Shown here in pieces: positions 1 through 53,096 of a stretch of 53,096 bases of DNA. The stretch lies in assembly GCA_026393985.1 (NCBI GenBank), contig JAPKZB010000057.1:1-53096 (forward strand), given 5' to 3'. Every line of letters starts with the position of its first letter. Positions within the stretch are counted from its first letter, which is position 1. Source of the DNA: Acidobacteriota bacterium. GTDB taxonomy: Bacteria > Acidobacteriota > Terriglobia > Bryobacterales > Bryobacteraceae. The notes beneath the pieces are model-generated. The model was not told the origin of the DNA, searched no databases, and saw only the letters and a program-made list of their open reading frames with translations. The translations under genes and the position numbers were made by a program.

Positions 1-942
1 CTGCCGGCGGCGACACAGTGGGAGATTGTCGAAGAGGTGGCCGAGGTGATCAAACCGGCGTGCGAGGAGTTGATCCGGCAAGCGGCCCAGGGCGAGGTGC
101 TGCACAACGACGACACGAGCATGCGGGTGCTGAAGATGGAGCGCGAGCCCGGTGACGACCGCACGGGCGTGTTCACCAGCGGCATCGTATCAACCCGCGA
201 GGGCAGCCAGATTGCACTGTATTTTACCGGGCGCCAGCATGCCGGCGAGAATCTCGGCGACGTGTTGCAACAGCGCGCGGCGGAGCTTCCCGGACCGATC
301 CAGATGTGTGATGCACTGTCGCGCAACGCGCCGAAGTTAAACGCGGGCGCGGAGATTCTGCTGGCCAATTGCATGGCTCACGGACGAAGGCAGTTTGTGG
401 ATGTGGCCGCTAATTTTCCTGAACAATGCCGCTACGTGCTGGAGATGCTGGGCGAGGTGTATGGCCACGACGCCAAGGCGCGCGAGGCGCGAATGACACT
501 GGAACAGCGGTTGCAATTTCATCAGCAGCACAGCGCGCCGATCATGACGAAACTGCATGGGTGGATGGAGGCGCAGATTGCCGAGCGCAAGACGGAGCCG
601 AATTCCGGGCTCGGCAAGGCGATCAAGTACCTGCTGAATCATTGGCGGCCATTGACGCTGTTTCTGCGTATTGCTGGGGCTCCGCTCGACAACAACATCG
701 TCGAAAGGGCCTTAAAACGGGCTGTTTTGCACCGGAAAAACGCACTGTTCTATCGGACACTGCATGGGGCGCAAGTGGGTGACCTGTTCATGAGTCTGAT
801 TCACACCTGCCAGCTGTGCGGCGCTAATTCGTTTGAGTATCTGAAGGAGCTGCAGCGCCATGCGCGAGAGCTCGCGGCCAGCCCGGCGGAGTGGATGCCG
901 TGGAACTATCGCCAAGCGCTGGAGCGCGCCGGGGTGGGGTGA
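1..942 (+). CDS. IS66-family transposase (TnpC), 5' end outside window
   Basis: The frame is open from base 1, so the gene starts to the left; about 313 C-terminal residues are visible. This is the catalytic half of an IS66-type DDE transposase. The first acidic residues lie in NDDTSMRVL, the second in MCDALSRN, and the glutamate in LDNNIVERAL. ANCMAHGRRQF is the usual His/Cys patch between them. The end, after the conserved HTCQLCGANSFEYL stretch, looks natural and is followed by a perfect inverted repeat. IS66 elements normally also carry tnpA and tnpB upstream, which cannot be seen here. Whether it is active cannot be judged from a partial copy. Confidence 0.9.
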   Translation: MPAATQWEIVEEVAEVIKPACEELIRQAAQGEVLHNDDTSMRVLKMEREPGDDRTGVFTSGIVSTREGSQIALYFTGRQHAGENLGDVLQQRAAELPGPIQMCDALSRNAPKLNAGAEILLANCMAHGRRQFVDVAANFPEQCRYVLEMLGEVYGHDAKAREARMTLEQRLQFHQQHSAPIMTKLHGWMEAQIAERKTEPNSGLGKAIKYLLNHWRPLTLFLRIAGAPLDNNIVERALKRAVLHRKNALFYRTLHGAQVGDLFMSLIHTCQLCGANSFEYLKELQRHARELAASPAEWMPWNYRQALERAGVG

Positions 943-972
943 GCTGGCCGAAAACCATAGATTCCGGCCAGC
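943..972. repeat. Perfect 8-bp inverted repeat after the IS66 transposase
   Basis: GCTGGCCG at 943-950 and CGGCCAGC at 965-972 are perfect complements around a 14-nt A/T-richer loop, starting directly after the transposase stop codon. It could be a transcription hairpin (there is no T-run), part of the IS66 terminal repeat, or a recombinase site for the next gene. The sequence does not decide. Confidence 0.5.
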
Positions 973-990
973 TTCGGATACACTGCGGAA

Positions 991-1644
991 ATGCCCGCCA
1001 AACGGAAGATTCCGGAGTCGCAATCGAAGAGGGTTTTTGGCCAGTCACGCAAACCGGCGAAAATGTTGCGCGCCGGGCTGTATGCGCGCGTCTCCACGCT
1101 GGATCAGCAGACGCTTCCCATGCAGATTCGGGCGTTGCGGGAATACGCCTCCAAACGCGGCTGGATCGTGGCCGAAGAGTGTAAGGAAGTGGGCTCTGGC
1201 GCGGTCGCGCGTGCGATGCGCCAGCGATTGGTCGACTCCGCCCGGCGGCGGGACATTGATGTGGTTCTGGTTTGGCGACTGGATCGGTGGGGTCGGTCAG
1301 TGGCCGATCTGGTGTCGATGTTGCAAGAACTGACGGTGCTTGGCGTTGGATTCGTTTCGGTGACGGAGGCGTTGGATCTGACGACGCCGGCAGGCCGGGC
1401 GATGGCAGGGCTACTTTCGGTTTTCGCGGAGTTTGAAAGGGACATCATGCGGGAACGGGTACGCGCGGGTTTGGCCCATGCGCGGTTGCAAGGCCAACGA
1501 CTCGGCCGGCCGCCGACGGCAGCCGGCAACGCGGCCTCCGTCACGGACCTATTTCTCGCAGGAATCAGCAAATCGGAGATTGCGCGACGGCTTGGTATCG
1601 GTCGGACATCGGTTCGGCGGCTGCTGGAGCAGAAGAAATCCTGA
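991..1644 (+). CDS. Small serine recombinase (resolvase/invertase family)
   Basis: A 217-aa serine recombinase. The N-terminal catalytic domain has the nucleophile serine in YARVSTLDQ (about residue 35), the conserved VWRLDRWGRS segment and the E-helix FAEFERDIMRERV. It ends with a short helix-turn-helix (KSEIARRLGIGRTSVRRLL), so it is the Tn3-resolvase/Hin type and not a large serine integrase. The ATG at 991 was chosen because a TACACT hexamer ends 6 nt before it, as at other genes in this window. The ATG at 1063 would remove a basic 24-residue extension and give the more usual family length. It appears intact among broken transposases, so it may belong to a composite element with the IS66 copy or be a later arrival. 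Confidence 0.88.
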   Translation: MPAKRKIPESQSKRVFGQSRKPAKMLRAGLYARVSTLDQQTLPMQIRALREYASKRGWIVAEECKEVGSGAVARAMRQRLVDSARRRDIDVVLVWRLDRWGRSVADLVSMLQELTVLGVGFVSVTEALDLTTPAGRAMAGLLSVFAEFERDIMRERVRAGLAHARLQGQRLGRPPTAAGNAASVTDLFLAGISKSEIARRLGIGRTSVRRLLEQKKS

Positions 1645-1664
1645 GCGGGGGCGGTTCACGCAGG

Positions 1665-2031
1665 CTTGCCGAAAGGACACCGTGTTTGCGTGGGTGGGGA
1701 GTTTGGCGCGGAGATGGCCCAGGAGGGCCGGGAAGAGATCCTGATAGATCTCCCAGGGGCGGTGCTGATTCGCGTAAGCGAGGGAGGAATGTTTTGGGGC
1801 TTTGGCAACCCCGAGGTGGACCAGTTTGCCCTCGCTGGCTTGGAGTCCTTCGTAGATTTCACGGAGGCTTTGGGCTTGGCCGAGCTGGCAGAAGAGCATG
1901 GCCACGAACTGGTCCCAGCAGCGAAGACCGCGGGCGTGACGTTCGCCCTGGTGGCGACGGACGATCTCTTCAAACATCGTCCGGGGAACCTGCTGGAGAA
2001 GCTGGCTGAACATGCTGGATACTTGAGACAA
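1665..2031 (-). pseudogene. IS4-family transposase, N-terminal fragment
   Basis: From the ATG at 2031, about 120 residues match the N-terminal DUF4372-type domain of IS4-family transposases: MSQVSSMFSQLLQQVPR, then RHARGLRCWDQFVAMLFCQLG, SLREIYEGL and LAYANQHRPWEIYQDLF. The catalytic DDE domain that should follow is absent. The frame instead runs into unrelated sequence antisense to the end of the serine recombinase and stops at 1549. The break lies near 1660-1680, just beyond the recombinase stop at 1644, so whatever brought in the recombinase probably removed or replaced the rest. The exact junction is an estimate. Confidence 0.75.
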
Positions 2032-2103
2032 GGCTGGGGGCTTCGTAGGGCTGGAGTCGATTCTTGCAGGAAGCGTCTCCCTACCCTACCAGGGCCTCAC
2101 CCT

Positions 2104-3381
2104 TCAGCGCGATTCGCTAATTTGGACACGAGTGGTCTGCTGTGCCACCCCGTCCATCAGTGACGGCCGAGTCGTAATCGCCTCCTTGTGCCGTTCCCCC
2201 GTCCCCATTCGCGTATAGATCCCCCCCGTTGTAGTTCAATGCCACCAAGCGTGCCATCAACTGGCTCCGCTTCCGATGCTTCGTCGTACACCCCGTCCTA
2301 CCCCACTGGTTGTTCAACGCATCGAACATGTTCTCGGCGTCCGCCCGGTCCCGGTACGCCTGCGCCAACACCCGCGAATCGCTCTGCTCCCAACTCGTCA
2401 CCAACACCGCATACTCATGACAAACCCCATTGGCCTGCTCAACCACCGTCCCCGGTAAACAGGCCTGAGCGCCTCCCCTGCCGGCGGCCTTCACCGGCGT
2501 TTCGGCCAGTTTCCGAAGCAAAACCACCACCCGCCGTTGACGCCTCCAGCCCCGCAACGGCAACTCCGTCTCGGAACCTTCCCATCCTTGTCCAGCGGCC
2601 TGCCACTCTGCCTTCTTGTTCTTGGCTAACCGGGCGATCGTCCGAGCCACGTTCTGCGTCTGTCGCGGCTGAAACAGATAGGGAAGCTGCCGCTCCTCGG
2701 CGCCCGCCATCATCTTCTCGTTGGCGTGGGCGATGTCGCCGCGCAGAAAGGTAGGCCACAGCTTGCGGTCTCGCGCGTCGAGCCAGCCCCAGCGCGTCGG
2801 CTGGGCGTATTGGCTGGCCGACTTGTTGCCCGCTTGGGTATCCACATTGAGAACAAGCTTACCCGCAGCGAGGACCATGACCTGATAGACATGGGAGGGC
2901 CTGCCTGGCTTCGTAGGGTTGTACCCAACGCGAGCCTCCTCTTGGCGGCCGTAGAGGGTCTTGATGGTCGCATCCAGATCAAGCACCCATTCCTGTTCGA
3001 GCATGGGAGCGAACGTGCGATCCATCTGCTGAGCGATCCAGGCGGTGATGGCGTCCTCATCGGCGTCTTCAAGGACGCGGCGAATGCTGTCTTCACGGCG
3101 GAAGGAATCGACGCCGAACAGACCAGCCATGACGGAGTCGCCGCAGAGGGCGGTGATGTGGGAGGAGCGGCGTTGGCCGGTCAGAGTGGCATAGACCATC
3201 GTGGCGAGTATAGGGGCGAGGATCTCGGCTTTGTCGGGGGCGCGCTCCCAATGGACCTCGACCGCGCCACCGAGGGTGTCGACACGGTGGTGTGGCGGGA
3301 AGCAGGGGGGGCGGAAGAGGATTCACCCTTGGGGTGAACGGCCAAGACGGGGGTGATCGCGCTCATCCCGTTTCGTATCAA
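2104..3381 (-). pseudogene. IS1380-like transposase with two homopolymer frameshifts
   Basis: The longest piece (3199 to 2117) carries IS1380-type hallmarks: VLDLDATIKTLYGRQEEA, GYNPTKPGRPSHVYQ, NVDTQAGNKSASQYAQP and YRDRADAENMFDALNNQWG. The homology is spread over three frames. Upstream, an ATG at 3381 or 3366 opens a frame that must shift at the 7-G run 3305-3311 to continue as HHRVDTLGGAVEVHWERAP and on into the main frame. Downstream, at the 7-C run 2221-2227, the next frame gives IYTRMGTGERHKEAITTRP, as expected after the ALNYN segment, and runs to a stop at 2104. Further C-terminal residues seem to be missing. Either the copy is decayed, or the two 7-base runs were miscalled. Confidence 0.75.
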
Positions 3382-3993
3382 TCAGCTCGGAGCAACACTG
3401 CTCGGCCGAGCGGGTTCAACTGCCGGATGGACGGTCATCGCAGGGGACGACGATGGCGCACCGCCCGCCTGTTTTCCGAACTATCCCCCTCGCCATACTG
3501 TCTGTCTTTCGCAGGGAAGACGGGCCGGGACGGCACCCCGGATTACCGGTGCCGGCGCCCTCGTGTCCATAACCGGAGAACGCCAGCCCTCGCTAATTTC
3601 CACCGCCATATCCGCGAGCAATTCCAACTCCACAGTCTCACAAATCGCCAATCGACCGTCGCCGAGTGGCTGAACGGGTTGCCCGCAATGCCAAAACAGC
3701 TCGATATCCTTTTCAGCGCCGGAATCTCCGTCCAGCCCGTCCACCGAATCGTCCATCCGCAAACAGTCAGGAGATTCGCCGCTAACGCGGTGGCGGTGCC
3801 GGACATCCCGACAAAGGCACGTGGCTTCCGACGCGGGGGGAGGACGTTGGCCGACCGCGATTCTATCCGCACAGAGAGACGACGAACAGCGAACGTGGGA
3901 CGGAATGTTCGGTGCAATTGCTTTTCTTGCGCCCGGAACTCAGCAAAATTCCTCCGAGCGGCCCGCTCTGCCTATGAGTTTTCGCCACCCGGA
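3382..3993. other. About 610 bp without a convincing gene
   Basis: This lies between the IS1380-like remnant and the mannosyltransferase. No open frame on either strand resembles a family I recognise. The only candidate worth noting is a 93-codon minus-strand frame at 3481-3762, listed separately. There is no tRNA fold, although bases 3661-3675 look superficially like a tRNA-Leu/Ser D-arm. The region may be element end sequence or decayed DNA. Confidence 0.5.
3481..3762 (-). CDS. Possible small hypothetical protein
   Basis: A 93-codon frame starting at TTG 3762 or ATG 3756. The middle looks protein-like: LFWHCGQPVQPLGDGRLAI followed by an acidic amphipathic stretch ETVELELLADMAVEI. Both ends are low in information, and no Shine-Dalgarno or clear promoter precedes it. 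I do not recognise a family. It may be a remnant of a gene broken by the neighbouring insertion sequences. An accidental open frame in high-GC DNA is equally possible. Confidence 0.25.
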   Translation of the reverse strand: MRMDDSVDGLDGDSGAEKDIELFWHCGQPVQPLGDGRLAICETVELELLADMAVEISEGWRSPVMDTRAPAPVIRGAVPARLPCERQTVWRGG

Positions 3994-5172
3994 CTAAATG
4001 AAGAAGTAGCCGTTCGTGAACAAGATGACGCAGAGCGTCTGCAGCATCGCCAACAGCAGAGCGAGTCCGGCCCCCAGCATGGGCCAGCGCACGCCGGCAT
4101 GCGCCAGGATCGGAAATGCCGTGCAGACCGTCAACAGGTAGCGCGGTATAGAGTCCAACACCGTAGTCGAAACAAAAATCAGCGGCAGTACGATCAGCAG
4201 CGAGATCCAGCGCAACGGCATCCGTGCCCACAGCCCATAGGCCGTAACCAAGCCGAATCCGTAAAGGCTCCACCGGTGAAAGGTCCTTTGGAACAGCGGC
4301 GTTCCGTTGTTGTGAAACCCGTCCAGGAAGGGCAGTAGGGGGCTGGCCAGCGTCCGTCCCCAATTCTTCTGCACGGTCATAAAAGCAATCGGATCGCCGT
4401 AAGCCCACCACAAGCCCCCGCAATAGATTCCCAGGCCCGCCATGGTTCCCAGCACGGCCTTCGCCGCGCCCCAGTCAATCGTTACGCGCCGCGGACTGCC
4501 GGCCAAGCTGATGGCGCTCAGCGCAATCGGTAGCACCGCCACAATGCCCACGCTGCGCGTCAACGACAGGGTCGCGCCCCACAGGGCGGCCTCCCACCAC
4601 GCCTTGCGGTCGCTCGCGTCCAGGCACAGTGCCAGAAGACACAGAAACAATCCCTCGCTGTAGAAGATCGAAGCGAAGAAGGCGGTGGGAAACAGCAACA
4701 TCAGACGATAGCTGAGCGTTGCCGTGGCTTCGTTTCGCAAATGCCGCATCGTTATCCGCCAAAGTACGCAGCAGGCAATCGCCTGGCACGCCAGACTAAT
4801 GGCAAAGCCAACCGCGATGGGATCGAGCGTTCGCCCCAACGACAGCGTCCAGACCAGCGCCGGGTATAAAGGGAAAAACGCCACGCTGGACTGCTTGGCC
4901 GGGTCGTAGAGATAGCCTTGGTTGACGATGCTCAGAAACCAATAGGAATCCCATTGGAAAAAGATCTGCAGCACGCCTTGCTTGGTCGGCTCATCGTGGG
5001 GGCCCGGCCGAATCGCCAGCCGAGCCAACAGCGCCACCGCGGCGAGGATAAGCCGGCTGAAGAGGACTTCCAGGCAGATTCTCCGCCAGGGTACGGCGAC
5101 CGCCTCGCCCCCGGGCGGCACCGGACTCTGGCTCGGTGGAGCTTGATTGCGCAATTCCTCCCGCTGTCTCAT
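3994..5172 (-). CDS. PIG-V-like (Gpi18-type) membrane mannosyltransferase
   Basis: About 392 residues, hydrophobic throughout with roughly nine or ten predicted membrane segments. The luminal-loop pattern FFQWDSYWFLSIVNQGY, followed by FFPLYPALVW, is the WD..Y...GY / FPLYP signature of PIG-V/Gpi18-type glycosyltransferases, which use polyprenyl-phosphate sugars. The bacterial acceptor is not known. The start at 5172 overlaps the stop of the upstream sulfatase as ATGA, and a longer frame to 5208 lies inside the sulfatase. This implies translational coupling and a shared transcript, but a functional link between sulfatase and transferase is only inferred from position. Confidence 0.8.
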   Translation of the reverse strand: MRQREELRNQAPPSQSPVPPGGEAVAVPWRRICLEVLFSRLILAAVALLARLAIRPGPHDEPTKQGVLQIFFQWDSYWFLSIVNQGYLYDPAKQSSVAFFPLYPALVWTLSLGRTLDPIAVGFAISLACQAIACCVLWRITMRHLRNEATATLSYRLMLLFPTAFFASIFYSEGLFLCLLALCLDASDRKAWWEAALWGATLSLTRSVGIVAVLPIALSAISLAGSPRRVTIDWGAAKAVLGTMAGLGIYCGGLWWAYGDPIAFMTVQKNWGRTLASPLLPFLDGFHNNGTPLFQRTFHRWSLYGFGLVTAYGLWARMPLRWISLLIVLPLIFVSTTVLDSIPRYLLTVCTAFPILAHAGVRWPMLGAGLALLLAMLQTLCVILFTNGYFFI

Positions 5173-6512
5173 ACCGCCCCCTTCGCCTTGCCTCCGCCCG
5201 CCTCCCACCGCGGCGGCGCCATCTCGGTGTTCCTCTTTTCGAGCACCTTTCGTAACCGTACCACCCGCTCCGGTTCCGCCCCCGCCAAGTCCCGCTGCTC
5301 GCCCGGGTCCTGCTCCAGGTCATGCAGGGCAAACTCCGCCTGCCCCTGCCGCACCAGCTTCCATCTTCCCTGCCGCACCGCGATGTTCTTCCCGTAGCGC
5401 CAGAACAACGTCCGCTCGCCCAACTTGCCCCCCAGGTCCACCCCGTCAAACTCCGCCGCCCCGTACGGCACCCCCGCCGCCCGCAGCACCGTCGGCACGA
5501 TGTCGGTGGCGATCACCGGCGCGGCCTCGGTCCGCCCCGCCGCCCATCGCCCCTTCCACTGCAGCAGAAACGCCACCCGGATCTCGCCCTCGTACAACTG
5601 CCCCTTGCCGCCCCGCAGCGGCCGGTTGCTCGAAGTCAGCTCTGCCGTCGGCCCCCCGTTATCGCTCAGAAAGATCACCAGCGTGTTCTCCTCAAGGCCG
5701 TGCCGGCGCAGCGCGCCCAGTACCCGGCCCACCCCGTCATCAAGCGCGCTCAACATCCCCGCGAACACTCGCCGGTGCTCATCGGCAATCCCGGCAAACC
5801 GCTCCTGCGATTGCGCCGTCGCCTGCATCGGGCTATGCACGGCGTTCCAGGGCAGATAGAGAAAGAACGGGCGCTGCCGGTGGCGGTTAATAAAGCTCTC
5901 GGCCTCCCGCGCCAGCGCCGCCGTCAGATACTCCCGTTCCTCTACCGGTTCGGTCCCCCGCAGCAGCGGATTGTCCGCATCGTAGGGCGGCTCGTTTTTC
6001 CGCAAGTGCGAAACTACCCCGTCGCAGGGCGGAGGCACGAAAAAGTGTCCTTCGTGGAGAAAGCCGAAAAACTCGTCAAACCCCCGGCGCAGCGGATGGT
6101 ACCGCGGCGTCCCGCCCAGATGCCACTTGCCGATCACCCCGGTGGCATACCCCGCCTTTTGCAGCCGCTGGCCGAGCGTCACCTCGCTCTCGGGCAGGCC
6201 GATCGCCGGGTCCAGATTGGCGCGGCCCACGGCGTTGAACTCATGGCCGAACCGCGTCTGGTAGCGCCCCGTCAGCAGCCCCGCCCGGGACGGCGTGCAG
6301 TAGGGCGCCGTCACGTAGCCGTTCGAATACCGCACGCCGTGGTGGGCGATTGAATCGATGTGCGGGGTCGGAATCTCCGGGTTGCCCTGACAGCCGAGTT
6401 CGCCGTAGCCCAAATCATCGGCCAGCAGCAGGACCACGTTGGGCCGCCGCTGTGGTTGCTGCGCCGCCGCCGTCGCCGCCAGCCCTGCCAAAAAACTTCG
6501 CCGGTTGAGCAT
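5169..6512 (-). CDS. Exported sulfatase (arylsulfatase family)
   Basis: A 447-aa sulfatase of the alkaline phosphatase superfamily. A Tat-type leader (NRRSFLAGLAA) is followed by PNVVLLLADDLGYGELG, whose Asp pair at 32-33 binds the active-site calcium. CTPSRAGLLTGR supplies the formylglycine precursor Cys72 in the canonical C-x-P-S-R context. This is the aerobic, Cys-type class needing a formylglycine-generating enzyme, which is not in the window. SDNGGPT is the second metal-site motif. Likely role: extracytoplasmic release of sulfate from a sulfated glycan or sulfate ester; the substrate cannot be read from sequence. The gene is head to head with the uracil-DNA glycosylase, with 23 bp between the start codons. 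Confidence 0.92.
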   Translation of the reverse strand: MLNRRSFLAGLAATAAAQQPQRRPNVVLLLADDLGYGELGCQGNPEIPTPHIDSIAHHGVRYSNGYVTAPYCTPSRAGLLTGRYQTRFGHEFNAVGRANLDPAIGLPESEVTLGQRLQKAGYATGVIGKWHLGGTPRYHPLRRGFDEFFGFLHEGHFFVPPPCDGVVSHLRKNEPPYDADNPLLRGTEPVEEREYLTAALAREAESFINRHRQRPFFLYLPWNAVHSPMQATAQSQERFAGIADEHRRVFAGMLSALDDGVGRVLGALRRHGLEENTLVIFLSDNGGPTAELTSSNRPLRGGKGQLYEGEIRVAFLLQWKGRWAAGRTEAAPVIATDIVPTVLRAAGVPYGAAEFDGVDLGGKLGERTLFWRYGKNIAVRQGRWKLVRQGQAEFALHDLEQDPGEQRDLAGAEPERVVRLRKVLEKRNTEMAPPRWEAGGGKAKGAV

Positions 6513-6523
6513 CGCCGCCAGCT

Positions 6524-6530
6524 TACCCTA
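6524..6530. promoter_or_regulatory. Putative shared -10 element, sulfatase / uracil-DNA glycosylase
   Basis: On the plus strand TACCCT (6524-6529) ends 6 nt before the glycosylase ATG. On the minus strand TAGGGT (6530-6525) ends 12 nt before the sulfatase ATG. The two hexamers overlap almost completely. Each fits TAnnnT but is otherwise weak, no -35 is apparent, and there is no Shine-Dalgarno before the glycosylase. Confidence 0.4.
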
Positions 6531-6535
6531 TACAG

Positions 6536-7225
6536 ATGGCCCGTGCTACTCTCGCCGCGCTTGCCCGCGAAATCACCACCTGCGAACTCTGCCCCCGGCT
6601 CCGCGAACACTGCCGGCACATCGCCGCCGTCAAGCGCCGTGCCTACCAGACCGAGACCTACTGGGGCCGACCCGTCCCCGGCTTCGGCGACCCTGCCGCC
6701 CGCCTGCTGATCCTTGGCCTGGCTCCCGGCGCCCACGGCGCCAACCGCACCGGTCGCGTCTTCACCGGCGACCGCTCCGGCGACTTCCTCTTCCGGGCTC
6801 TCGACGAAACCGGCTTCGCCAACCAGCCCACCTCCACCGATCGCGCCGATGGGCTTGCCCTGCACGACGCCTGGGTCTCCGCCTCGGTCCGCTGCGCCCC
6901 GCCCGATAACAAACCCGACCCGGCCGAAATCCGCACCTGCCAGCCCTTTCTCGAACGCGAACTGGCCCTGCTCAAAAACCTCCGTGGCGTGGTCGTCCTC
7001 GGCCGCCTGGCTTTCGATGTCTACACCCGTATCGCCAACCTCCGCGGGCTCGACTTCGGCCACGGCCTCCTGCACACCGCATCCTCCCCCTGGCTGCTCT
7101 GCTCCTACCATCCCAGCCAGCAGAACACCTCCACCGGCCGCCTCACCCGCGAAATGCTCCACGATGTCTTCGCCGCGGCCCGCCGCCAGTTGGACTCCGC
7201 GGCTCACCCCCCCGCCGGTCGGTAG
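6536..7225 (+). CDS. Uracil-DNA glycosylase, family 5 (UdgB-like)
   Basis: A 229-aa glycosylase that excises uracil, and in this family other deaminated bases, from DNA. Cys16 and Cys19 (TTCELCPRLREHC) with later cysteines in SVRCAPPDNKPDPAEIRTC fit the 4Fe-4S cluster of family 4/5 enzymes. The active-site loop GLAPGAHGANRTGRVFTGD is the family 5 form, lacking the usual catalytic Asp or Glu at the water-activating position. The other loop, SYHPSQQNT, is the H-P-S motif. Near-leaderless expression is suggested by TACCCT 6 nt before the ATG. Its 3' end overlaps the convergent P-type ATPase gene by 22 bp. Confidence 0.9.
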   Translation: MARATLAALAREITTCELCPRLREHCRHIAAVKRRAYQTETYWGRPVPGFGDPAARLLILGLAPGAHGANRTGRVFTGDRSGDFLFRALDETGFANQPTSTDRADGLALHDAWVSASVRCAPPDNKPDPAEIRTCQPFLERELALLKNLRGVVVLGRLAFDVYTRIANLRGLDFGHGLLHTASSPWLLCSYHPSQQNTSTGRLTREMLHDVFAAARRQLDSAAHPPAGR

Positions 7226-9669
7226 TGCGCGTGGAAGTACCGCTTGGTCACCTCCACGGCCATCGTGTACGCCAACGCAATGCCGACCACCAGCCCCAAC
7301 AGCGAGAGCGGCAGCGGCACAAAGCCCAGATACCCGCTCCCCGGCAAATAGGAGATCACCAGCGTCAACCCCGTCACCGCGATCGTGGAACACAGCAGCA
7401 GTCGCCCCGGCCGACTCCGGTAGAACGGCAGCCGCGTCCGCACCACCAGCGCCACGGCCAGCTCCGTCAGCAGCGACTCGACAAACCACGCCGTCCGGAA
7501 CTCCACCGCCGAGGCCTGATAGACCCACAGCAGCACCCCGAAGGTCAGATAGTCGAACAGCGAACTCACCAGGCCGAACAGGATCATGAAGTTCCGGATG
7601 TAGGCCACGTCCCAGCGGTGGGGCCGCTCGATCCATTCGCGGTCCACTTCATCGCTGGCAATCGCCATTCCCGGCACATCCGACAGGAAATTGTTGAGCA
7701 GAATCTGATTGGCCAACAGCGGCAGAAACGGCAGAAACAGGGATGCCCCCGCCATGCTGAACATGTTGCCGAAGTTCGCGCTCGTGGTTGTGAAGATGTA
7801 CTTGATCGTGTTGGCAAACGTGCGCCGCCCCTCGGCAATGCCTTCCCGCAGCACGTTCAGATCCTGCTCGAGCAGCACCAGATCCGCCGACTCCTTGGCC
7901 ACATCCACCGCCGCGTCCACCGAGATTCCCACGTCGGCCGCATGTAGCGCCGGGGCGTCGTTGATCCCGTCCCCCATGTAACCGACCACGTGCCCCATCT
8001 TCTGCAGCGCCTGAATAATCCGCTCTTTCTGGTTCGGATCCACCTCGACAAACAGCGTCGTCCGCTCGGCCCGGTGCCAGAGCGCCTCATCGGAAAGCGC
8101 CTGAATCTCGGCGCCAGTCAGCATCGCCTCCGCCGGCAGTCCCACCGCCTGCGCCAGGTGCGCCGCCACCAGATGGTTGTCTCCCGTGATGACCTTCACC
8201 GCCACTCCCAAGCCGGCTAACTCGCTCAGCACCGTCTTGACGCCAGGCTTTGGCGGATCAAGAAACAGCAGGTAGCCGGCGAAGTCCAGCTCGCTCTCCC
8301 GTGCGGTCTCCCCCGCCGCCAGCGTCCGCGTCGCCACCCCCAGCACGCGGATACCCTGCGCGCTCCAGGCGGAAAAGCGCGCCGCCGCATCGTCGGGCAC
8401 CGTTCGGCAGATCGACAGCACGCCTTCGAGCGCGCCCTTGGTCACCATCCGCCGCTCGCCGTCCCGTTCCACGACCACGCTCAGCCGCTTCCGTTGGAAG
8501 TCATAGGGAATCTCGTCCACCTTCCGGTAGCCCTCTGCCGGCGCGGCCGCCGCGACAATCGCCTCATCGAGCGGATTCGGCAACCCGGTCTGCAGCCCCG
8601 CGTTCAGCGCCGCCCAGCGCAACACCTCCGGAGACGCCTCGCCGTGGGAGTCCAATGCTCCGTCGAGCCGCACCACGCCTACCGTCAATGTGCCCGTCTT
8701 ATCCGTGCACAGCACGTCCATGCTGCCGAAGTTCTCAATCGCGTTCAGCCGCCGGACGATGACGCCGCGTTCGGCCATCCGCTGGGCGCCGCGGGATAGC
8801 GTCAGGCTCAGTATCGCCGGCAGCAGTTCCGGCGCCAGGCCCACGGCCAGGGCGATGGCAAACAGCAGCGCATCGACGGGCGGCTTGGCGCCAAACACGT
8901 TGATGGCGAATACCACCAGCACCAGCATCACCTTCGTCAGCAGTTGCCCGAACTGCCGGATCCCGAGTTCAAAGCCGGTTTCGGGCGGCCGCAGCGACAG
9001 CCGGCCGGCGATCTGTCCGTACGCCGTCTTCGTGCCCGTCGCCACCACCACGGCCCGTCCGGTCCCGCTGCGGATGCTCGTGCCCAGGAAGACCACGTTG
9101 GTGCGCTCGGCCAGCCCGCAGGCGGCGCCCACGGCCCCGGCGCGCTTCTCCGCCGGATAGGTCTCGCCAGTCAGCACGGCCTGGTTCACAAAGCAGTCCC
9201 GCGCCTCCATGATCACCGCGTCGGCGGCAATCAAACTTCCCGCCGCGAGCACCAGCACATCGCCCGGCACCACTTCGGCCGCCGGCACGGACACCGTGCG
9301 GCCGTCACGCACGACGCTGGCCTTGACCTGCACCCGCTGCCGCAGCTTCTCCATCGCCCGGTTGGCCGAGAACTCCTGCAAAAAGCTCAGCACGCCGCTG
9401 CCCACGATAATGGCGAGCACGATGCCGGCATCGAGCCACTCCCGCACAAAAATCGACACGCCCGCGGCCCCGGCCAGAATCAGCAGCAGCGGGCTCCGGA
9501 ACTGCCTTACAAAAAGCCGCAGTATCGAGAACCGCGACTCCGCCCGCAGCGTGTTTGGCCCATAGCGCCCGAGCCGCGCCGTGGCCTCCGCGGTGGTTAA
9601 TCCCGCTGCGCCACTCCCCAACTCCTCCAGGATCTGGCTGCCGCTCCGGCTCCAATAATTGTCGAGCAT
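7204..9669 (-). CDS. mgtA: Magnesium-type P-type ATPase (MgtA-like, P3B)
   Basis: About 821 residues. The order is N-terminal cation-ATPase domain (EATARLGRYGPNTL), membrane helices, actuator loop with LTGETYPAEK, phosphorylation motif DKTGTLT (Asp near residue 323), the ATP-binding domain, the hinge GDGINDAPAL, and a C-terminal helix bundle. NPLDEAI and the membrane segment NFGNMFSMAGASL followed by LLNNFLSDVP are characteristic of MgtA/MgtB, so import of Mg2+ at the cytoplasmic membrane is the best guess. The start at 9669 was preferred to 9708 because the conserved N-terminus begins there. No long Mg-sensing leader is seen in the 57 bp to the upstream gene. Confidence 0.87.
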   Translation of the reverse strand: MLDNYWSRSGSQILEELGSGAAGLTTAEATARLGRYGPNTLRAESRFSILRLFVRQFRSPLLLILAGAAGVSIFVREWLDAGIVLAIIVGSGVLSFLQEFSANRAMEKLRQRVQVKASVVRDGRTVSVPAAEVVPGDVLVLAAGSLIAADAVIMEARDCFVNQAVLTGETYPAEKRAGAVGAACGLAERTNVVFLGTSIRSGTGRAVVVATGTKTAYGQIAGRLSLRPPETGFELGIRQFGQLLTKVMLVLVVFAINVFGAKPPVDALLFAIALAVGLAPELLPAILSLTLSRGAQRMAERGVIVRRLNAIENFGSMDVLCTDKTGTLTVGVVRLDGALDSHGEASPEVLRWAALNAGLQTGLPNPLDEAIVAAAAPAEGYRKVDEIPYDFQRKRLSVVVERDGERRMVTKGALEGVLSICRTVPDDAAARFSAWSAQGIRVLGVATRTLAAGETARESELDFAGYLLFLDPPKPGVKTVLSELAGLGVAVKVITGDNHLVAAHLAQAVGLPAEAMLTGAEIQALSDEALWHRAERTTLFVEVDPNQKERIIQALQKMGHVVGYMGDGINDAPALHAADVGISVDAAVDVAKESADLVLLEQDLNVLREGIAEGRRTFANTIKYIFTTTSANFGNMFSMAGASLFLPFLPLLANQILLNNFLSDVPGMAIASDEVDREWIERPHRWDVAYIRNFMILFGLVSSLFDYLTFGVLLWVYQASAVEFRTAWFVESLLTELAVALVVRTRLPFYRSRPGRLLLCSTIAVTGLTLVISYLPGSGYLGFVPLPLSLLGLVVGIALAYTMAVEVTKRYFHAHYRPAGG

Positions 9670-9726
9670 GTCACTTCGCAGTCTCCTCCTGCGAGGCCCC
9701 AAACACAACGGGGGGTGTCCGCCCCC

Positions 9727-11481
9727 TTACCGGTCCCACGGCATGACGGCCCGGGGCGGGTTGGCATAGCGCTTCATTCCAATCACTAACCGCTCGCCCG
9801 CCCCCGCGGCCAACTCCACCCGTAGCGCCGTACCGGTCATCTCCGTCCGCTGGCCGGCCACCTCGACATAGGTCCCCTCGTGCTCGCCGAAGGCCCCCAA
9901 CTGCACTGTAACGGCGCGCGGCCGCACCGGGTTCGTGTTCACGAGCACCACGGTGGCCGATTCGGCCGTCAACTTCGTCACCAGCGCGGCCACATCTTCG
10001 GGAAGCCCGGCGCGCCGCCGGGCCGGGTCGAAGTACCGCAACCGTGCGTGCAGGATGTTCCCCGATGAACCCGGATCGTTGCCGCCCAGCATCAGGTTCA
10101 CCAGCGTCTCGGTCGCCACCGGGGCAAAGCGCTGCGCGCCGTCCGAAGGCCGCGTTTTTTGCGTCGATTCGTCGGCGCGCATACCGGCCACGCGCGCCCG
10201 CAGCCGCTCAAACTCCCGCGCCAGCGCCGTGGCCGGATAGCCCGGATTCTTTCCGCGCAAAAAGTTCAGCCACGGGTCCGCCCCCAGATGCTCGAGGTCC
10301 GCTTCGTTCATCGACCATAGATACAGGTCGCGCTGCACGTCGAAATACTGGTTGGCCGTGTAGCCGTACCAGCCGTTGGGTCCGTGCTTCTGCGGCAGTA
10401 GCGTCCGGCCGCCGTCCTCCCGCTTTGCGGCGTACAGATTCGCCAACTGCCGCCGCAGCGGTTCGCTGAAGGATTGGTCGCCGGTCAGCAGCAGCGCGAT
10501 GCCCAGCCCGGTCCGGGCGCCCCGCATGTAGTAGTTCCGCCCGCTCACCGCCGGGTCGAAGTTCCAGCCGAATGTGCCGCCCCACCATTTGCCGCCCCAC
10601 TCGCCGCCGATGGCTCCGTCGAGGCCGATGTTGGTCGGGATGTTGCCGCCGTTTTCGAGAATCCGGTCCCGCCAGGCGCCGGCGTACGCGAGCACCCAAT
10701 CCCGGTAGGGCGCCTCTCCGGTGAGCGCGTAGGCGTTGAAACCCAGCGAACACGCGCCCAGATTGAGCGGGTGATCTCCGCGAACGTTGCCCGCCGTTTT
10801 GTAGCGGTTGAGACGATCGGGCGCGCCACGGACCACCTCGCCGCCCCAGTCGTGCACCGTGGCTTCATTCAGAATCGGCCCGCGCGAACCGTTCAGGATC
10901 GACCGGATGATCTTATGCTGCTTGTCATAGTTTTCGGCCTCCGGGTCGTTGCCCATATAGAACCCGGCGAAGCGTCGCACGCGCTGCTGGTACTCCTTGG
11001 TTTCGGGCGCCGAAAGAGCGTAGTGGTGGAACGCCGCCAGGCCCTCGCCCGTGTGTTCCCAATCAAACGACGTGACGAACTCGCGGTAGAACATCCCGTC
11101 TTTGGCCTTCTGGGTGGAGGGCGCCCGCGCCTTGGTGAACTGCCGGAGGTGCCCCTCCCAGATCTTTTCGTAGAGCTCGAGCACTCGGTCCGAGCCGCCC
11201 AGGGCGTGCAGCAGCGTCCAGCCGCTGAAGGTCTCCATGACGTCGTCGGGTCCGTCGTTGCCGCCCCAGCGTTCGATGCAGCGGAAGTAGCCCCGTTCGT
11301 CGACATAGCGTTCGGCGAACGCTTCGGCGGCTTCGGAGTAGGCGCGCAGCAGGGTGCGTTCGGCCAGCGCCCAGTCGGGCGGCGCCATGGGCTTGTCGAC
11401 TTTCACCACGGGCGGCGGCGCGGCCAGCATCGCGGTGGCGAACAGAGCGGCGGCACGCAGAAACGAGAGGGAGCGGAGCAT
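9727..11481 (-). CDS. Secreted protein of unknown function, possible alpha/alpha-toroid
   Basis: 584 aa with a clear signal peptide (FLRAAALFATAMLAAPPP). The body is rich in Trp, Tyr and Gly, with helical repeats punctuated by motifs such as MFYREFVTSFDWEHTGEG, NLGACSLGFNAYALTG and WWGGTFGWNFDP, in the style of alpha/alpha-barrel glycoside hydrolases and lyases. The last 100 residues look like a beta domain (TVVLVNTNPVRPRAVTVQLG). I do not recognise a named family or assign catalytic residues. It follows two small membrane-protein genes by 12 bp and is probably cotranscribed with them. A role in degrading or sensing extracellular glycan is only a guess. Confidence 0.7.
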   Translation of the reverse strand: MLRSLSFLRAAALFATAMLAAPPPVVKVDKPMAPPDWALAERTLLRAYSEAAEAFAERYVDERGYFRCIERWGGNDGPDDVMETFSGWTLLHALGGSDRVLELYEKIWEGHLRQFTKARAPSTQKAKDGMFYREFVTSFDWEHTGEGLAAFHHYALSAPETKEYQQRVRRFAGFYMGNDPEAENYDKQHKIIRSILNGSRGPILNEATVHDWGGEVVRGAPDRLNRYKTAGNVRGDHPLNLGACSLGFNAYALTGEAPYRDWVLAYAGAWRDRILENGGNIPTNIGLDGAIGGEWGGKWWGGTFGWNFDPAVSGRNYYMRGARTGLGIALLLTGDQSFSEPLRRQLANLYAAKREDGGRTLLPQKHGPNGWYGYTANQYFDVQRDLYLWSMNEADLEHLGADPWLNFLRGKNPGYPATALAREFERLRARVAGMRADESTQKTRPSDGAQRFAPVATETLVNLMLGGNDPGSSGNILHARLRYFDPARRRAGLPEDVAALVTKLTAESATVVLVNTNPVRPRAVTVQLGAFGEHEGTYVEVAGQRTEMTGTALRVELAAGAGERLVIGMKRYANPPRAVMPWDR

Positions 11482-11493
11482 GACCTCCGTACT

Positions 11494-11898
11494 CTATGTC
11501 AATCCATCCGGGCGTCTCCACCCCGCTCGGCGTCCGCCAGCCTCGAGCGCCCACATCATCCCGATCCCCACGGCATACGCCAGCAAGTCGGCCCAGCCGA
11601 ACTGCACCCCCAGCAACCGCGCCACCACGCGGGTAAGCCCGTTGCCGCTCGCCAGCAGCCGCGCCGGAATCCCGCTGAGTTGAAAGCTCTCGATCGCTAC
11701 CATCAACACCGCCGCCCCGGCCGCCGCCGGACCGGGGCGCCACACGACCCGCAGCAGCGCATAAACCATCGCCGCGTACAAAGCGTCTCCCAGGTACTTA
11801 TCGAGCAGCACCCATCCCGTTACCACGCTGCGCGACAGCAGCCCCAGGGCAATTATCCCCAGCGCGCACTTCATCCAGAACCAGCGCGGTGCCGCCAT
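11494..11898 (-). CDS. DUF2809-like small membrane protein
   Basis: A 134-aa protein of four hydrophobic segments. The pattern LDKYLGDALYAAMVYALLR, then AIESFQLSG, and a final FGWADLLAYAVGIGMMW matches the DUF2809 family, whose function is unknown. The ATG at 11898 lies 1 nt beyond the stop of the preceding DUF7010-like gene (TAAGCCATG), so the two are translated from one message. The next gene starts 12 bp after its stop. Confidence 0.75.
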   Translation of the reverse strand: MAAPRWFWMKCALGIIALGLLSRSVVTGWVLLDKYLGDALYAAMVYALLRVVWRPGPAAAGAAVLMVAIESFQLSGIPARLLASGNGLTRVVARLLGVQFGWADLLAYAVGIGMMWALEAGGRRAGWRRPDGLT

Positions 11899-11901
11899 GG
11901 C

Positions 11902-12378
11902 TTAGTCTCCGCTGCCGTCGTCCGCCGCCGCGGCAGCCCGGAAGCGGACCAGCCTCAATAGGCCCGCCCCCTCCATCGCCCCTGCGGCCACGGCGCAAAT
12001 CCAGCCCAGCGACACCACTCCCGCCAGGGCGATACCCGCGCCCAGCACCCAATAGAGCGGCTCCCCGTACAGGCTGCGGAAGGCCGCGTACCGTGCGCCG
12101 ATGACGACGGCCCACAGAGGAGACGCCGTCTCCGGGCCCAGCCGCGAAAGAGGGTTGTTCGCCGATGGCCCCGGCGCCCGGAACAACTCGACGCAGAGCA
12201 GCAGCCTGCCGGGCACGATCAGCACGCCCCGCTTAAACAGTGCCAGCAGGGCGAAATTGGGGCCGGTTCGCTTCGAGACGTATGCCGCCACCAGCCACAC
12301 CACGGCCGAGAGGAATAGGCCCGGGGCGCCGCCCACGTGGGCGCGACCCAGTTCCCGTTGTGCTACCCGGAAATCCAT
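11902..12378 (-). CDS. DUF7010-like membrane protein
   Basis: About 158 aa. The start at 12378 gives the family-like N-terminus MDFRVAQRELGRAHVGGAPG, followed by hydrophobic segments VVWLVAAYVS, GVLIVPGRLLL, YAAFRSLYGEPLYWVLGAG and VVSLGWICAV. The longer frame to 12468 overlaps the divergent oxidoreductase and is discarded. A GGGGGCAAGAG stretch just before the ATG could serve as ribosome-binding site, unlike the leaderless starts elsewhere. Function is unknown. It heads a probable operon running through the DUF2809-like gene, the secreted protein and perhaps the P-type ATPase. Confidence 0.68.
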   Translation of the reverse strand: MDFRVAQRELGRAHVGGAPGLFLSAVVWLVAAYVSKRTGPNFALLALFKRGVLIVPGRLLLCVELFRAPGPSANNPLSRLGPETASPLWAVVIGARYAAFRSLYGEPLYWVLGAGIALAGVVSLGWICAVAAGAMEGAGLLRLVRFRAAAAADDGSGD

Positions 12379-12431
12379 TCTCTTGCCCCCAGCGCGAATC
12401 AACAGAGCATACCAATTCCGCCGCCCCGAGA

Positions 12432-12437
12432 TATAGT
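12432..12437 (+). promoter_or_regulatory. Putative -10 (TATAGT) for the first exported Gfo/Idh gene
   Basis: TATAGT is 17 nt before ATG 12455. GAAGGA (12443-12448) between them is a plausible Shine-Dalgarno, 6 nt from the start. This is a conventional leadered arrangement. No good -35 was found. Confidence 0.4.
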
Positions 12438-12454
12438 CTTTCGAAGGATTCCTC

Positions 12455-13621
12455 ATGCGCCGCCGCACTCTACTTGCCTCCGCCCTCGCGCCCCTCGCTC
12501 TCTCCGCCGCGCCCCGTCGCCGCTACCGCGCCGCCGTCATCGGCCACACCGGCCGCGGCAACTATGGTCACGGACTCGACACCGTCTGGCAGGCCTTCGA
12601 CTTCGTCGAGACCGTCGCCGTGGCCGACCCGGACGAGGCGGGCCTGGCCAAAGCCCTCGTCCGCACCGGCTCGAAACGCGGCTATCGCGACTACCGCGAG
12701 ATGCTCGCCAAAGAAAAGCCCGACCTCGTCAGCATCGGCCCGCGCCATCTCGACCAGCGCGTCCCCATGGTGGAGGCCGCCGCCGCCGCGGGCGCCCACA
12801 TCTACATGGAGAAGGCCTTCGCGTCGAACCTCGCCGAGGCCGACCGCATGGTGGACGCCATTCGCCGCGCCGGCATCAAGGTGCAGATCGCCCACCAGAT
12901 GCGCCGCTCGCCCTTCCTGCTGCGCGCCCTCCAACTCGTGCAGGAAGGCGCCATCGGGCGCATCCAGGAGGTCCGCGGCCGCGCCAAAGAGGACGCACGC
13001 GCGGGCGGGGAGGACCTCATCGTTCTCGGCGTCCACATCTGTGATGTCATGCGCTGCTTCCTCGGCGATCCGCAATGGGTTTCGGCCCACGTCACCGACC
13101 ACGGCGCCGAACTCACCCCCGCCCACCGGCGCCAGCCCACCGAGGCCGTCGGCCCCGTGGCCGGCACCGAAATCGCCGCCATGTTCGCCTTCCCCGGCGC
13201 CGTCCACGGCTACTTCGCCTCGAAGGCCGCCCCCAAAACCGATCCCCTCCGCTTCGCCACCCAGATCCTCGGCACCGAAGGCGTCATCTTCCTGCCGAAC
13301 GCCATCTATCCCGGCGGCCAGGCTTGGCTGCTGCGCTCCCCCGCCTGGCACCCCACCACGACCCGCGCCTGGGAGAAGATTGAACCCCTCACCGCCATCC
13401 CCGGCATGGCCGAACTCCGGGGCGGGGAACCGCTGCTGGCCAACGCGCTGATGGGGCTCGACCTGATCGACGCGATAGAACACGACCGTAAGCCCGCCTG
13501 CAGCGAAGTGGATGGCCGGTGGAGTCTTGAAATGGTCTCCGGTATCTACGTGGCGCAGCGTTCCGGCGCCCGCGTCCCGCTTCCGCTTGCCGACCGGCGC
13601 CACCCGCTCGATCCCTACTGA
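12455..13621 (+). CDS. Exported Gfo/Idh/MocA-family oxidoreductase (1)
   Basis: 388 aa. A short twin-Arg leader (MRRRTLLASALAPLALSAA) precedes an NAD(P)-binding Rossmann domain starting YRAAVIGHTGRGNYG, where the glycine pattern is the usual G-x-G-x-x-G variant. IYMEKAFASNLAEADRM corresponds to the EKP motif that supplies the catalytic lysine in the family; here it reads E-K-A. The C-terminal alpha/beta domain includes DLIVLGVHICDVMRCFLGDP, where His takes the usual active-site place. Exported members of this family act on sugars or inositols with tightly held cofactor, but the substrate cannot be named. The gene is divergent from the DUF7010-like gene, with 76 bp between starts. Confidence 0.88.
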   Translation: MRRRTLLASALAPLALSAAPRRRYRAAVIGHTGRGNYGHGLDTVWQAFDFVETVAVADPDEAGLAKALVRTGSKRGYRDYREMLAKEKPDLVSIGPRHLDQRVPMVEAAAAAGAHIYMEKAFASNLAEADRMVDAIRRAGIKVQIAHQMRRSPFLLRALQLVQEGAIGRIQEVRGRAKEDARAGGEDLIVLGVHICDVMRCFLGDPQWVSAHVTDHGAELTPAHRRQPTEAVGPVAGTEIAAMFAFPGAVHGYFASKAAPKTDPLRFATQILGTEGVIFLPNAIYPGGQAWLLRSPAWHPTTTRAWEKIEPLTAIPGMAELRGGEPLLANALMGLDLIDAIEHDRKPACSEVDGRWSLEMVSGIYVAQRSGARVPLPLADRRHPLDPY

Positions 13622-13655
13622 GCGGCCGCGCCTCGTTTTGGCGTATATGTATTGC

Positions 13656-14510
13656 ATGTCCACCACCCGCCGCCACGCTCTGGAAACCATGCTCGCCGCC
13701 CCGGTGCTGCTCAACGCTCAAACCGGCGCCCAACCGGGAACAAAGATCACCCACTATGTCCGCTTCCGCCGCGCCAACGCCACCAGCTACGGCATTCTCG
13801 ACGGCGCCACTGTCCGTGAGATTCGCGGCGACCTGTTCGGTGCCCACAAGGAGACCGGCAAAAAGTTTCCGCTCGATCAGGTCAAGCTGCTCTATCCTTG
13901 TGAGCCGCCCAAAATCCTCGCCGTCGGCCTGAACTACAAGAGCCACCTCGGCAACCGCACCCCGCCCTCCCGCCCCGAAATGTTCTGGAAGCCCGTCACC
14001 TGCCTGCAGAATCCGGAAGACCCGATCGTGATCCCGAAGGAGTCGAAAAACACCCACTACGAAGGCGAGATTGTCGCCGTCATCGGCAAGACGCTACGCC
14101 ACGCCTCGGTCGAACAGGCGCGCGACGGGATCTTCGGCGTCACCTGCGGCAACGACGTCAGCGAGCGCGATTGGCAGAACGGCTCCGACAAAGACCTGCA
14201 GTGGTGGCGCGCCAAGGGCGCCGACACCTTCGGGCCCTTCGGACCCTCCATCGTCCGCGGCATCGACTACAGCAAACTGCTGCTGCAGACGCGGCTCAAC
14301 GGCAAGGTGATGCAGAAACAATCCACCTCCGATCTGTTGTACGACATCCCCACCTGCGTTAGTTTCATCAGCCGCTACGCCACGCTCACCCCGGGCGATA
14401 TCGTCTTCACCGGTACCCCTGGCTCGACTACGCGGATGAGCCCCGGCGACATTGTCGAAGTAGAGATCGAAGGCATCGGCATCCTCCGCAACAAGGTCGC
14501 CGCCGAGTAG
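13656..14510 (+). CDS. Fumarylacetoacetate hydrolase-family protein with export-type leader
   Basis: About 284 aa starting at ATG 13656 (STTRRHALETMLAAPVLLNAQ); the open frame extends upstream without homology. The C-terminal FAH domain begins near ILAVGLNYKSHLGN. The metal-binding acidic residues sit in HYEGEIVAVIGKTL (E-x-E) and the later GNDVSERDWQ, and TPGDIVFTGTPGSTTRMSPGD is the family's C-terminal signature. The family cleaves C-C bonds of, or isomerises, beta-diketo acids and acylpyruvates. Such proteins are normally cytoplasmic, so the R-R-containing hydrophobic leader is unusual. A TATATG hexamer ends 6 nt before the ATG. Confidence 0.85.
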   Translation: MSTTRRHALETMLAAPVLLNAQTGAQPGTKITHYVRFRRANATSYGILDGATVREIRGDLFGAHKETGKKFPLDQVKLLYPCEPPKILAVGLNYKSHLGNRTPPSRPEMFWKPVTCLQNPEDPIVIPKESKNTHYEGEIVAVIGKTLRHASVEQARDGIFGVTCGNDVSERDWQNGSDKDLQWWRAKGADTFGPFGPSIVRGIDYSKLLLQTRLNGKVMQKQSTSDLLYDIPTCVSFISRYATLTPGDIVFTGTPGSTTRMSPGDIVEVEIEGIGILRNKVAAE

Positions 14511-14518
14511 CGGCGATC

Positions 14519-15766
14519 TTAACCCGTGTGCCGGTATCGACGCCAATACCACAGCGCCGCAAACGCAACCATCCCTCCCAGCAGCCCACGCAGCGCCAGC
14601 GCGCTATCCCTCGTCGTCCACTCCCAGCGGAACTGCGAGAGCACCTGCCACCGGTCCGCCGTCCAATGCCACGCCGTATGCGCGACAAAGGCCGAGATCA
14701 ACACGGTGCCCAGGCGCGGCGTTACCGCCCGCCGGAACAGCAGTACCAGCAGGGGCACCATCCCCGCCAGCGCGGCCAACTGCCCGGCTTCAACGCCAAC
14801 GTTGAACGCCAGCAGCGCGGCCATCAGATGGCCCCCCGCAAACTGTAGCGACTCGCGCAGCGCGAACGAAAAGCCAAAGCCATGCACCAGCCCGAAGCCG
14901 AACGCCATTGCCGGGCCGTGCGTCGCGCCAGCTCCGGTGATGTTGGCCAGGGCGAGAAAAAGAATCGAGACGGCGATCAGCAGCTCCACCGCCGGGGCAA
15001 ACCACAAACCCGAAGGCGTCATCTCGAGCGCCGCCGCGGCCAGCGTCAGCGAATGCGCGAGGGTGAAGGCGGTGACCACTTTGACGAGCGGCATCGCCTT
15101 GCGGATCGGCAGCAGCAGGCACAGCAGAAACAGCAGATGGTCGGCACCCGCCAGTATGTGCGCGAAGCCCATTTTGACGAAGGAAACCGAGGCTTCCATC
15201 CACGTGGGTTCAAGCGGGAAACGCACCACATCGCCGGGCACGACGAACGTCCGGCCACCAAAGCGGACCGTGGTGGTTACCTCCGTGGCCAGGCCGGCGT
15301 AGGCGGGCTCGATCGCCAAGGGTCCGGCCGCCGACGGAAGATCGAACTCGAGTGCCACGTCGAAAAACAGTTGGCCCGCGATAAGGCGGTCTCCCGTCAG
15401 CGACTCGGCCCGCCGTCGCCACGCCTCTTCAAACGAGACGAAGGAGGCATCGGCCGGCAGCGCCAGCCGCGCGCCGGCCAGGCGCGGCGGCCCCAGCGAT
15501 TGGCCGGCGGCGTAGAGGCGCAGCGGATCGGCGGCCCAGAGTTTGGCCAGTCCGTCGAGGCGCGGCGCGAGAGCGGCCGCATCGAGGAACCCTTCGGCCG
15601 TGCGCGGAAAATCGACGTCGCGCACCGCTTCAAGCGGCAGACGCACCACGGCGCGCATCGTTTGGCCGTTGGTGGCCAGATGTACCTGCACGTGGGCGAT
15701 AACGGGAGCCTCGTGTGCCGCCAGCGGCAGGCAGGCGAGAAGCAGAAGGGTCCAAGCGCGAATCAA
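14519..15766 (-). CDS. HupE/UreJ-like membrane protein
   Basis: About 415 aa. A signal peptide (LLLLACLPLAAHEAP) leads to an extracytoplasmic domain of some 200 residues, then six or more membrane helices with FAHILAGADHLLFLLCLLLP, the HupE/UreJ-2 signature, and FGFGLVHGFGFSFALRE. HupE/UreJ proteins are implicated in nickel or other metal supply, but no hydrogenase or urease is nearby. I chose TTG 15766 because the leader begins there and TATCAT ends 7 nt upstream; the ATG at 15811 would place the start inside the divergent gene. It converges on the FAH gene, 8 bp apart. Confidence 0.8.
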   Translation of the reverse strand: MIRAWTLLLLACLPLAAHEAPVIAHVQVHLATNGQTMRAVVRLPLEAVRDVDFPRTAEGFLDAAALAPRLDGLAKLWAADPLRLYAAGQSLGPPRLAGARLALPADASFVSFEEAWRRRAESLTGDRLIAGQLFFDVALEFDLPSAAGPLAIEPAYAGLATEVTTTVRFGGRTFVVPGDVVRFPLEPTWMEASVSFVKMGFAHILAGADHLLFLLCLLLPIRKAMPLVKVVTAFTLAHSLTLAAAALEMTPSGLWFAPAVELLIAVSILFLALANITGAGATHGPAMAFGFGLVHGFGFSFALRESLQFAGGHLMAALLAFNVGVEAGQLAALAGMVPLLVLLFRRAVTPRLGTVLISAFVAHTAWHWTADRWQVLSQFRWEWTTRDSALALRGLLGGMVAFAALWYWRRYRHTG

Positions 15767-15772
15767 TTCAGG

Positions 15773-15779
15773 TATGATA
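15773..15779. promoter_or_regulatory. Overlapping bidirectional -10 elements (TATGATA)
   Basis: Plus-strand TATGAT (15773-15778) ends 7 nt before ATG 15786. Minus-strand TATCAT (15779-15774) ends 7 nt before TTG 15766. Both fit the -10 consensus well, and the spacing puts both predicted transcript starts on or next to the start codon. Neither gene has a Shine-Dalgarno. No TTGACA-like -35 is seen. Confidence 0.6.
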
Positions 15780-15785
15780 GCGCCG

Positions 15786-17027
15786 ATGCAAAGGTCACAG
15801 TGGAAGATCATCGGTTATGCGACCGCGTTGGGCCTGGTGGCCGCGGCTGCTTATGTTGTCGAAAAAAAGGCGGCCGTCGAAGCCGCCGGACCCACGGCTC
15901 CTCGCCTCGAGGTCGATCCCTTCTGGCCCAAGCCCCTGCCGAACCATTGGGTGATGGGCGCCGTCATCGGCCTCGGCGTTGACAGCAAAGACAACGTCTG
16001 GATTGTCCACCGCCAGGGCTCGCTTGAAGATAAGGAAAAGTACGCCGCCTGGAACCCCAAGGCCGCTGAGTGCTGCGCCCCGGCGCCGCCCGTGCTCGCC
16101 TTCAGCCCGGACGGCACCCTGATCGCTCACTGGGGCGGCAACGGCAACGGCTTCGATTGGCCCTCCTCGAACCACGGCATCGACGTCGACCACAAAGGCA
16201 ACGTCTGGATCGGCGGCAACGGCCGCGGCTCCGTGCCCGCCGCCCTGGCCCACGACGAAAGCAAGATGTCCGCCGCCGGCGCCGTGCACGACAGCTTCCT
16301 GCTCAAGTTCACCCAGGCCGGCCAGTTCCTGATGCAGATCGGCAAGCCCTTTGCGAGCAAGGGCAGCAACGATGTGACCAACCTGCGGCTCCCGGCCAAG
16401 TCCCTCGTCGATCCCCAAACCAATGAGCTTTACGTGGCCGACGGCTACGGAAACCGCCGCGTCATCGTCTTCGACGCCGACACCGGAAAGTACAAACGCC
16501 ACTGGGGCGCCTACGGCAGCAAGCCTGACGATACCGACCTCGGCCCGTACAATCCCAACGCCCCGGCACCCAAGCAGTTCCGGACCCCCGTCCACGGCCT
16601 GATTCTCTCAAACGACCGCCTGCTCTATGTTTGCGACCGCACCAACAACCGCATCCAGGTCTTCCGCACCGACGGCACGTTTGTGAAGGAGGGCTGGGTC
16701 GCCCGGCCGACGCTCGGCGACGGGGCGGCCTTCGACGTCGCTCTGTCGCGCGATCCGCAGCAGAAGTACCTCTATATCGCTGATGGCTCGAACATGAAGG
16801 TGCACGTCCTCGACCGGCAGAGCCTGGAAGTCCTCACCACCTTCGGCGACGGTGGCCGCCAGCCCGGCCAGTTCTACGCGGTGCACTCCATCGCGACCGA
16901 CTCGAAGGGAAACGTCTACACCACGGAAACCTACCGCGGCCAGCGCCTGCAGAAATTCTCGTATCGCGGCGAAGGGCCGATTGCGAAAAAGGAGCAGGGC
17001 GTGGTGTGGCCCAGGGCGGGACGCTAA
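15786..17027 (+). CDS. Exported NHL-repeat six-bladed propeller protein
   Basis: 413 aa. An N-terminal hydrophobic anchor or signal (IIGYATALGLVAAAAYVV) is followed by repeated NHL-type blades, for example IGLGVDSKDNVWIVHR, HGIDVDHKGNVWIGG, LYVADGYGNRRVIVFD, LYVCDRTNNRIQVF and HSIATDSKGNVYTTETY. The pattern resembles the lyase domain of peptidylglycine alpha-amidating enzymes, but no catalytic role can be claimed. The stop overlaps the next gene's ATG (TAATG), so the propeller and the following Gfo/Idh protein are coupled and may work on the same extracytoplasmic substrate. Confidence 0.85.
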   Translation: MQRSQWKIIGYATALGLVAAAAYVVEKKAAVEAAGPTAPRLEVDPFWPKPLPNHWVMGAVIGLGVDSKDNVWIVHRQGSLEDKEKYAAWNPKAAECCAPAPPVLAFSPDGTLIAHWGGNGNGFDWPSSNHGIDVDHKGNVWIGGNGRGSVPAALAHDESKMSAAGAVHDSFLLKFTQAGQFLMQIGKPFASKGSNDVTNLRLPAKSLVDPQTNELYVADGYGNRRVIVFDADTGKYKRHWGAYGSKPDDTDLGPYNPNAPAPKQFRTPVHGLILSNDRLLYVCDRTNNRIQVFRTDGTFVKEGWVARPTLGDGAAFDVALSRDPQQKYLYIADGSNMKVHVLDRQSLEVLTTFGDGGRQPGQFYAVHSIATDSKGNVYTTETYRGQRLQKFSYRGEGPIAKKEQGVVWPRAGR

Positions 17028-18289
17028 TGACCATTGCCCGGCGCAGCCTGTTGTGGAGCGCCTGGGGGGCGGCCGCAGCGCCGCCCTCGGACCGTGTCCG
17101 CGTGGTGTTGATGGGGGTGCGGGGGCGTGGGCGTAGTCTGACGCAGGCCTTCGCCGCGCAGCCCGATGTTGACATCGCCTATGTCTGCGACGTGGACAGT
17201 ACGGTGGTTGAGCCGGCGCTGCAGTGGATTGAAAAAAGCGGTCGCCCGCGGCCTCCGGTGGTTAGCGACATCCGGCGCTGCCTGGACGACCGCTCCGTCG
17301 ATGCCATTGTCATAGGCACGCCTCTGCACTGGCATGCGCCCGGCACCGTTCTGGCCTGCGCGGCGGGCAAGGATGTGTACGTCGAAAAGCCCGTTTCTCA
17401 TAACATCCGTGAAGGGCGGCTGATGGTGGAGGCGGCCCGGCGTCATCAGCGCATTGTGCAGGCCGGGACGCAACTGCCCAGCCTCCCCGTCACGCAGCGC
17501 TTTCAACAGTATGTGGAGTCGGGCCGCCTGGGCCGCGTCCTGATGGCCAAGGTGTGGAACGTGCAACTGCGCCGCAACATTGGCCGCAAGGCGGATGAGC
17601 CCGTGCCCGCCGGTCTCGACTACGATATCTGGACCGGTCCGCTGCCGCTGCTGCCCTTTAACCGGAACCGGTTTCACAGCACCGTCAACTGGCACTGGCA
17701 TTACGGTTGCGGCGACATCGGCAACGACGGCGTCCACCAGTTGGACATCGCGCGCCGGGCGCTCAACGTTGGCCTTCCGCGGTCGGTCTCCGGCATGGGC
17801 CGGAAGATGTATTTTGACGATGATCAGCAGACGCCCGACACGATGAACCTCACTTACGACTACGGCGACAAGTTGTTGCACTACGAACAGCGGCTCTGGA
17901 ATCCCTATGGCCTGGAGGCGTGCGACAACGGGGTGGCGGTCTATGGCGATCGCGCCGTGGCCCAGTTCGGCCACTTTCGCGGCAAACAGTGGGGTTTCCG
18001 GGTCTATGACGAGAAGAATCAACTCGTTCACGAGGATCAGCACGAGGGCGGGTCAATTGACGTCCCGCACGCGCGGGATTTTCTCGATTGCGTGAAGAGC
18101 CGTCGGCGGCCGCGCGTGGAGATTGAAGAGGGGCATCTGTCGACGGCGCTCGCGCACTTGGGAAACATTGTGGCGCGGACGGGCCGCGCGATCCGGGTGG
18201 AGAGAGAGTCGATTACAGGCGACCCTGAGGCCGCGGCGCTCACGCGTCGGGACTACCGGCGGCACTGGTCGACACCGCGGATGGGGTAG
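17027..18289 (+). CDS. Exported Gfo/Idh/MocA-family oxidoreductase (2)
   Basis: 420 aa. The start at 17027 overlaps the upstream stop as TAATG. A leader with paired Arg (TIARRSLLWSAWGAAAA) precedes the Rossmann domain (VRVVLMGVRGRGRSL). GKDVYVEKPVSHNIREG carries the canonical EKP lysine motif, and NWHWHYGCGDIGNDGVHQLDIAR carries the conserved Gly-Asp-x-x-x-H active-site region. This resembles the large group of Tat-exported Gfo/Idh proteins in Acidobacteriota and Planctomycetota. It differs clearly from the copy at 12.5-13.6 kb, with an intact EKP and a longer C-terminal domain, so they are not recent duplicates. Confidence 0.9.
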   Translation: MTIARRSLLWSAWGAAAAPPSDRVRVVLMGVRGRGRSLTQAFAAQPDVDIAYVCDVDSTVVEPALQWIEKSGRPRPPVVSDIRRCLDDRSVDAIVIGTPLHWHAPGTVLACAAGKDVYVEKPVSHNIREGRLMVEAARRHQRIVQAGTQLPSLPVTQRFQQYVESGRLGRVLMAKVWNVQLRRNIGRKADEPVPAGLDYDIWTGPLPLLPFNRNRFHSTVNWHWHYGCGDIGNDGVHQLDIARRALNVGLPRSVSGMGRKMYFDDDQQTPDTMNLTYDYGDKLLHYEQRLWNPYGLEACDNGVAVYGDRAVAQFGHFRGKQWGFRVYDEKNQLVHEDQHEGGSIDVPHARDFLDCVKSRRRPRVEIEEGHLSTALAHLGNIVARTGRAIRVERESITGDPEAAALTRRDYRRHWSTPRMG

Positions 18290-18325
18290 GTTGGGGCCGT
18301 CGGCTGCCGCGGCGACCGCGCGGTG

Positions 18326-18826
18326 TTACACCGGATCACAGGCGAGCAGATCTTGGCCGGTGCTCACGAGTTTGAGATCGGTCATTTCAAATCGGGCATG
18401 CTCAATCGTGGCGATCCATTCGGGAAAGGTGAGCGAGTTGACCCATCCTAGCGATGGCCGGTCAAAGACATGCCTCGCTGTGTGGGGGCGGTAGCTTGTG
18501 ATGAAGCGAACGTTCCGGTCGCGGACCTGGCGGTAGAATCGCTGCACATCATCAAGGTGCTCCGCCACGCCGAGTGCTCAGATGACCTGAATGCCAGGCA
18601 GTTCTGGCCGCGCATCCAGATTCAGATTGCACAGCAGGGTGCGTTGATCGCGCGGGTAGAGATCGCTGGGATAGCACGCGGCGCCCGCGGGCAGGTAGCG
18701 TTCGAGGGAAATCCGACCACAGCCGAGGTCGCGCACGACCGAGCCGGGCGGAATCCAACGCCCGGCGGCCTCGGCTCGGCCATCCCACAGCGGGCTGAAT
18801 CTGGCAAGATCGCGCCAACGCGTTAG
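18326..18826 (-). pseudogene. SAM-dependent methyltransferase with one in-frame TGA
   Basis: One frame runs from about 18826 to the stop at 18326, with a single TGA at 18578-18580. Before it stand RWRDLARFSPLWDGRAEAA and the SAM motif SVVRDLGCGRISLERYLP. After it the homology resumes in the same frame as ALGVAEHLDDVQRFYRQ, the usual motif IV/post-motif region, and reaches a plausible C-terminus. The 5' end merges with an antisense coiled-coil remnant and no good start codon is found there. A nonsense mutation, perhaps TGG to TGA, is the simplest reading. Similar methyltransferases often sit in surface-polysaccharide loci. A sequencing error cannot be excluded. Confidence 0.75.
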
Positions 18827-19229
18827 AGTCCGTAGCCGCTGAACGCCTTGCCGCACTCGAGCAGGCCGATCTGGCTTACTCCGAGCAAATTCAGCGACTC
18901 GGCCGCTGCGAGCAAACCGCCTCAGACTACCTCGCCCATCTCGAAGCGACCCAAACCCACCTGCAAACCGAAACCATCCGTCTAACCCATCTGGCGGCCG
19001 CCCTCGAAGTCGTCACTGCGGCTCAGGAAAAGCCAGACGCCGGCAGGCCTTGGAATATCAGACCTGGCAGGAAGGTTTCGCGGCCCTCCGGACCGAACTG
19101 GAGCGGGAGCGATCGGATCGCCGTTCGGCCGAGGAGCAGTTGATTCTCCTCCAGACTACCCTCGAAGACGTTTCGGTGGAACCGGACCCCGGCCGCCAAT
19201 CCACCGCGCAGACCGCTAGCGGCGGCTAA
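18811..19229 (+). pseudogene. Coiled-coil protein remnant with a one-base deletion
   Basis: A plus-strand frame from about 18811 encodes ALESVAAERLAALEQADLA, QRLGRCEQTASDYLAHLEA and HLAAALEVVTAAQE, a charged, heptad-like coiled coil. At the A-run near 19028-19032 one base appears lost. In the next frame the coiled coil continues as LEYQTWQEGFAALRTELER and SDRRSAEEQLILLQ to a stop at 19227-19229. The 5' part is missing. Together with the antisense methyltransferase it looks like a decayed piece of a polysaccharide-type locus, where methyltransferases and long coiled-coil proteins often co-occur; that association is an inference. Confidence 0.65.
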
Positions 19230-19247
19230 AGCCTCCAACCGGCAAAT

Positions 19248-20363
19248 TCAGGACAACAGGCTCTCAAAGGCCCTCCACGGCCGGCCTTGCCCCTCCGCTA
19301 CTGCTGCATACGTCACGTGCCCCGCATACGTGTTAACGCCCTGAGCGATCGCCGGGTTCTCCCGCGCCGCCCGCACCGGCCCCTGGTTGGCCAGGGCCAG
19401 CAGGTACGGCAGCGTTGCGTTCGTGAGCGCCATCGTGGAGGTGTGCGGCACCGCCGCCGGCATGTTCGACACGCAGTAGTGCAGCACCGAGTCGACGTAA
19501 TAGACCGGATCGCTATGCGTAGTCGCTTGCGAGGTCTCAAAACAGCCGCCCTGGTCAATGGCGACATCCACCATCACCGCGCCCGCCTTCATCACCTTCA
19601 GCATCTCCCGCCGGACCAGTTTCGGCGCCGCGGCGCCCGGAATCAGGACCGCCCCGATCACCAGATCCGCCAGCCGGATGGCCTCGCGAATGGTATGGAC
19701 GTTCGAAGCCAGCGTGATCACCTGACCGTTGTAGATATCATCCAATTCCCGCAGCCGGTTCAGATTCCGGTCAACGATCGTGACATTGGCGCCCAGGCCC
19801 AACGCCATTTTCGCTGCGTTGTGGCCCACAATCCCGCCGCCCAGGATCAACACGTTCGCCGCCGCCACCCCCGGCACCCCGCCCAGCAGGATCCCCCGGC
19901 CGCCGTTGGGCGCCTCCAGATACTGCGCGCCGATCTGTACCGACATCCGCCCGGCCACCTCGCTCATCGGGGTCAAAAGGGGCAGGCTGCCGTCCCGCTC
20001 GCGGATCGTCTCGTAGGCGATCGCCGTAACCCGCGCATCGAGCAGCGCCTGCGTCAACGCGGGCAGCGGCGCCAGATGCAGATACGTGAACAACGTCAGG
20101 CCCGGCCGCAGAAAACGATACTCGGCCGGCTGGGGCTCTTTGACCTTCACCACCAGTTCCGCCTCAGCCCAAACCGTGGCCGCGTCGGGCACAATCCGCG
20201 CCCCCGCCTCGGCATACTCGGCATCGGGCAGGGAACTGCCGCTGCCCGCCCCCGCCTCAACCATCACCTCGTGGCCTGCCTCGCGCAGAGCGGTCACCCC
20301 GGCCGGTACCAGACCCACCCGGGCCTCGTGATCCTTAATCTCCCTGGCAACACCAATCCGCAT
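19248..20363 (-). CDS. ald: Alanine dehydrogenase
   Basis: 371 aa, full length for NAD-dependent L-alanine dehydrogenase, which interconverts L-alanine and pyruvate plus ammonia. The N-terminal [20 protein letters not shown] carries Arg15. VKVKEP has Lys75, and TYLHLAP has His96, both at the standard catalytic positions. The Rossmann motif is [13 protein letters not shown], and [14 protein letters not shown] holds the conserved Asp. [16 protein letters not shown] is also diagnostic. It is the last gene of a minus-strand run and lies 26 bp downstream of the peptidoglycan-binding-like gene. Confidence 0.97.
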
Positions 20364-20389
20364 TGCTTTTCATCCCTGGCCCGTTTTCG

Positions 20390-20869
20390 TTACGGACTCG
20401 GGACGGCCGCAGTCACCGCGTCGGCGTTCCGCTTCGGCCCCAGGCCCAAGGCAATCAAACTCAACGCCGTGATCCGTCCATTGGGAGGCAGATTCTGATC
20501 CTTCTGGAAGCGCTTCAATGCCTCTTCACAATCCGGCCTCCAGTCGCTTGCCGGCTCCCGCTGCAGGTAACCCCGCGAGGCGAGGGCCTGCTGAATCTCC
20601 AGATACCGCTCCTCAGTGGGCCGCGGCTGCCCATATCGCTGCGGCTGCGCAGCCACTGGCCGCGAAGACCGCCCTCTGGTCCGGCCACGGCCTACACGGT
20701 GCTGCGTGCGGGGCCGGGCGGAAGAGGCCCTCTTCGGCTGCAGGTTACCTCGCGTGGAGGCTCCGGCGGAGGGTTTCTGCGAAGGGGCCACCCTCCGGGC
20801 CGGAGGAGCGGCCTCGACCAGGCACCCAAGGGCGGCCATTGCTACCAGTAGCACCAACCAATTTGGCAT
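20390..20869 (-). CDS. Exported peptidoglycan-binding-like protein
   Basis: 159 aa. A signal peptide (WLVLLVAMAALGCLVEA), possibly a lipoprotein-type leader since Cys follows Leu-Gly, leads into a long basic Arg/Ser/Pro-rich linker. A C-terminal module follows: EERYLEIQQALASRGYL, EALKRFQKDQNLPPNGRI and LSLIALGLGP, the PG_binding_1 fold of three helices. It probably binds cell-wall peptidoglycan or links another factor to it. It starts 21 bp after the stop of the DegP-type protease, and a periplasmic partnership with it is plausible but unproven. Confidence 0.75.
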   Translation of the reverse strand: MPNWLVLLVAMAALGCLVEAAPPARRVAPSQKPSAGASTRGNLQPKRASSARPRTQHRVGRGRTRGRSSRPVAAQPQRYGQPRPTEERYLEIQQALASRGYLQREPASDWRPDCEEALKRFQKDQNLPPNGRITALSLIALGLGPKRNADAVTAAVPSP

Positions 20870-20890
20870 GAAGCCTAATGGTAACAGAGA

Positions 20891-22501
20891 CTACTTCTCG
20901 TCCGGCAGCGTCCCGGCAGCGAAGAAGGCCACGTAGGACGCCGCACCCTTCTGCCGACCCGGCGCGGGCCGCATCACCCGGAACGCCACGGCATCCCCAG
21001 GCTTCAGCGTGCTCTGCAGCCGTCGCAGATCATCCGGAGCCGCCACCGGCTGCCGGTTCACGCTGATGATCACATCGCGCTCCTGCAACCCGATCTCGGC
21101 CGCAAACGACCCCTCCTCCACCTTCGTGATGAAAACGCCGCGCTGGTCGCCTTCACCCAGCTTCAGCGCCTCCTTCTCAGACTCCGCCATCGGCCGGATC
21201 ATGATGCCAAACTTCGCCGGCGTACCCTCGGCCCGTTCCGGCGTGGGCGCCTCGTTCCGGCGGCGGGCAAAGCGCGGATCGTCCTTGAAGACCTCCTCGC
21301 GGTCCAGCACCGTCACCATCAGGTCCAGCTTCTTGCCCGCGCGGTCTACGGTCACTTTCAGCGTGCTGTCAATCGGCATCTCGCTCACCTTGGCCACCAA
21401 CTCCTCGCCGTCTTTAATCGGCTTGCCGTCAATGGCCACCAGAATGTCCTCGGGCTTGATGCCAGCCTTCTCGGCCGGACCACCGGGCGTCACCGCTCCC
21501 ACCAGAACCCCGTTGGTGTAACCGGCCGCCTTCAGCACCTCCGGCTTCTCGTTCCGGTTCCAGCTCACCCCAATCGAACCGCGCTTCACCCGCCCGTATT
21601 GAATAATGCTGTTGTAGGACCGTACCATCTGGTTCGACGGCAGCGCGAAGCCGATGCCCTGATAGCCGCCGCTCTGCGTGGCAATGGCCGTGTTCACCCC
21701 GATCACCTCGCCGTTGATGTTCAACAGCGGACCGCCCGAGTTGCCCGGGTTGATCGCCGCATCAGTCTGAATAAAGTGTTGAAACTGCTCGGCGCTCGGC
21801 AGATCGCGCCCGGTGGCACTCACAATCCCGGCCGTCACCGTCGCCGCCAAACCAAACGGCGAACCAATCGCCACCGCCCAGTCGCCCACTTGGACCCCGT
21901 CCGAGTTGGCCACCTTAATAAACTGCAGCGGCTTTTTGGACTCAATTTTGATCACCGCAATGTCGCTTTCAAAATCGGTACCGATGACCTTGGCCTTGTA
22001 CTCGGTCCGGTCGCCCGAAAACTTCACCTTAATGTTGTCGGCCTTATCAATGACATGCAGGTTTGTAATGATGTACCCGTTACGGTCGACGACGAACCCG
22101 GAACCGGTTGCCTCGCGCGGCGACTGCCGCTGCGGCGCGGCATCCCCGCCGCCCGGCCCCCGGAAGAACCGGCGAAACAGCTCCATGCCGTCCTCTTCTC
22201 CCTCCTCGGCATCGGGTGCGGGTGCGCTCCGGCGCCGGGCCTGCTCCGTTTTCGGGACATAGTCGGTCGTAATATTCACGACCGCCGGTTCGACGGCCTT
22301 GGCAATCTTGGTGAATTCGTTCGGCAGCGAACTGGCCGCCGGAATTACGATCGGCGTCGCGTCCGGCGCTATCGCTTGCCCCTTCGCAGCGGTCGCAGTG
22401 GAACTCACGAGCGTACCGATCAGGATACAAACCGAGAGGCTGAACACAGCCAGAGTGAAAGAGAGCAGCTTTTGCTGCTGGATTTTTGCAAAGAGTTTCA
22501 T
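20891..22501 (-). CDS. degP: DegP/HtrA-family periplasmic serine protease
   Basis: About 536 aa from ATG 22501. An N-terminal signal anchor (LLSFTLAVFSLSVCILIGTLV) is followed by a trypsin-like domain. The triad is His149 (NLHVID), Asp180 (ESDIAVI) and Ser255 (NPGNSGGPL). Two PDZ domains follow, the first around GVLVGAVTPGGPAEKAGIKPEDI and the second around VFITKVEEGSFAAEIGLQERD. An acidic, Arg-rich insert near residues 85-125 corresponds to the LA loop region of Do-type proteases. Likely role: envelope protein quality control. It begins 17 bp after the transporter gene. Confidence 0.95.
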   Translation of the reverse strand: MKLFAKIQQQKLLSFTLAVFSLSVCILIGTLVSSTATAAKGQAIAPDATPIVIPAASSLPNEFTKIAKAVEPAVVNITTDYVPKTEQARRRSAPAPDAEEGEEDGMELFRRFFRGPGGGDAAPQRQSPREATGSGFVVDRNGYIITNLHVIDKADNIKVKFSGDRTEYKAKVIGTDFESDIAVIKIESKKPLQFIKVANSDGVQVGDWAVAIGSPFGLAATVTAGIVSATGRDLPSAEQFQHFIQTDAAINPGNSGGPLLNINGEVIGVNTAIATQSGGYQGIGFALPSNQMVRSYNSIIQYGRVKRGSIGVSWNRNEKPEVLKAAGYTNGVLVGAVTPGGPAEKAGIKPEDILVAIDGKPIKDGEELVAKVSEMPIDSTLKVTVDRAGKKLDLMVTVLDREEVFKDDPRFARRRNEAPTPERAEGTPAKFGIMIRPMAESEKEALKLGEGDQRGVFITKVEEGSFAAEIGLQERDVIISVNRQPVAAPDDLRRLQSTLKPGDAVAFRVMRPAPGRQKGAASYVAFFAAGTLPDEK

Positions 22502-22518
22502 GCGGAAGCCTGCCCTAT

Positions 22519-23412
22519 TCATAAATTTACCGTGTTTACTGGTTTACGTGTTTGCTGGTTTGATTGATGTGCCGCCCGGCGATTCGGTTTCAATTCGACG
22601 AGCACGACCCCGGCCAGAATCAGCGCCGCCCCGGCCGCGGCCCGTAGCGTGAAGATCTCCCCGGTCCACCACCACGCCACCAACCAGGCAAACACCGGTT
22701 CCAGCGCAAAGATCAGCGCCGCCCGCGTCGGTCCAACGTACCGCTGCGCCCACGTCTGCAAATAGAACGCCAGCGCTGTGGCCAGCAATGCGCCCGCCAC
22801 CACGGCCAGTACCACGGCCGGCCGCCAGCGGATCGCCGGCGTCTCGGCCCACGGCAGCACGCCCCAGGCAAACGCCGCCGCTCCGCTAATCTGCAGAAAC
22901 GTAAGCGCTTCCGACGTTACCCGCGTCGCCAGATGCCCCAGCAAAACAATGTGGACGGCAAACGCCGCCGCCCCGCCCATCGTGAACCAGTCGCCCAAGG
23001 CGATCGTCAAGCTGTCCCCCTGCATCGTCAATAACGCTATTCCGGCCGTCGCCGTCACCACTCCTACCATTTCGGCAAGACGCGGCGTATTCCGATAGAC
23101 GAGCCAGACGAAAAAAGGCACTATGACAATGTATCCGCCCGTCAAAAAAGCGCTTTTGGCCGGTGTCGTCGTGCGTAGCCCCACCGTCTGCAGCATGTAG
23201 CCGAGCATCAACACCGCCCCAAGGCCGAATCCCGCCCCGGACCACGCCAGCTTCCTGCGAAAAACCACCCCCAGCACCACCGCGGCCAGCGTAAACCGTA
23301 GCGCCAGATAAAGGACGCTAGAAACATCGGCCAGCGCCGCCTTGGCCACCACAAACATCGCTCCCCAGACAAGCGACGTCAGCGCCAGTACCAAATCAGC
23401 GTAGCGCTTCAT
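22519..23412 (-). CDS. EamA (DMT-superfamily) transporter
   Basis: About 297 aa with ten predicted membrane helices in two EamA repeats: LVLALTSLVWGAMFVVAKAAL opening the first half, and WFTMGGAAAFAVHIVLLGHLA the second. ALIFALEPVFAWLVAWWWTGE is the typical end of the second repeat. The substrate is unknown; the family exports metabolites such as amino acids. The start at 23412 overlaps the peptidase stop as ATGA. The C-terminal tail after LKPNRRA is encoded by an imperfect 16-bp tandem repeat, so the original end was probably a little different. Confidence 0.88.
   Translation of the reverse strand: MKRYADLVLALTSLVWGAMFVVAKAALADVSSVLYLALRFTLAAVVLGVVFRRKLAWSGAGFGLGAVLMLGYMLQTVGLRTTTPAKSAFLTGGYIVIVPFFVWLVYRNTPRLAEMVGVVTATAGIALLTMQGDSLTIALGDWFTMGGAAAFAVHIVLLGHLATRVTSEALTFLQISGAAAFAWGVLPWAETPAIRWRPAVVLAVVAGALLATALAFYLQTWAQRYVGPTRAALIFALEPVFAWLVAWWWTGEIFTLRAAAGAALILAGVVLVELKPNRRAAHQSNQQTRKPVNTVNL
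22530..22561. repeat. Imperfect 16-bp tandem repeat in the transporter 3' end
   Basis: Units 22530-22545 and 22546-22561 match at 14 of 16 positions. The unit length is not a multiple of three, so the duplication changes the reading frame of the transporter's last dozen codons. Confidence 0.7.
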
Positions 23413-24632
23413 TCCGACAACAGCAGCGCCAGCGTCAGCAGGATCCGCTTCAGTCCGGAGTCGCGCCCCTCGGGGCGGAACCACTCGCCTGGGGTATGTG
23501 CCCCCCCCCCCGTGCCGCCTGCGCCAATCGAAACTGCGGGCAGGTTCATACTCAGCGGGATGTTGGCGTCCGTCGACGAGCAATCGATGCGGGAACGGAT
23601 GCCCAGCCAGTGGTCCACCGCCGCCAAATAGCGCAGCAGCGGGGCATCCGTCGGCAGGCCACCGCCCGGCCTCGCCCCCGTCTCCCGCAGTTTGGCCGTC
23701 ACCCGCGCCACGGTCGCCTGCGCGTTCTCCATCTCGGTCGCCTTCGCCACGCAGGATTTCAGCAGATCGCCCAATTGCTCCAACTGCCCGGCCGACTCGG
23801 AACGGATATCAAGCTTGGCGCGCGCCGTATCCGGAATCGAGTTCACGCTCACCCCGCCGTCAATCACCCCGAAGTTGAACGAAGAACGGACCCCGGGCAC
23901 CGGCTCGGGCTGGTTTTCGGCAAACAGCGTAATCACGCGGCCCAGCGCGTGTACCGGGTTGCCCACCCCGTAGTCGCTCCAACTGTGGCCGCCCGGGCCG
24001 GTGAAGCTGATCTCGAATCGCCGGCTCGCCAACGCCTGGCAGGTCACATGGTCCGTCGACGGGCCGTCCAGAACCAGGTAGGAGCGGATCTTGGCCGCGA
24101 GCCCCGATTGCCGGCACAGATACCGCATGCCGCTTAAATTGCCCTCGCCCTCCTCGCCCACGTTGGCAATAAACACCGGCGCGGCGCTCACCCCGGCCAG
24201 TTCCGGGGACATTTTGAGCACCCGCACGATCGCCAGCAGAGCCGCCAGGCCGGCCCCGTTGTCGGAAACCCCAGGCCCGTGAAAGCTGCCGTCCGGCTGC
24301 GTGAAAACCTCCTCTGGCGTCCGCGGCGCAAGTACCGTATCCAGATGCGCCGTCACGGCCACGTAAGGCCCCGCCGGATTGGGCGTCAGAAACGTCACCA
24401 CATTGCCCGCCGCGTCGATGGTCGACTCGCAGCCCAGCGCCCGGAATTGCTGCTGCATCCATTCGGCGCGCTTCTGCTCAAAAAATGTCGGCGAGGCAAT
24501 CCGGCAGACCGCCAAATGCTTCTCGTTCACCCACTGCTTATCTTTGCTCAGCAACAGCAGCGCCTCTTTCACGCCCCGCGCGCCCGCTAGCGCGGAGACG
24601 CTCGGTCCGCCGGGAGTAGGAAGTGGAGGCAT
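23409..24632 (-). CDS. M20-family metallopeptidase
   Basis: About 407 aa. VTAHLDTVL provides the first zinc His and Asp. GPGVSDNGAGLAALLAIV holds the bridging Asp, and IANVGEEGEGNLSGM holds the catalytic Glu pair. The dimerisation domain includes FTGPGGHSWSDYG. GGTGGGAHTPGEWF supplies the last zinc His. Members are di-zinc aminoacylases, dipeptidases or tripeptidases, and this one resembles peptidase T-like proteins. No signal peptide is apparent, so a cytoplasmic role is likely. ATG 24632 was chosen over TTG 24635 because TACACT ends 7 nt upstream; no Shine-Dalgarno is present. Confidence 0.9.
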   Translation of the reverse strand: MPPLPTPGGPSVSALAGARGVKEALLLLSKDKQWVNEKHLAVCRIASPTFFEQKRAEWMQQQFRALGCESTIDAAGNVVTFLTPNPAGPYVAVTAHLDTVLAPRTPEEVFTQPDGSFHGPGVSDNGAGLAALLAIVRVLKMSPELAGVSAAPVFIANVGEEGEGNLSGMRYLCRQSGLAAKIRSYLVLDGPSTDHVTCQALASRRFEISFTGPGGHSWSDYGVGNPVHALGRVITLFAENQPEPVPGVRSSFNFGVIDGGVSVNSIPDTARAKLDIRSESAGQLEQLGDLLKSCVAKATEMENAQATVARVTAKLRETGARPGGGLPTDAPLLRYLAAVDHWLGIRSRIDCSSTDANIPLSMNLPAVSIGAGGTGGGAHTPGEWFRPEGRDSGLKRILLTLALLLSE

Positions 24633-24639
24633 CAACCCG

Positions 24640-24645
24640 AGTGTA
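24640..24645 (-). promoter_or_regulatory. Putative -10 (TACACT) of the peptidase-ald operon
   Basis: On the minus strand TACACT ends 7 nt before ATG 24632, the same spacing as at other operon starts here. This predicts a leaderless transcript beginning at the start codon. Confidence 0.4.
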
Positions 24646-25080
24646 TCAGGCAGCCCCGTTCACTCCGGCTTGCCGAGCCAAGCATGCCGAGCCAAACATA
24701 GCCTTGCGGAGCCAACATAGCGGTGATTGCCAAGAACAGAGGCGCGCAGCAGCCACCACGGCCACCCGCTCCCGCCCCCCCCCCGACAGCAGGCGCAAAC
24801 CACGCGGCGTAAACCGCCCGTAGCCGTGCGGATAGGCGGGAAACGGGTGGCAGAACGGCACCACGAGATCCGCCTAGCCCCCCGGCTGCAGTACCCGCTC
24901 AATCTCCCGCACCGTCCGCTCCGGGTGCGTCAACACCCCATCCGGCCACGCCAGGCCACCATCCCCGGCATCGCGGCCAGGTCGACTTTCTCATGCCCCG
25001 GTGCCCGCGTGGCCGCAGCGCCAACGTAGAGGTTCCAGCGGCCCAGCGGCGCCGCTACCCTGAACTCCCGCGGATCATGC
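24646..25080 (-). pseudogene. Decayed class I methyltransferase
   Basis: Pieces of a methyltransferase survive on the minus strand in two frames. Near 25050-24960, RWNLYVGAAATRAPGHEKV followed by DLAAMPGMV resembles the N-terminal SAM-binding start. Then, in another frame, THPERTVREIERVLQPGG reaches an in-frame TAG, and after it comes ADLVVPFCHPFPAYPHGYG followed by RFTPRGLRLL, the typical end of Methyltransf_11-like proteins. About 20 residues of motif IV region are absent between the two parts. Downstream the sequence is degenerate. It fills the gap between the peptidase and ccmE. Confidence 0.6.
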
Positions 25081-25131
25081 AGCAGTGGCCCCGGCGGTAG
25101 ACTTCTTCCATCGCTGCGGTTTCGTTGGCGA

Positions 25132-25137
25132 TATAAT
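25132..25137 (+). promoter_or_regulatory. Consensus -10 (TATAAT) of the ccm operon
   Basis: A perfect TATAAT lies 20 nt before the GTG start of ccmE, followed by GAGG (25147-25150) as Shine-Dalgarno 7 nt from the GTG. No strong -35 is visible. It is the best-matching -10 seen in the window and suits a ten-gene operon. Confidence 0.5.
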
Positions 25138-25157
25138 GAGGGCGAAGAGGTGCGGAA

Positions 25158-25595
25158 GTGAACACAACGGTTAAGTTCGGTGCAGTGATCGCGGTGGTAG
25201 TAGGCACGCTCGGATGGGTTGCCGCCAGCGGCGTCAACGAAGATACGGCCTCCTACTATAAAACCATCAGCGAAATTGAGAAGATGGACGCCAGCGCGAA
25301 AACGAAGCGGCTTCGCGTCGGAGGCGATATCGAGAAGGGGTCCATCAAACGCGATGGCAAACAGGTCTCCTTCGTGCTCGTTGAAGAGAAGCGCAAGATG
25401 AACGTCCGCTACGACGGCAACGAACCCCTGCCCGATACCTTCCGCGATGGCGCCCAGGCGCTCGTCGATGGCCGCATCGAGCCCGACGGCACCTTCCACG
25501 CCGCCAAGATCTCGGCCAAGTGCGCCTCCAAGTACGAAGCCAAGCCCGGCGGGAACTATCAGAAAGAGAACTCCATCAACCAGCGGGCTTCGTAA
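25158..25595 (+). CDS. ccmE: Cytochrome c maturation heme chaperone CcmE, Cys-type
   Basis: 145 aa with a GTG start and a GAGG ribosome-binding site. One N-terminal membrane anchor (GAVIAVVVGTLGWVAASG) holds an OB-fold domain outside the membrane: RLRVGGDIEKGSI, VSFVLVEEKRKMNVRYDGN and GQ-region ALVDGRIEPDGTFHAAKISAK. CcmE normally binds heme covalently through His in H-x-x-x-Y. Here the site reads CASKY (Cys122, Tyr126), the C-x-x-x-Y variant known from Desulfovibrio and archaeal CcmE. It receives heme from CcmABCD and passes it to CcmF, whose genes follow. Confidence 0.92.
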   Translation: MNTTVKFGAVIAVVVGTLGWVAASGVNEDTASYYKTISEIEKMDASAKTKRLRVGGDIEKGSIKRDGKQVSFVLVEEKRKMNVRYDGNEPLPDTFRDGAQALVDGRIEPDGTFHAAKISAKCASKYEAKPGGNYQKENSINQRAS

Positions 25596-25619
25596 TCTAA
25601 TTCAATTGAGGTTCCTGTC

Positions 25620-27635
25620 ATGGAAAACATCGGCGCTCTGGCAATACTGCTAGCCTTCTGCCTGACGATCTTTTCGATCGCCGCTTCGCTTGTCGGAGCC
25701 TGGAAAAAGAAACCGTTTCTGATCGTCAGCGCCGAACGCGCCGTCATCTGCGTGTGGAGTCTCGTCACCCTCGCCTCGGGCCTGTTGATCTACGCCCTGA
25801 TGACGGGCGACTACCGCCTCGCCTACGTGGCCGCCCACTCGAACAAAGCCATGCCGATGATCTACAAGTTCTCGGCTTGGTGGGGTGGCCAAGAGGGCTC
25901 GCTGCTGATGTGGAACTTCATCCTGGCCACCTACGCCCTGGTCGTCGTCCTGCAGAACCGGCGCAAACACCGCGCCATCATGCCCTATGTCACGACGACC
26001 ATGATGGTCACCCAGGCCTTCTTCCTCATGCTGATCGCCTTCCTCGTCCCCCCCTTTCAGGTGCTCTCCACCGGCGGTAAGGCGATCGTTGATGTTGGCG
26101 ACGGCCAGGGCCTGAACCCGCTGCTGCAGTACTGGACGATGGTCATCCATCCGCCCACGCTCTACCTCGGCTACGTTGGCTACATCGTACCCTTCGCCTT
26201 TGCCCTAGGCTCGCTCATCACCCGCCAGCCGGGCGACTCCTGGATCTTCACGACCCGCCGCTGGGCGATCGTGACGTGGCTCTTCCAAAGCACCGGCATC
26301 CTGCTCGGCGCCGGGTGGGCCTACTCGGTCCTCGGCTGGGGCGGCTACTGGGGTTGGGACCCGGTCGAAAACGCCAGCTTCCTGCCCTGGCTCACCTCCA
26401 CCGCCTTCCTGCACTCGGTCACCATGCAGGAGAAGAAGGGCATGATGAAGGTGTGGAATCTGGTGCTGGTCGCCTCCACTTTCTTCCTCTGTATTTTCGG
26501 CACCTTCCTCACCCGCTCGGGCATCGTCAGCTCCGTTCACGCCTTTGCGCAATCGCCCATCGGTCCCTACTTCGTGGCCTTTCTCACGGTGACGATCGCC
26601 ATCACGATTCTGCTCATCCTCAGCCGCCTCGATTACCTCAAGAGCGAGGCGCCGCTTGAAAGCGTGGTCAGCCGCGAATCGAGTTTCCTGTTCAACAATC
26701 TCATCCTGCTCGCCAGCTGCTTCGCCATCCTCTGGGGCACCTTGTTCCCGGTCATCAGCGAAGCCATCGCGGGCGAAAAGATCAGTGTCGACGCTCCGTG
26801 GTTCAACCGGGTCAACGTTCCCATTGGCCTGGCTCTGCTCTTTCTTACGGGCGTCGGCCCGCTGCTCGCCTGGCGCCGCAGCACGCCCGACAACCTGAAG
26901 CGGAACTTCCTCTGGCCGACCGTCGGCATGGCGGTCACCATCGCCGGCCTCATGGCCTTCGGCATCTCGCACTTCTACGCCCTGCTTTCGCTCGGCCTCT
27001 GTACGTTCGTCACCTGGACCATCGTCAGCGAATTCTGGAAGGGCACGATGGCGATCCGGCAGAAGGACGGCCTCTCGTTCGTCCCCGCGGTAATTGAACT
27101 CACCCATCGCAACACCCGTCGCTACGGCGGATACATCGTCCACATGGGCATCGTCATGATGTTCATCGGCTTCTCCGGCGCGGCCTTCAACAAGGACACG
27201 ACGGTTGAAGTGAAGGTTGGCGACAAGTTCCCCCTCGGCCGCTACGAGATCAAGGTCAGCGATATCAAGATGGGCCAGAATGAGAACTATATCTGGCAGA
27301 ACGCCATCGTCGAAGCCACCATCGACGGCAAGCCCTTCGCCACCCTCACCCCCGAACGCCGGATCTATGAAAAGAGCCAGCAGCCGGTCTCGATGGTGGC
27401 CATCAAGCGGCAGTTGAACGAAGATCTCTACATCAACTTCGCCGGCATGGGCAGCGAGTCGCAGCGGCCCACCATTCAGGCCTACGTCTTCCCGCTGGTC
27501 AGCTGGATCTGGGCCGGCTACTGGGTCCTCCTGTTCGGATCGCTCATCTGCCTCGTCCCGGCCAAAATCAAGATGCAGTACGCTCGCACGGAAGTCGTAG
27601 GAGTTTCGACCAAGCATGTTCCGGCTACGAAATAG
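25620..27635 (+). CDS. ccmF: Cytochrome c heme lyase subunit CcmF
   Basis: 671 aa, full length, with about fifteen membrane helices. The tryptophan-rich heme-handling motif is WGGYWGWDPVENASFLPW (near residues 238-255). Conserved His-bearing segments include MVIHPPTLYLGY and NTRRYGGYIVHMGIVMMF. GTFLTRSGIVSSVHAFA is diagnostic of CcmF. The C-terminal periplasmic domain (FPLGRYEIKVSDIKMGQNE) precedes the last helix. It takes heme from CcmE and attaches it to apocytochrome c with CcmH. It begins 24 bp after ccmE and overlaps the next gene by 20 bp. Confidence 0.97.
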   Translation: MENIGALAILLAFCLTIFSIAASLVGAWKKKPFLIVSAERAVICVWSLVTLASGLLIYALMTGDYRLAYVAAHSNKAMPMIYKFSAWWGGQEGSLLMWNFILATYALVVVLQNRRKHRAIMPYVTTTMMVTQAFFLMLIAFLVPPFQVLSTGGKAIVDVGDGQGLNPLLQYWTMVIHPPTLYLGYVGYIVPFAFALGSLITRQPGDSWIFTTRRWAIVTWLFQSTGILLGAGWAYSVLGWGGYWGWDPVENASFLPWLTSTAFLHSVTMQEKKGMMKVWNLVLVASTFFLCIFGTFLTRSGIVSSVHAFAQSPIGPYFVAFLTVTIAITILLILSRLDYLKSEAPLESVVSRESSFLFNNLILLASCFAILWGTLFPVISEAIAGEKISVDAPWFNRVNVPIGLALLFLTGVGPLLAWRRSTPDNLKRNFLWPTVGMAVTIAGLMAFGISHFYALLSLGLCTFVTWTIVSEFWKGTMAIRQKDGLSFVPAVIELTHRNTRRYGGYIVHMGIVMMFIGFSGAAFNKDTTVEVKVGDKFPLGRYEIKVSDIKMGQNENYIWQNAIVEATIDGKPFATLTPERRIYEKSQQPVSMVAIKRQLNEDLYINFAGMGSESQRPTIQAYVFPLVSWIWAGYWVLLFGSLICLVPAKIKMQYARTEVVGVSTKHVPATK

Positions 27636-28083
27636 CGCTCTCGCCCTCCTGCTGGCCGGCTACTGCCTAGGGCAGAGCTCCTCGCAGTACGTGACCCCGG
27701 AGATCCGGCGAGTCGGTTCGAAACTCGCCTGCCTGTGCGGGGCCTGCAAGAATACGGTGGCCACCTGCCAGATGCTGGAGTGCCACTACTCGCTACCCGC
27801 CCGCCAGACCATCGCCAAAATGCAGCAACAGGGTACGGCGGACGACAAGATCATCACCGGCTTCGTGCAGCGCGAAGGCAAAAAGGCGCTGGCCGAACCG
27901 CCCAACGAAGGCTTCGGCATCATGGCGATCGCCGCCCCCGTGCTGGCGGTTGCCGCCGGTCTCGGGTTGATCGTCTGGTTCCTCCGCCGCTACCGCCAGC
28001 CCGGCGTTGTGCCGGCCATGACCGACGAAGAGGTCCGGCAGTATCAGGACCAGATTGACAAGGAATTCTCAAAGCTCGACTGA
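27616..28083 (+). CDS. ccmH: Cytochrome c maturation thiol protein CcmH, multi-Cys variant
   Basis: 155 aa: a signal peptide (ALALLLAGYCLGQ), a three-helix thiol domain, then a C-terminal membrane helix (VLAVAAGLGLIVWFLRRY). The usual CcmH motif is L-R-C-x-x-C. Here it reads LACLCGACKNTVATCQMLEC, with Cys at 39, 41, 44, 51 and 56, a Cys-enriched form I associate with Acidobacteriota-type CcmH. It should hold the reduced heme-binding cysteines of apocytochrome c for CcmF. A thioredoxin-like CcmG is not encoded in this cluster. The stop overlaps the next start as TGATG. Confidence 0.9.
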   Translation: MFRLRNSALALLLAGYCLGQSSSQYVTPEIRRVGSKLACLCGACKNTVATCQMLECHYSLPARQTIAKMQQQGTADDKIITGFVQREGKKALAEPPNEGFGIMAIAAPVLAVAAGLGLIVWFLRRYRQPGVVPAMTDEEVRQYQDQIDKEFSKLD

Positions 28084-28487
28084 TGACTATCGCGATTGCG
28101 GCGCTCCTGGTTTTGGGCGTCCTCATCTACACCCTGATCGTGCGCCCGGGAAGCCTGCCCGAGCCGGAGCCGGTCTCCCCGTTTCGCCACGTCGATGAGG
28201 CCAAAGCCCGCATCTACGAGAATCTCCGCGATCTCCAGTTCGAACTCCGCCTCGGCAAACTCTCCGACGAAGACTACGCCCGCACCAAACTCGACCTGCA
28301 GAAGGAACTCGCCAAGGTCCTCGCTGATGCCGACAAGCTCAAGGCTGAACTCGGTGTCCAAACCACCGTCAAGGCCGCCAAGGCCAAAGCCCCCGCCGAG
28401 TTCGTCTGCCCCCATTGCGGCAAAAAATTCAAGGAAGCAATGAAATTCTGCGGCTCCTGCGGCAAGCCCATGGAGGCCGACGCATGA
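28083..28487 (+). CDS. CcmI-like membrane protein with C-terminal zinc ribbon
   Basis: 134 aa. One N-terminal helix (IAIAALLVLGVLIYTLIV) is followed by a helical segment, KARIYENLRDLQFELRLGKL and SDEDYARTKLDLQ, which resembles the N-terminal region of CcmI/CycH. A C-terminal zinc ribbon has CPHC (109-112) and CGSC (123-126). The TPR part of true CcmI, which holds apocytochrome, is absent. Position between ccmH and the ccmA-like genes supports a role in cytochrome c assembly. What the zinc ribbon binds is unknown. Its stop overlaps the next ATG (ATGA). Confidence 0.8.
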   Translation: MTIAIAALLVLGVLIYTLIVRPGSLPEPEPVSPFRHVDEAKARIYENLRDLQFELRLGKLSDEDYARTKLDLQKELAKVLADADKLKAELGVQTTVKAAKAKAPAEFVCPHCGKKFKEAMKFCGSCGKPMEADA

Positions 28488-29452
28488 AATTGCTCTATAG
28501 CATTTTGCTGGCCCTCCCCCTGCTCGCCGTCGATGGCCAGGTCCTCAATCAAACCACCGGCAAGCCCCAACCTGGAGCCACCGTCACCCTCTTCAAACTC
28601 GGTGGCCAGGCCGGGCCCCAAGTGGTCGAAAGCGTCAAGTCCGGCACCGACGGCAAGTTTGTCATCGACAAGCCCCTCGCCCCCGGCCCCTCCATGATCC
28701 AGACCGCCTTCGACGGCGTCACCTACAACCTGATGCTCCCCCCGGGCCGGCCTACCAGCGGCCTGCAGGTCGAAGTCTTCAACACCAGCCCCAAGCCCGG
28801 CGCCGCCCGCGCCGCCAACCATATGCTCCTGCTCGAACCGCAGAACGGCAAACTCGCCGTCCGCGAGTCGTACTTCTTCCTCAACGAAGGCAAAACCACC
28901 TGGAACGACGAGAAAAACGGCACTCTCCGCTTCCAGCTTCCCGCCAAGCCCGAAGGCCCCATCCAAATCAACTGCACCGCCCCCCAGGGCGTCCCTATCC
29001 GCCGCGCCGCTACCGAAGCCGGCCCGCCCAACACCTGGAAGCTCGACTTCCCTATTAAGCCCGGCGAAACCCGTATCGACCTCGCCTACACCCTCTCCGA
29101 CGCCAGCAGCTACAAAACCCGCCTGCTCACCAAAGCCGACCAAGCCATGATCGCCGCCCCCAACGGCGTCACCGTCACCGGCGCCGGCCTCGTCGATAAA
29201 GGCAAGGAACCCCGCACCCAAGCCAGCATCTTTGAGCTCTCCACGCAAGACCTCGACCTCAAGCTCGAAGGCCAGGGCGAACTCTCGAGCGGCCGGGGCG
29301 GCGGCGGCGAAGACGCCGAATCCCGCGGCCCCAGCATCTCGCAAGTGAACCCCCGCGTCCACGACCGCCTCTACTGGATCCTCGGCCTCACCTTTGGCAT
29401 CCTCGCGATTGGCTTCGTTTTGCTCTACCGGACTCCGGAGCCTAAACGCTAA
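28484..29452 (+). CDS. Exported carboxypeptidase-regulatory-like membrane protein
   Basis: 322 aa from ATG 28484, which overlaps the upstream stop. A signal peptide (MKLLYSILLALPLLA) is followed by a CarboxypepD_reg-like beta domain (VDGQVLNQTTGKPQPGATV, then GTDGKFVIDKPLAPG), a second extracytoplasmic domain, a Gly/Glu-rich linker, and a C-terminal helix (YWILGLTFGILAIGFVLLY) with the charged tail inside. It has no cysteine pair or recognisable catalytic motif. It sits inside the ccm operon, so it is probably an accessory or substrate-presenting protein for cytochrome maturation; this is context only. Confidence 0.72.
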   Translation: MKLLYSILLALPLLAVDGQVLNQTTGKPQPGATVTLFKLGGQAGPQVVESVKSGTDGKFVIDKPLAPGPSMIQTAFDGVTYNLMLPPGRPTSGLQVEVFNTSPKPGAARAANHMLLLEPQNGKLAVRESYFFLNEGKTTWNDEKNGTLRFQLPAKPEGPIQINCTAPQGVPIRRAATEAGPPNTWKLDFPIKPGETRIDLAYTLSDASSYKTRLLTKADQAMIAAPNGVTVTGAGLVDKGKEPRTQASIFELSTQDLDLKLEGQGELSSGRGGGGEDAESRGPSISQVNPRVHDRLYWILGLTFGILAIGFVLLYRTPEPKR

Positions 29453-30151
29453 ATGTCCGGGCCGGTCCTCGCCGTCGAACACGTCTACAAATACTTTGGC
29501 GATTATCCGGCCCTCCGCGATGTCTCTTTTTCCCTCCGAGGCGGTGAATGCCTCGCGCTGCTCGGCCGCAACGGCGCCGGTAAAACGACGATGCTCAAGA
29601 TCCTCGCCGGCCTTTCCGGCGCGGCGCAAGGCGAAGTCAAACTCTTCGGCAACTCACCCCGCCAAGCCACCGCCCGCCGCCGCATTGGCCTGCTCGGCCA
29701 CGGCATCGGCGTCTACGACGAACTCACGGCCATCGAAAACCTCACCATCTTCGCCCAACTGTATGGGGTGTCGAAATCCGTCGCCCGCGAGTGGCTCGAG
29801 CGCACCCACCTCGCCCATGTCGCCGACTCCCCCGTCCGCGAATTCTCCCGCGGCATGCGCCAGCGCCTCGCCGTCGCCCGCGCCTTCCTTCACAGCCCCT
29901 CCATTCTCATCCTCGACGAACCCTTCACCGCCCTCGACGACCGCGCCATCGCCCTGCTCCAAACCCTCCTCTCCGAAGCCAAGGCCGCCGGCCGGACCAT
30001 CATCATGTCCACCCACCAACTCCGCGAAGCCATGGAACTCGCCTCCCACGTCGCCCTCATCGAACGCGGCAAACTCGTCCACTTCGGGCCCCGCACCCCG
30101 GAGATGCTGATGGACCCCGGCTACGTCTACCGCACCTTCGGAGCCGTCTAG
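29453..30151 (+). CDS. ccmA: Heme exporter ATPase CcmA
   Basis: 232-aa ABC ATPase. Walker A is GRNGAGKTT (38-46). The signature is EFSRGMRQRLAVARA, Walker B is ILILDEPFTALDD, and the switch His is in MSTHQLREAM. With CcmB and CcmC it uses ATP to release heme-loaded CcmE. The start is immediately after the preceding stop and ccmB follows after 1 nt. As an isolated sequence it could pass for an ABC-2 exporter ATPase; the adjacent ccmB and ccmC make CcmA the sensible call. Confidence 0.9.
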   Translation: MSGPVLAVEHVYKYFGDYPALRDVSFSLRGGECLALLGRNGAGKTTMLKILAGLSGAAQGEVKLFGNSPRQATARRRIGLLGHGIGVYDELTAIENLTIFAQLYGVSKSVAREWLERTHLAHVADSPVREFSRGMRQRLAVARAFLHSPSILILDEPFTALDDRAIALLQTLLSEAKAAGRTIIMSTHQLREAMELASHVALIERGKLVHFGPRTPEMLMDPGYVYRTFGAV

Positions 30152-30152
30152 G

Positions 30153-30821
30153 ATGATCTTCCTCCAAGTCGCCGCCAAGGACCTCCGCAGCGAACTCCGC
30201 ACCAAGGAGTCGCTCAACGCCTCCCTCTCGTTCGCCGTCGTGATCCTGCTGCTGTTCAGCTTCGCCTTCGATCCCTCGGGCGAAGCCGTGGCCGAGTTCT
30301 CGGGCGGCCTGCTCTGGCTCGTGTTCGCCTTCGCCGGCGCGCTGATTCTCAACCGCAGCTTCGCCCGCGAACTCCCCAACGACTGCCTCGAAGTCCTCCT
30401 GGCGAGCCCCGTCTCCGGCGCCCAACTCTTTCTCGGCAAGTCCGTCGCCAGCTTCCTCCTCCTGCTTGGCATCGAACTGCTCTGCCTGCCCATCTTCGGC
30501 ATCTTCTACAACATCACGTGGACGCCGAAGATCCTGCCCCTGCTCGGCGTCTTTGTCCTCGGCACCTGGGGCCTCACCATCCTCGGCACCCTGTTCAGCG
30601 CCCTCACCGTCAACCTCAGCCTGCGCGAACTCATGCTGCCCATGCTGCTCTACCCCATGCTCATCCCCGCCCTCATGGCCGCCATGCGCCTCACCACCAT
30701 CCTGCTCTCCGGCAACGACATCGGTGGCGACGACCTCGTCTGGCTCCGCCTGCTCATCGGCTTCGACGTCGTGTTCACAACCCTCGCCCTCGCCCTGGTC
30801 GAGACGATTCTAGTAAGGTGA
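30153..30821 (+). CDS. ccmB: Heme exporter permease CcmB
   Basis: 222 aa with six predicted helices. AAKDLRSELRTKESLNASL at the start, the loop FSGGLLWLVFAFAGALILNR, and RELPNDCLEVLLASPVSG are CcmB features. LRELMLPMLLYPMLIPALMA near the end is also typical. It forms the membrane part of the CcmAB complex with CcmC and CcmD. The stop is 5 nt before the ccmC start. Confidence 0.93.
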   Translation: MIFLQVAAKDLRSELRTKESLNASLSFAVVILLLFSFAFDPSGEAVAEFSGGLLWLVFAFAGALILNRSFARELPNDCLEVLLASPVSGAQLFLGKSVASFLLLLGIELLCLPIFGIFYNITWTPKILPLLGVFVLGTWGLTILGTLFSALTVNLSLRELMLPMLLYPMLIPALMAAMRLTTILLSGNDIGGDDLVWLRLLIGFDVVFTTLALALVETILVR

Positions 30822-30826
30822 TCTCC

Positions 30827-31513
30827 ATGGAGAAAAATATTCGTATCGGAATCGGCGCCCTCGCCGGACTCCTCCTGCTCCGCAATCTCTACGTCATTCT
30901 CTTTAACCTGCCCGACGAAATGGCCCAGGGACCCATCTACCGCATCTTCTACTACCACCTGCCGGCCTACTTCACGGCCATGTGCTGCTACCTCACCGCG
31001 CTCGCCGCCAGCGTCCTCTATCTCACCAAACGCGACCTCCGCTACGATGCCCTCGCCATGGCGGCCACCGAGGTCGGCCTCGCCTTCGCCGCCGTCAACC
31101 TCATCACCGGCATGATCTGGGGCCGCGTCATCTGGGGCATCTGGTGGGCTTGGGACGCCCGGCTCACCTGGGCCCTCATCTGCTGGCTCGTCTACTTCGG
31201 CTATCTCATGCTTCGCCAGGCGATCGACGATCCCTCCGAACGCGCCAAAAACTCCGCCGTGCTCTCCATCTTCTCCTTCGTCTCGGTGGCCATCACCTAC
31301 AAAGCCATCGAATGGTGGCGCACCCAGCATCCCGGCCCCGTCCTCAGCTTCCGTACCGGCAAACAGCTCATCGACCCCGAAATGGAGCGCATGCTCTTCA
31401 CCAACTTTCTCGCCCTCGCGCTGCTCGCCTTCGTCATGGTCACCGTCCGCCTCCGCCAGGAGGACCTCCAACGCCAAATCGACGGCCTCCGCCGCCGCGC
31501 GCACGCCCTCTAA
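30827..31513 (+). CDS. ccmC: Heme-handling membrane protein CcmC
   Basis: 228 aa from ATG 30827, with six helices. The tryptophan-rich motif is WGRVIWGIWWAWDARLTW, the WWD signature that presents heme to CcmE. External His ligands appear in FYYHLPAYFTAM and after the WWD loop in RTQHPGPV. CcmC transfers heme to CcmE and forms CcmABCD with its neighbours. The frame is open upstream inside ccmB but the family N-terminus begins here. Confidence 0.95.
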   Translation: MEKNIRIGIGALAGLLLLRNLYVILFNLPDEMAQGPIYRIFYYHLPAYFTAMCCYLTALAASVLYLTKRDLRYDALAMAATEVGLAFAAVNLITGMIWGRVIWGIWWAWDARLTWALICWLVYFGYLMLRQAIDDPSERAKNSAVLSIFSFVSVAITYKAIEWWRTQHPGPVLSFRTGKQLIDPEMERMLFTNFLALALLAFVMVTVRLRQEDLQRQIDGLRRRAHAL

Positions 31514-31522
31514 GGAAATCTC

Positions 31523-31672
31523 ATGGACTCCCGTAATATCCAATTCATGTTCTGGGGCCTCGCCGTTGCTTGGGGACTCCTCGCCATTTATGTTGTAATG
31601 CTTGCTGCGCGCGAAAACCGTTTGCAAAAGCAACTGGAAAGTTTGAAGCGCATATTGGAGGACAAACAATGA
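31523..31672 (+). CDS. ccmD: Small heme exporter subunit CcmD
   Basis: 49 codons, ATG 31523 to TGA 31670-31672. The protein is one membrane helix (FMFWGLAVAWGLLAIYVVML) followed by a charged tail rich in Lys, Arg and Glu ending KRILEDKQ. This is the size and layout of CcmD, which links CcmC to CcmE. AAGGAAA just upstream is a plausible ribosome-binding site. The stop overlaps the next gene's ATG (ATGA). Short and easily missed, but position directly after ccmC makes the call firm. Confidence 0.85.
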   Translation: MDSRNIQFMFWGLAVAWGLLAIYVVMLAARENRLQKQLESLKRILEDKQ

Positions 31673-33003
31673 ACCGCCGTCAACTGCTCGGCCTCGCCGC
31701 CGCCGCCCTCCCCGCTCGTCATCTCGCCGCTCAGGAGCGCGCCACCCGCGCAGTCCGCGGTCTGCCTTCCCCCAAAATCAAGGACGTCAGCTTCATCGCC
31801 ACCGCCCCTGGCGGCCTCCGCCTCGGCGTCGTCAAAATCACCACCGACCAGGACGGCCTCTACGGCTACGGCTGCGCCACCTACACCCAGCGCGCCGACC
31901 TCGTCGTCGAAGCCGTCAACCGCTACCTGAAGCCCTTCCTCATCGGCAAGCCCGCCGACCGCATCGACGACACCTGGCAGGCCTGCTACAACTCCTCCTA
32001 TTGGCGTAATGGCCCCGTGCTCAACAACGCCATCTCCGGCGTCGATCAGGCCCTCTGGGACATTAAAGGCCGCCAAGCCGGCATGCCCGTCTATCAGCTC
32101 CTCGGCGGCAAACTCCGCGAAGCCGCCGACTGCTACGGCCACGCCAGTGGCGCCGAAATCCCCGAAGTCATCGACAATGTCCGCAAGTACATGGCCCAGG
32201 GCTTCCGCCACGTCCGCGTACAGGTCGGCATTCCCGGCATGGCCGCATACGGCTCCGGCGGCGCGGTCAATACCAAGGTGCAGGCCCTCCACACCGGCCC
32301 CGTCTACGAACCCGCCGCCTATATCCGCCGCACCCTCAAACTCTTTGAAGCCTGCCGTAAAGAGCTGCCCGAAGAGGTCGAACTCTGCCACGACGTCCAC
32401 GAACGGATCAGCCCCACCCAGGCCCTGCAAATGGCCCGCGATGTTGAAAAGTTCAAGCTCTTCTTCTTTGAAGATCCGCTGAGCCCGGAAGATCTCGCCT
32501 GGTTCCGCATCATGCGCCAGCAGACCTCGACGCCCATCGCCATGGGCGAGCTCTTCAACAGTCCCCACGAATGGAGTCCGCTCGTCGCCGAACGGCTCAT
32601 CGACTACATCCGCGTCCACGTCTCCCAGGCCGGCGGCCTCACCCCCTGCCGCAAAATCGCCATCCTCGGCGAACACTTCGGCGTCAAAACCGCCTGGCAC
32701 GGTCCCGGCGACGTCAGCCCCATCGGCCACGCCGCCAACGTCGCGCTTGACCTCACCAGCTACAACTTTGGCATCCAGGAGTATAGCCCCTTCAGCGAGC
32801 GGCTCCGCGAAATCTTCATCGGCTGCCCGGAGATGAAGGACGGCTACCTCTACGCCAACGAAAAGCCCGGCTGGGGCATCGAAGTCAACGAGGAACTCGC
32901 CAAAAAGTTCCCCTTCGGCGCCAACGAAAGCGGCGAACGCGGCCGCTACAACGGCGGCTGGGGCGAAGTCCGGCGCCGCGACGGCACCATCATCAAGCAG
33001 TAA
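31669..33003 (+). CDS. Enolase-superfamily dehydratase, ManD/RspA-like, with Tat-type leader
   Basis: 444 aa. The leader (NRRQLLGLAAAALPARHLAA) suggests Tat export. The body is a mandelate-racemase-type N-domain plus a TIM barrel. Metal ligands fall at Asp in LCHDVHERISP (about residue 240), Glu in FFFEDPLSPED (about 266) and Glu in PIAMGELFNSP (about 293). The DVHE His, and the His in AWHGPGDVSP, match the catalytic pair of D-mannonate dehydratases. Closest activity is sugar-acid dehydration, but exported members are poorly characterised. Its ATG overlaps the ccmD stop, so it is translationally coupled to cytochrome maturation, an unexpected pairing. It converges on the aminotransferase with an 11-bp overlap. 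Confidence 0.85.
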   Translation: MNRRQLLGLAAAALPARHLAAQERATRAVRGLPSPKIKDVSFIATAPGGLRLGVVKITTDQDGLYGYGCATYTQRADLVVEAVNRYLKPFLIGKPADRIDDTWQACYNSSYWRNGPVLNNAISGVDQALWDIKGRQAGMPVYQLLGGKLREAADCYGHASGAEIPEVIDNVRKYMAQGFRHVRVQVGIPGMAAYGSGGAVNTKVQALHTGPVYEPAAYIRRTLKLFEACRKELPEEVELCHDVHERISPTQALQMARDVEKFKLFFFEDPLSPEDLAWFRIMRQQTSTPIAMGELFNSPHEWSPLVAERLIDYIRVHVSQAGGLTPCRKIAILGEHFGVKTAWHGPGDVSPIGHAANVALDLTSYNFGIQEYSPFSERLREIFIGCPEMKDGYLYANEKPGWGIEVNEELAKKFPFGANESGERGRYNGGWGEVRRRDGTIIKQ

Positions 33004-34045
33004 TCCGCCGCATCCCCTCGGCAAACGTACCTGGTTCGGTGAGCAAACTCACTACCAGGTACGGCCCGCCGTCCAGATCAAAAAAGTAGCCCGGCTGCGT
33101 CAACACCCGCCGCTCTTCGAGCAGATACCCCGCCCACTCCTCATCCGTCCGCTCCCCCGGCATCCGGAGTATCGCGCACCACCCGCCCTCTACCCGCAGC
33201 GCCTCCCGCACCCGCGCCAAATTCTCCCGCACCCGCTCCAAGATCGCCCCGTGCACGCTCGCCCGCAGCAACCCCGGCAGCGCCCACTGCACCGGCGTCG
33301 AAACGGATAGATAGGTGTCCGCAATCAACTCCAGCCGCTCCCGCGCCTCCTCCGCCCCGGGCCCGGAGACGTGAATCCACCCGGCCTTCATCTGCGGCAG
33401 CCCCGCCGCTTTCGACAGCCCATCGAGTACGAACGTCAGCACCCGTCCGTTCCCGCCCAGCGTCGGCAACACCCCCTCGACATGCGCATACGAGGCAAAC
33501 ACCTCGTCCGAGATCAGCGGCAACCCGTATTCCGCCAACCGCCCGAGCTCCTCCGCCCGGACATAAGACCCCGTCGGGTTGTTCGGATGTACCACCAGAA
33601 TCGCCTTCGTCCGCGGCGTCAACTCCCGCTCGAGCGCCGCGAAGTCGATAAACCATCCCTCGGCGTACCGCAGCGGATACTGCTTCACCCGCACACCCTC
33701 CAAACCCGCCAGATATTCAAACAACGGATACGAAGGCCGCGGCGCCAGCACCTCATCGCCCGGGTCGCACAGCAGCTTAAACAGCCACGCATAGCTCTCG
33801 CTCGTCGAAGCCGTCAAAAAGTCCGCCCCCACCGCCGCCCGCGCCGCGGCCATCCCGCGCGGGTCCGGGTCGTACACCAGCATCTCCGGCCGCGCAAACG
33901 CCGCCAGAATCTCGCGCTCCGGATAAACGAGGCCCACCCGCGTCGGGTTCGATACCGTCAGGTCCAGATACTGCCCCCGCAGCGCCGCCGCGCGTTCGGA
34001 GAGAGTATTCGAGGGCGTGCCCCACGGCAGCCGGGAAGAGAACAT
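32993..34045 (-). CDS. PLP-dependent aminotransferase, class I/II
   Basis: About 350 aa. ASTSESYAWLFKLLCDPGDEVL is the cofactor-phosphate region, VVHPNNPTGSYV the conserved Asn loop, and LISDEVFASYAH carries the Asp that pairs with the pyridine nitrogen. The Schiff-base lysine is in LDGLSKAAGLPQMKAGW, near residue 212. The substrate cannot be assigned. ATG 34045 was preferred to 34057 because it leaves room for the divergent promoter. It lies head to head with the S51 peptidase, 18 bp between start codons. Confidence 0.88.
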   Translation of the reverse strand: MFSSRLPWGTPSNTLSERAAALRGQYLDLTVSNPTRVGLVYPEREILAAFARPEMLVYDPDPRGMAAARAAVGADFLTASTSESYAWLFKLLCDPGDEVLAPRPSYPLFEYLAGLEGVRVKQYPLRYAEGWFIDFAALERELTPRTKAILVVHPNNPTGSYVRAEELGRLAEYGLPLISDEVFASYAHVEGVLPTLGGNGRVLTFVLDGLSKAAGLPQMKAGWIHVSGPGAEEARERLELIADTYLSVSTPVQWALPGLLRASVHGAILERVRENLARVREALRVEGGWCAILRMPGERTDEEWAGYLLEERRVLTQPGYFFDLDGGPYLVVSLLTEPGTFAEGMRRITA

Positions 34046-34051
34046 GCCTGT

Positions 34052-34058
34052 TATCATC
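34052..34058. promoter_or_regulatory. Putative shared -10 element, aminotransferase / S51 peptidase
   Basis: Plus-strand TATCAT (34052-34057) ends 6 nt before ATG 34064. Minus-strand GATGAT (34058-34053) ends 7 nt before ATG 34045. The hexamers overlap by five bases. No Shine-Dalgarno precedes either ATG. Confidence 0.45.
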
Positions 34059-34063
34059 GCACT

Positions 34064-34894
34064 ATGCGCCTACTCGGCCTCCTCCTGTGCGCTAGCCTCC
34101 TCCCCGCCCAACCCGTCACCAACGCCGCCGTCCACAGCCCCGGCTCCGGTCCCGCCCAAGGTCATCTGATCGTCATCGGCGGCGGCGCCCTCGGCGACGA
34201 TATCCTCCACCGCTTTGCCGACCTCGCCGGGGGACTCGCCGCCCCCATCGTCGTGATCCCCACCGCCGGCGAACAACTCCGGCCCCTTACTACCCACCCA
34301 CTCCACCGCCACGGCTTCTCGAACCTCGTCCAACTCCACACCAAAGACCGCGCCGAAGCCGACTCCGACGCCTTCCTCGCCCCCCTCCGCGCCGCCCGCG
34401 GCGTCTTCATCGACGGCGGCCGCCAGTGGCGCCTCGTCGACAGCTACCTCGGCACCAAAACCCAGCGCGAACTCGAAAACCTCCTCGCCCGCGGCGGCGT
34501 CATTGCCGGCACCAGCGCCGGCGCCACGATCCAGGGCAGCTACCTCGTCCGCGGCGCCCGCGAAGGCAACACCATCATGATGGCCAAAGGCTACGAAGAG
34601 GGCTTCGGCTTCCTCCGCAACGTCGCGATTGACCAGCACCTCATCGCCCGCCATCGCGAAAACGACCTGCTCCCCGTCATAGCCCTCAAGCCCGAACTCC
34701 TCGGCATCGGCATCGACGAAGGCACGGCGATCGTCGTCTCCGGCAACCGCTTCGAAGTCATCGGCGCAAGCAAAGTCGCCATCTACGACACCAACTACGG
34801 CGTCGGCCCCGACGGGAAATCCTACTACTGGCTCCTCCCTGGCGACTGCTTCACCCTCACGGTCAGAACCAAACAATCCTGCCCGTCGAAGTAA
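34064..34894 (+). CDS. Exported S51 / cyanophycinase-like peptidase
   Basis: 276 aa. A short signal peptide (MRLLGLLLCASLLPAQPV) is followed by HLIVIGGGALGDDILHRF, the start of the class I glutamine-amidotransferase-like fold. The nucleophile serine is in VIAGTSAGATIQG (about residue 150), the G-x-S-A-G elbow of peptidase family S51. FIDGGRQWRLVDSY and AIDQHLIARHREND supply the expected Gln/Arg and His regions, and GIGIDEGTAIVV closes the fold. Family members hydrolyse cyanophycin or Asp-containing dipeptides. Export points to scavenging of an external peptide-like polymer. The substrate is uncertain. Confidence 0.88.
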   Translation: MRLLGLLLCASLLPAQPVTNAAVHSPGSGPAQGHLIVIGGGALGDDILHRFADLAGGLAAPIVVIPTAGEQLRPLTTHPLHRHGFSNLVQLHTKDRAEADSDAFLAPLRAARGVFIDGGRQWRLVDSYLGTKTQRELENLLARGGVIAGTSAGATIQGSYLVRGAREGNTIMMAKGYEEGFGFLRNVAIDQHLIARHRENDLLPVIALKPELLGIGIDEGTAIVVSGNRFEVIGASKVAIYDTNYGVGPDGKSYYWLLPGDCFTLTVRTKQSCPSK

Positions 34895-34900
34895 AACGTC

Positions 34901-34933
34901 CCGGGGCAGGGAAGCGCCGCGCGGCGTCCCCGG
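34901..34933. terminator. Possible bidirectional hairpin between convergent genes
   Basis: In the 42 bp between the S51 peptidase and the glycosyltransferase operon, CCGGGG (34901-34906) pairs with CCCCGG (34928-34933), enclosing a second palindrome GCCGCGCGGC. There is no T-run on either side, so it may simply be a stable GC hairpin that blocks read-through. Confidence 0.35.
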
Positions 34934-34936
34934 CCA

Positions 34937-35707
34937 TTACGGCAACAGCGCCGCAATCGTCCGCGCCGCCAGTTCCGTCCCGTCCCCCGGCTCCCGGAAA
35001 AAACCCCGCAACCGCCCAGCCTGATCATCGTAGCGCCGCACAAAAGCCACCGCCGTGTGATTCTCCCGGCCCAGCATGTCGGCCATGATGTTGTATCCCG
35101 CCCCGCTGTACACATGCGCCGCCCGGCCCAGCAGATTGCACGCCGGATAGTAGTTCAAGCGCACCACCGCCCGCGGCTCCGGCGCCATCGCCGCCAGTTG
35201 CGCCACCTCCGCCTCCGGTCCCGCGTGCACCACCACATGCAGCCCCTCCCGCTCCAACTCCGCCGGCGCCGGCGTCGGCACCCGCCCCGGCGCCAGGCGT
35301 ATCGGCCCCGGCAATCGCACCGTCCCCGCCGGCAGCCCCGCCTCCTGCTCCGCCTCGAGCGGCTCGGCCTGAATCACCGCGTCAAACCCCTCCACCGCCA
35401 CCGGCCGCAGCAACCGCCGCGCTACGTGTACCATCGCCCGCGCCCGTGGCCGCTCCCCCCGCAACCCCTGCGCAAACGTGTCCATCACCAACACCGCCGG
35501 CCTGCTCCGCGCCACGTAGCTCTCCACCTCCTCCGGACTCATCCCCACCACCGGACACCGCGCCAAACCCGCCAAACCCCGCGCAAACGGCGAATTCGAA
35601 AGCAGGCGCGCCTCCCAACCCGCATCCCGCAGCGCCAGGCACACCGCCAACCCCCGGTTCAAATGCCCTAGCCCCGACCCCGGTGCATAGTACGCAATCC
35701 AACTCAC
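34937..35707 (-). CDS. GT-B glycosyltransferase (GT28/MurG-like)
   Basis: 256 aa, GTG start overlapping the upstream stop as GTGA. The N-terminal IAYYAPGSGLGHLNRGLAV is the Gly-rich loop of GT28/MurG-like enzymes. Near the end, AAHVYSGAGYNIMADMLGRE followed by TAVAFVRRYDDQ corresponds to the nucleotide-sugar binding loop that reads GGxxxxxE in MurG-like proteins. It is shorter than a typical 350-aa member, so the linker region is reduced. It is the last gene of a six-gene minus-strand operon with two GT4 enzymes. Sugar and acceptor are unknown. Confidence 0.7.
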   Translation of the reverse strand: MSWIAYYAPGSGLGHLNRGLAVCLALRDAGWEARLLSNSPFARGLAGLARCPVVGMSPEEVESYVARSRPAVLVMDTFAQGLRGERPRARAMVHVARRLLRPVAVEGFDAVIQAEPLEAEQEAGLPAGTVRLPGPIRLAPGRVPTPAPAELEREGLHVVVHAGPEAEVAQLAAMAPEPRAVVRLNYYPACNLLGRAAHVYSGAGYNIMADMLGRENHTAVAFVRRYDDQAGRLRGFFREPGDGTELAARTIAALLP

Positions 35708-36795
35708 CCCTGCGCCCGCCGCAGCAAATCGAGCAGCGTCTCCCGCTCCCGCTCCAGCGAAAACGTCTCCCGTACGTACCGCTCGGCCGTCGCCGACAGC
35801 TCCGGCCAGTCCTCATGCGCAAGCGCCCGCTCCGTCGCCTCCCCGGCCGCTTCCCGGTCCCCGGCCGGAAACACAAACCCGGCCTCCCCCAGCGGAATCG
35901 CCGCGTCGGAGAGGATCGGCGCCACCCCGCAAGCCATCGCCTCCAGCAACACGTTCGGCATCCCCTCAAACAGCGACGGAATCGCCACGAAATCGCACGC
36001 CCGATACAGCCCCGGCAGCTCCTCGGGCCCGGCAAACGGCAGCCGCAGGCTCCGCGGCGCAATCGCCGGGTCTTCAAGGATCATCGCCGTCGCCAAATCC
36101 ACCGTCCCCACCACCAGCAGCCGGATCCGGTCGAGCAGCCCCCGGTCCCGGATCGCTTCGAGCCACCACGGAATCCGCTTCTTCGCCCTTAACTCGCCAA
36201 ACAGCCCAATCACCTTCGCCCCATCCGCCCTTAACAGCCCGCGAATCTCCTCCCGCCGCCGCAGATCCCCCGGCAGCAGCGCCCACCGCGCCACGTCCAC
36301 CGCGTTCGGCGTCCACTCTACCACCTTGTCCGGATACAGCCGCCGGATCCGGTCCACCTTCTGCGGCGTCACCGCCCCAATCGCCGACGCCCGCGCCAAC
36401 GCCTCCCGCAACCATCCGCTCCGCGCCGGATGAAACCAGTCCCGGTCCAGATCGTTCCCCCGTACCAGCACCACGCTCGGGCAGCCCAGCCACGCCCCCA
36501 GCGTCACCGCGTAATAGCCCGCCACCGATGCTCCAAAGCCCACCACCCCCGTATAGGGCGGCTGCAACTGCGTCAGCAGCAGATTCGCCGCCAGCCCGTC
36601 CTCCTGGTCTGGCGCAACGTACCGGTCACAACCGTTGTCCCGCGCCTCCGTCTCGCCGGCCGCCGCGCCCAGCACCACCACCTCCACCCACCGCCCCGAC
36701 CGCCGCAGCTCCCGTACCTGCCGCGCGCAGCTTGTCGCCATCCCCCCGCGCCGCGGCGGATAGTGCTCCGTAATCCACAGCAGCCGCTCCCTCAC
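35704..36795 (-). CDS. Family 4 glycosyltransferase (operon 1, second)
   Basis: About 363 aa. The N-domain opens LLWITEHYPPRRGGMATSCA, with the Gly-rich donor-side loop. The C-domain has VIGLFGELRAKKRIPWWLEA and the E-x7-E motif SLFEGMPNVLLEAMACG that binds the nucleotide sugar. GTG 36795 was chosen because it overlaps the preceding stop as GTGA; the ATG at 36822 lies inside that gene. The gene belongs to a six-gene operon, presumably assembling or decorating a surface glycan. Donor and acceptor cannot be inferred. Confidence 0.88.
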   Translation of the reverse strand: MRERLLWITEHYPPRRGGMATSCARQVRELRRSGRWVEVVVLGAAAGETEARDNGCDRYVAPDQEDGLAANLLLTQLQPPYTGVVGFGASVAGYYAVTLGAWLGCPSVVLVRGNDLDRDWFHPARSGWLREALARASAIGAVTPQKVDRIRRLYPDKVVEWTPNAVDVARWALLPGDLRRREEIRGLLRADGAKVIGLFGELRAKKRIPWWLEAIRDRGLLDRIRLLVVGTVDLATAMILEDPAIAPRSLRLPFAGPEELPGLYRACDFVAIPSLFEGMPNVLLEAMACGVAPILSDAAIPLGEAGFVFPAGDREAAGEATERALAHEDWPELSATAERYVRETFSLERERETLLDLLRRAQG

Positions 36796-37094
36796 GTCTC
36801 GAACTCGTCGTACGGCTCCCACCGCTCGCGCTCCACCGACTCCCGGTCCCGGTCCGTAAAGTATCGCTCCCCGCCGTACTGCGTGTAGTACTTCGACCGT
36901 GCTGATTCGAGCTCGGTCTCCTCGTTCTGCTCATAGCCCGGGTTCGCGCTCGCGCACCGCGGGCACGCCGTTCCGTTCGGCCCCGCCACCGAGTGCGCCA
37001 TGCACACCGCCCGCCCGCACATGCCGCAGGCCCCCGCCGCCGGCATCTCGCACGGCTGCGGCGCCAAAAGCCCCGTCTGCCAGCTGCACCTCAT
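36792..37094 (-). CDS. Small Cys-rich, probably zinc-binding protein
   Basis: 100 aa from ATG 37094, which overlaps the upstream stop as ATGA. Cysteines occur as ACGMCGRAVCMAHS and ACPRCAS, with another at residue 3. This resembles a B-box or zinc-ribbon arrangement (C-x2-C, C-x3-H, C-x2-C). The C-terminal half is acidic and rich in Tyr and Arg (SARSKYYTQYGGERYFTDRD). I do not recognise the family. Cotranslation with a membrane protein on one side and a glycosyltransferase on the other suggests an adaptor or regulatory part in the same pathway. Confidence 0.72.
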   Translation of the reverse strand: MRCSWQTGLLAPQPCEMPAAGACGMCGRAVCMAHSVAGPNGTACPRCASANPGYEQNEETELESARSKYYTQYGGERYFTDRDRESVERERWEPYDEFET

Positions 37095-37963
37095 CGCGCC
37101 GCTACCTCCCGCATCGCACAAAGCCGGTACATCAGGCCCACCGCGTCCGCCCCGGTAGGGTTCTCCTTCGGCCGTCCCTCGTGCGGCTTATACAAAAACC
37201 AGCGCTCCAGCACCGCCACCTCCTGCCCCTTCTTGTTCGCCACGCGCAGCCGCTCCCACTCGGCGTCCACCTGCGGCCTCGCCTTCCACCGCACCGGCGC
37301 CGGCGGCAACAGCGTCGCCGTCAGCCGGCAAAGCTTCTTATACCGGACCTTCACCTTCGTCTTCCCGCGCAAGCTCCGCTTCGTCCGCCGCACCTCCATC
37401 ACCTGATCCACCTGTCGCAGCGTCAGCCGGCAGCCATCGCGCAGTTGAAACCGCACGGAGCACCACGGGTCGGTAAATACATACTGTTCTCGCGCGAGGA
37501 AAGCCCCCGCCGGCAGTTTTTGCTTCTGCCCCCGCTTGGCCTTCGTCGGCCCCGTCAGGTCCACATTCACCCGGATCTGCTCCGCCGGGTCCAGATCCTG
37601 CCGGATCTGCAGGAACATCTGCTGCAGCATCAACAGCGCCCGCTCTGGCAGCGCCATCTTCGACGCCTGCAACCACCGCCAAACCGTCGCCCCCACCAAC
37701 AGCGCTTCCAGCGCCGCTACGGCCAGCAGCAGCAGACCGTCCTCCTCGGCGATCATCACCACGGCGGCAATAAAGCCCACCACCGCCGCCACAATCGTCC
37801 CAATCATTACCTTCAGCCGGAACGCCACCCGCGCATCGAGCACCACGTCATAGGCCAGCAACTCCTGCAGTAACCGCTCGAGCGCCGGACCGTCCCAACT
37901 GCCGCGGATGGCCTGCCTGTCGGCTGCGGCCCGGGCCGCCGGCGAAAGATCTGTAGGTTTCAT
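37091..37963 (-). CDS. Membrane protein of unknown function
   Basis: 290 aa. After a helical N-terminus (ALERLLQELLAYDVVLDARV), two adjacent helices (VMIGTIVAAVVGFIAAVVMI and LLLLAVAALEALLVGATVW) form a membrane hairpin. A basic soluble C-terminal domain of about 180 residues follows, with KAKRGQKQKLPAGAFLAREQ and RRTKRSLRGKTKVKVRYKK. No signal peptide or catalytic motif is seen. It starts 19 nt after the GT4 stop and its own stop overlaps the Cys-rich gene start. Function unknown; the domain could bind nucleic acid or anionic lipid, but that is speculation. Confidence 0.75.
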   Translation of the reverse strand: MKPTDLSPAARAAADRQAIRGSWDGPALERLLQELLAYDVVLDARVAFRLKVMIGTIVAAVVGFIAAVVMIAEEDGLLLLAVAALEALLVGATVWRWLQASKMALPERALLMLQQMFLQIRQDLDPAEQIRVNVDLTGPTKAKRGQKQKLPAGAFLAREQYVFTDPWCSVRFQLRDGCRLTLRQVDQVMEVRRTKRSLRGKTKVKVRYKKLCRLTATLLPPAPVRWKARPQVDAEWERLRVANKKGQEVAVLERWFLYKPHEGRPKENPTGADAVGLMYRLCAMREVAAR

Positions 37964-37982
37964 ACCGTCTCGACAGCTTAAA

Positions 37983-39116
37983 TCAGGAAGACGTAATCTT
38001 CAACGCTTTTTCCAATACCCGCCGGAACACCGTCTGCAGCTCCCCGTGCACCCGCCCGTAGCCAAACTCACTCTCCGCCCGCCGCTGCGCCCCCGCCCCG
38101 TATCGCGGTGCCTCCCGCAGCATATGGTCGATCGCCAGCATCCACGCCCGGCCGTCCCCCGGCTCCACCAGCACCCCCTCCTCCCCATCCGTCATCCACT
38201 CCCGCACCGCCTCGAGGTTCGACGCCGCCACCGGCACCCCCGCCGCCATGCTCTCAATCATCTTCACCGGGCAGCACCCCTGCACCGTATTCCGCGCCGT
38301 CTCCCGCAGCGGCGCCACCGTGAATTCCAGCCGCCGCAGCACCGCCGGCAGCGCCGTATGCGCCACCGGCCCCAGAAAATGCACCCCCGCCGGATGCCGC
38401 CGCGGCGCCCGCGTCTCGCTGATCACCGCCATCCGCACCCCCGGCACATCCGGCGCCAGCCGCCCGAACGCCTCCATCGCCACCTCCACCCCCTGCCACG
38501 GCTGCAGTCCGCCGATATATCCAAACCACCGTCCCTCCTCCAGCTCCGGCAGCGGACACGGCCCCGTTTCCCCGGCGAAAAACCACGGCGCCGCCGCGTT
38601 CGGAATCACCGTCACCCCACCCCGCCCCAACGCCCGCGCCGTCACCCCCGAAACGCACAAAATCTCATCGGCCTCCCGCAGACAAAACCGCTCGAGATCG
38701 CCAATCTTCGCCCCCAGCGCCGCGTTCCCCGCAAACCCCGGCCGCCGGTACCCTAACTCCCAGCTCGGCAGCGCATTCACCTCAAAAATCGCCCCCGCTT
38801 CCCTGCAAACCCGCCGCAGCGGCGCCCCGCCCCACGGGTCCCGGTACACCACCAGCTCTGCCCCCGCCCGCGCATGACCCTCCACAAACCGCGCAAACGC
38901 CGTCGCCCGCCCAAGCAGGTCGGGATACTCCCCGGGCAGCCGGAAGATGGCGATCCCATCCTCCTCCTGCCGGTCCGGCAGCCCCGGCCCACCCAGGCAC
39001 AGCACCGTCACCCGGTCGCACACGCCCCGCAGCGCCGTCACCATCGAGGCCATATGGCTCGACGAGCCCTTGCCCCGCGGAAACACGTCAAACGCCGCGT
39101 AGATCGCCCGCCTCAC
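37983..39116 (-). CDS. Family 4 glycosyltransferase (operon 1, first)
   Basis: About 377 aa. GTG 39116 overlaps the stop of the quinoprotein gene as GTGA; the open frame continues far upstream only as an antisense-free shadow of that gene. The N-domain opens AIYAAFDVFPRGKGSSSHMA, typical of GT4 donors. The C-domain includes FGYIGGLQPWQGVEVAMEAF, and the nucleotide-sugar binding region CCPVKMIESMAAGVPVAASN. It is the first glycosyltransferase of the operon. Biological target unknown. Confidence 0.87.
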   Translation of the reverse strand: MRRAIYAAFDVFPRGKGSSSHMASMVTALRGVCDRVTVLCLGGPGLPDRQEEDGIAIFRLPGEYPDLLGRATAFARFVEGHARAGAELVVYRDPWGGAPLRRVCREAGAIFEVNALPSWELGYRRPGFAGNAALGAKIGDLERFCLREADEILCVSGVTARALGRGGVTVIPNAAAPWFFAGETGPCPLPELEEGRWFGYIGGLQPWQGVEVAMEAFGRLAPDVPGVRMAVISETRAPRRHPAGVHFLGPVAHTALPAVLRRLEFTVAPLRETARNTVQGCCPVKMIESMAAGVPVAASNLEAVREWMTDGEEGVLVEPGDGRAWMLAIDHMLREAPRYGAGAQRRAESEFGYGRVHGELQTVFRRVLEKALKITSS

Positions 39117-41401
39117 GGCTCCAAAGCGTAAACCAGCAGCGCGGCGTCGTTCGCAATCGCCACGTACTGCCGGCCGTCTACCGCATACGCCATCGGCGAA
39201 CTGCGAATCGATGCCCCCGTCCCGTGGTGCCAGAGAATCTTCCCGGTCGCCGCATCGAGCGCCATCAGATTCCCTTCGCGCGACCCGGCAAACACCAGCC
39301 CGCCCGCCGTCGCCAGCACCCCGGCCGAGTGCGAACCCACCTGAATCCGCGTGCTCCACTTCCGGTCGCCCGTCGCCGGGTCCAGCGCCCGGATGAAGCC
39401 CTGCTCGCCCACCTTCTCGTCCTCCCGCTGCCCGCCTCCGGTAAACGGTTGCCCCGGCTCCGGTTTCTTCGTCTCGGTGAAGTAAGTGGCGCAGGTCTCG
39501 CGCACCGTGAGATAAAACAGCCCTGTTACCGGGCTGAACGAAGGCGCGGCGAAGTTGGTCGCCCCCAGCGCGTCCGGGCACGCATAATTGCCCTCCGGCG
39601 TCGGCGTCGTATTCGGCAGCACAATCGGCCTGCCCCGCGCATCGAGACCCTTCGCCCAGGTCTGGTTGGCAAACGCCTGCCCGGCCACAAACTCGCCCGT
39701 CACCCGGTCAATGGCGTAATAGAACGCGTTCCGGTTGGCCATGATCAGCAGCTTGCGCCGCTGTCCCTTTACCACCGCGTCCACCAGCACCGGCGTCTCG
39801 TTGGCGTCCCAGTCGTGCACATCGTGCGGCGTGTACTGGAAGTGCCACTTGATCCGCCCTGTCGCCGGATCCAGCGCCAGGACGCTGTCCGAATAGAGGT
39901 TATCGCCCGCCCGGTCCACGCCGTTGTAGTCCGGACCCGGATTGCCCGTTGTCCAGAACAGCGTGTTCGTCTCGACGTCAAACGTCCCGGTCATCCACGT
40001 CGGCGCCCCGCCGTACTTGGCCGAATCTCCCGCCCAGCTCCCCCGGTTCGGGTCCCCCGGCGGCGCCACTGTATCGGTTCGCCACAGCCGCTTGCCGGTC
40101 TTGGCGTCGAAAGAGTACACAAATCCCGTCAGCGCGCACTCGCCCGCCGTAATTCCCACGGCAATCTGCCCGTTCAACGCCAGCGGCGCGTGCGTAATCG
40201 AAAACCCCTTCCGGTAATCCTCCACTTCGACGTCGAAAATCACGTTGCCCGTCTTGGCGTCCAGCGCCACCAGATGCGCGTCCAGCGTCGCCAGGTACAC
40301 CCGGTCGCCCAGCACGGCCACGCCCCGGTTCGTCATCACCGTGCACTGGCTGTGCACCTCCGGCAGCTCCCGCTTATACTCCCAGATCCGCCGCCCCGTC
40401 CGCGCGTCCAGCGCCGCCGCGTTGCTCCGCGGCCCGGTGACGAACATCAGCCCATCCACCACAATCGGCACCGTCTGAATGTTCGAAGCCCCGAACTGAT
40501 ACGTCCAGGCATTGCGCAAGCTCCGCACGTTGGCCGGCGTCACCTGCTTCAGCTCCGAAAAATGCTGCCCCGTCAGGTCGCCCCAGTAGGTCAGCCAGTT
40601 CTGCGGCTCCCGCCGCGCATTCCGGATCCGCTCCCACGTCACGTTCCAGTCTGCCGCCGGCTTCCACTCGGCGGCTTCCACCTTCCCCGCCTTCAAAAAC
40701 GCCAGCACGTCGTTCGTCTCGGCCGGCGTCAGCTTCGCCGCCGGCATCAGGCTCTGGTGCGTCGGCGTCACCGCGCTTACCCCGGCCTTGTCGAGCAGAT
40801 GCAGCTTCTCCTGCCGGTCCATCAGTTGAATCGAAAACGTGTCTTCGTTCTTCGCCACGCCCGTCAGCGTCCGCCCGTCGCGCAACTTCACATTCACCGT
40901 TCGGAATCCCGCCCGCAGCTTCGCGCTCGGCTCCCGCACCGACTGCCGGAGATCCTCCTGCCGCCGCTCCTGCGCAATCGTCGTCAGGTCCGGTCCCAGA
41001 CGTCCTCCCCGGCCCTGCACCATATGGCAGCTCCCGCATCCCGCCGCTCCGAAAAACAGCGCCGCCCCCGCCCGCGCGTCTCCCGTCACCGCCGTCTCCG
41101 GCTTCGATCCTTCGAGCGACCGCAGGTACGCCACCACCGCCTTGGCGTCCTCCTCCGGCATCGGAAACGCCGGCATCTGCGTCCCCGCAATGCCCTTGAC
41201 GATGTTCCGCAGAATCGCCTCGTCGCTGCCGCCCGATTTCCAGTCGCCCCGCGTCAGGTTCGGCGCCCGCCCGCCCAGCGCCCGCGCCCCGTGGCACGCC
41301 GCGCAGTTCTTCTCAAACAGCTCACTACCCCGCGCCACCGGGTTCCCGTGTGGCGACTGCGCCAGCGCGACCCCGGCAACCAACAGAAATCTTACGATCA
41401 T
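39113..41401 (-). CDS. Diheme PQQ-type quinoprotein dehydrogenase
   Basis: About 762 aa. A signal peptide (IVRFLLVAGVALAQS) is followed by two c-type heme sites, CAACH near residue 34 and CGSCH about 90 residues later, each in a cytochrome c-like helix context. A full eight-bladed PQQ propeller follows, with repeated W-motifs such as LNGQIAVGITAGE, DWDANETPVLVD and LMALDAATGKILWHH. Family members oxidise alcohols or sugars and pass electrons to c hemes. Heme attachment at the N-terminus instead of a single C-terminal heme is unusual compared with quinohemoprotein alcohol dehydrogenases. ATG 41401 has TAGACT 7 nt upstream. It depends on the ccm system at 25-32 kb. Confidence 0.9.
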   Translation of the reverse strand: MIVRFLLVAGVALAQSPHGNPVARGSELFEKNCAACHGARALGGRAPNLTRGDWKSGGSDEAILRNIVKGIAGTQMPAFPMPEEDAKAVVAYLRSLEGSKPETAVTGDARAGAALFFGAAGCGSCHMVQGRGGRLGPDLTTIAQERRQEDLRQSVREPSAKLRAGFRTVNVKLRDGRTLTGVAKNEDTFSIQLMDRQEKLHLLDKAGVSAVTPTHQSLMPAAKLTPAETNDVLAFLKAGKVEAAEWKPAADWNVTWERIRNARREPQNWLTYWGDLTGQHFSELKQVTPANVRSLRNAWTYQFGASNIQTVPIVVDGLMFVTGPRSNAAALDARTGRRIWEYKRELPEVHSQCTVMTNRGVAVLGDRVYLATLDAHLVALDAKTGNVIFDVEVEDYRKGFSITHAPLALNGQIAVGITAGECALTGFVYSFDAKTGKRLWRTDTVAPPGDPNRGSWAGDSAKYGGAPTWMTGTFDVETNTLFWTTGNPGPDYNGVDRAGDNLYSDSVLALDPATGRIKWHFQYTPHDVHDWDANETPVLVDAVVKGQRRKLLIMANRNAFYYAIDRVTGEFVAGQAFANQTWAKGLDARGRPIVLPNTTPTPEGNYACPDALGATNFAAPSFSPVTGLFYLTVRETCATYFTETKKPEPGQPFTGGGQREDEKVGEQGFIRALDPATGDRKWSTRIQVGSHSAGVLATAGGLVFAGSREGNLMALDAATGKILWHHGTGASIRSSPMAYAVDGRQYVAIANDAALLVYALEP

Positions 41402-41408
41402 GCGCACG

Positions 41409-41414
41409 AGTCTA
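41409..41414 (-). promoter_or_regulatory. Putative -10 (TAGACT) of the quinoprotein/glycosyltransferase operon
   Basis: On the minus strand TAGACT ends 7 nt before ATG 41401. No Shine-Dalgarno is present, so a leaderless transcript is predicted. The upstream permease gene ends only 38 bp before this element, so read-through is also possible. Confidence 0.4.
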
Positions 41415-41451
41415 TCGCGCCCCGCGCCGCCACTTCAAATCTCCTGCCGCC

Positions 41452-44400
41452 CTACTCCGACCGCAGCGCCTCCAGCAGCGGTGTCCGCAGCGCCGCCCGC
41501 GTCGCCCCCACCGAAGCCGTCAACCCCGTCACGAACACGGCCGCCAGCAAACCCACCATCGCCGCCACCGGCGGCGCCTGGCCCCGGTCGTACAACGCCG
41601 GCGCCACCGCCAGCAGCGCGCATCCAGCCCCCACCCCTAAACCCAAACTCAGCAGCAGCACGCTCTCAAGCACAATCACCTGCGCCACCTCCCGGCCCGT
41701 AAACCCCACCGCCCGCAGCAGCGCCAACTCCCGCCGCCGCTCCAGCACATTCCGCAGCAGAACCGCCCCTAACCCGAACGTCCCCAGCAGCAGACCCAGC
41801 GCCCCCAGCACCTGAAACGTCGACAGATAGGCATGCTCCACCCGCAGATACTGCGCCAGCTTCTCGCTCACCGTCATCACGTCCAGCCCGGCATCGGAGA
41901 ACTGCTCCTCCAATCCCGCCGCCGGCCCTTTTTCAAACAGCATCATCCGGAAGCCCTGCTCGCCCGGAAACGCCCGCAAGAACCCCTTCTCCCCCACCAT
42001 CACCTCGCTCTGCAGCACGCTCCCCGGCACCGTCGCCACAAACCGGATTCGCACCCCGCCATCAAGCGTCATCTCCTCGCCCACCGCCTTGTGCAAAATA
42101 TACTGCAGCGAATTGGCGTCCGCCGCCGCCGGCAGCGCCCCGTCCGCGAGTGGCTCATCAAGCGCCGGCACCAAACCCTCCGGCAGCGCCACCACCTTCG
42201 GCCGCCCCGGCGCGTACAGATTCAAACAACTGGCGTCTTCCCCCGGCCGCACCCGCAGCATCACCGCCCCGTCCAATTTTTCATACAGCGGCGATTGGCT
42301 CTCGGCAATGTACCCGTACTTGCCGAACGCCAACGCCCCCGCCGGTGGATGCCGGAACGCCTCGAGCGAGATCAGCAGAAACGTCGCAAACGCAATCAGC
42401 GCAATCGTCATCATCGACCGCACCGGCCTTTGCCCCGCGTTCGCCCACGCCAACCGCCCCAGCGAATTAAACTCCCCGCCGTTGCTCGCCTCAAGCCACG
42501 CCCGGCTCCCCAGCGTCCCGCCCAACAGCAGCAAAAATCCCGCCCCGAAAAATCCCCCCTCAGCCGGCATCCGGCCAGCCGCCGCCGCCCCGGCTAACAA
42601 CAACCCGCCTGCCGCAAATCCCGCCGCCACCCACCGCATCCGCTCCGCCGTCCGCGGCAGATCATCCAGCTGCCGGCCCGCCAACAGCTCCCACGGCGAC
42701 AATCCCCGCATCCGCCGCAGCGTAATCACCACCACCAGCACCCCCACCACCACGCCCGGCACCACCGCCCCTCGCAGCGCCCCCGGCGAAAAATGCAGCG
42801 CCAACGCCTGCGTGCCCACTGCTTCGTTCCACCACGTCCGCAGCCCGTACAGCAACCCGCTGGCGTATCCCCACGCCCCCACGCAGCCCACCACCGTCCC
42901 CAGCAGGCCCAGCACCAGCCCCTCGCCCACAAAAATCCGCCGCACCTCCCCCCGCGTATACCCCAGCGACAAATACAGCCCAATCTCCCGCAGCCGCTGC
43001 TCAATCCCCAATCGGAAAAACAGCGCCGTCAGCAAAAACGCCGCAATCATCACAAAGCCGCTGAACATCGCAAAATACATCCCGAAATCGGTGCTTCCCG
43101 CCGACGCCGCCAGCGCCTGCGCCCGCACCGGCAGCAGCGTCAAGCCGTCCCGCGCCAGGTCCACGCTCGGCAAAAACGCCGCAATCCATGCCTGCTCCTT
43201 CCCCGCCGGATACAGCCTCACCCCGGAAACCTTTCCAAACCGCGTCCCCCACAGCCGCTGCCCCTCGGCCAGCGAAACAAACGCCTTCGGCGTCGTCCGG
43301 TACTGCTCCCAATACTTCTCATCCACCGACCGGATCTTGTTCAAATCCATCGGAAACGGCGGATCCCAATCCGCCACCGTGTTCGCGTCGCTGATGCCCG
43401 GATAGTCCGGCGCCATCGCCCGGTCTCCCAGCGCCGTCCGCCCGGCCACGGCAAACGTCTCCCGCGCCGTATCGAGCTTGCCCTCGGCGCGCCAGACGTA
43501 ATACTCCATCTCCAGCCGGTCCCCCGGCTTCGCCCCCAGCTCCCGCTCCGTCCACGCGTTCAGCCGCACGCCCTCGCTCACCTCCGGCGTCGCCGTCACC
43601 AGCGAATACGGCACCTCCTTGCGCCCCACCCGCATCGAGTTCGCCAGGTAAGTCAACAGCGGCTCGGCCCGCAACCCCAGCTTCCCCGCCGTCTCGTTGA
43701 TCCGCCCCACCTGATCATCCCGCAGCAGCCCGGCCCCGCTCTCCAGCTGCATCCCCCCCTCTACCGGCCGCAGCTTCAGCCCCAAGTCCTCCATCCGCAG
43801 CCCGTCCCGCAGCTCCGCCTCCGTCACCAGCGGCCCCTGCACCAGCAGCACGTTCGCCCGCCCCGCCTGCTCGAGCTCCTTCTGCAGCGTCGACAGCGCG
43901 ACATACACCACCCGCAGCTCCCCCTGCCGCGGCTCGAGCGCCAATCCCCCCGGCGCCGTCTTCTTCACCCGGAATCTTACCGTCCGTACCGATCCCTCCC
44001 GCCGCCCGTGCAGCGACTCCTGCGGAATCTCGCTCGGCTTCTCAATCCGCACCAGCACCCCGTCGCCCGCCTTGGCGCCAAACTCCCGCGCCAGCGCCTC
44101 GCTCACCACCGCTTCCCGCTCCCCCAACGCCTCCGGCGCCATCCCCTGCAGCTTCCAATACCGCTCATCCACCCCGTAAATCAACACCTTCGACGCCGAC
44201 CGGCTGCTCTCCTGATGCTTCACAATTCCCGAAAAATGCAGCACCGGCGCCATCACCCGGCCCTTCACCGCCAACCGCTCCGCCACCCCCTCGGTAAACG
44301 GCAGCGCCGCCACCACCGCCCCGTCCACCCGCCCCAACCGCCCCAACGCCAGCGCTCGCAGCGAAGCCTGCACCGACTCGCCCACCATCTGCGCCCCCAC

Positions 44401-44478
44401 CAATACCGCCACCGCCACTGCCACCCCGGCCACCACCGCCAGGTTCGTCCGCCAAAACCACAACAGATTTCTAATCAT
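41452..44478 (-). CDS. Large FtsX/MacB-type ABC exporter permease
   Basis: 1008 aa. An N-terminal helix (TNLAVVAGVAVAVAVLVGA) is followed by a large extracytoplasmic MacB-like core (about residues 45-450), then FtsX helices (FGMYFAMFSGFVMIAAFLLT), a second periplasmic part and a second FtsX set ending FVTGLTASVGATRAALRTPL. The duplicated FtsX layout is that of LolCE/ADOP-like permeases, which pull lipids or lipoproteins out of the membrane by mechanotransmission. It starts as ATGA overlapping the ATPase stop. The cargo is unknown; a glycolipid or lipid product of the same operon is a reasonable guess. Confidence 0.88.
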   Translation of the reverse strand: MIRNLLWFWRTNLAVVAGVAVAVAVLVGAQMVGESVQASLRALALGRLGRVDGAVVAALPFTEGVAERLAVKGRVMAPVLHFSGIVKHQESSRSASKVLIYGVDERYWKLQGMAPEALGEREAVVSEALAREFGAKAGDGVLVRIEKPSEIPQESLHGRREGSVRTVRFRVKKTAPGGLALEPRQGELRVVYVALSTLQKELEQAGRANVLLVQGPLVTEAELRDGLRMEDLGLKLRPVEGGMQLESGAGLLRDDQVGRINETAGKLGLRAEPLLTYLANSMRVGRKEVPYSLVTATPEVSEGVRLNAWTERELGAKPGDRLEMEYYVWRAEGKLDTARETFAVAGRTALGDRAMAPDYPGISDANTVADWDPPFPMDLNKIRSVDEKYWEQYRTTPKAFVSLAEGQRLWGTRFGKVSGVRLYPAGKEQAWIAAFLPSVDLARDGLTLLPVRAQALAASAGSTDFGMYFAMFSGFVMIAAFLLTALFFRLGIEQRLREIGLYLSLGYTRGEVRRIFVGEGLVLGLLGTVVGCVGAWGYASGLLYGLRTWWNEAVGTQALALHFSPGALRGAVVPGVVVGVLVVVITLRRMRGLSPWELLAGRQLDDLPRTAERMRWVAAGFAAGGLLLAGAAAAGRMPAEGGFFGAGFLLLLGGTLGSRAWLEASNGGEFNSLGRLAWANAGQRPVRSMMTIALIAFATFLLISLEAFRHPPAGALAFGKYGYIAESQSPLYEKLDGAVMLRVRPGEDASCLNLYAPGRPKVVALPEGLVPALDEPLADGALPAAADANSLQYILHKAVGEEMTLDGGVRIRFVATVPGSVLQSEVMVGEKGFLRAFPGEQGFRMMLFEKGPAAGLEEQFSDAGLDVMTVSEKLAQYLRVEHAYLSTFQVLGALGLLLGTFGLGAVLLRNVLERRRELALLRAVGFTGREVAQVIVLESVLLLSLGLGVGAGCALLAVAPALYDRGQAPPVAAMVGLLAAVFVTGLTASVGATRAALRTPLLEALRSE

Positions 44479-45146
44479 CCCGCCACTTCTTCGAGCCGCC
44501 GCCCCGCCATCCGGTACCGCCGCTCCATCCGCCCGGCCAGCGTCGCGCTGTGCGTCACCACCACCAGCATCATCCCGGAATCATTCTGCAAATCAAGCAG
44601 CAGATCCATCACCTCGCCCGCCGTCTTCTCGTCCAGATTCCCCGTCGGCTCATCGCACAACAGCAGCTCCGGCTGCCGGATCAACGCCCGCGCAATCGCC
44701 ACCCGCTGCTTCTCCCCGCCCGACAGCTCCGCCGGCCGGTGCCCCAGCCGCCCGCCCAAGCCCACCCGCCGCAGCAGCTCCCCGGCTCGCTCCGCCGCCC
44801 CCGCGTCCGCCTTGCCCACTAGCGTGGGCGTCAGTACGTTCTCCCGCACCGTGCACTGCGGCAGCAGACAGTGATCCTGAAAAATGTACCCGATCTTCTC
44901 GTTGCGAAACCGCGCCTGCGCCGCCTCGCCCAGCTCCCACGGCCGCACCCCGCCAAACTCCATCGTTCCGCCCGAAGGCGCATCGAGCAGCCCCAGAATA
45001 TGCAGCAGCGTACTCTTGCCGCACCCCGACGGCCCCACAATCGAGATGCGGTCCCGCCGCTCGATCCGCAGGTCCACCCCCGCAAGCACCGGCAGCTCCC
45101 CGGCCGCCGTCCGGTATACCTTTGCAATCTGGCTAAGTGTAATCAC
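44475..45146 (-). CDS. ABC transporter ATPase (LolD/MacB class)
   Basis: About 223 aa from GTG 45146, which overlaps the glycosyltransferase stop as GTGA. Walker A is VGPSGCGKSTLLHILG, the signature is LSGGEKQRVAIARA, Walker B is ELLLCDEPTGNLDE, and the switch is VVVTHSATLAG. LDEKTAGEVMDLLLDLQ after Walker B and the LolD-like start mark the lipoprotein/lipid exporter class. It pairs with the adjacent FtsX-type permease. Confidence 0.92.
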   Translation of the reverse strand: MITLSQIAKVYRTAAGELPVLAGVDLRIERRDRISIVGPSGCGKSTLLHILGLLDAPSGGTMEFGGVRPWELGEAAQARFRNEKIGYIFQDHCLLPQCTVRENVLTPTLVGKADAGAAERAGELLRRVGLGGRLGHRPAELSGGEKQRVAIARALIRQPELLLCDEPTGNLDEKTAGEVMDLLLDLQNDSGMMLVVVTHSATLAGRMERRYRMAGRRLEEVAG

Positions 45147-46378
45147 GCGACTCCATGGTAAACGTCCAGCGCCGCCCGCGTCATCGCCGCCATCGAGTAG
45201 TGCTCCCGCACCCCCGCCTCGCCCCGCGCTCCCAACTCCCGCCGCAGCGCCGCATCGTCCCGCAGCTGCGCCAGCGCCGCGGCCAGCGCCCCCGGGTCCC
45301 GCGGCGGCACCAGCAGTCCGCCGCCTGTCTTCCGGATCATCTCCGGAAACGCCCCGTGCGCCGGCTGCACCACCGGCGTCCCGCACGCCCAGCTCTCCAG
45401 CACAAACAACCCCTTCGGCTCCACGTACTCCGTCGGCACCGACAACACATCCATCCCCCGCAGAAACTCCGCCTTCCCCTCCCGGTCCGGCGAGCCGTGG
45501 TAAATCATCCGCTTCTCCCACTTCGCCAGATACTCCCGGTGCTCCGGCAGGTTGTACCCCGCCGCGTGCAGCTCCACGCCCTCGAGCCTCTCGACGGCCT
45601 CAATCAAATGATGCAGCCCCTTCTCCGGCGCAATCCGGGCAAAAAAGCCCACGCGAAACCCCGCGTGCCGCTTCTCCGCCGGCCCTAAATCCGTAAAGTT
45701 AATCCCCAGCGGCACCACCCGCACCTTCGCCGCCGGAATGCCCAGATACCCTGTCATGTAACTGGCATAGTACTCGCTCGTCGCCACAAACGCGTCCACA
45801 TGGCGGATCTGTTGCCGGATTAACTCCATACTCCGGCTCCGCCACGGCTGGGCCAGCCCGTCCAGAAACAGGTCCTCGCCCTGCAGCGTGCACACCACCG
45901 GCGAACCCGTCACCCGCTTCATCGGCTCGGCCAGCGCAATCAACAGCGTAAACGGCAGGCTGATCACATCCGGCCGGCTCTCGGTCGCAAGCCACTCCGT
46001 CAGCTTGTCGAACTCTTTCCGGATCGGCCCCCCCTCCCCCTCAAGCATCGACACCGTCATCTCGCCCAGAAACTTCGGGTCCACCCCCACCGACCGCTGC
46101 GACGCCATCCGCAGCGCCGCTTCCGAATCCCACAACTTATCCAAAAACCGCGGCGTATGCCGGAACAGCGCCGATTTCTGCTGCAGATACACGCTGATCC
46201 CGCCAAAGAAAACCCGGTTCAGGCTGTGGTTTACCTCATCGGTCAGCGTGGGCGTGTAAACCGGCGTCAGCACCACATCATGCCCCGCCGCCCGCAACGC
46301 CCCCGCCAGCGCGTTGTCCCGCATGCAGGAGCCGCAGTACATATTGGCGGCTCCCGCGGTAATGTAAACGATCTTCAC
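45143..46378 (-). CDS. Family 4 glycosyltransferase (operon 2)
   Basis: 411 aa. The N-terminal VYITAGAANMYCGSCMRDNA is a recognisable start of a GT4 subgroup that carries a CGSC motif. The C-domain has VGFFARIAPEKGLHHLIEA and the E-x7-E motif TEYVEPKGLFVLESWACG. GTG 46378 abuts the upstream TAG. Downstream it overlaps the exporter ATPase. Lying between a possible acyl-reducing pair and a lipid-type ABC exporter, it may glycosylate the lipid or aldehyde-derived product before export. Confidence 0.9.
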   Translation of the reverse strand: MKIVYITAGAANMYCGSCMRDNALAGALRAAGHDVVLTPVYTPTLTDEVNHSLNRVFFGGISVYLQQKSALFRHTPRFLDKLWDSEAALRMASQRSVGVDPKFLGEMTVSMLEGEGGPIRKEFDKLTEWLATESRPDVISLPFTLLIALAEPMKRVTGSPVVCTLQGEDLFLDGLAQPWRSRSMELIRQQIRHVDAFVATSEYYASYMTGYLGIPAAKVRVVPLGINFTDLGPAEKRHAGFRVGFFARIAPEKGLHHLIEAVERLEGVELHAAGYNLPEHREYLAKWEKRMIYHGSPDREGKAEFLRGMDVLSVPTEYVEPKGLFVLESWACGTPVVQPAHGAFPEMIRKTGGGLLVPPRDPGALAAALAQLRDDAALRRELGARGEAGVREHYSMAAMTRAALDVYHGVA

Positions 46379-47808
46379 TAGCCCACCAGTTCAGGCACCG
46401 CTTGAAACGCCCGGCGCGAGTACAGATGGTCGAACAGATTCCCCTCGTGCGGCTGATCCCACGAAATCTTCATCGTCGAGATCGGCCCCAGATTCAGCCG
46501 CCCGATGTGCGGATTCGCAAGCAGCCGCTGGTGCAGCCGCTTGTCGTTGGTCAACGCCGTGCAAACCAGCGTCGGTCCCAGACACTCCGGCAGATCATGC
46601 GGTTCCACCTGCACCACGCTCACATGCGGATAGCCGAACTCGCGGTTGGCCAGCGAGTGCTCCTTCGACGGCACGTGGATCACCGACGGCAGCAGATACG
46701 TGCACCCGTCCCATTCGGCCACCCGCCCGCTCCCGCGCACCTTCGCGCACAGGTCCTCGGCCCCGCCGTCGAGTTCGGAATCCACCATCGCGCTGATCCG
46801 CTTGGCCACGTCCGGATTCGCCAGCGGCGCCACGGCCGCGTTCGGGTCGTCCTCGGCCGTTGGCTTAATTCTCGCCAGCCGCTCGGCCAGCGCCTCGGCC
46901 AGCGCCCGCCCGTCGCCCGTCGTCCAGATGCTCGAACAGTTCACGCACGACCGGCCCGAGTTGTTCGACACCGAATCCACCATCAGATCGAGATACTTCT
47001 CCCAACCCGCCGCCCCGTCGTCGGCCAGGATGATCTTCGAATAGCCCGGCCCGTGAATCTCAATCCGCGGATCCCCGCTCCACGCCTTGGCCGCCGCCAC
47101 GTCGCCGAACAGCATCCCGCGCCCCGTACCCCGCAGAATCTCGCCGCCGCCCGCGTGGCTCGTCGGATAGTAACCGAACACCTCGGCCGGCACCCCGGCC
47201 TTCACGTAGGCTTGAATAATCCGGTACGGCGTCCACAGCTCCGAACTCCCCGGCTTCAGAATCAGCGGCGTCTTCAACGCAATCGCCGGCGCCCACAACG
47301 AATGTACCCCCGGCGAGTTCGACGGCAGAATCACCCCCATCGAATCCCCCCGCGGGAAGAAGCTCAGCGCCCGGCCGTCAATATCGCCCACGCCGCTGTC
47401 CAGCATGTCCAGATTCGGCAGCCGCGTCAGACCCATCAACACGGTCTCCATCGACGCGAGCACCCCCGCAATCTTGGCCATGTTCCGCCGCACCATCACC
47501 CACGGTAAACCCGTCGTCGCCGATACGGCCTCCACAAACTCCTGCGGCGACTGCGCGCTGTCGCCGAGCGGCAGCGTGTCGTTCAAAAAGTAGCCCGATG
47601 CCTTGCCCGCCATCGCAATCAACTCGCGCGTCGTAAAGCCCTGCAGAATCGCCGCCGCCTCGTGCTGCCGCGCCAGATCCCGCCGGATCAGCCCCGCGTT
47701 GGCCTGGCTCGCTTCGACAAACGGCTGCCGCGTCCGGTAGTGCACCGCCGTCGCCGTGTCCACGCTCCGGTACGGCTTGCCGTACCGCAATATCGGTAAG
47801 TGCAGCAT
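46378..47808 (-). CDS. Aldehyde dehydrogenase/acyl reductase-like enzyme
   Basis: 476 aa with an aldehyde-dehydrogenase fold. NAD-domain motifs are SMGVILPSNSPGVHSLWAPA and LKTPLILKPGSSELWTPYRI. The likely catalytic cysteine is in NNSGRSCVNCSS, near residues 287 and 290. The C-terminal segment NREFGYPHVSVVQ replaces the usual EIFGP. It differs from metabolic ALDHs and recalls LuxC-type acyl reductases. It starts 3 nt after the stop of an adenylate-forming enzyme, so the two are probably made in equal amounts and act together, as LuxE and LuxC do, reducing a carboxylate to an aldehyde. The activity is inferred. Confidence 0.78.
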   Translation of the reverse strand: MLHLPILRYGKPYRSVDTATAVHYRTRQPFVEASQANAGLIRRDLARQHEAAAILQGFTTRELIAMAGKASGYFLNDTLPLGDSAQSPQEFVEAVSATTGLPWVMVRRNMAKIAGVLASMETVLMGLTRLPNLDMLDSGVGDIDGRALSFFPRGDSMGVILPSNSPGVHSLWAPAIALKTPLILKPGSSELWTPYRIIQAYVKAGVPAEVFGYYPTSHAGGGEILRGTGRGMLFGDVAAAKAWSGDPRIEIHGPGYSKIILADDGAAGWEKYLDLMVDSVSNNSGRSCVNCSSIWTTGDGRALAEALAERLARIKPTAEDDPNAAVAPLANPDVAKRISAMVDSELDGGAEDLCAKVRGSGRVAEWDGCTYLLPSVIHVPSKEHSLANREFGYPHVSVVQVEPHDLPECLGPTLVCTALTNDKRLHQRLLANPHIGRLNLGPISTMKISWDQPHEGNLFDHLYSRRAFQAVPELVG

Positions 47809-47811
47809 GGC

Positions 47812-48903
47812 TTAGTACACCCCCTCCACCACCGACTTCTGGAACCGCGAAAACGGCCGCACGTTCCGCACCCCGTCCCACGGATACTGGTCGCACGGCG
47901 CCTCCCGCTCGCACTCATCGCGCTCCAAAAACCTCGGAATAAAAGTTTCTTTGGTCAACGTCGTCAGCCGCACCCGGCCCGTCTCCCCGTAGCCCACAAT
48001 CTTGGTGGCGTCATCGAAGTCCACCACCTCCAGCACCGCCCGCGGCACCGGCGGATAGTAAATAATCGCCCAGTTGTCCTCCGGTTCCGGCGCCTTATGC
48101 GTCGCCAGACCCATCAGCGTGTTGCCGTAAGTCGGCGCGAAGTAGATGTTCGGCCCGAGCAACTCCTCCACCGCGAACCGGTGGAACTGCGGCGTCATCT
48201 CCGTCCCCCCGCAGAAGACACCCTTGATCCCGGCCTTCTCGAGGTTGATCTTCTCGCACAACGCCTCGAGCAGCTTCGGCGTCGTGAACATGCACTTCAC
48301 CTCGTGCGCCCGCAGAATCGTCAGCGCCTGGTCAATGCAGTGCTGCTTGTACAGTTCGGCCTCCTGGATCTGCCCGCGCTTGATCAGCTTGATCACCCAC
48401 CGCGGATCCAGGTCCACCGAAAACGCAATCCCACCCCGGTGCTGCGCCAGATGCTCCACGGCCAGCCGTAGCCGCCGCGGACCGCTCGGCCCCAGCATCA
48501 ACCAATCCGATCCCTTCGGAAAGTGCTCGTCCGGCAGCGTCTCGGAAAAGTTCTCGTAGTCAATGCGGAAGTCGTCCATCTGCACCCGCGACTTCGGCAC
48601 CCCGGTCGATCCCCCGGTCTCAAACACGTACACCGGACGGTGCGCCAATCCCTTCGGCACCCACCGCCGCACGGGCCCCCCGCGCAGCTCATCGTCCTGA
48701 AAATTGCCAAACTTGTCGAGGTCGGCGTACGACGTCACCTCTTTCCGCGGGTCCCAGCCCGCCTCCTGGGCCCAGTTCAGCCAGAACGGGCAGCCCGTCT
48801 CCGGGTTGAAATGCCATTCCACCATCTCGCGCACATGAGCGTCCAGACGCTCCTTGCTCGCTTGTACTTTTACAAAAAGATCGGTCGGGGTCGCGGTACT
48901 CAT
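47812..48903 (-). CDS. Adenylate-forming enzyme, LuxE / phenylacetate-CoA-ligase-like
   Basis: About 363 aa from ATG 48903; an in-frame ATG at 48909 is also possible. The P-loop is YVFETGGSTGVPKSRVQ, and the A5-type motif is NIYFAPTYGNTLMGLA. It is short: the C-terminal domain that closes over the acyl group in ordinary acyl-CoA ligases is largely absent. That size fits the LuxE acyl-protein synthetase type. The gene lies directly upstream of the aldehyde dehydrogenase-like partner. Expected step: ATP-dependent activation of a fatty or aromatic acid. The chemical identity is not readable from sequence. Confidence 0.75.
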   Translation of the reverse strand: MSTATPTDLFVKVQASKERLDAHVREMVEWHFNPETGCPFWLNWAQEAGWDPRKEVTSYADLDKFGNFQDDELRGGPVRRWVPKGLAHRPVYVFETGGSTGVPKSRVQMDDFRIDYENFSETLPDEHFPKGSDWLMLGPSGPRRLRLAVEHLAQHRGGIAFSVDLDPRWVIKLIKRGQIQEAELYKQHCIDQALTILRAHEVKCMFTTPKLLEALCEKINLEKAGIKGVFCGGTEMTPQFHRFAVEELLGPNIYFAPTYGNTLMGLATHKAPEPEDNWAIIYYPPVPRAVLEVVDFDDATKIVGYGETGRVRLTTLTKETFIPRFLERDECEREAPCDQYPWDGVRNVRPFSRFQKSVVEGVY

Positions 48904-48911
48904 TGCCATAT

Positions 48912-48921
48912 ATCTTATTCT
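48912..48921. promoter_or_regulatory. Putative shared -10 region, AMP-ligase operon / PQQ-repeat protein
   Basis: Plus-strand TATTCT (48916-48921) ends 6 nt before ATG 48928. Minus-strand TAAGAT (48917-48912) ends 8 nt before ATG 48903. The hexamers overlap by two bases in an A/T-rich patch of otherwise very GC-rich DNA. No Shine-Dalgarno precedes either gene. Confidence 0.45.
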
Positions 48922-48927
48922 GATGTC

Positions 48928-50358
48928 ATGGCCCTGCCAATGTCGCGCATTTTTAAATCGGTTCTCCTCCTCCTTGCCGCCCTCGCCGCCGCCGCCGCTC
49001 TCATCTTCGGTGTCTTCGGCGGACGCCTCGATTTCGACGGCTCCGGCCGCCCCGCCCAGGTCCACTTCGACGCCCCCGAAGACCACGACAAAAAGCTCGA
49101 AGTCAGCCGCGCCCAGGCTCCCCCCGAACCCGCCCCCGCCCCCGTCCTTCTCCCCGTCGCCGCGTCCACCCCCACCCCCGAACCCGCCCCCACCCCCACC
49201 CCCGCCGTCCCCTACTGGACCGACTTCCGCGGCCCCCGCCGCGACGGCCACTACACCCAAACCAACATCCTCACCGCCTGGCCCAATGGCAAGCTCCAAC
49301 CCCTCTGGAAACAACCCATCGGCGGTGGCTGGGCCAGCTTCGTCATCGCCGGCGGCCTCGCCTTCACCATCGAACAGCGCAAAACCCAGGAAGTCATCGC
49401 CGCCTACGACGCCGCCACCGGCCGCGAACGCTGGACCCACCGCTACGACGCCGACTTCCAGGAGTCCATGGGCGGCCCCGGCCCCCGCGCCACCCCCACC
49501 TGGCACGACGGCAAACTCTACAGCCTCGGCGCCGAAGGCCACCTCATCGTCCTCGACGCCCCCACCGGCAAACTCCTCTGGCAGAAAAACATCCTCGACG
49601 ACAACAACGCCGAAAACCTCACCTGGGCCATGTCCGCCTCCCCCCTCATCGTCGACGACCTCGTCATCGTCCAGCCCGGCGGCCCCCAAAACAAAAGCAT
49701 CGTCGCCTATCACAAACTCACCGGCGCCAAAGTCTGGGGCAGCCTCAGCGAAAAGGCCGCCTACGCCTCCCCCGTCCTCGCCACCCTCAACGGCCAGCGC
49801 CAGATCCTCACCATGACCGCCACCCGCGCCGTCGGCCTCCACCCCGCCGATGGCAAGCTCCTCTGGGAGTACCCCTGGAAAACCGACTACGACGTCAACA
49901 GCTCCTCGCCCATCGTCGCCGGCCCCAACCGCGTCGTCCTCGCCTCCGGCTACGGCCACGGCGCCGCCCTCGTCGAAATCGCCCCCGGCGGCGCCGTCAA
50001 AACCATCTGGCAAAACAACAAACTCAAAACGAAGTTCTCCACCGCCGTCCTCCACGAAGGCTACCTCTACGGCCTCGACGACGCCATCCTCGCCTGCGTC
50101 GACGCCGCCACCGGCGAACAGAAGTGGAAAGGCGGTCGCTACGGCTACGGCCAACTCCTCCTCGCCCGCGGCCATCTCGTCATCACCACCGAACAGGGCG
50201 ACCTCGCCCTCGTCAAAGCCTCCCCCGCCGCCCACGAAGAACTCGCCCGCTTCCCGGCCCTCGACGGCAAAACCTGGAACGTCCCCGCCATCGCCGACGG
50301 TCGCCTCTTCGTCCGCAACACCCGCGAAATGGCTGCCTTCCAACTCGGCGCCCCGTAA
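48928..50358 (+). CDS. Membrane-anchored PQQ-repeat propeller protein
   Basis: 476 aa. One N-terminal anchor (SVLLLLAALAAAAALIFGVF) is followed by a Pro/Ala-rich linker (about residues 60-95) and then a beta-propeller of PQQ-like repeats: VIAAYDAATGRERWTHRY, LIVLDAPTGKLLWQKN, VGLHPADGKLLWEY and ILACVDAATGEQKWKGG. There is no heme site and no full quinoprotein catalytic set, so a scaffold role of the BamB or YncE kind is more likely than dehydrogenase activity. It is divergent from the adenylate-forming enzyme gene. Confidence 0.85.
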   Translation: MALPMSRIFKSVLLLLAALAAAAALIFGVFGGRLDFDGSGRPAQVHFDAPEDHDKKLEVSRAQAPPEPAPAPVLLPVAASTPTPEPAPTPTPAVPYWTDFRGPRRDGHYTQTNILTAWPNGKLQPLWKQPIGGGWASFVIAGGLAFTIEQRKTQEVIAAYDAATGRERWTHRYDADFQESMGGPGPRATPTWHDGKLYSLGAEGHLIVLDAPTGKLLWQKNILDDNNAENLTWAMSASPLIVDDLVIVQPGGPQNKSIVAYHKLTGAKVWGSLSEKAAYASPVLATLNGQRQILTMTATRAVGLHPADGKLLWEYPWKTDYDVNSSSPIVAGPNRVVLASGYGHGAALVEIAPGGAVKTIWQNNKLKTKFSTAVLHEGYLYGLDDAILACVDAATGEQKWKGGRYGYGQLLLARGHLVITTEQGDLALVKASPAAHEELARFPALDGKTWNVPAIADGRLFVRNTREMAAFQLGAP

Positions 50359-50380
50359 CTACCCTGCAATATTCGTGCGC

Positions 50381-50386
50381 GATACT
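50381..50386 (+). promoter_or_regulatory. Possible -10 (GATACT) before the TonB receptor
   Basis: GATACT ends 7 nt before ATG 50394, the same spacing as at other putative leaderless starts here, but its first base is off-consensus. The gene begins 35 nt after the preceding stop and could also be read through. Confidence 0.25.
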
Positions 50387-50393
50387 AACTTTG

Positions 50394-52832
50394 ATGCGCC
50401 TCTGCCTCCTGGCCCTCCTGAGCCTGCCCCTGCTCGCCGCCGACCTCCGCGGCAAGCTCGATAACGCCCCCTTCACCCGCGTCCTCCTCACCGCCCCCAA
50501 CGGCGCCATCCTCGCCGAAACCACCACGGATGCCAACGGCGAATACTTCTTCCAAAACGCCCCGCCCGACGCCCGCCCCGTCCCCGCCCTCCTCGTCACC
50601 GTCACCGCCCTCCGCGGCGCCGCCGTCGACGCCGCCGAATCCCCGCAGGTCGTCCTCAACGGCGGCAACCCCAACCCCACCGCCGCCCACGCACTCGCCG
50701 GCCAGCCCAACGTCCTCATCCAGCAAACCGGCGCCGGCCAGGTCTCCCCCTTCCTCCGCGGCCTCACCGGCTATCAGGTCCTCAACCTCATCGACGGCGT
50801 TCGCTTCAATAACTCCACCTTCCGCAGCGGCCCCAATCAGTACCTCGCCTACCTCGAACCCAGCCAGGCCGACCACGTCGAAGCCATGCTCGGCCCCACC
50901 GGCACCCAGTACGGCTCCGACGGCCTCGGCGGCACCATCCAGGTCCTCACCCGCCCCACCAACTTCTCCGATACGCCCCGCTGGTCCGGCCGTCTCTCTC
51001 TGAACAGCCAGTCCGCCGACCTCGGCGCCGGCGCCGCCGCCGAAGCCGCCCACAGCACCCCCAAACTCTTCGTCCTCTTCGGCGGTGCCGGCCATCGCCA
51101 CAACGACCTCCGCGCCGGCGGCGGCTACGACTCCCGCAACGTCCTCACCCGCCTCTACGGCCTACCCCGCGACCGCGTCAAATCCCTCCTCGGACCCCGC
51201 CTCCAGGACACCGCCTACACTCAGGCCGGCGCCCATGGCAAACTCGCCCTCCGCCCCTCCGCCACCCAGTCCCTCACCGGTTGGTACCAGCGCGGCGAAC
51301 TCTGGGGCATCCGCAACTACAAGGATCTCTGGGGCGGCCTCGGCCGTCTCACCAACGAGTTCACCCCCCAAATCCTCGACCTCGGCTACGTCCGCTACGA
51401 GAAACTCAACGCCGGCCCCTTCGACTCCCTCTCCGGCCGCCTCTCCCTCAACTCCCAGCAGGACGGCGGCATCCGTCAGAACCTCCGCCCCACCGACCCC
51501 GTCACCCGAGAATTCAACCGCGTCACCGCCTACGGCTACACCGGCCAGGGCGTCACCCACCTCCAGTCCCACACGCTCTTGGCTTTCGGCGCCGAACTCT
51601 ACGACGAACGCATCCGCTCCGTCCGCACGATCAATAACGCCCCCTCCCGGCCCCTCTATCCCAATAACTCGTCCTACCGCAGCGCCGGCTACTTCCTCCA
51701 AGGCTCGACGGAACTCCCCGCCCGCCTCCGCGCCGGCTACGGCCTCCGCTACACCCGCGTCAACTACGCCCAACTCACCTTCGCCGACTGGACCGGCCAC
51801 GCCTCCCTCTCCTACCGCCTCACCCCCTCCCTCGCCCTCCACGCCACCGGCAGCCGCGGCTTCCGAGCCCCCAATCTCAACGACCTCGGCGCCCTCGGTC
51901 TCAACGACCTCGGCTACGAAATCCCCGTCGTCGAAGCCCTCAACGCCAACCCTCTCCTCGCCGACTCCGCCGGCGAAGGCGCCCTCTCGAAAGGAACCCC
52001 CGCCCGCGCCCTCGGCTTTGAAACCCTTCGCAACGTCGAAGCCGGCCTCCAGTTCCGCTCCACCCGCCACTCCGCCCGCGTTCAATTCTTTGACGCGCTC
52101 CTTGCCAACCCCATCGTCCGCCGCACCCTCCTGTTCCCCGCCAACGCCATTCCCACCACGCTCGCCGGCCTCCCCGTCACCCCCATCCCCCCCACCGCCG
52201 CCCAGCGCGCCCAGGGCGTCGTCACCGTAGCCACGACGTTCGACCCCCGCGCCGTCAAAGCCTTTGTCAACGATGGAGCCTCCCGCTACTGGGGCGCCGA
52301 AACCCTCTGGCGCACCGACCTCACCACCCGCTGGCGCCTCCTCGCCAATTACTCCTACTTACTCGGCCGCGACTTATACCCCAACCGCAACATCCGCCGA
52401 CTCCCGCCCCAGCAGGGCGAGTTCGCCCTCCGCTACGCCCGCCGCTGGTACGTCGAAGCGGTGTTCCGCGCCAGCGGCACTCAGAGCCGCTTAAGCGGCG
52501 GTGATATCGACGATGAGCGCATCGGCGCCTCCCGCCGCCGCTCCGACATCGCCGATTTCTTCAACGGAGGCCGCGCCCCCAACCTCGGCGAGACCCTCCA
52601 GCAAATTCAGGACCGAGTCCTCCCCGGAGTTGCCAACGCCACCCGCGTCCCGCTTTACACGAGCACCTCCGGTTGGGCCACCTTGGAGATCCGCGGCTGG
52701 CTCCCCCTCGGCGAGCGCTGGAGCCTCTACGGAGGCATCGCCAACCTCACGGACCGCAACTACCGCCTCCACGGCTCCGGCATCGACGCCCCCGGCTGCA
52801 ACGCCTCCCTTGGCGCCCGCCTGACGTTCTAA
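50394..52832 (+). CDS. TonB-dependent receptor with N-terminal carboxypeptidase-regulatory domain
   Basis: About 812 aa. A signal peptide (LLALLSLPLLAADLRG) is followed by a short CarboxypepD_reg-like domain (TTTDANGEYFFQNAPPD). The plug is NVLIQQTGAGQVSPFLRGLT through DHVEAMLGPTGTQYGSDGLG. The beta-barrel ends with Arg-Leu-Thr-Phe, the terminal aromatic required for outer-membrane insertion. The plug-barrel signature LRGLTGYQVLNLIDGVRFN is clear. A classical N-terminal TonB box is not obvious. The carried substrate is unknown; the neighbouring PQQ-repeat protein may share it. Confidence 0.92.
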   Translation: MRLCLLALLSLPLLAADLRGKLDNAPFTRVLLTAPNGAILAETTTDANGEYFFQNAPPDARPVPALLVTVTALRGAAVDAAESPQVVLNGGNPNPTAAHALAGQPNVLIQQTGAGQVSPFLRGLTGYQVLNLIDGVRFNNSTFRSGPNQYLAYLEPSQADHVEAMLGPTGTQYGSDGLGGTIQVLTRPTNFSDTPRWSGRLSLNSQSADLGAGAAAEAAHSTPKLFVLFGGAGHRHNDLRAGGGYDSRNVLTRLYGLPRDRVKSLLGPRLQDTAYTQAGAHGKLALRPSATQSLTGWYQRGELWGIRNYKDLWGGLGRLTNEFTPQILDLGYVRYEKLNAGPFDSLSGRLSLNSQQDGGIRQNLRPTDPVTREFNRVTAYGYTGQGVTHLQSHTLLAFGAELYDERIRSVRTINNAPSRPLYPNNSSYRSAGYFLQGSTELPARLRAGYGLRYTRVNYAQLTFADWTGHASLSYRLTPSLALHATGSRGFRAPNLNDLGALGLNDLGYEIPVVEALNANPLLADSAGEGALSKGTPARALGFETLRNVEAGLQFRSTRHSARVQFFDALLANPIVRRTLLFPANAIPTTLAGLPVTPIPPTAAQRAQGVVTVATTFDPRAVKAFVNDGASRYWGAETLWRTDLTTRWRLLANYSYLLGRDLYPNRNIRRLPPQQGEFALRYARRWYVEAVFRASGTQSRLSGGDIDDERIGASRRRSDIADFFNGGRAPNLGETLQQIQDRVLPGVANATRVPLYTSTSGWATLEIRGWLPLGERWSLYGGIANLTDRNYRLHGSGIDAPGCNASLGARLTF

Positions 52833-52835
52833 TCC

Positions 52836-53096
52836 TTGCCGCACCGAATCGTCATCGACTACGACCCCGAAATAGATCGCTGCTCCGCCGTGTGCCCGGT
52901 CCTACCGGGCTGCGCCTCCGCCGGCGACACGGAGTCCAAAGCCCGCCGAAATATCGAAGAAGCAATCCGTCTCTATCGGAACTCTTCCGACCGGACAGTC
53001 AAAAGCGCACAGGCCGCGCAGGCCCGGCACCAACGGGCGAGGAACTCGGTCCTCCTGCCGGGCCGAAGCGAGTCCGTTGTGCGCGTTCCTCAGAAG
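52836..53096 (+). CDS. HicB-like protein, 3' end outside window
   Basis: An 87-codon open frame from TTG 52836, just 3 nt after the TonB receptor stop, runs off the right edge. The start HRIVIDYDPEIDRCSAVC and PVLPGCASAGDTESKARRNI with EEAIRLYR is the HicB RNase-H-like partner fold of type II HicAB toxin-antitoxin systems. A HicA would normally be adjacent; none is visible upstream, so it would have to lie beyond the edge, or this is a solitary HicB. After EEAIRLYR the sequence becomes basic and loses resemblance, so a frameshift or degenerate C-terminus is possible. Confidence 0.65.
   Translation, partial: MPHRIVIDYDPEIDRCSAVCPVLPGCASAGDTESKARRNIEEAIRLYRNSSDRTVKSAQAAQARHQRARNSVLLPGRSESVVRVPQK

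Follow-up and report, generated by a model that had tools for sequence, protein, structure and literature searches.

How can two divergent genes be transcribed from an intergenic region barely long enough to hold a single -10 element? The window (the whole stretch of DNA analysed here, 53,096 nt from a Bryobacteraceae member of the Acidobacteriota) contains four head-to-head gene pairs that raise this question. A first-pass annotation placed their start codons 23, 19, 18 and 24 bp apart and proposed that the -10-like hexamers of the two strands overlap in each gap, serving both genes with no leader at all. Gene starts in our analysis came from our own script, and re-derived coordinates gave the same four distances (6512/6536, 15766/15786, 34045/34064 and 48903/48928). 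Overlapping hexamers, one per strand and in compatible register, were found in all four gaps.

Gene pairs and overlapping -10 elements

All eight genes match Pfam families (Sulfatase, UDG, HupE_UreJ_2, NHL, Aminotran_1_2, Peptidase_S51, AMP-binding and PQQ_2). The genes and predicted -10 elements are as follows.

5169..6512, minus strand: pair 1, sulfatase (PF00884, E 1e-61)
6536..7225, plus strand: pair 1, uracil-DNA glycosylase (UDG) superfamily protein (PF03167)
6524..6529, plus strand: pair 1 -10, TACCCT, first T at -12
6520..6525, minus strand: pair 1 -10, TAAGCT, first T at -13 (alternative, TAGGGT at 6525-6530)
6520-6529, both strands: pair 1 overlapping elements, AGCTTACCCT
14519..15766, minus strand: pair 2, HupE/UreJ-like protein, TTG start (PF13795)
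15786..17027, plus strand: pair 2, NHL-repeat protein (PF01436)
15773..15779, both strands: pair 2 fused -10, TATGATA (plus TATGAT, 15773-15778; minus TATCAT, 15779-15774)
32993..34045, minus strand: pair 3, class I/II aminotransferase (PF00155)
34064..34894, plus strand: pair 3, S51 peptidase (PF03575)
34052..34058, both strands: pair 3 fused -10, TATCATC (plus TATCAT, 34052-34057, at -12; minus GATGAT, 34058-34053, at -13)
47812..48903, minus strand: pair 4, AMP-binding enzyme (PF00501, E 1e-8)
48928..50358, plus strand: pair 4, PQQ-repeat (BamB-like) protein, start 48928 or 48940 (PF13360)
48912..48921, both strands: pair 4 fused -10, ATCTTATTCT (plus TATTCT, 48916-48921, at -12; minus TAAGAT, 48917-48912, at -14)

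By eye, the sulfatase N-terminus resembles a twin-arginine signal, and a signal-peptide-like stretch directly follows the TTG start of the HupE/UreJ-like gene. An antisense open reading frame opposite the PQQ gene matched no Pfam family.

The elements adopt two geometries: TANNNTA in pairs 2 and 3, and ANNNTANNNT, in which the central TA alone is shared, in pairs 1 and 4. TATGATA of pair 2 reads TATGAT on the plus strand and TATCAT on the minus strand, as originally described, and each strand's A-11 pairs with T-7 of the opposite strand. The minus hexamer of pair 3 has G, not T, at its first position; in pair 4 the central TA is common to both hexamers. The element positions first given for pairs 2, 3 and 4 hold, but 6524-6530 (TACCCTA) corresponds to the alternative minus -10 of pair 1, and we place that overlap at 6520-6529. 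From the sequence, the opposed start sites are predicted to lie 18 bp apart in pairs 2 and 3 and 23 bp apart in pairs 1 and 4; one published definition of a bidirectional promoter, in the portion cited here, is opposed start sites 7-25 bp apart (PMC10268837).

Seven of the eight genes are preceded by a strict TANNNT whose first T falls at -12 to -14, the exception being the pair 3 minus gene (GATGAT), and the pair 4 plus gene satisfies this position only if it starts at 48928. Calls made without motif information (motif-blind) put that start at 48940, 12 nt further down, giving a 36-bp gap. Shine-Dalgarno start probability is at most 0.23 for all eight genes in a model fitted to this same genome. 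The predicted leaders are 0-2 nt long, a correction to the "no leader at all" first proposed. The pair at 12378/12455, previously called ordinary, does have a 76-bp gap; our caller preferred 12456 for its minus start, and its ribosome-binding sites were recognised by eye only. The same caller found a sixth divergent pair at ~24600/25158 (gap 525-585 bp).

A recurrent class of short divergent gaps

We sampled 1.92 Mb of this genome (32% of the total), which contains 241 divergent pairs, and used motif-blind starts for the main statistics. Gaps of 17-25 bp separate 33 pairs, three of them in the window, compared with 9 pairs at 8-16 bp and 16 at 26-34 bp. TANNNT peaks at -12 to -14 (95, 67 and 52 of 1543 starts, versus ~15 per position elsewhere). 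Placed so that the first T falls at -11 to -15, it occurs on 31 of the 66 gene sides of 17-25 bp divergent gaps, where shuffled gaps predict 5.7, and on only 6 of 62 sides of codirectional gaps of the same length (Fisher p 4e-6). Motif-informed starts gave 31 doubly -10-bearing pairs among 45 with gaps of 15-30 bp, against 2.9 in shuffled gaps. The shuffled-gap and codirectional controls reject a chance origin of the overlapping -10s. Against this, 22 of 43 pairs with motif-blind gaps of 15-30 bp have one or both strands without a scoring -10. G at -14 is enriched in the short-gap class. Short-gap pairs show no excess of -35 elements (mean best match 2.44 of 6 versus 2.33, sd 0.14), with weak excesses outside them (2.56 versus 2.28, sd 0.09; 2.38 versus 2.22, sd 0.08). 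The four cases first noticed are real and belong to a wider, recurrent class; two geometries are involved.

Predicted start-site separations cluster at two values. Among 116 pairs with gaps of 5-70 bp, 34 have a -10 on both strands; the separation is 23 bp in 11 (10 outside the window) and 18 bp in five (three outside), and any other value occurs at most twice. Strict TANNNT, with no matrix, gave 23 bp in 8 of 21 and 18 bp in 4 of 21. Shuffled gaps also favour 18, 21 and 23 bp, through base sharing. Start-site maps of E. coli have preferred separations of 18, 10 and 23 bp, in the part of that report cited here (PMC12825309). A small congener pool (100 kb of G009 plus ten congener loci) has 5 of 33 gaps at 17-25 bp and did not reproduce the 18/23 split: the separations are 20, 21 and 21 bp in the three pairs whose two strands both exceed the threshold.

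Leaderlessness alone was rejected as the cause of this class. Motif-blind calls from 300 kb of a Deinococcus deserti plasmid show a leaderless TANNNT peak (11 of 227 at -12, ~1 elsewhere), and none of the 31 divergent gaps there is 17-25 bp long. Counts of the two patterns in 396 genomes were not accepted as evidence of spread through the phylum. One genome, G430, has 26 forward versus 3 control matches, but none of the 15 whose loci were examined lies between divergent genes by our gene calls. The reversed-pattern control is therefore not neutral to coding sequence, and whole-genome counts are suggestive only. With that limit, forward-to-control ratios for the 23-bp pattern are 17:1 in this genome (G000), 296:81 in 19 genomes of the genus, 128:66 in 16 from other genera of the family and 104:54 in 20 from the order; those for the 18-bp pattern are 293:110, 99:82 and 85:84 in the latter three sets. 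Two class-level genomes, G057 and G058, were excluded from these sums. Of the 15 pattern matches in the 1.92-Mb sample, 9 lie between divergent genes (5 of 7 for 23 bp, 4 of 8 for 18 bp), with the site at 48901 counted under both patterns.

Conservation, mechanism and alternatives

Comparison with orthologous pairs in relatives, proposed in the first-pass annotation, showed conservation of the gaps. Across 22 comparisons with relatives, the four gaps are 93.6% identical (436/466) versus 65.9% at fourfold sites (4227/6419). The pair 1 gap is identical or almost so in four relatives, TATNATA of pair 2 persists in 11 of 19 aligned genomes, the 18-bp gap of pair 3 is present in 9 of 25, and the 24-bp gap of pair 4 in 9 of 30. 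Seven pair 2 congeners retain TATNATA with a plus start codon further downstream, behind a purine-rich leader.

Most probably these gaps are pseudo-symmetric minimal bidirectional promoters that would yield nearly leaderless mRNAs both ways. Shared -10s for two nearly leaderless genes are the best-supported reading because TANNNT is enriched genome-wide at the leaderless position, because predicted separations concentrate at two spacings known from bidirectional promoters, because the gaps vary less than synonymous sites do and because the seven congeners keep the pair 2 motif despite the shifted start. A housekeeping-type sigma RNA polymerase would bind a single, pseudo-symmetric -10 region facing either way. 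In the TANNNTA type, A-11 and T-7 of opposite strands would pair, with start sites 18 bp apart; in the ANNNTANNNT type, both T-12/A-11 steps would coincide in the central TA, with start sites 23 bp apart. Each mRNA would begin at or within ~2 nt of its start codon and be translated as a leaderless message. We infer that the gap would be transcribed both ways but exclusively in one direction at any moment, as one polymerase at a time would fit; the intergenic DNA would be essentially the promoter.

It is unlikely that the start codons are misplaced and that ordinary leaders run from promoters inside the opposing coding region, making the gap motifs coincidental. Five of the eight genes (HupE, NHL, aminotransferase, AMP and PQQ) have in-frame start candidates up to 66 nt upstream, and related pairs in other genomes do possess leaders. 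Yet TANNNT is enriched even with motif-blind starts, the gaps outdo fourfold sites in conservation, the sulfatase and UDG genes have no alternative in-frame start between the proposed start and the upstream stop, and five genes show (by eye) a signal-peptide-like N-terminus beginning at the proposed start. For the aminotransferase gene, the in-frame ATG further upstream, at 34057, is absent from seven of the eight relatives with the same gap, which also led us to reject the idea that the pair 3 gap is unrecognised coding sequence.

Somewhat less probable still is a single real promoter per gap, the other -10 being a by-product of symmetry and the second gene being transcribed from elsewhere. 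Selection on one strand is enough to make TANNNTA match in both directions, and strict TANNNT stands on both sides in only 11 of the 33 motif-blind pairs with 17-25 bp gaps; however, ANNNTANNNT, the commoner type, is not generated by single-strand selection alone, and the preferred separations set both hexamers at the leaderless distance. That the palindromic core is a regulator's operator, as the repressor box on the overlapping -10s of the csoR-cueA divergon might suggest (PMC5057107, in the part cited), is very improbable given that the middle bases vary between pairs, the genes have no apparent relation to one another and the same hexamer occupies the same position before 118 codirectional genes.

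Implications and known systems

If the bidirectional, nearly leaderless reading is correct, little of the intergenic region remains beyond the sequence at which RNA polymerase can bind either way. Bidirectional promoters are normally recognised only through transcript mapping; here each message apparently starts at its start codon, and therefore gene spacing itself would expose promoter geometry, pointing to the 18- and 23-bp spacings of E. coli in an uncultured lineage far removed from it. More tentatively, and with rather less than even confidence, the doubly leaderless bidirectional promoter may be a stock component of genomes in one genus, with ~65-110 copies if the 21-35 in 32% of this genome are extrapolated; competition for the site would couple the output or noise of both genes and start-codon spacing alone would read out the geometry. 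As naturally occurring minimal two-way promoters, with no leaders and apparently no -35 elements, the pairs would lend themselves to studies of what sets the direction taken by polymerase and of whether two genes are coupled through competition. Start codons in pairs of this kind are also likely to be assigned wrongly by gene-finding programs.

Sharing of -10 sequence by opposed promoters is, as the first-pass annotation stated, known from other bacteria. In the cited portions of the E. coli and Salmonella studies (PMC12825309, PMC10268837), one shared or overlapping -10 likewise serves both strands, with separations of 18 bp (A-11/T-7 paired) and 23 bp. Those promoters were defined from mapped start sites, whereas ours are deduced from sequence, and a non-coding RNA often lies on one side there, whereas here a gene starts at or beside both predicted start sites. 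Leaderless genes carry TANNNT ~12 bp before the start codon, as here, and were predicted in all three Acidobacteria genomes analysed, at 13.3% on average (PMC3160421, PMC12340547); the words "divergent" and "bidirectional" are absent from the main text of these two papers. In the csoR-cueA divergon of Bradyrhizobium, the -10s partly overlap and the csoR start site maps to the A of its start codon, but only that side is leaderless (the cueA leader is 42 nt) and a repressor box overlaps the -10s, according to the part cited (PMC5057107). Adjacent divergent genes with leaderless mRNAs mapped for both are found in Rv1129c/prpD of M. tuberculosis, with start sites at the codons annotated as Met 26 and Val 9; the figure legend concerned terms closely juxtaposed divergent promoters common and, unlike the present case, its passage reports no shared -10 (PMC3898074). 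Published work already covers shared -10s and leaderless genes and offers partial precedents; the doubly leaderless, minimal and recurrent bidirectional promoter appears to be a new form.

Four short divergent gaps and their conservation

The first-pass annotation had described four head-to-head gene pairs in the window with gaps of 23, 19, 18 and 24 bp, and these lengths agreed on re-measuring. As had also been claimed, -10-like hexamers of the two strands overlap in every gap, each at a leaderless distance from its start codon. The flanking gene families were confirmed with Pfam:

Pair 1, 23 bp: sulfatase (minus strand), uracil-DNA glycosylase UDG (plus strand)
Pair 2, 19 bp: HupE/UreJ-like (minus strand), NHL-repeat (plus strand)
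Pair 3, 18 bp: aminotransferase (minus strand), S51 peptidase (plus strand)
Pair 4, 24 bp: AMP-binding (minus strand), PQQ-repeat (plus strand)

Pairs 2 and 3 are of a TANNNTA type, with A-11 of one strand opposite T-7 of the other (on the minus strand of pair 3 the outer T is replaced by G), and have a predicted start-site separation of 18 bp. Pairs 1 and 4 are of a ANNNTANNNT type that shares only the central TA, with a predicted separation of 23 bp. An ATG inside the TATGATA of pair 2 (15774-15776), 12 nt ahead of the start proposed for the NHL gene and in its reading frame, would fall outside a leaderless NHL mRNA.

The first-pass annotation had proposed comparing orthologous pairs. Where relatives keep the spacing, the gaps are conserved beyond fourfold sites, with identity at 436/466 gap positions versus 4227/6419 fourfold sites in 22 comparisons. 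Three genomes (G006, G012, G013) have fourfold identities of 17-33%, yet their gaps 3 and 4 are 78-92% identical. For pair 1 (54 matches overall), the 23-bp gap occurs in 5 of 30 aligned loci and a 39-bp gap, seemingly with two separate -10s, in 3; the sulfatase was not found in 22 of the 30. In some congeners (L112, L115) UDG is instead paired divergently with an aminotransferase of the DegT/DnrJ/EryC1 family (for L115, Pfam E 2e-88), and one UDG gap (G003:C16:237967-237997) fits the 23-bp fused pattern despite the changed partner. The 18-bp gap of pair 3 recurs in 9 of 25 relatives; among the other 16, three have an adjacent partner with projected starts overlapping or abutting, six a partner 613-1353 bp away and seven no partner match. 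Pair 4 (33 matches overall) has the 24-bp gap in 9 of 30 aligned loci, a projected gap of 90-134 bp in eight and no adjacent partner in thirteen. For pair 2, 3 of 19 relatives have the 19-bp gap and 11 keep TATNATA; in seven of these, all congeners, the NHL gene starts further downstream and is preceded by a purine-rich leader, which is GGAGG-like in four. The core is thus kept at differing start codon positions, and the promoter core outlives start-codon shifts.

A recurrent class in the genome

The window is contig 48 of 96 in a genome, G000, of 5.93 Mb and 97.88% completeness; the closest named records to its AMP-binding gene (95-99% identity) are in MAGs labelled Bryobacteraceae, Acidobacteriaceae, Acidobacteriales, Acidobacteria and Candidatus Sulfopaludibacter, which suggests an uncultured Bryobacteraceae bacterium as the source of the window. 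We sampled 1.92 Mb (39 contigs, 32% of the genome, window included), calling genes with a purpose-written script, initially without upstream motifs. With these motif-blind starts, the first T of TANNNT peaks at -12, -13 and -14, with 95, 67 and 52 occurrences among 1543 upstream regions and about 15 at any other position, in agreement with the leaderless genes predicted for Acidobacteria in PMC3160421.

Among 241 divergent pairs, 33 gaps measure 17-25 bp (three in the window), compared with 9 at 8-16 bp and 16 at 26-34 bp; no 17-25 bp peak appeared among codirectional or convergent pairs of the sample. TANNNT is in place on 31/66 sides of these gaps and on both sides in 11/33 pairs, against 5.7 sides and 0.8 pairs expected from shuffled gaps and 6/62 sides in codirectional gaps of the same length.

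Some divergent starts lie merely 6-11 bp apart (C7:175484-175494, C40:42064-42071, C6:11604-11616), at times with leaderless-type -10s within the opposing gene; these are possibly mis-called starts or a 10-bp promoter type. By our own calls, 3' ends overlap in 97/252 convergent pairs of the sample (in the window, 7204-7225 and 32993-33003), and therefore compaction touches both kinds of opposed gene ends.

Preferred separations and breadth

With motif-blind starts, 116 divergent pairs have a 5-70 bp gap, and 34 of them score on both strands. Among these 34, eleven have a predicted separation of 23 bp (10 outside the window) and five of 18 bp (3 outside), and any other value occurs in at most two pairs. 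Strict TANNNT, without a matrix, gave eight and four of 21 pairs; motif-informed starts gave 14 and nine of 48, counts that are circular. Base sharing also favours 18, 21 and 23 bp in shuffled gaps (0.79, 0.51 and 0.71 pairs), with a shuffled total of 2.9 pairs versus 31 observed with motif-informed starts.

By the same method, 17-25 bp divergent gaps are rare in comparators: 1/36 in 23 other acidobacterial loci (of L244-L270), 2/40 in genome G040, 0/40 in Planctomycetota-rich loci and 0/31 in D. deserti. The first three pooled (3/116) differ from G000 (33/241; Fisher p 6e-4). A congener sample, made up of ten named loci plus 100 kb of G009 and excluding the near-identical or short L229, L230, L236, L238 and L240, gave 5/33, four in G009. 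Its three pairs scoring on both strands lie at 20, 21 and 21 bp; so this compact class is seen again within the genus, with the 18/23-bp preference not reproduced in this small sample. Five of the sampled loci show pair 4 with the 24-bp gap and 23-bp separation with motif-informed starts only. Whole-genome tallies of the 18-bp and 23-bp fused patterns, read against a flawed reversed-pattern control, point to the genus.

Possible mechanism and known systems

Genes of the class are enriched for G at -14, and its short-gap genes have no -35 excess, so polymerase would need little beyond the gap. RNA polymerase would bind the gap in either orientation, the two being mutually exclusive, and transcription would begin no more than 2 nt from the start codon.

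The ingredients are known from published work: shared -10s between opposed promoters (PMC12825309), leaderless genes (PMC3160421), an overlapping divergent pair with one leaderless side (csoR-cueA; PMC5057107) and a divergent pair leaderless on both sides (Rv1129c/prpD; PMC3898074). A literature search that covered few subscription papers, judged by titles and abstract starts, turned up no recurrent both-sides-leaderless class on a shared -10, and it is this class that looks new. In five E. coli promoters, according to PMC12825309, basal activity was too low for competition, which was seen once one direction was strongly activated. The same paper gives 18 bp as the commonest E. coli separation, with 10 and 23 bp also common; G000 differs in that, among predicted separations, 23 bp is more frequent than 18 bp.
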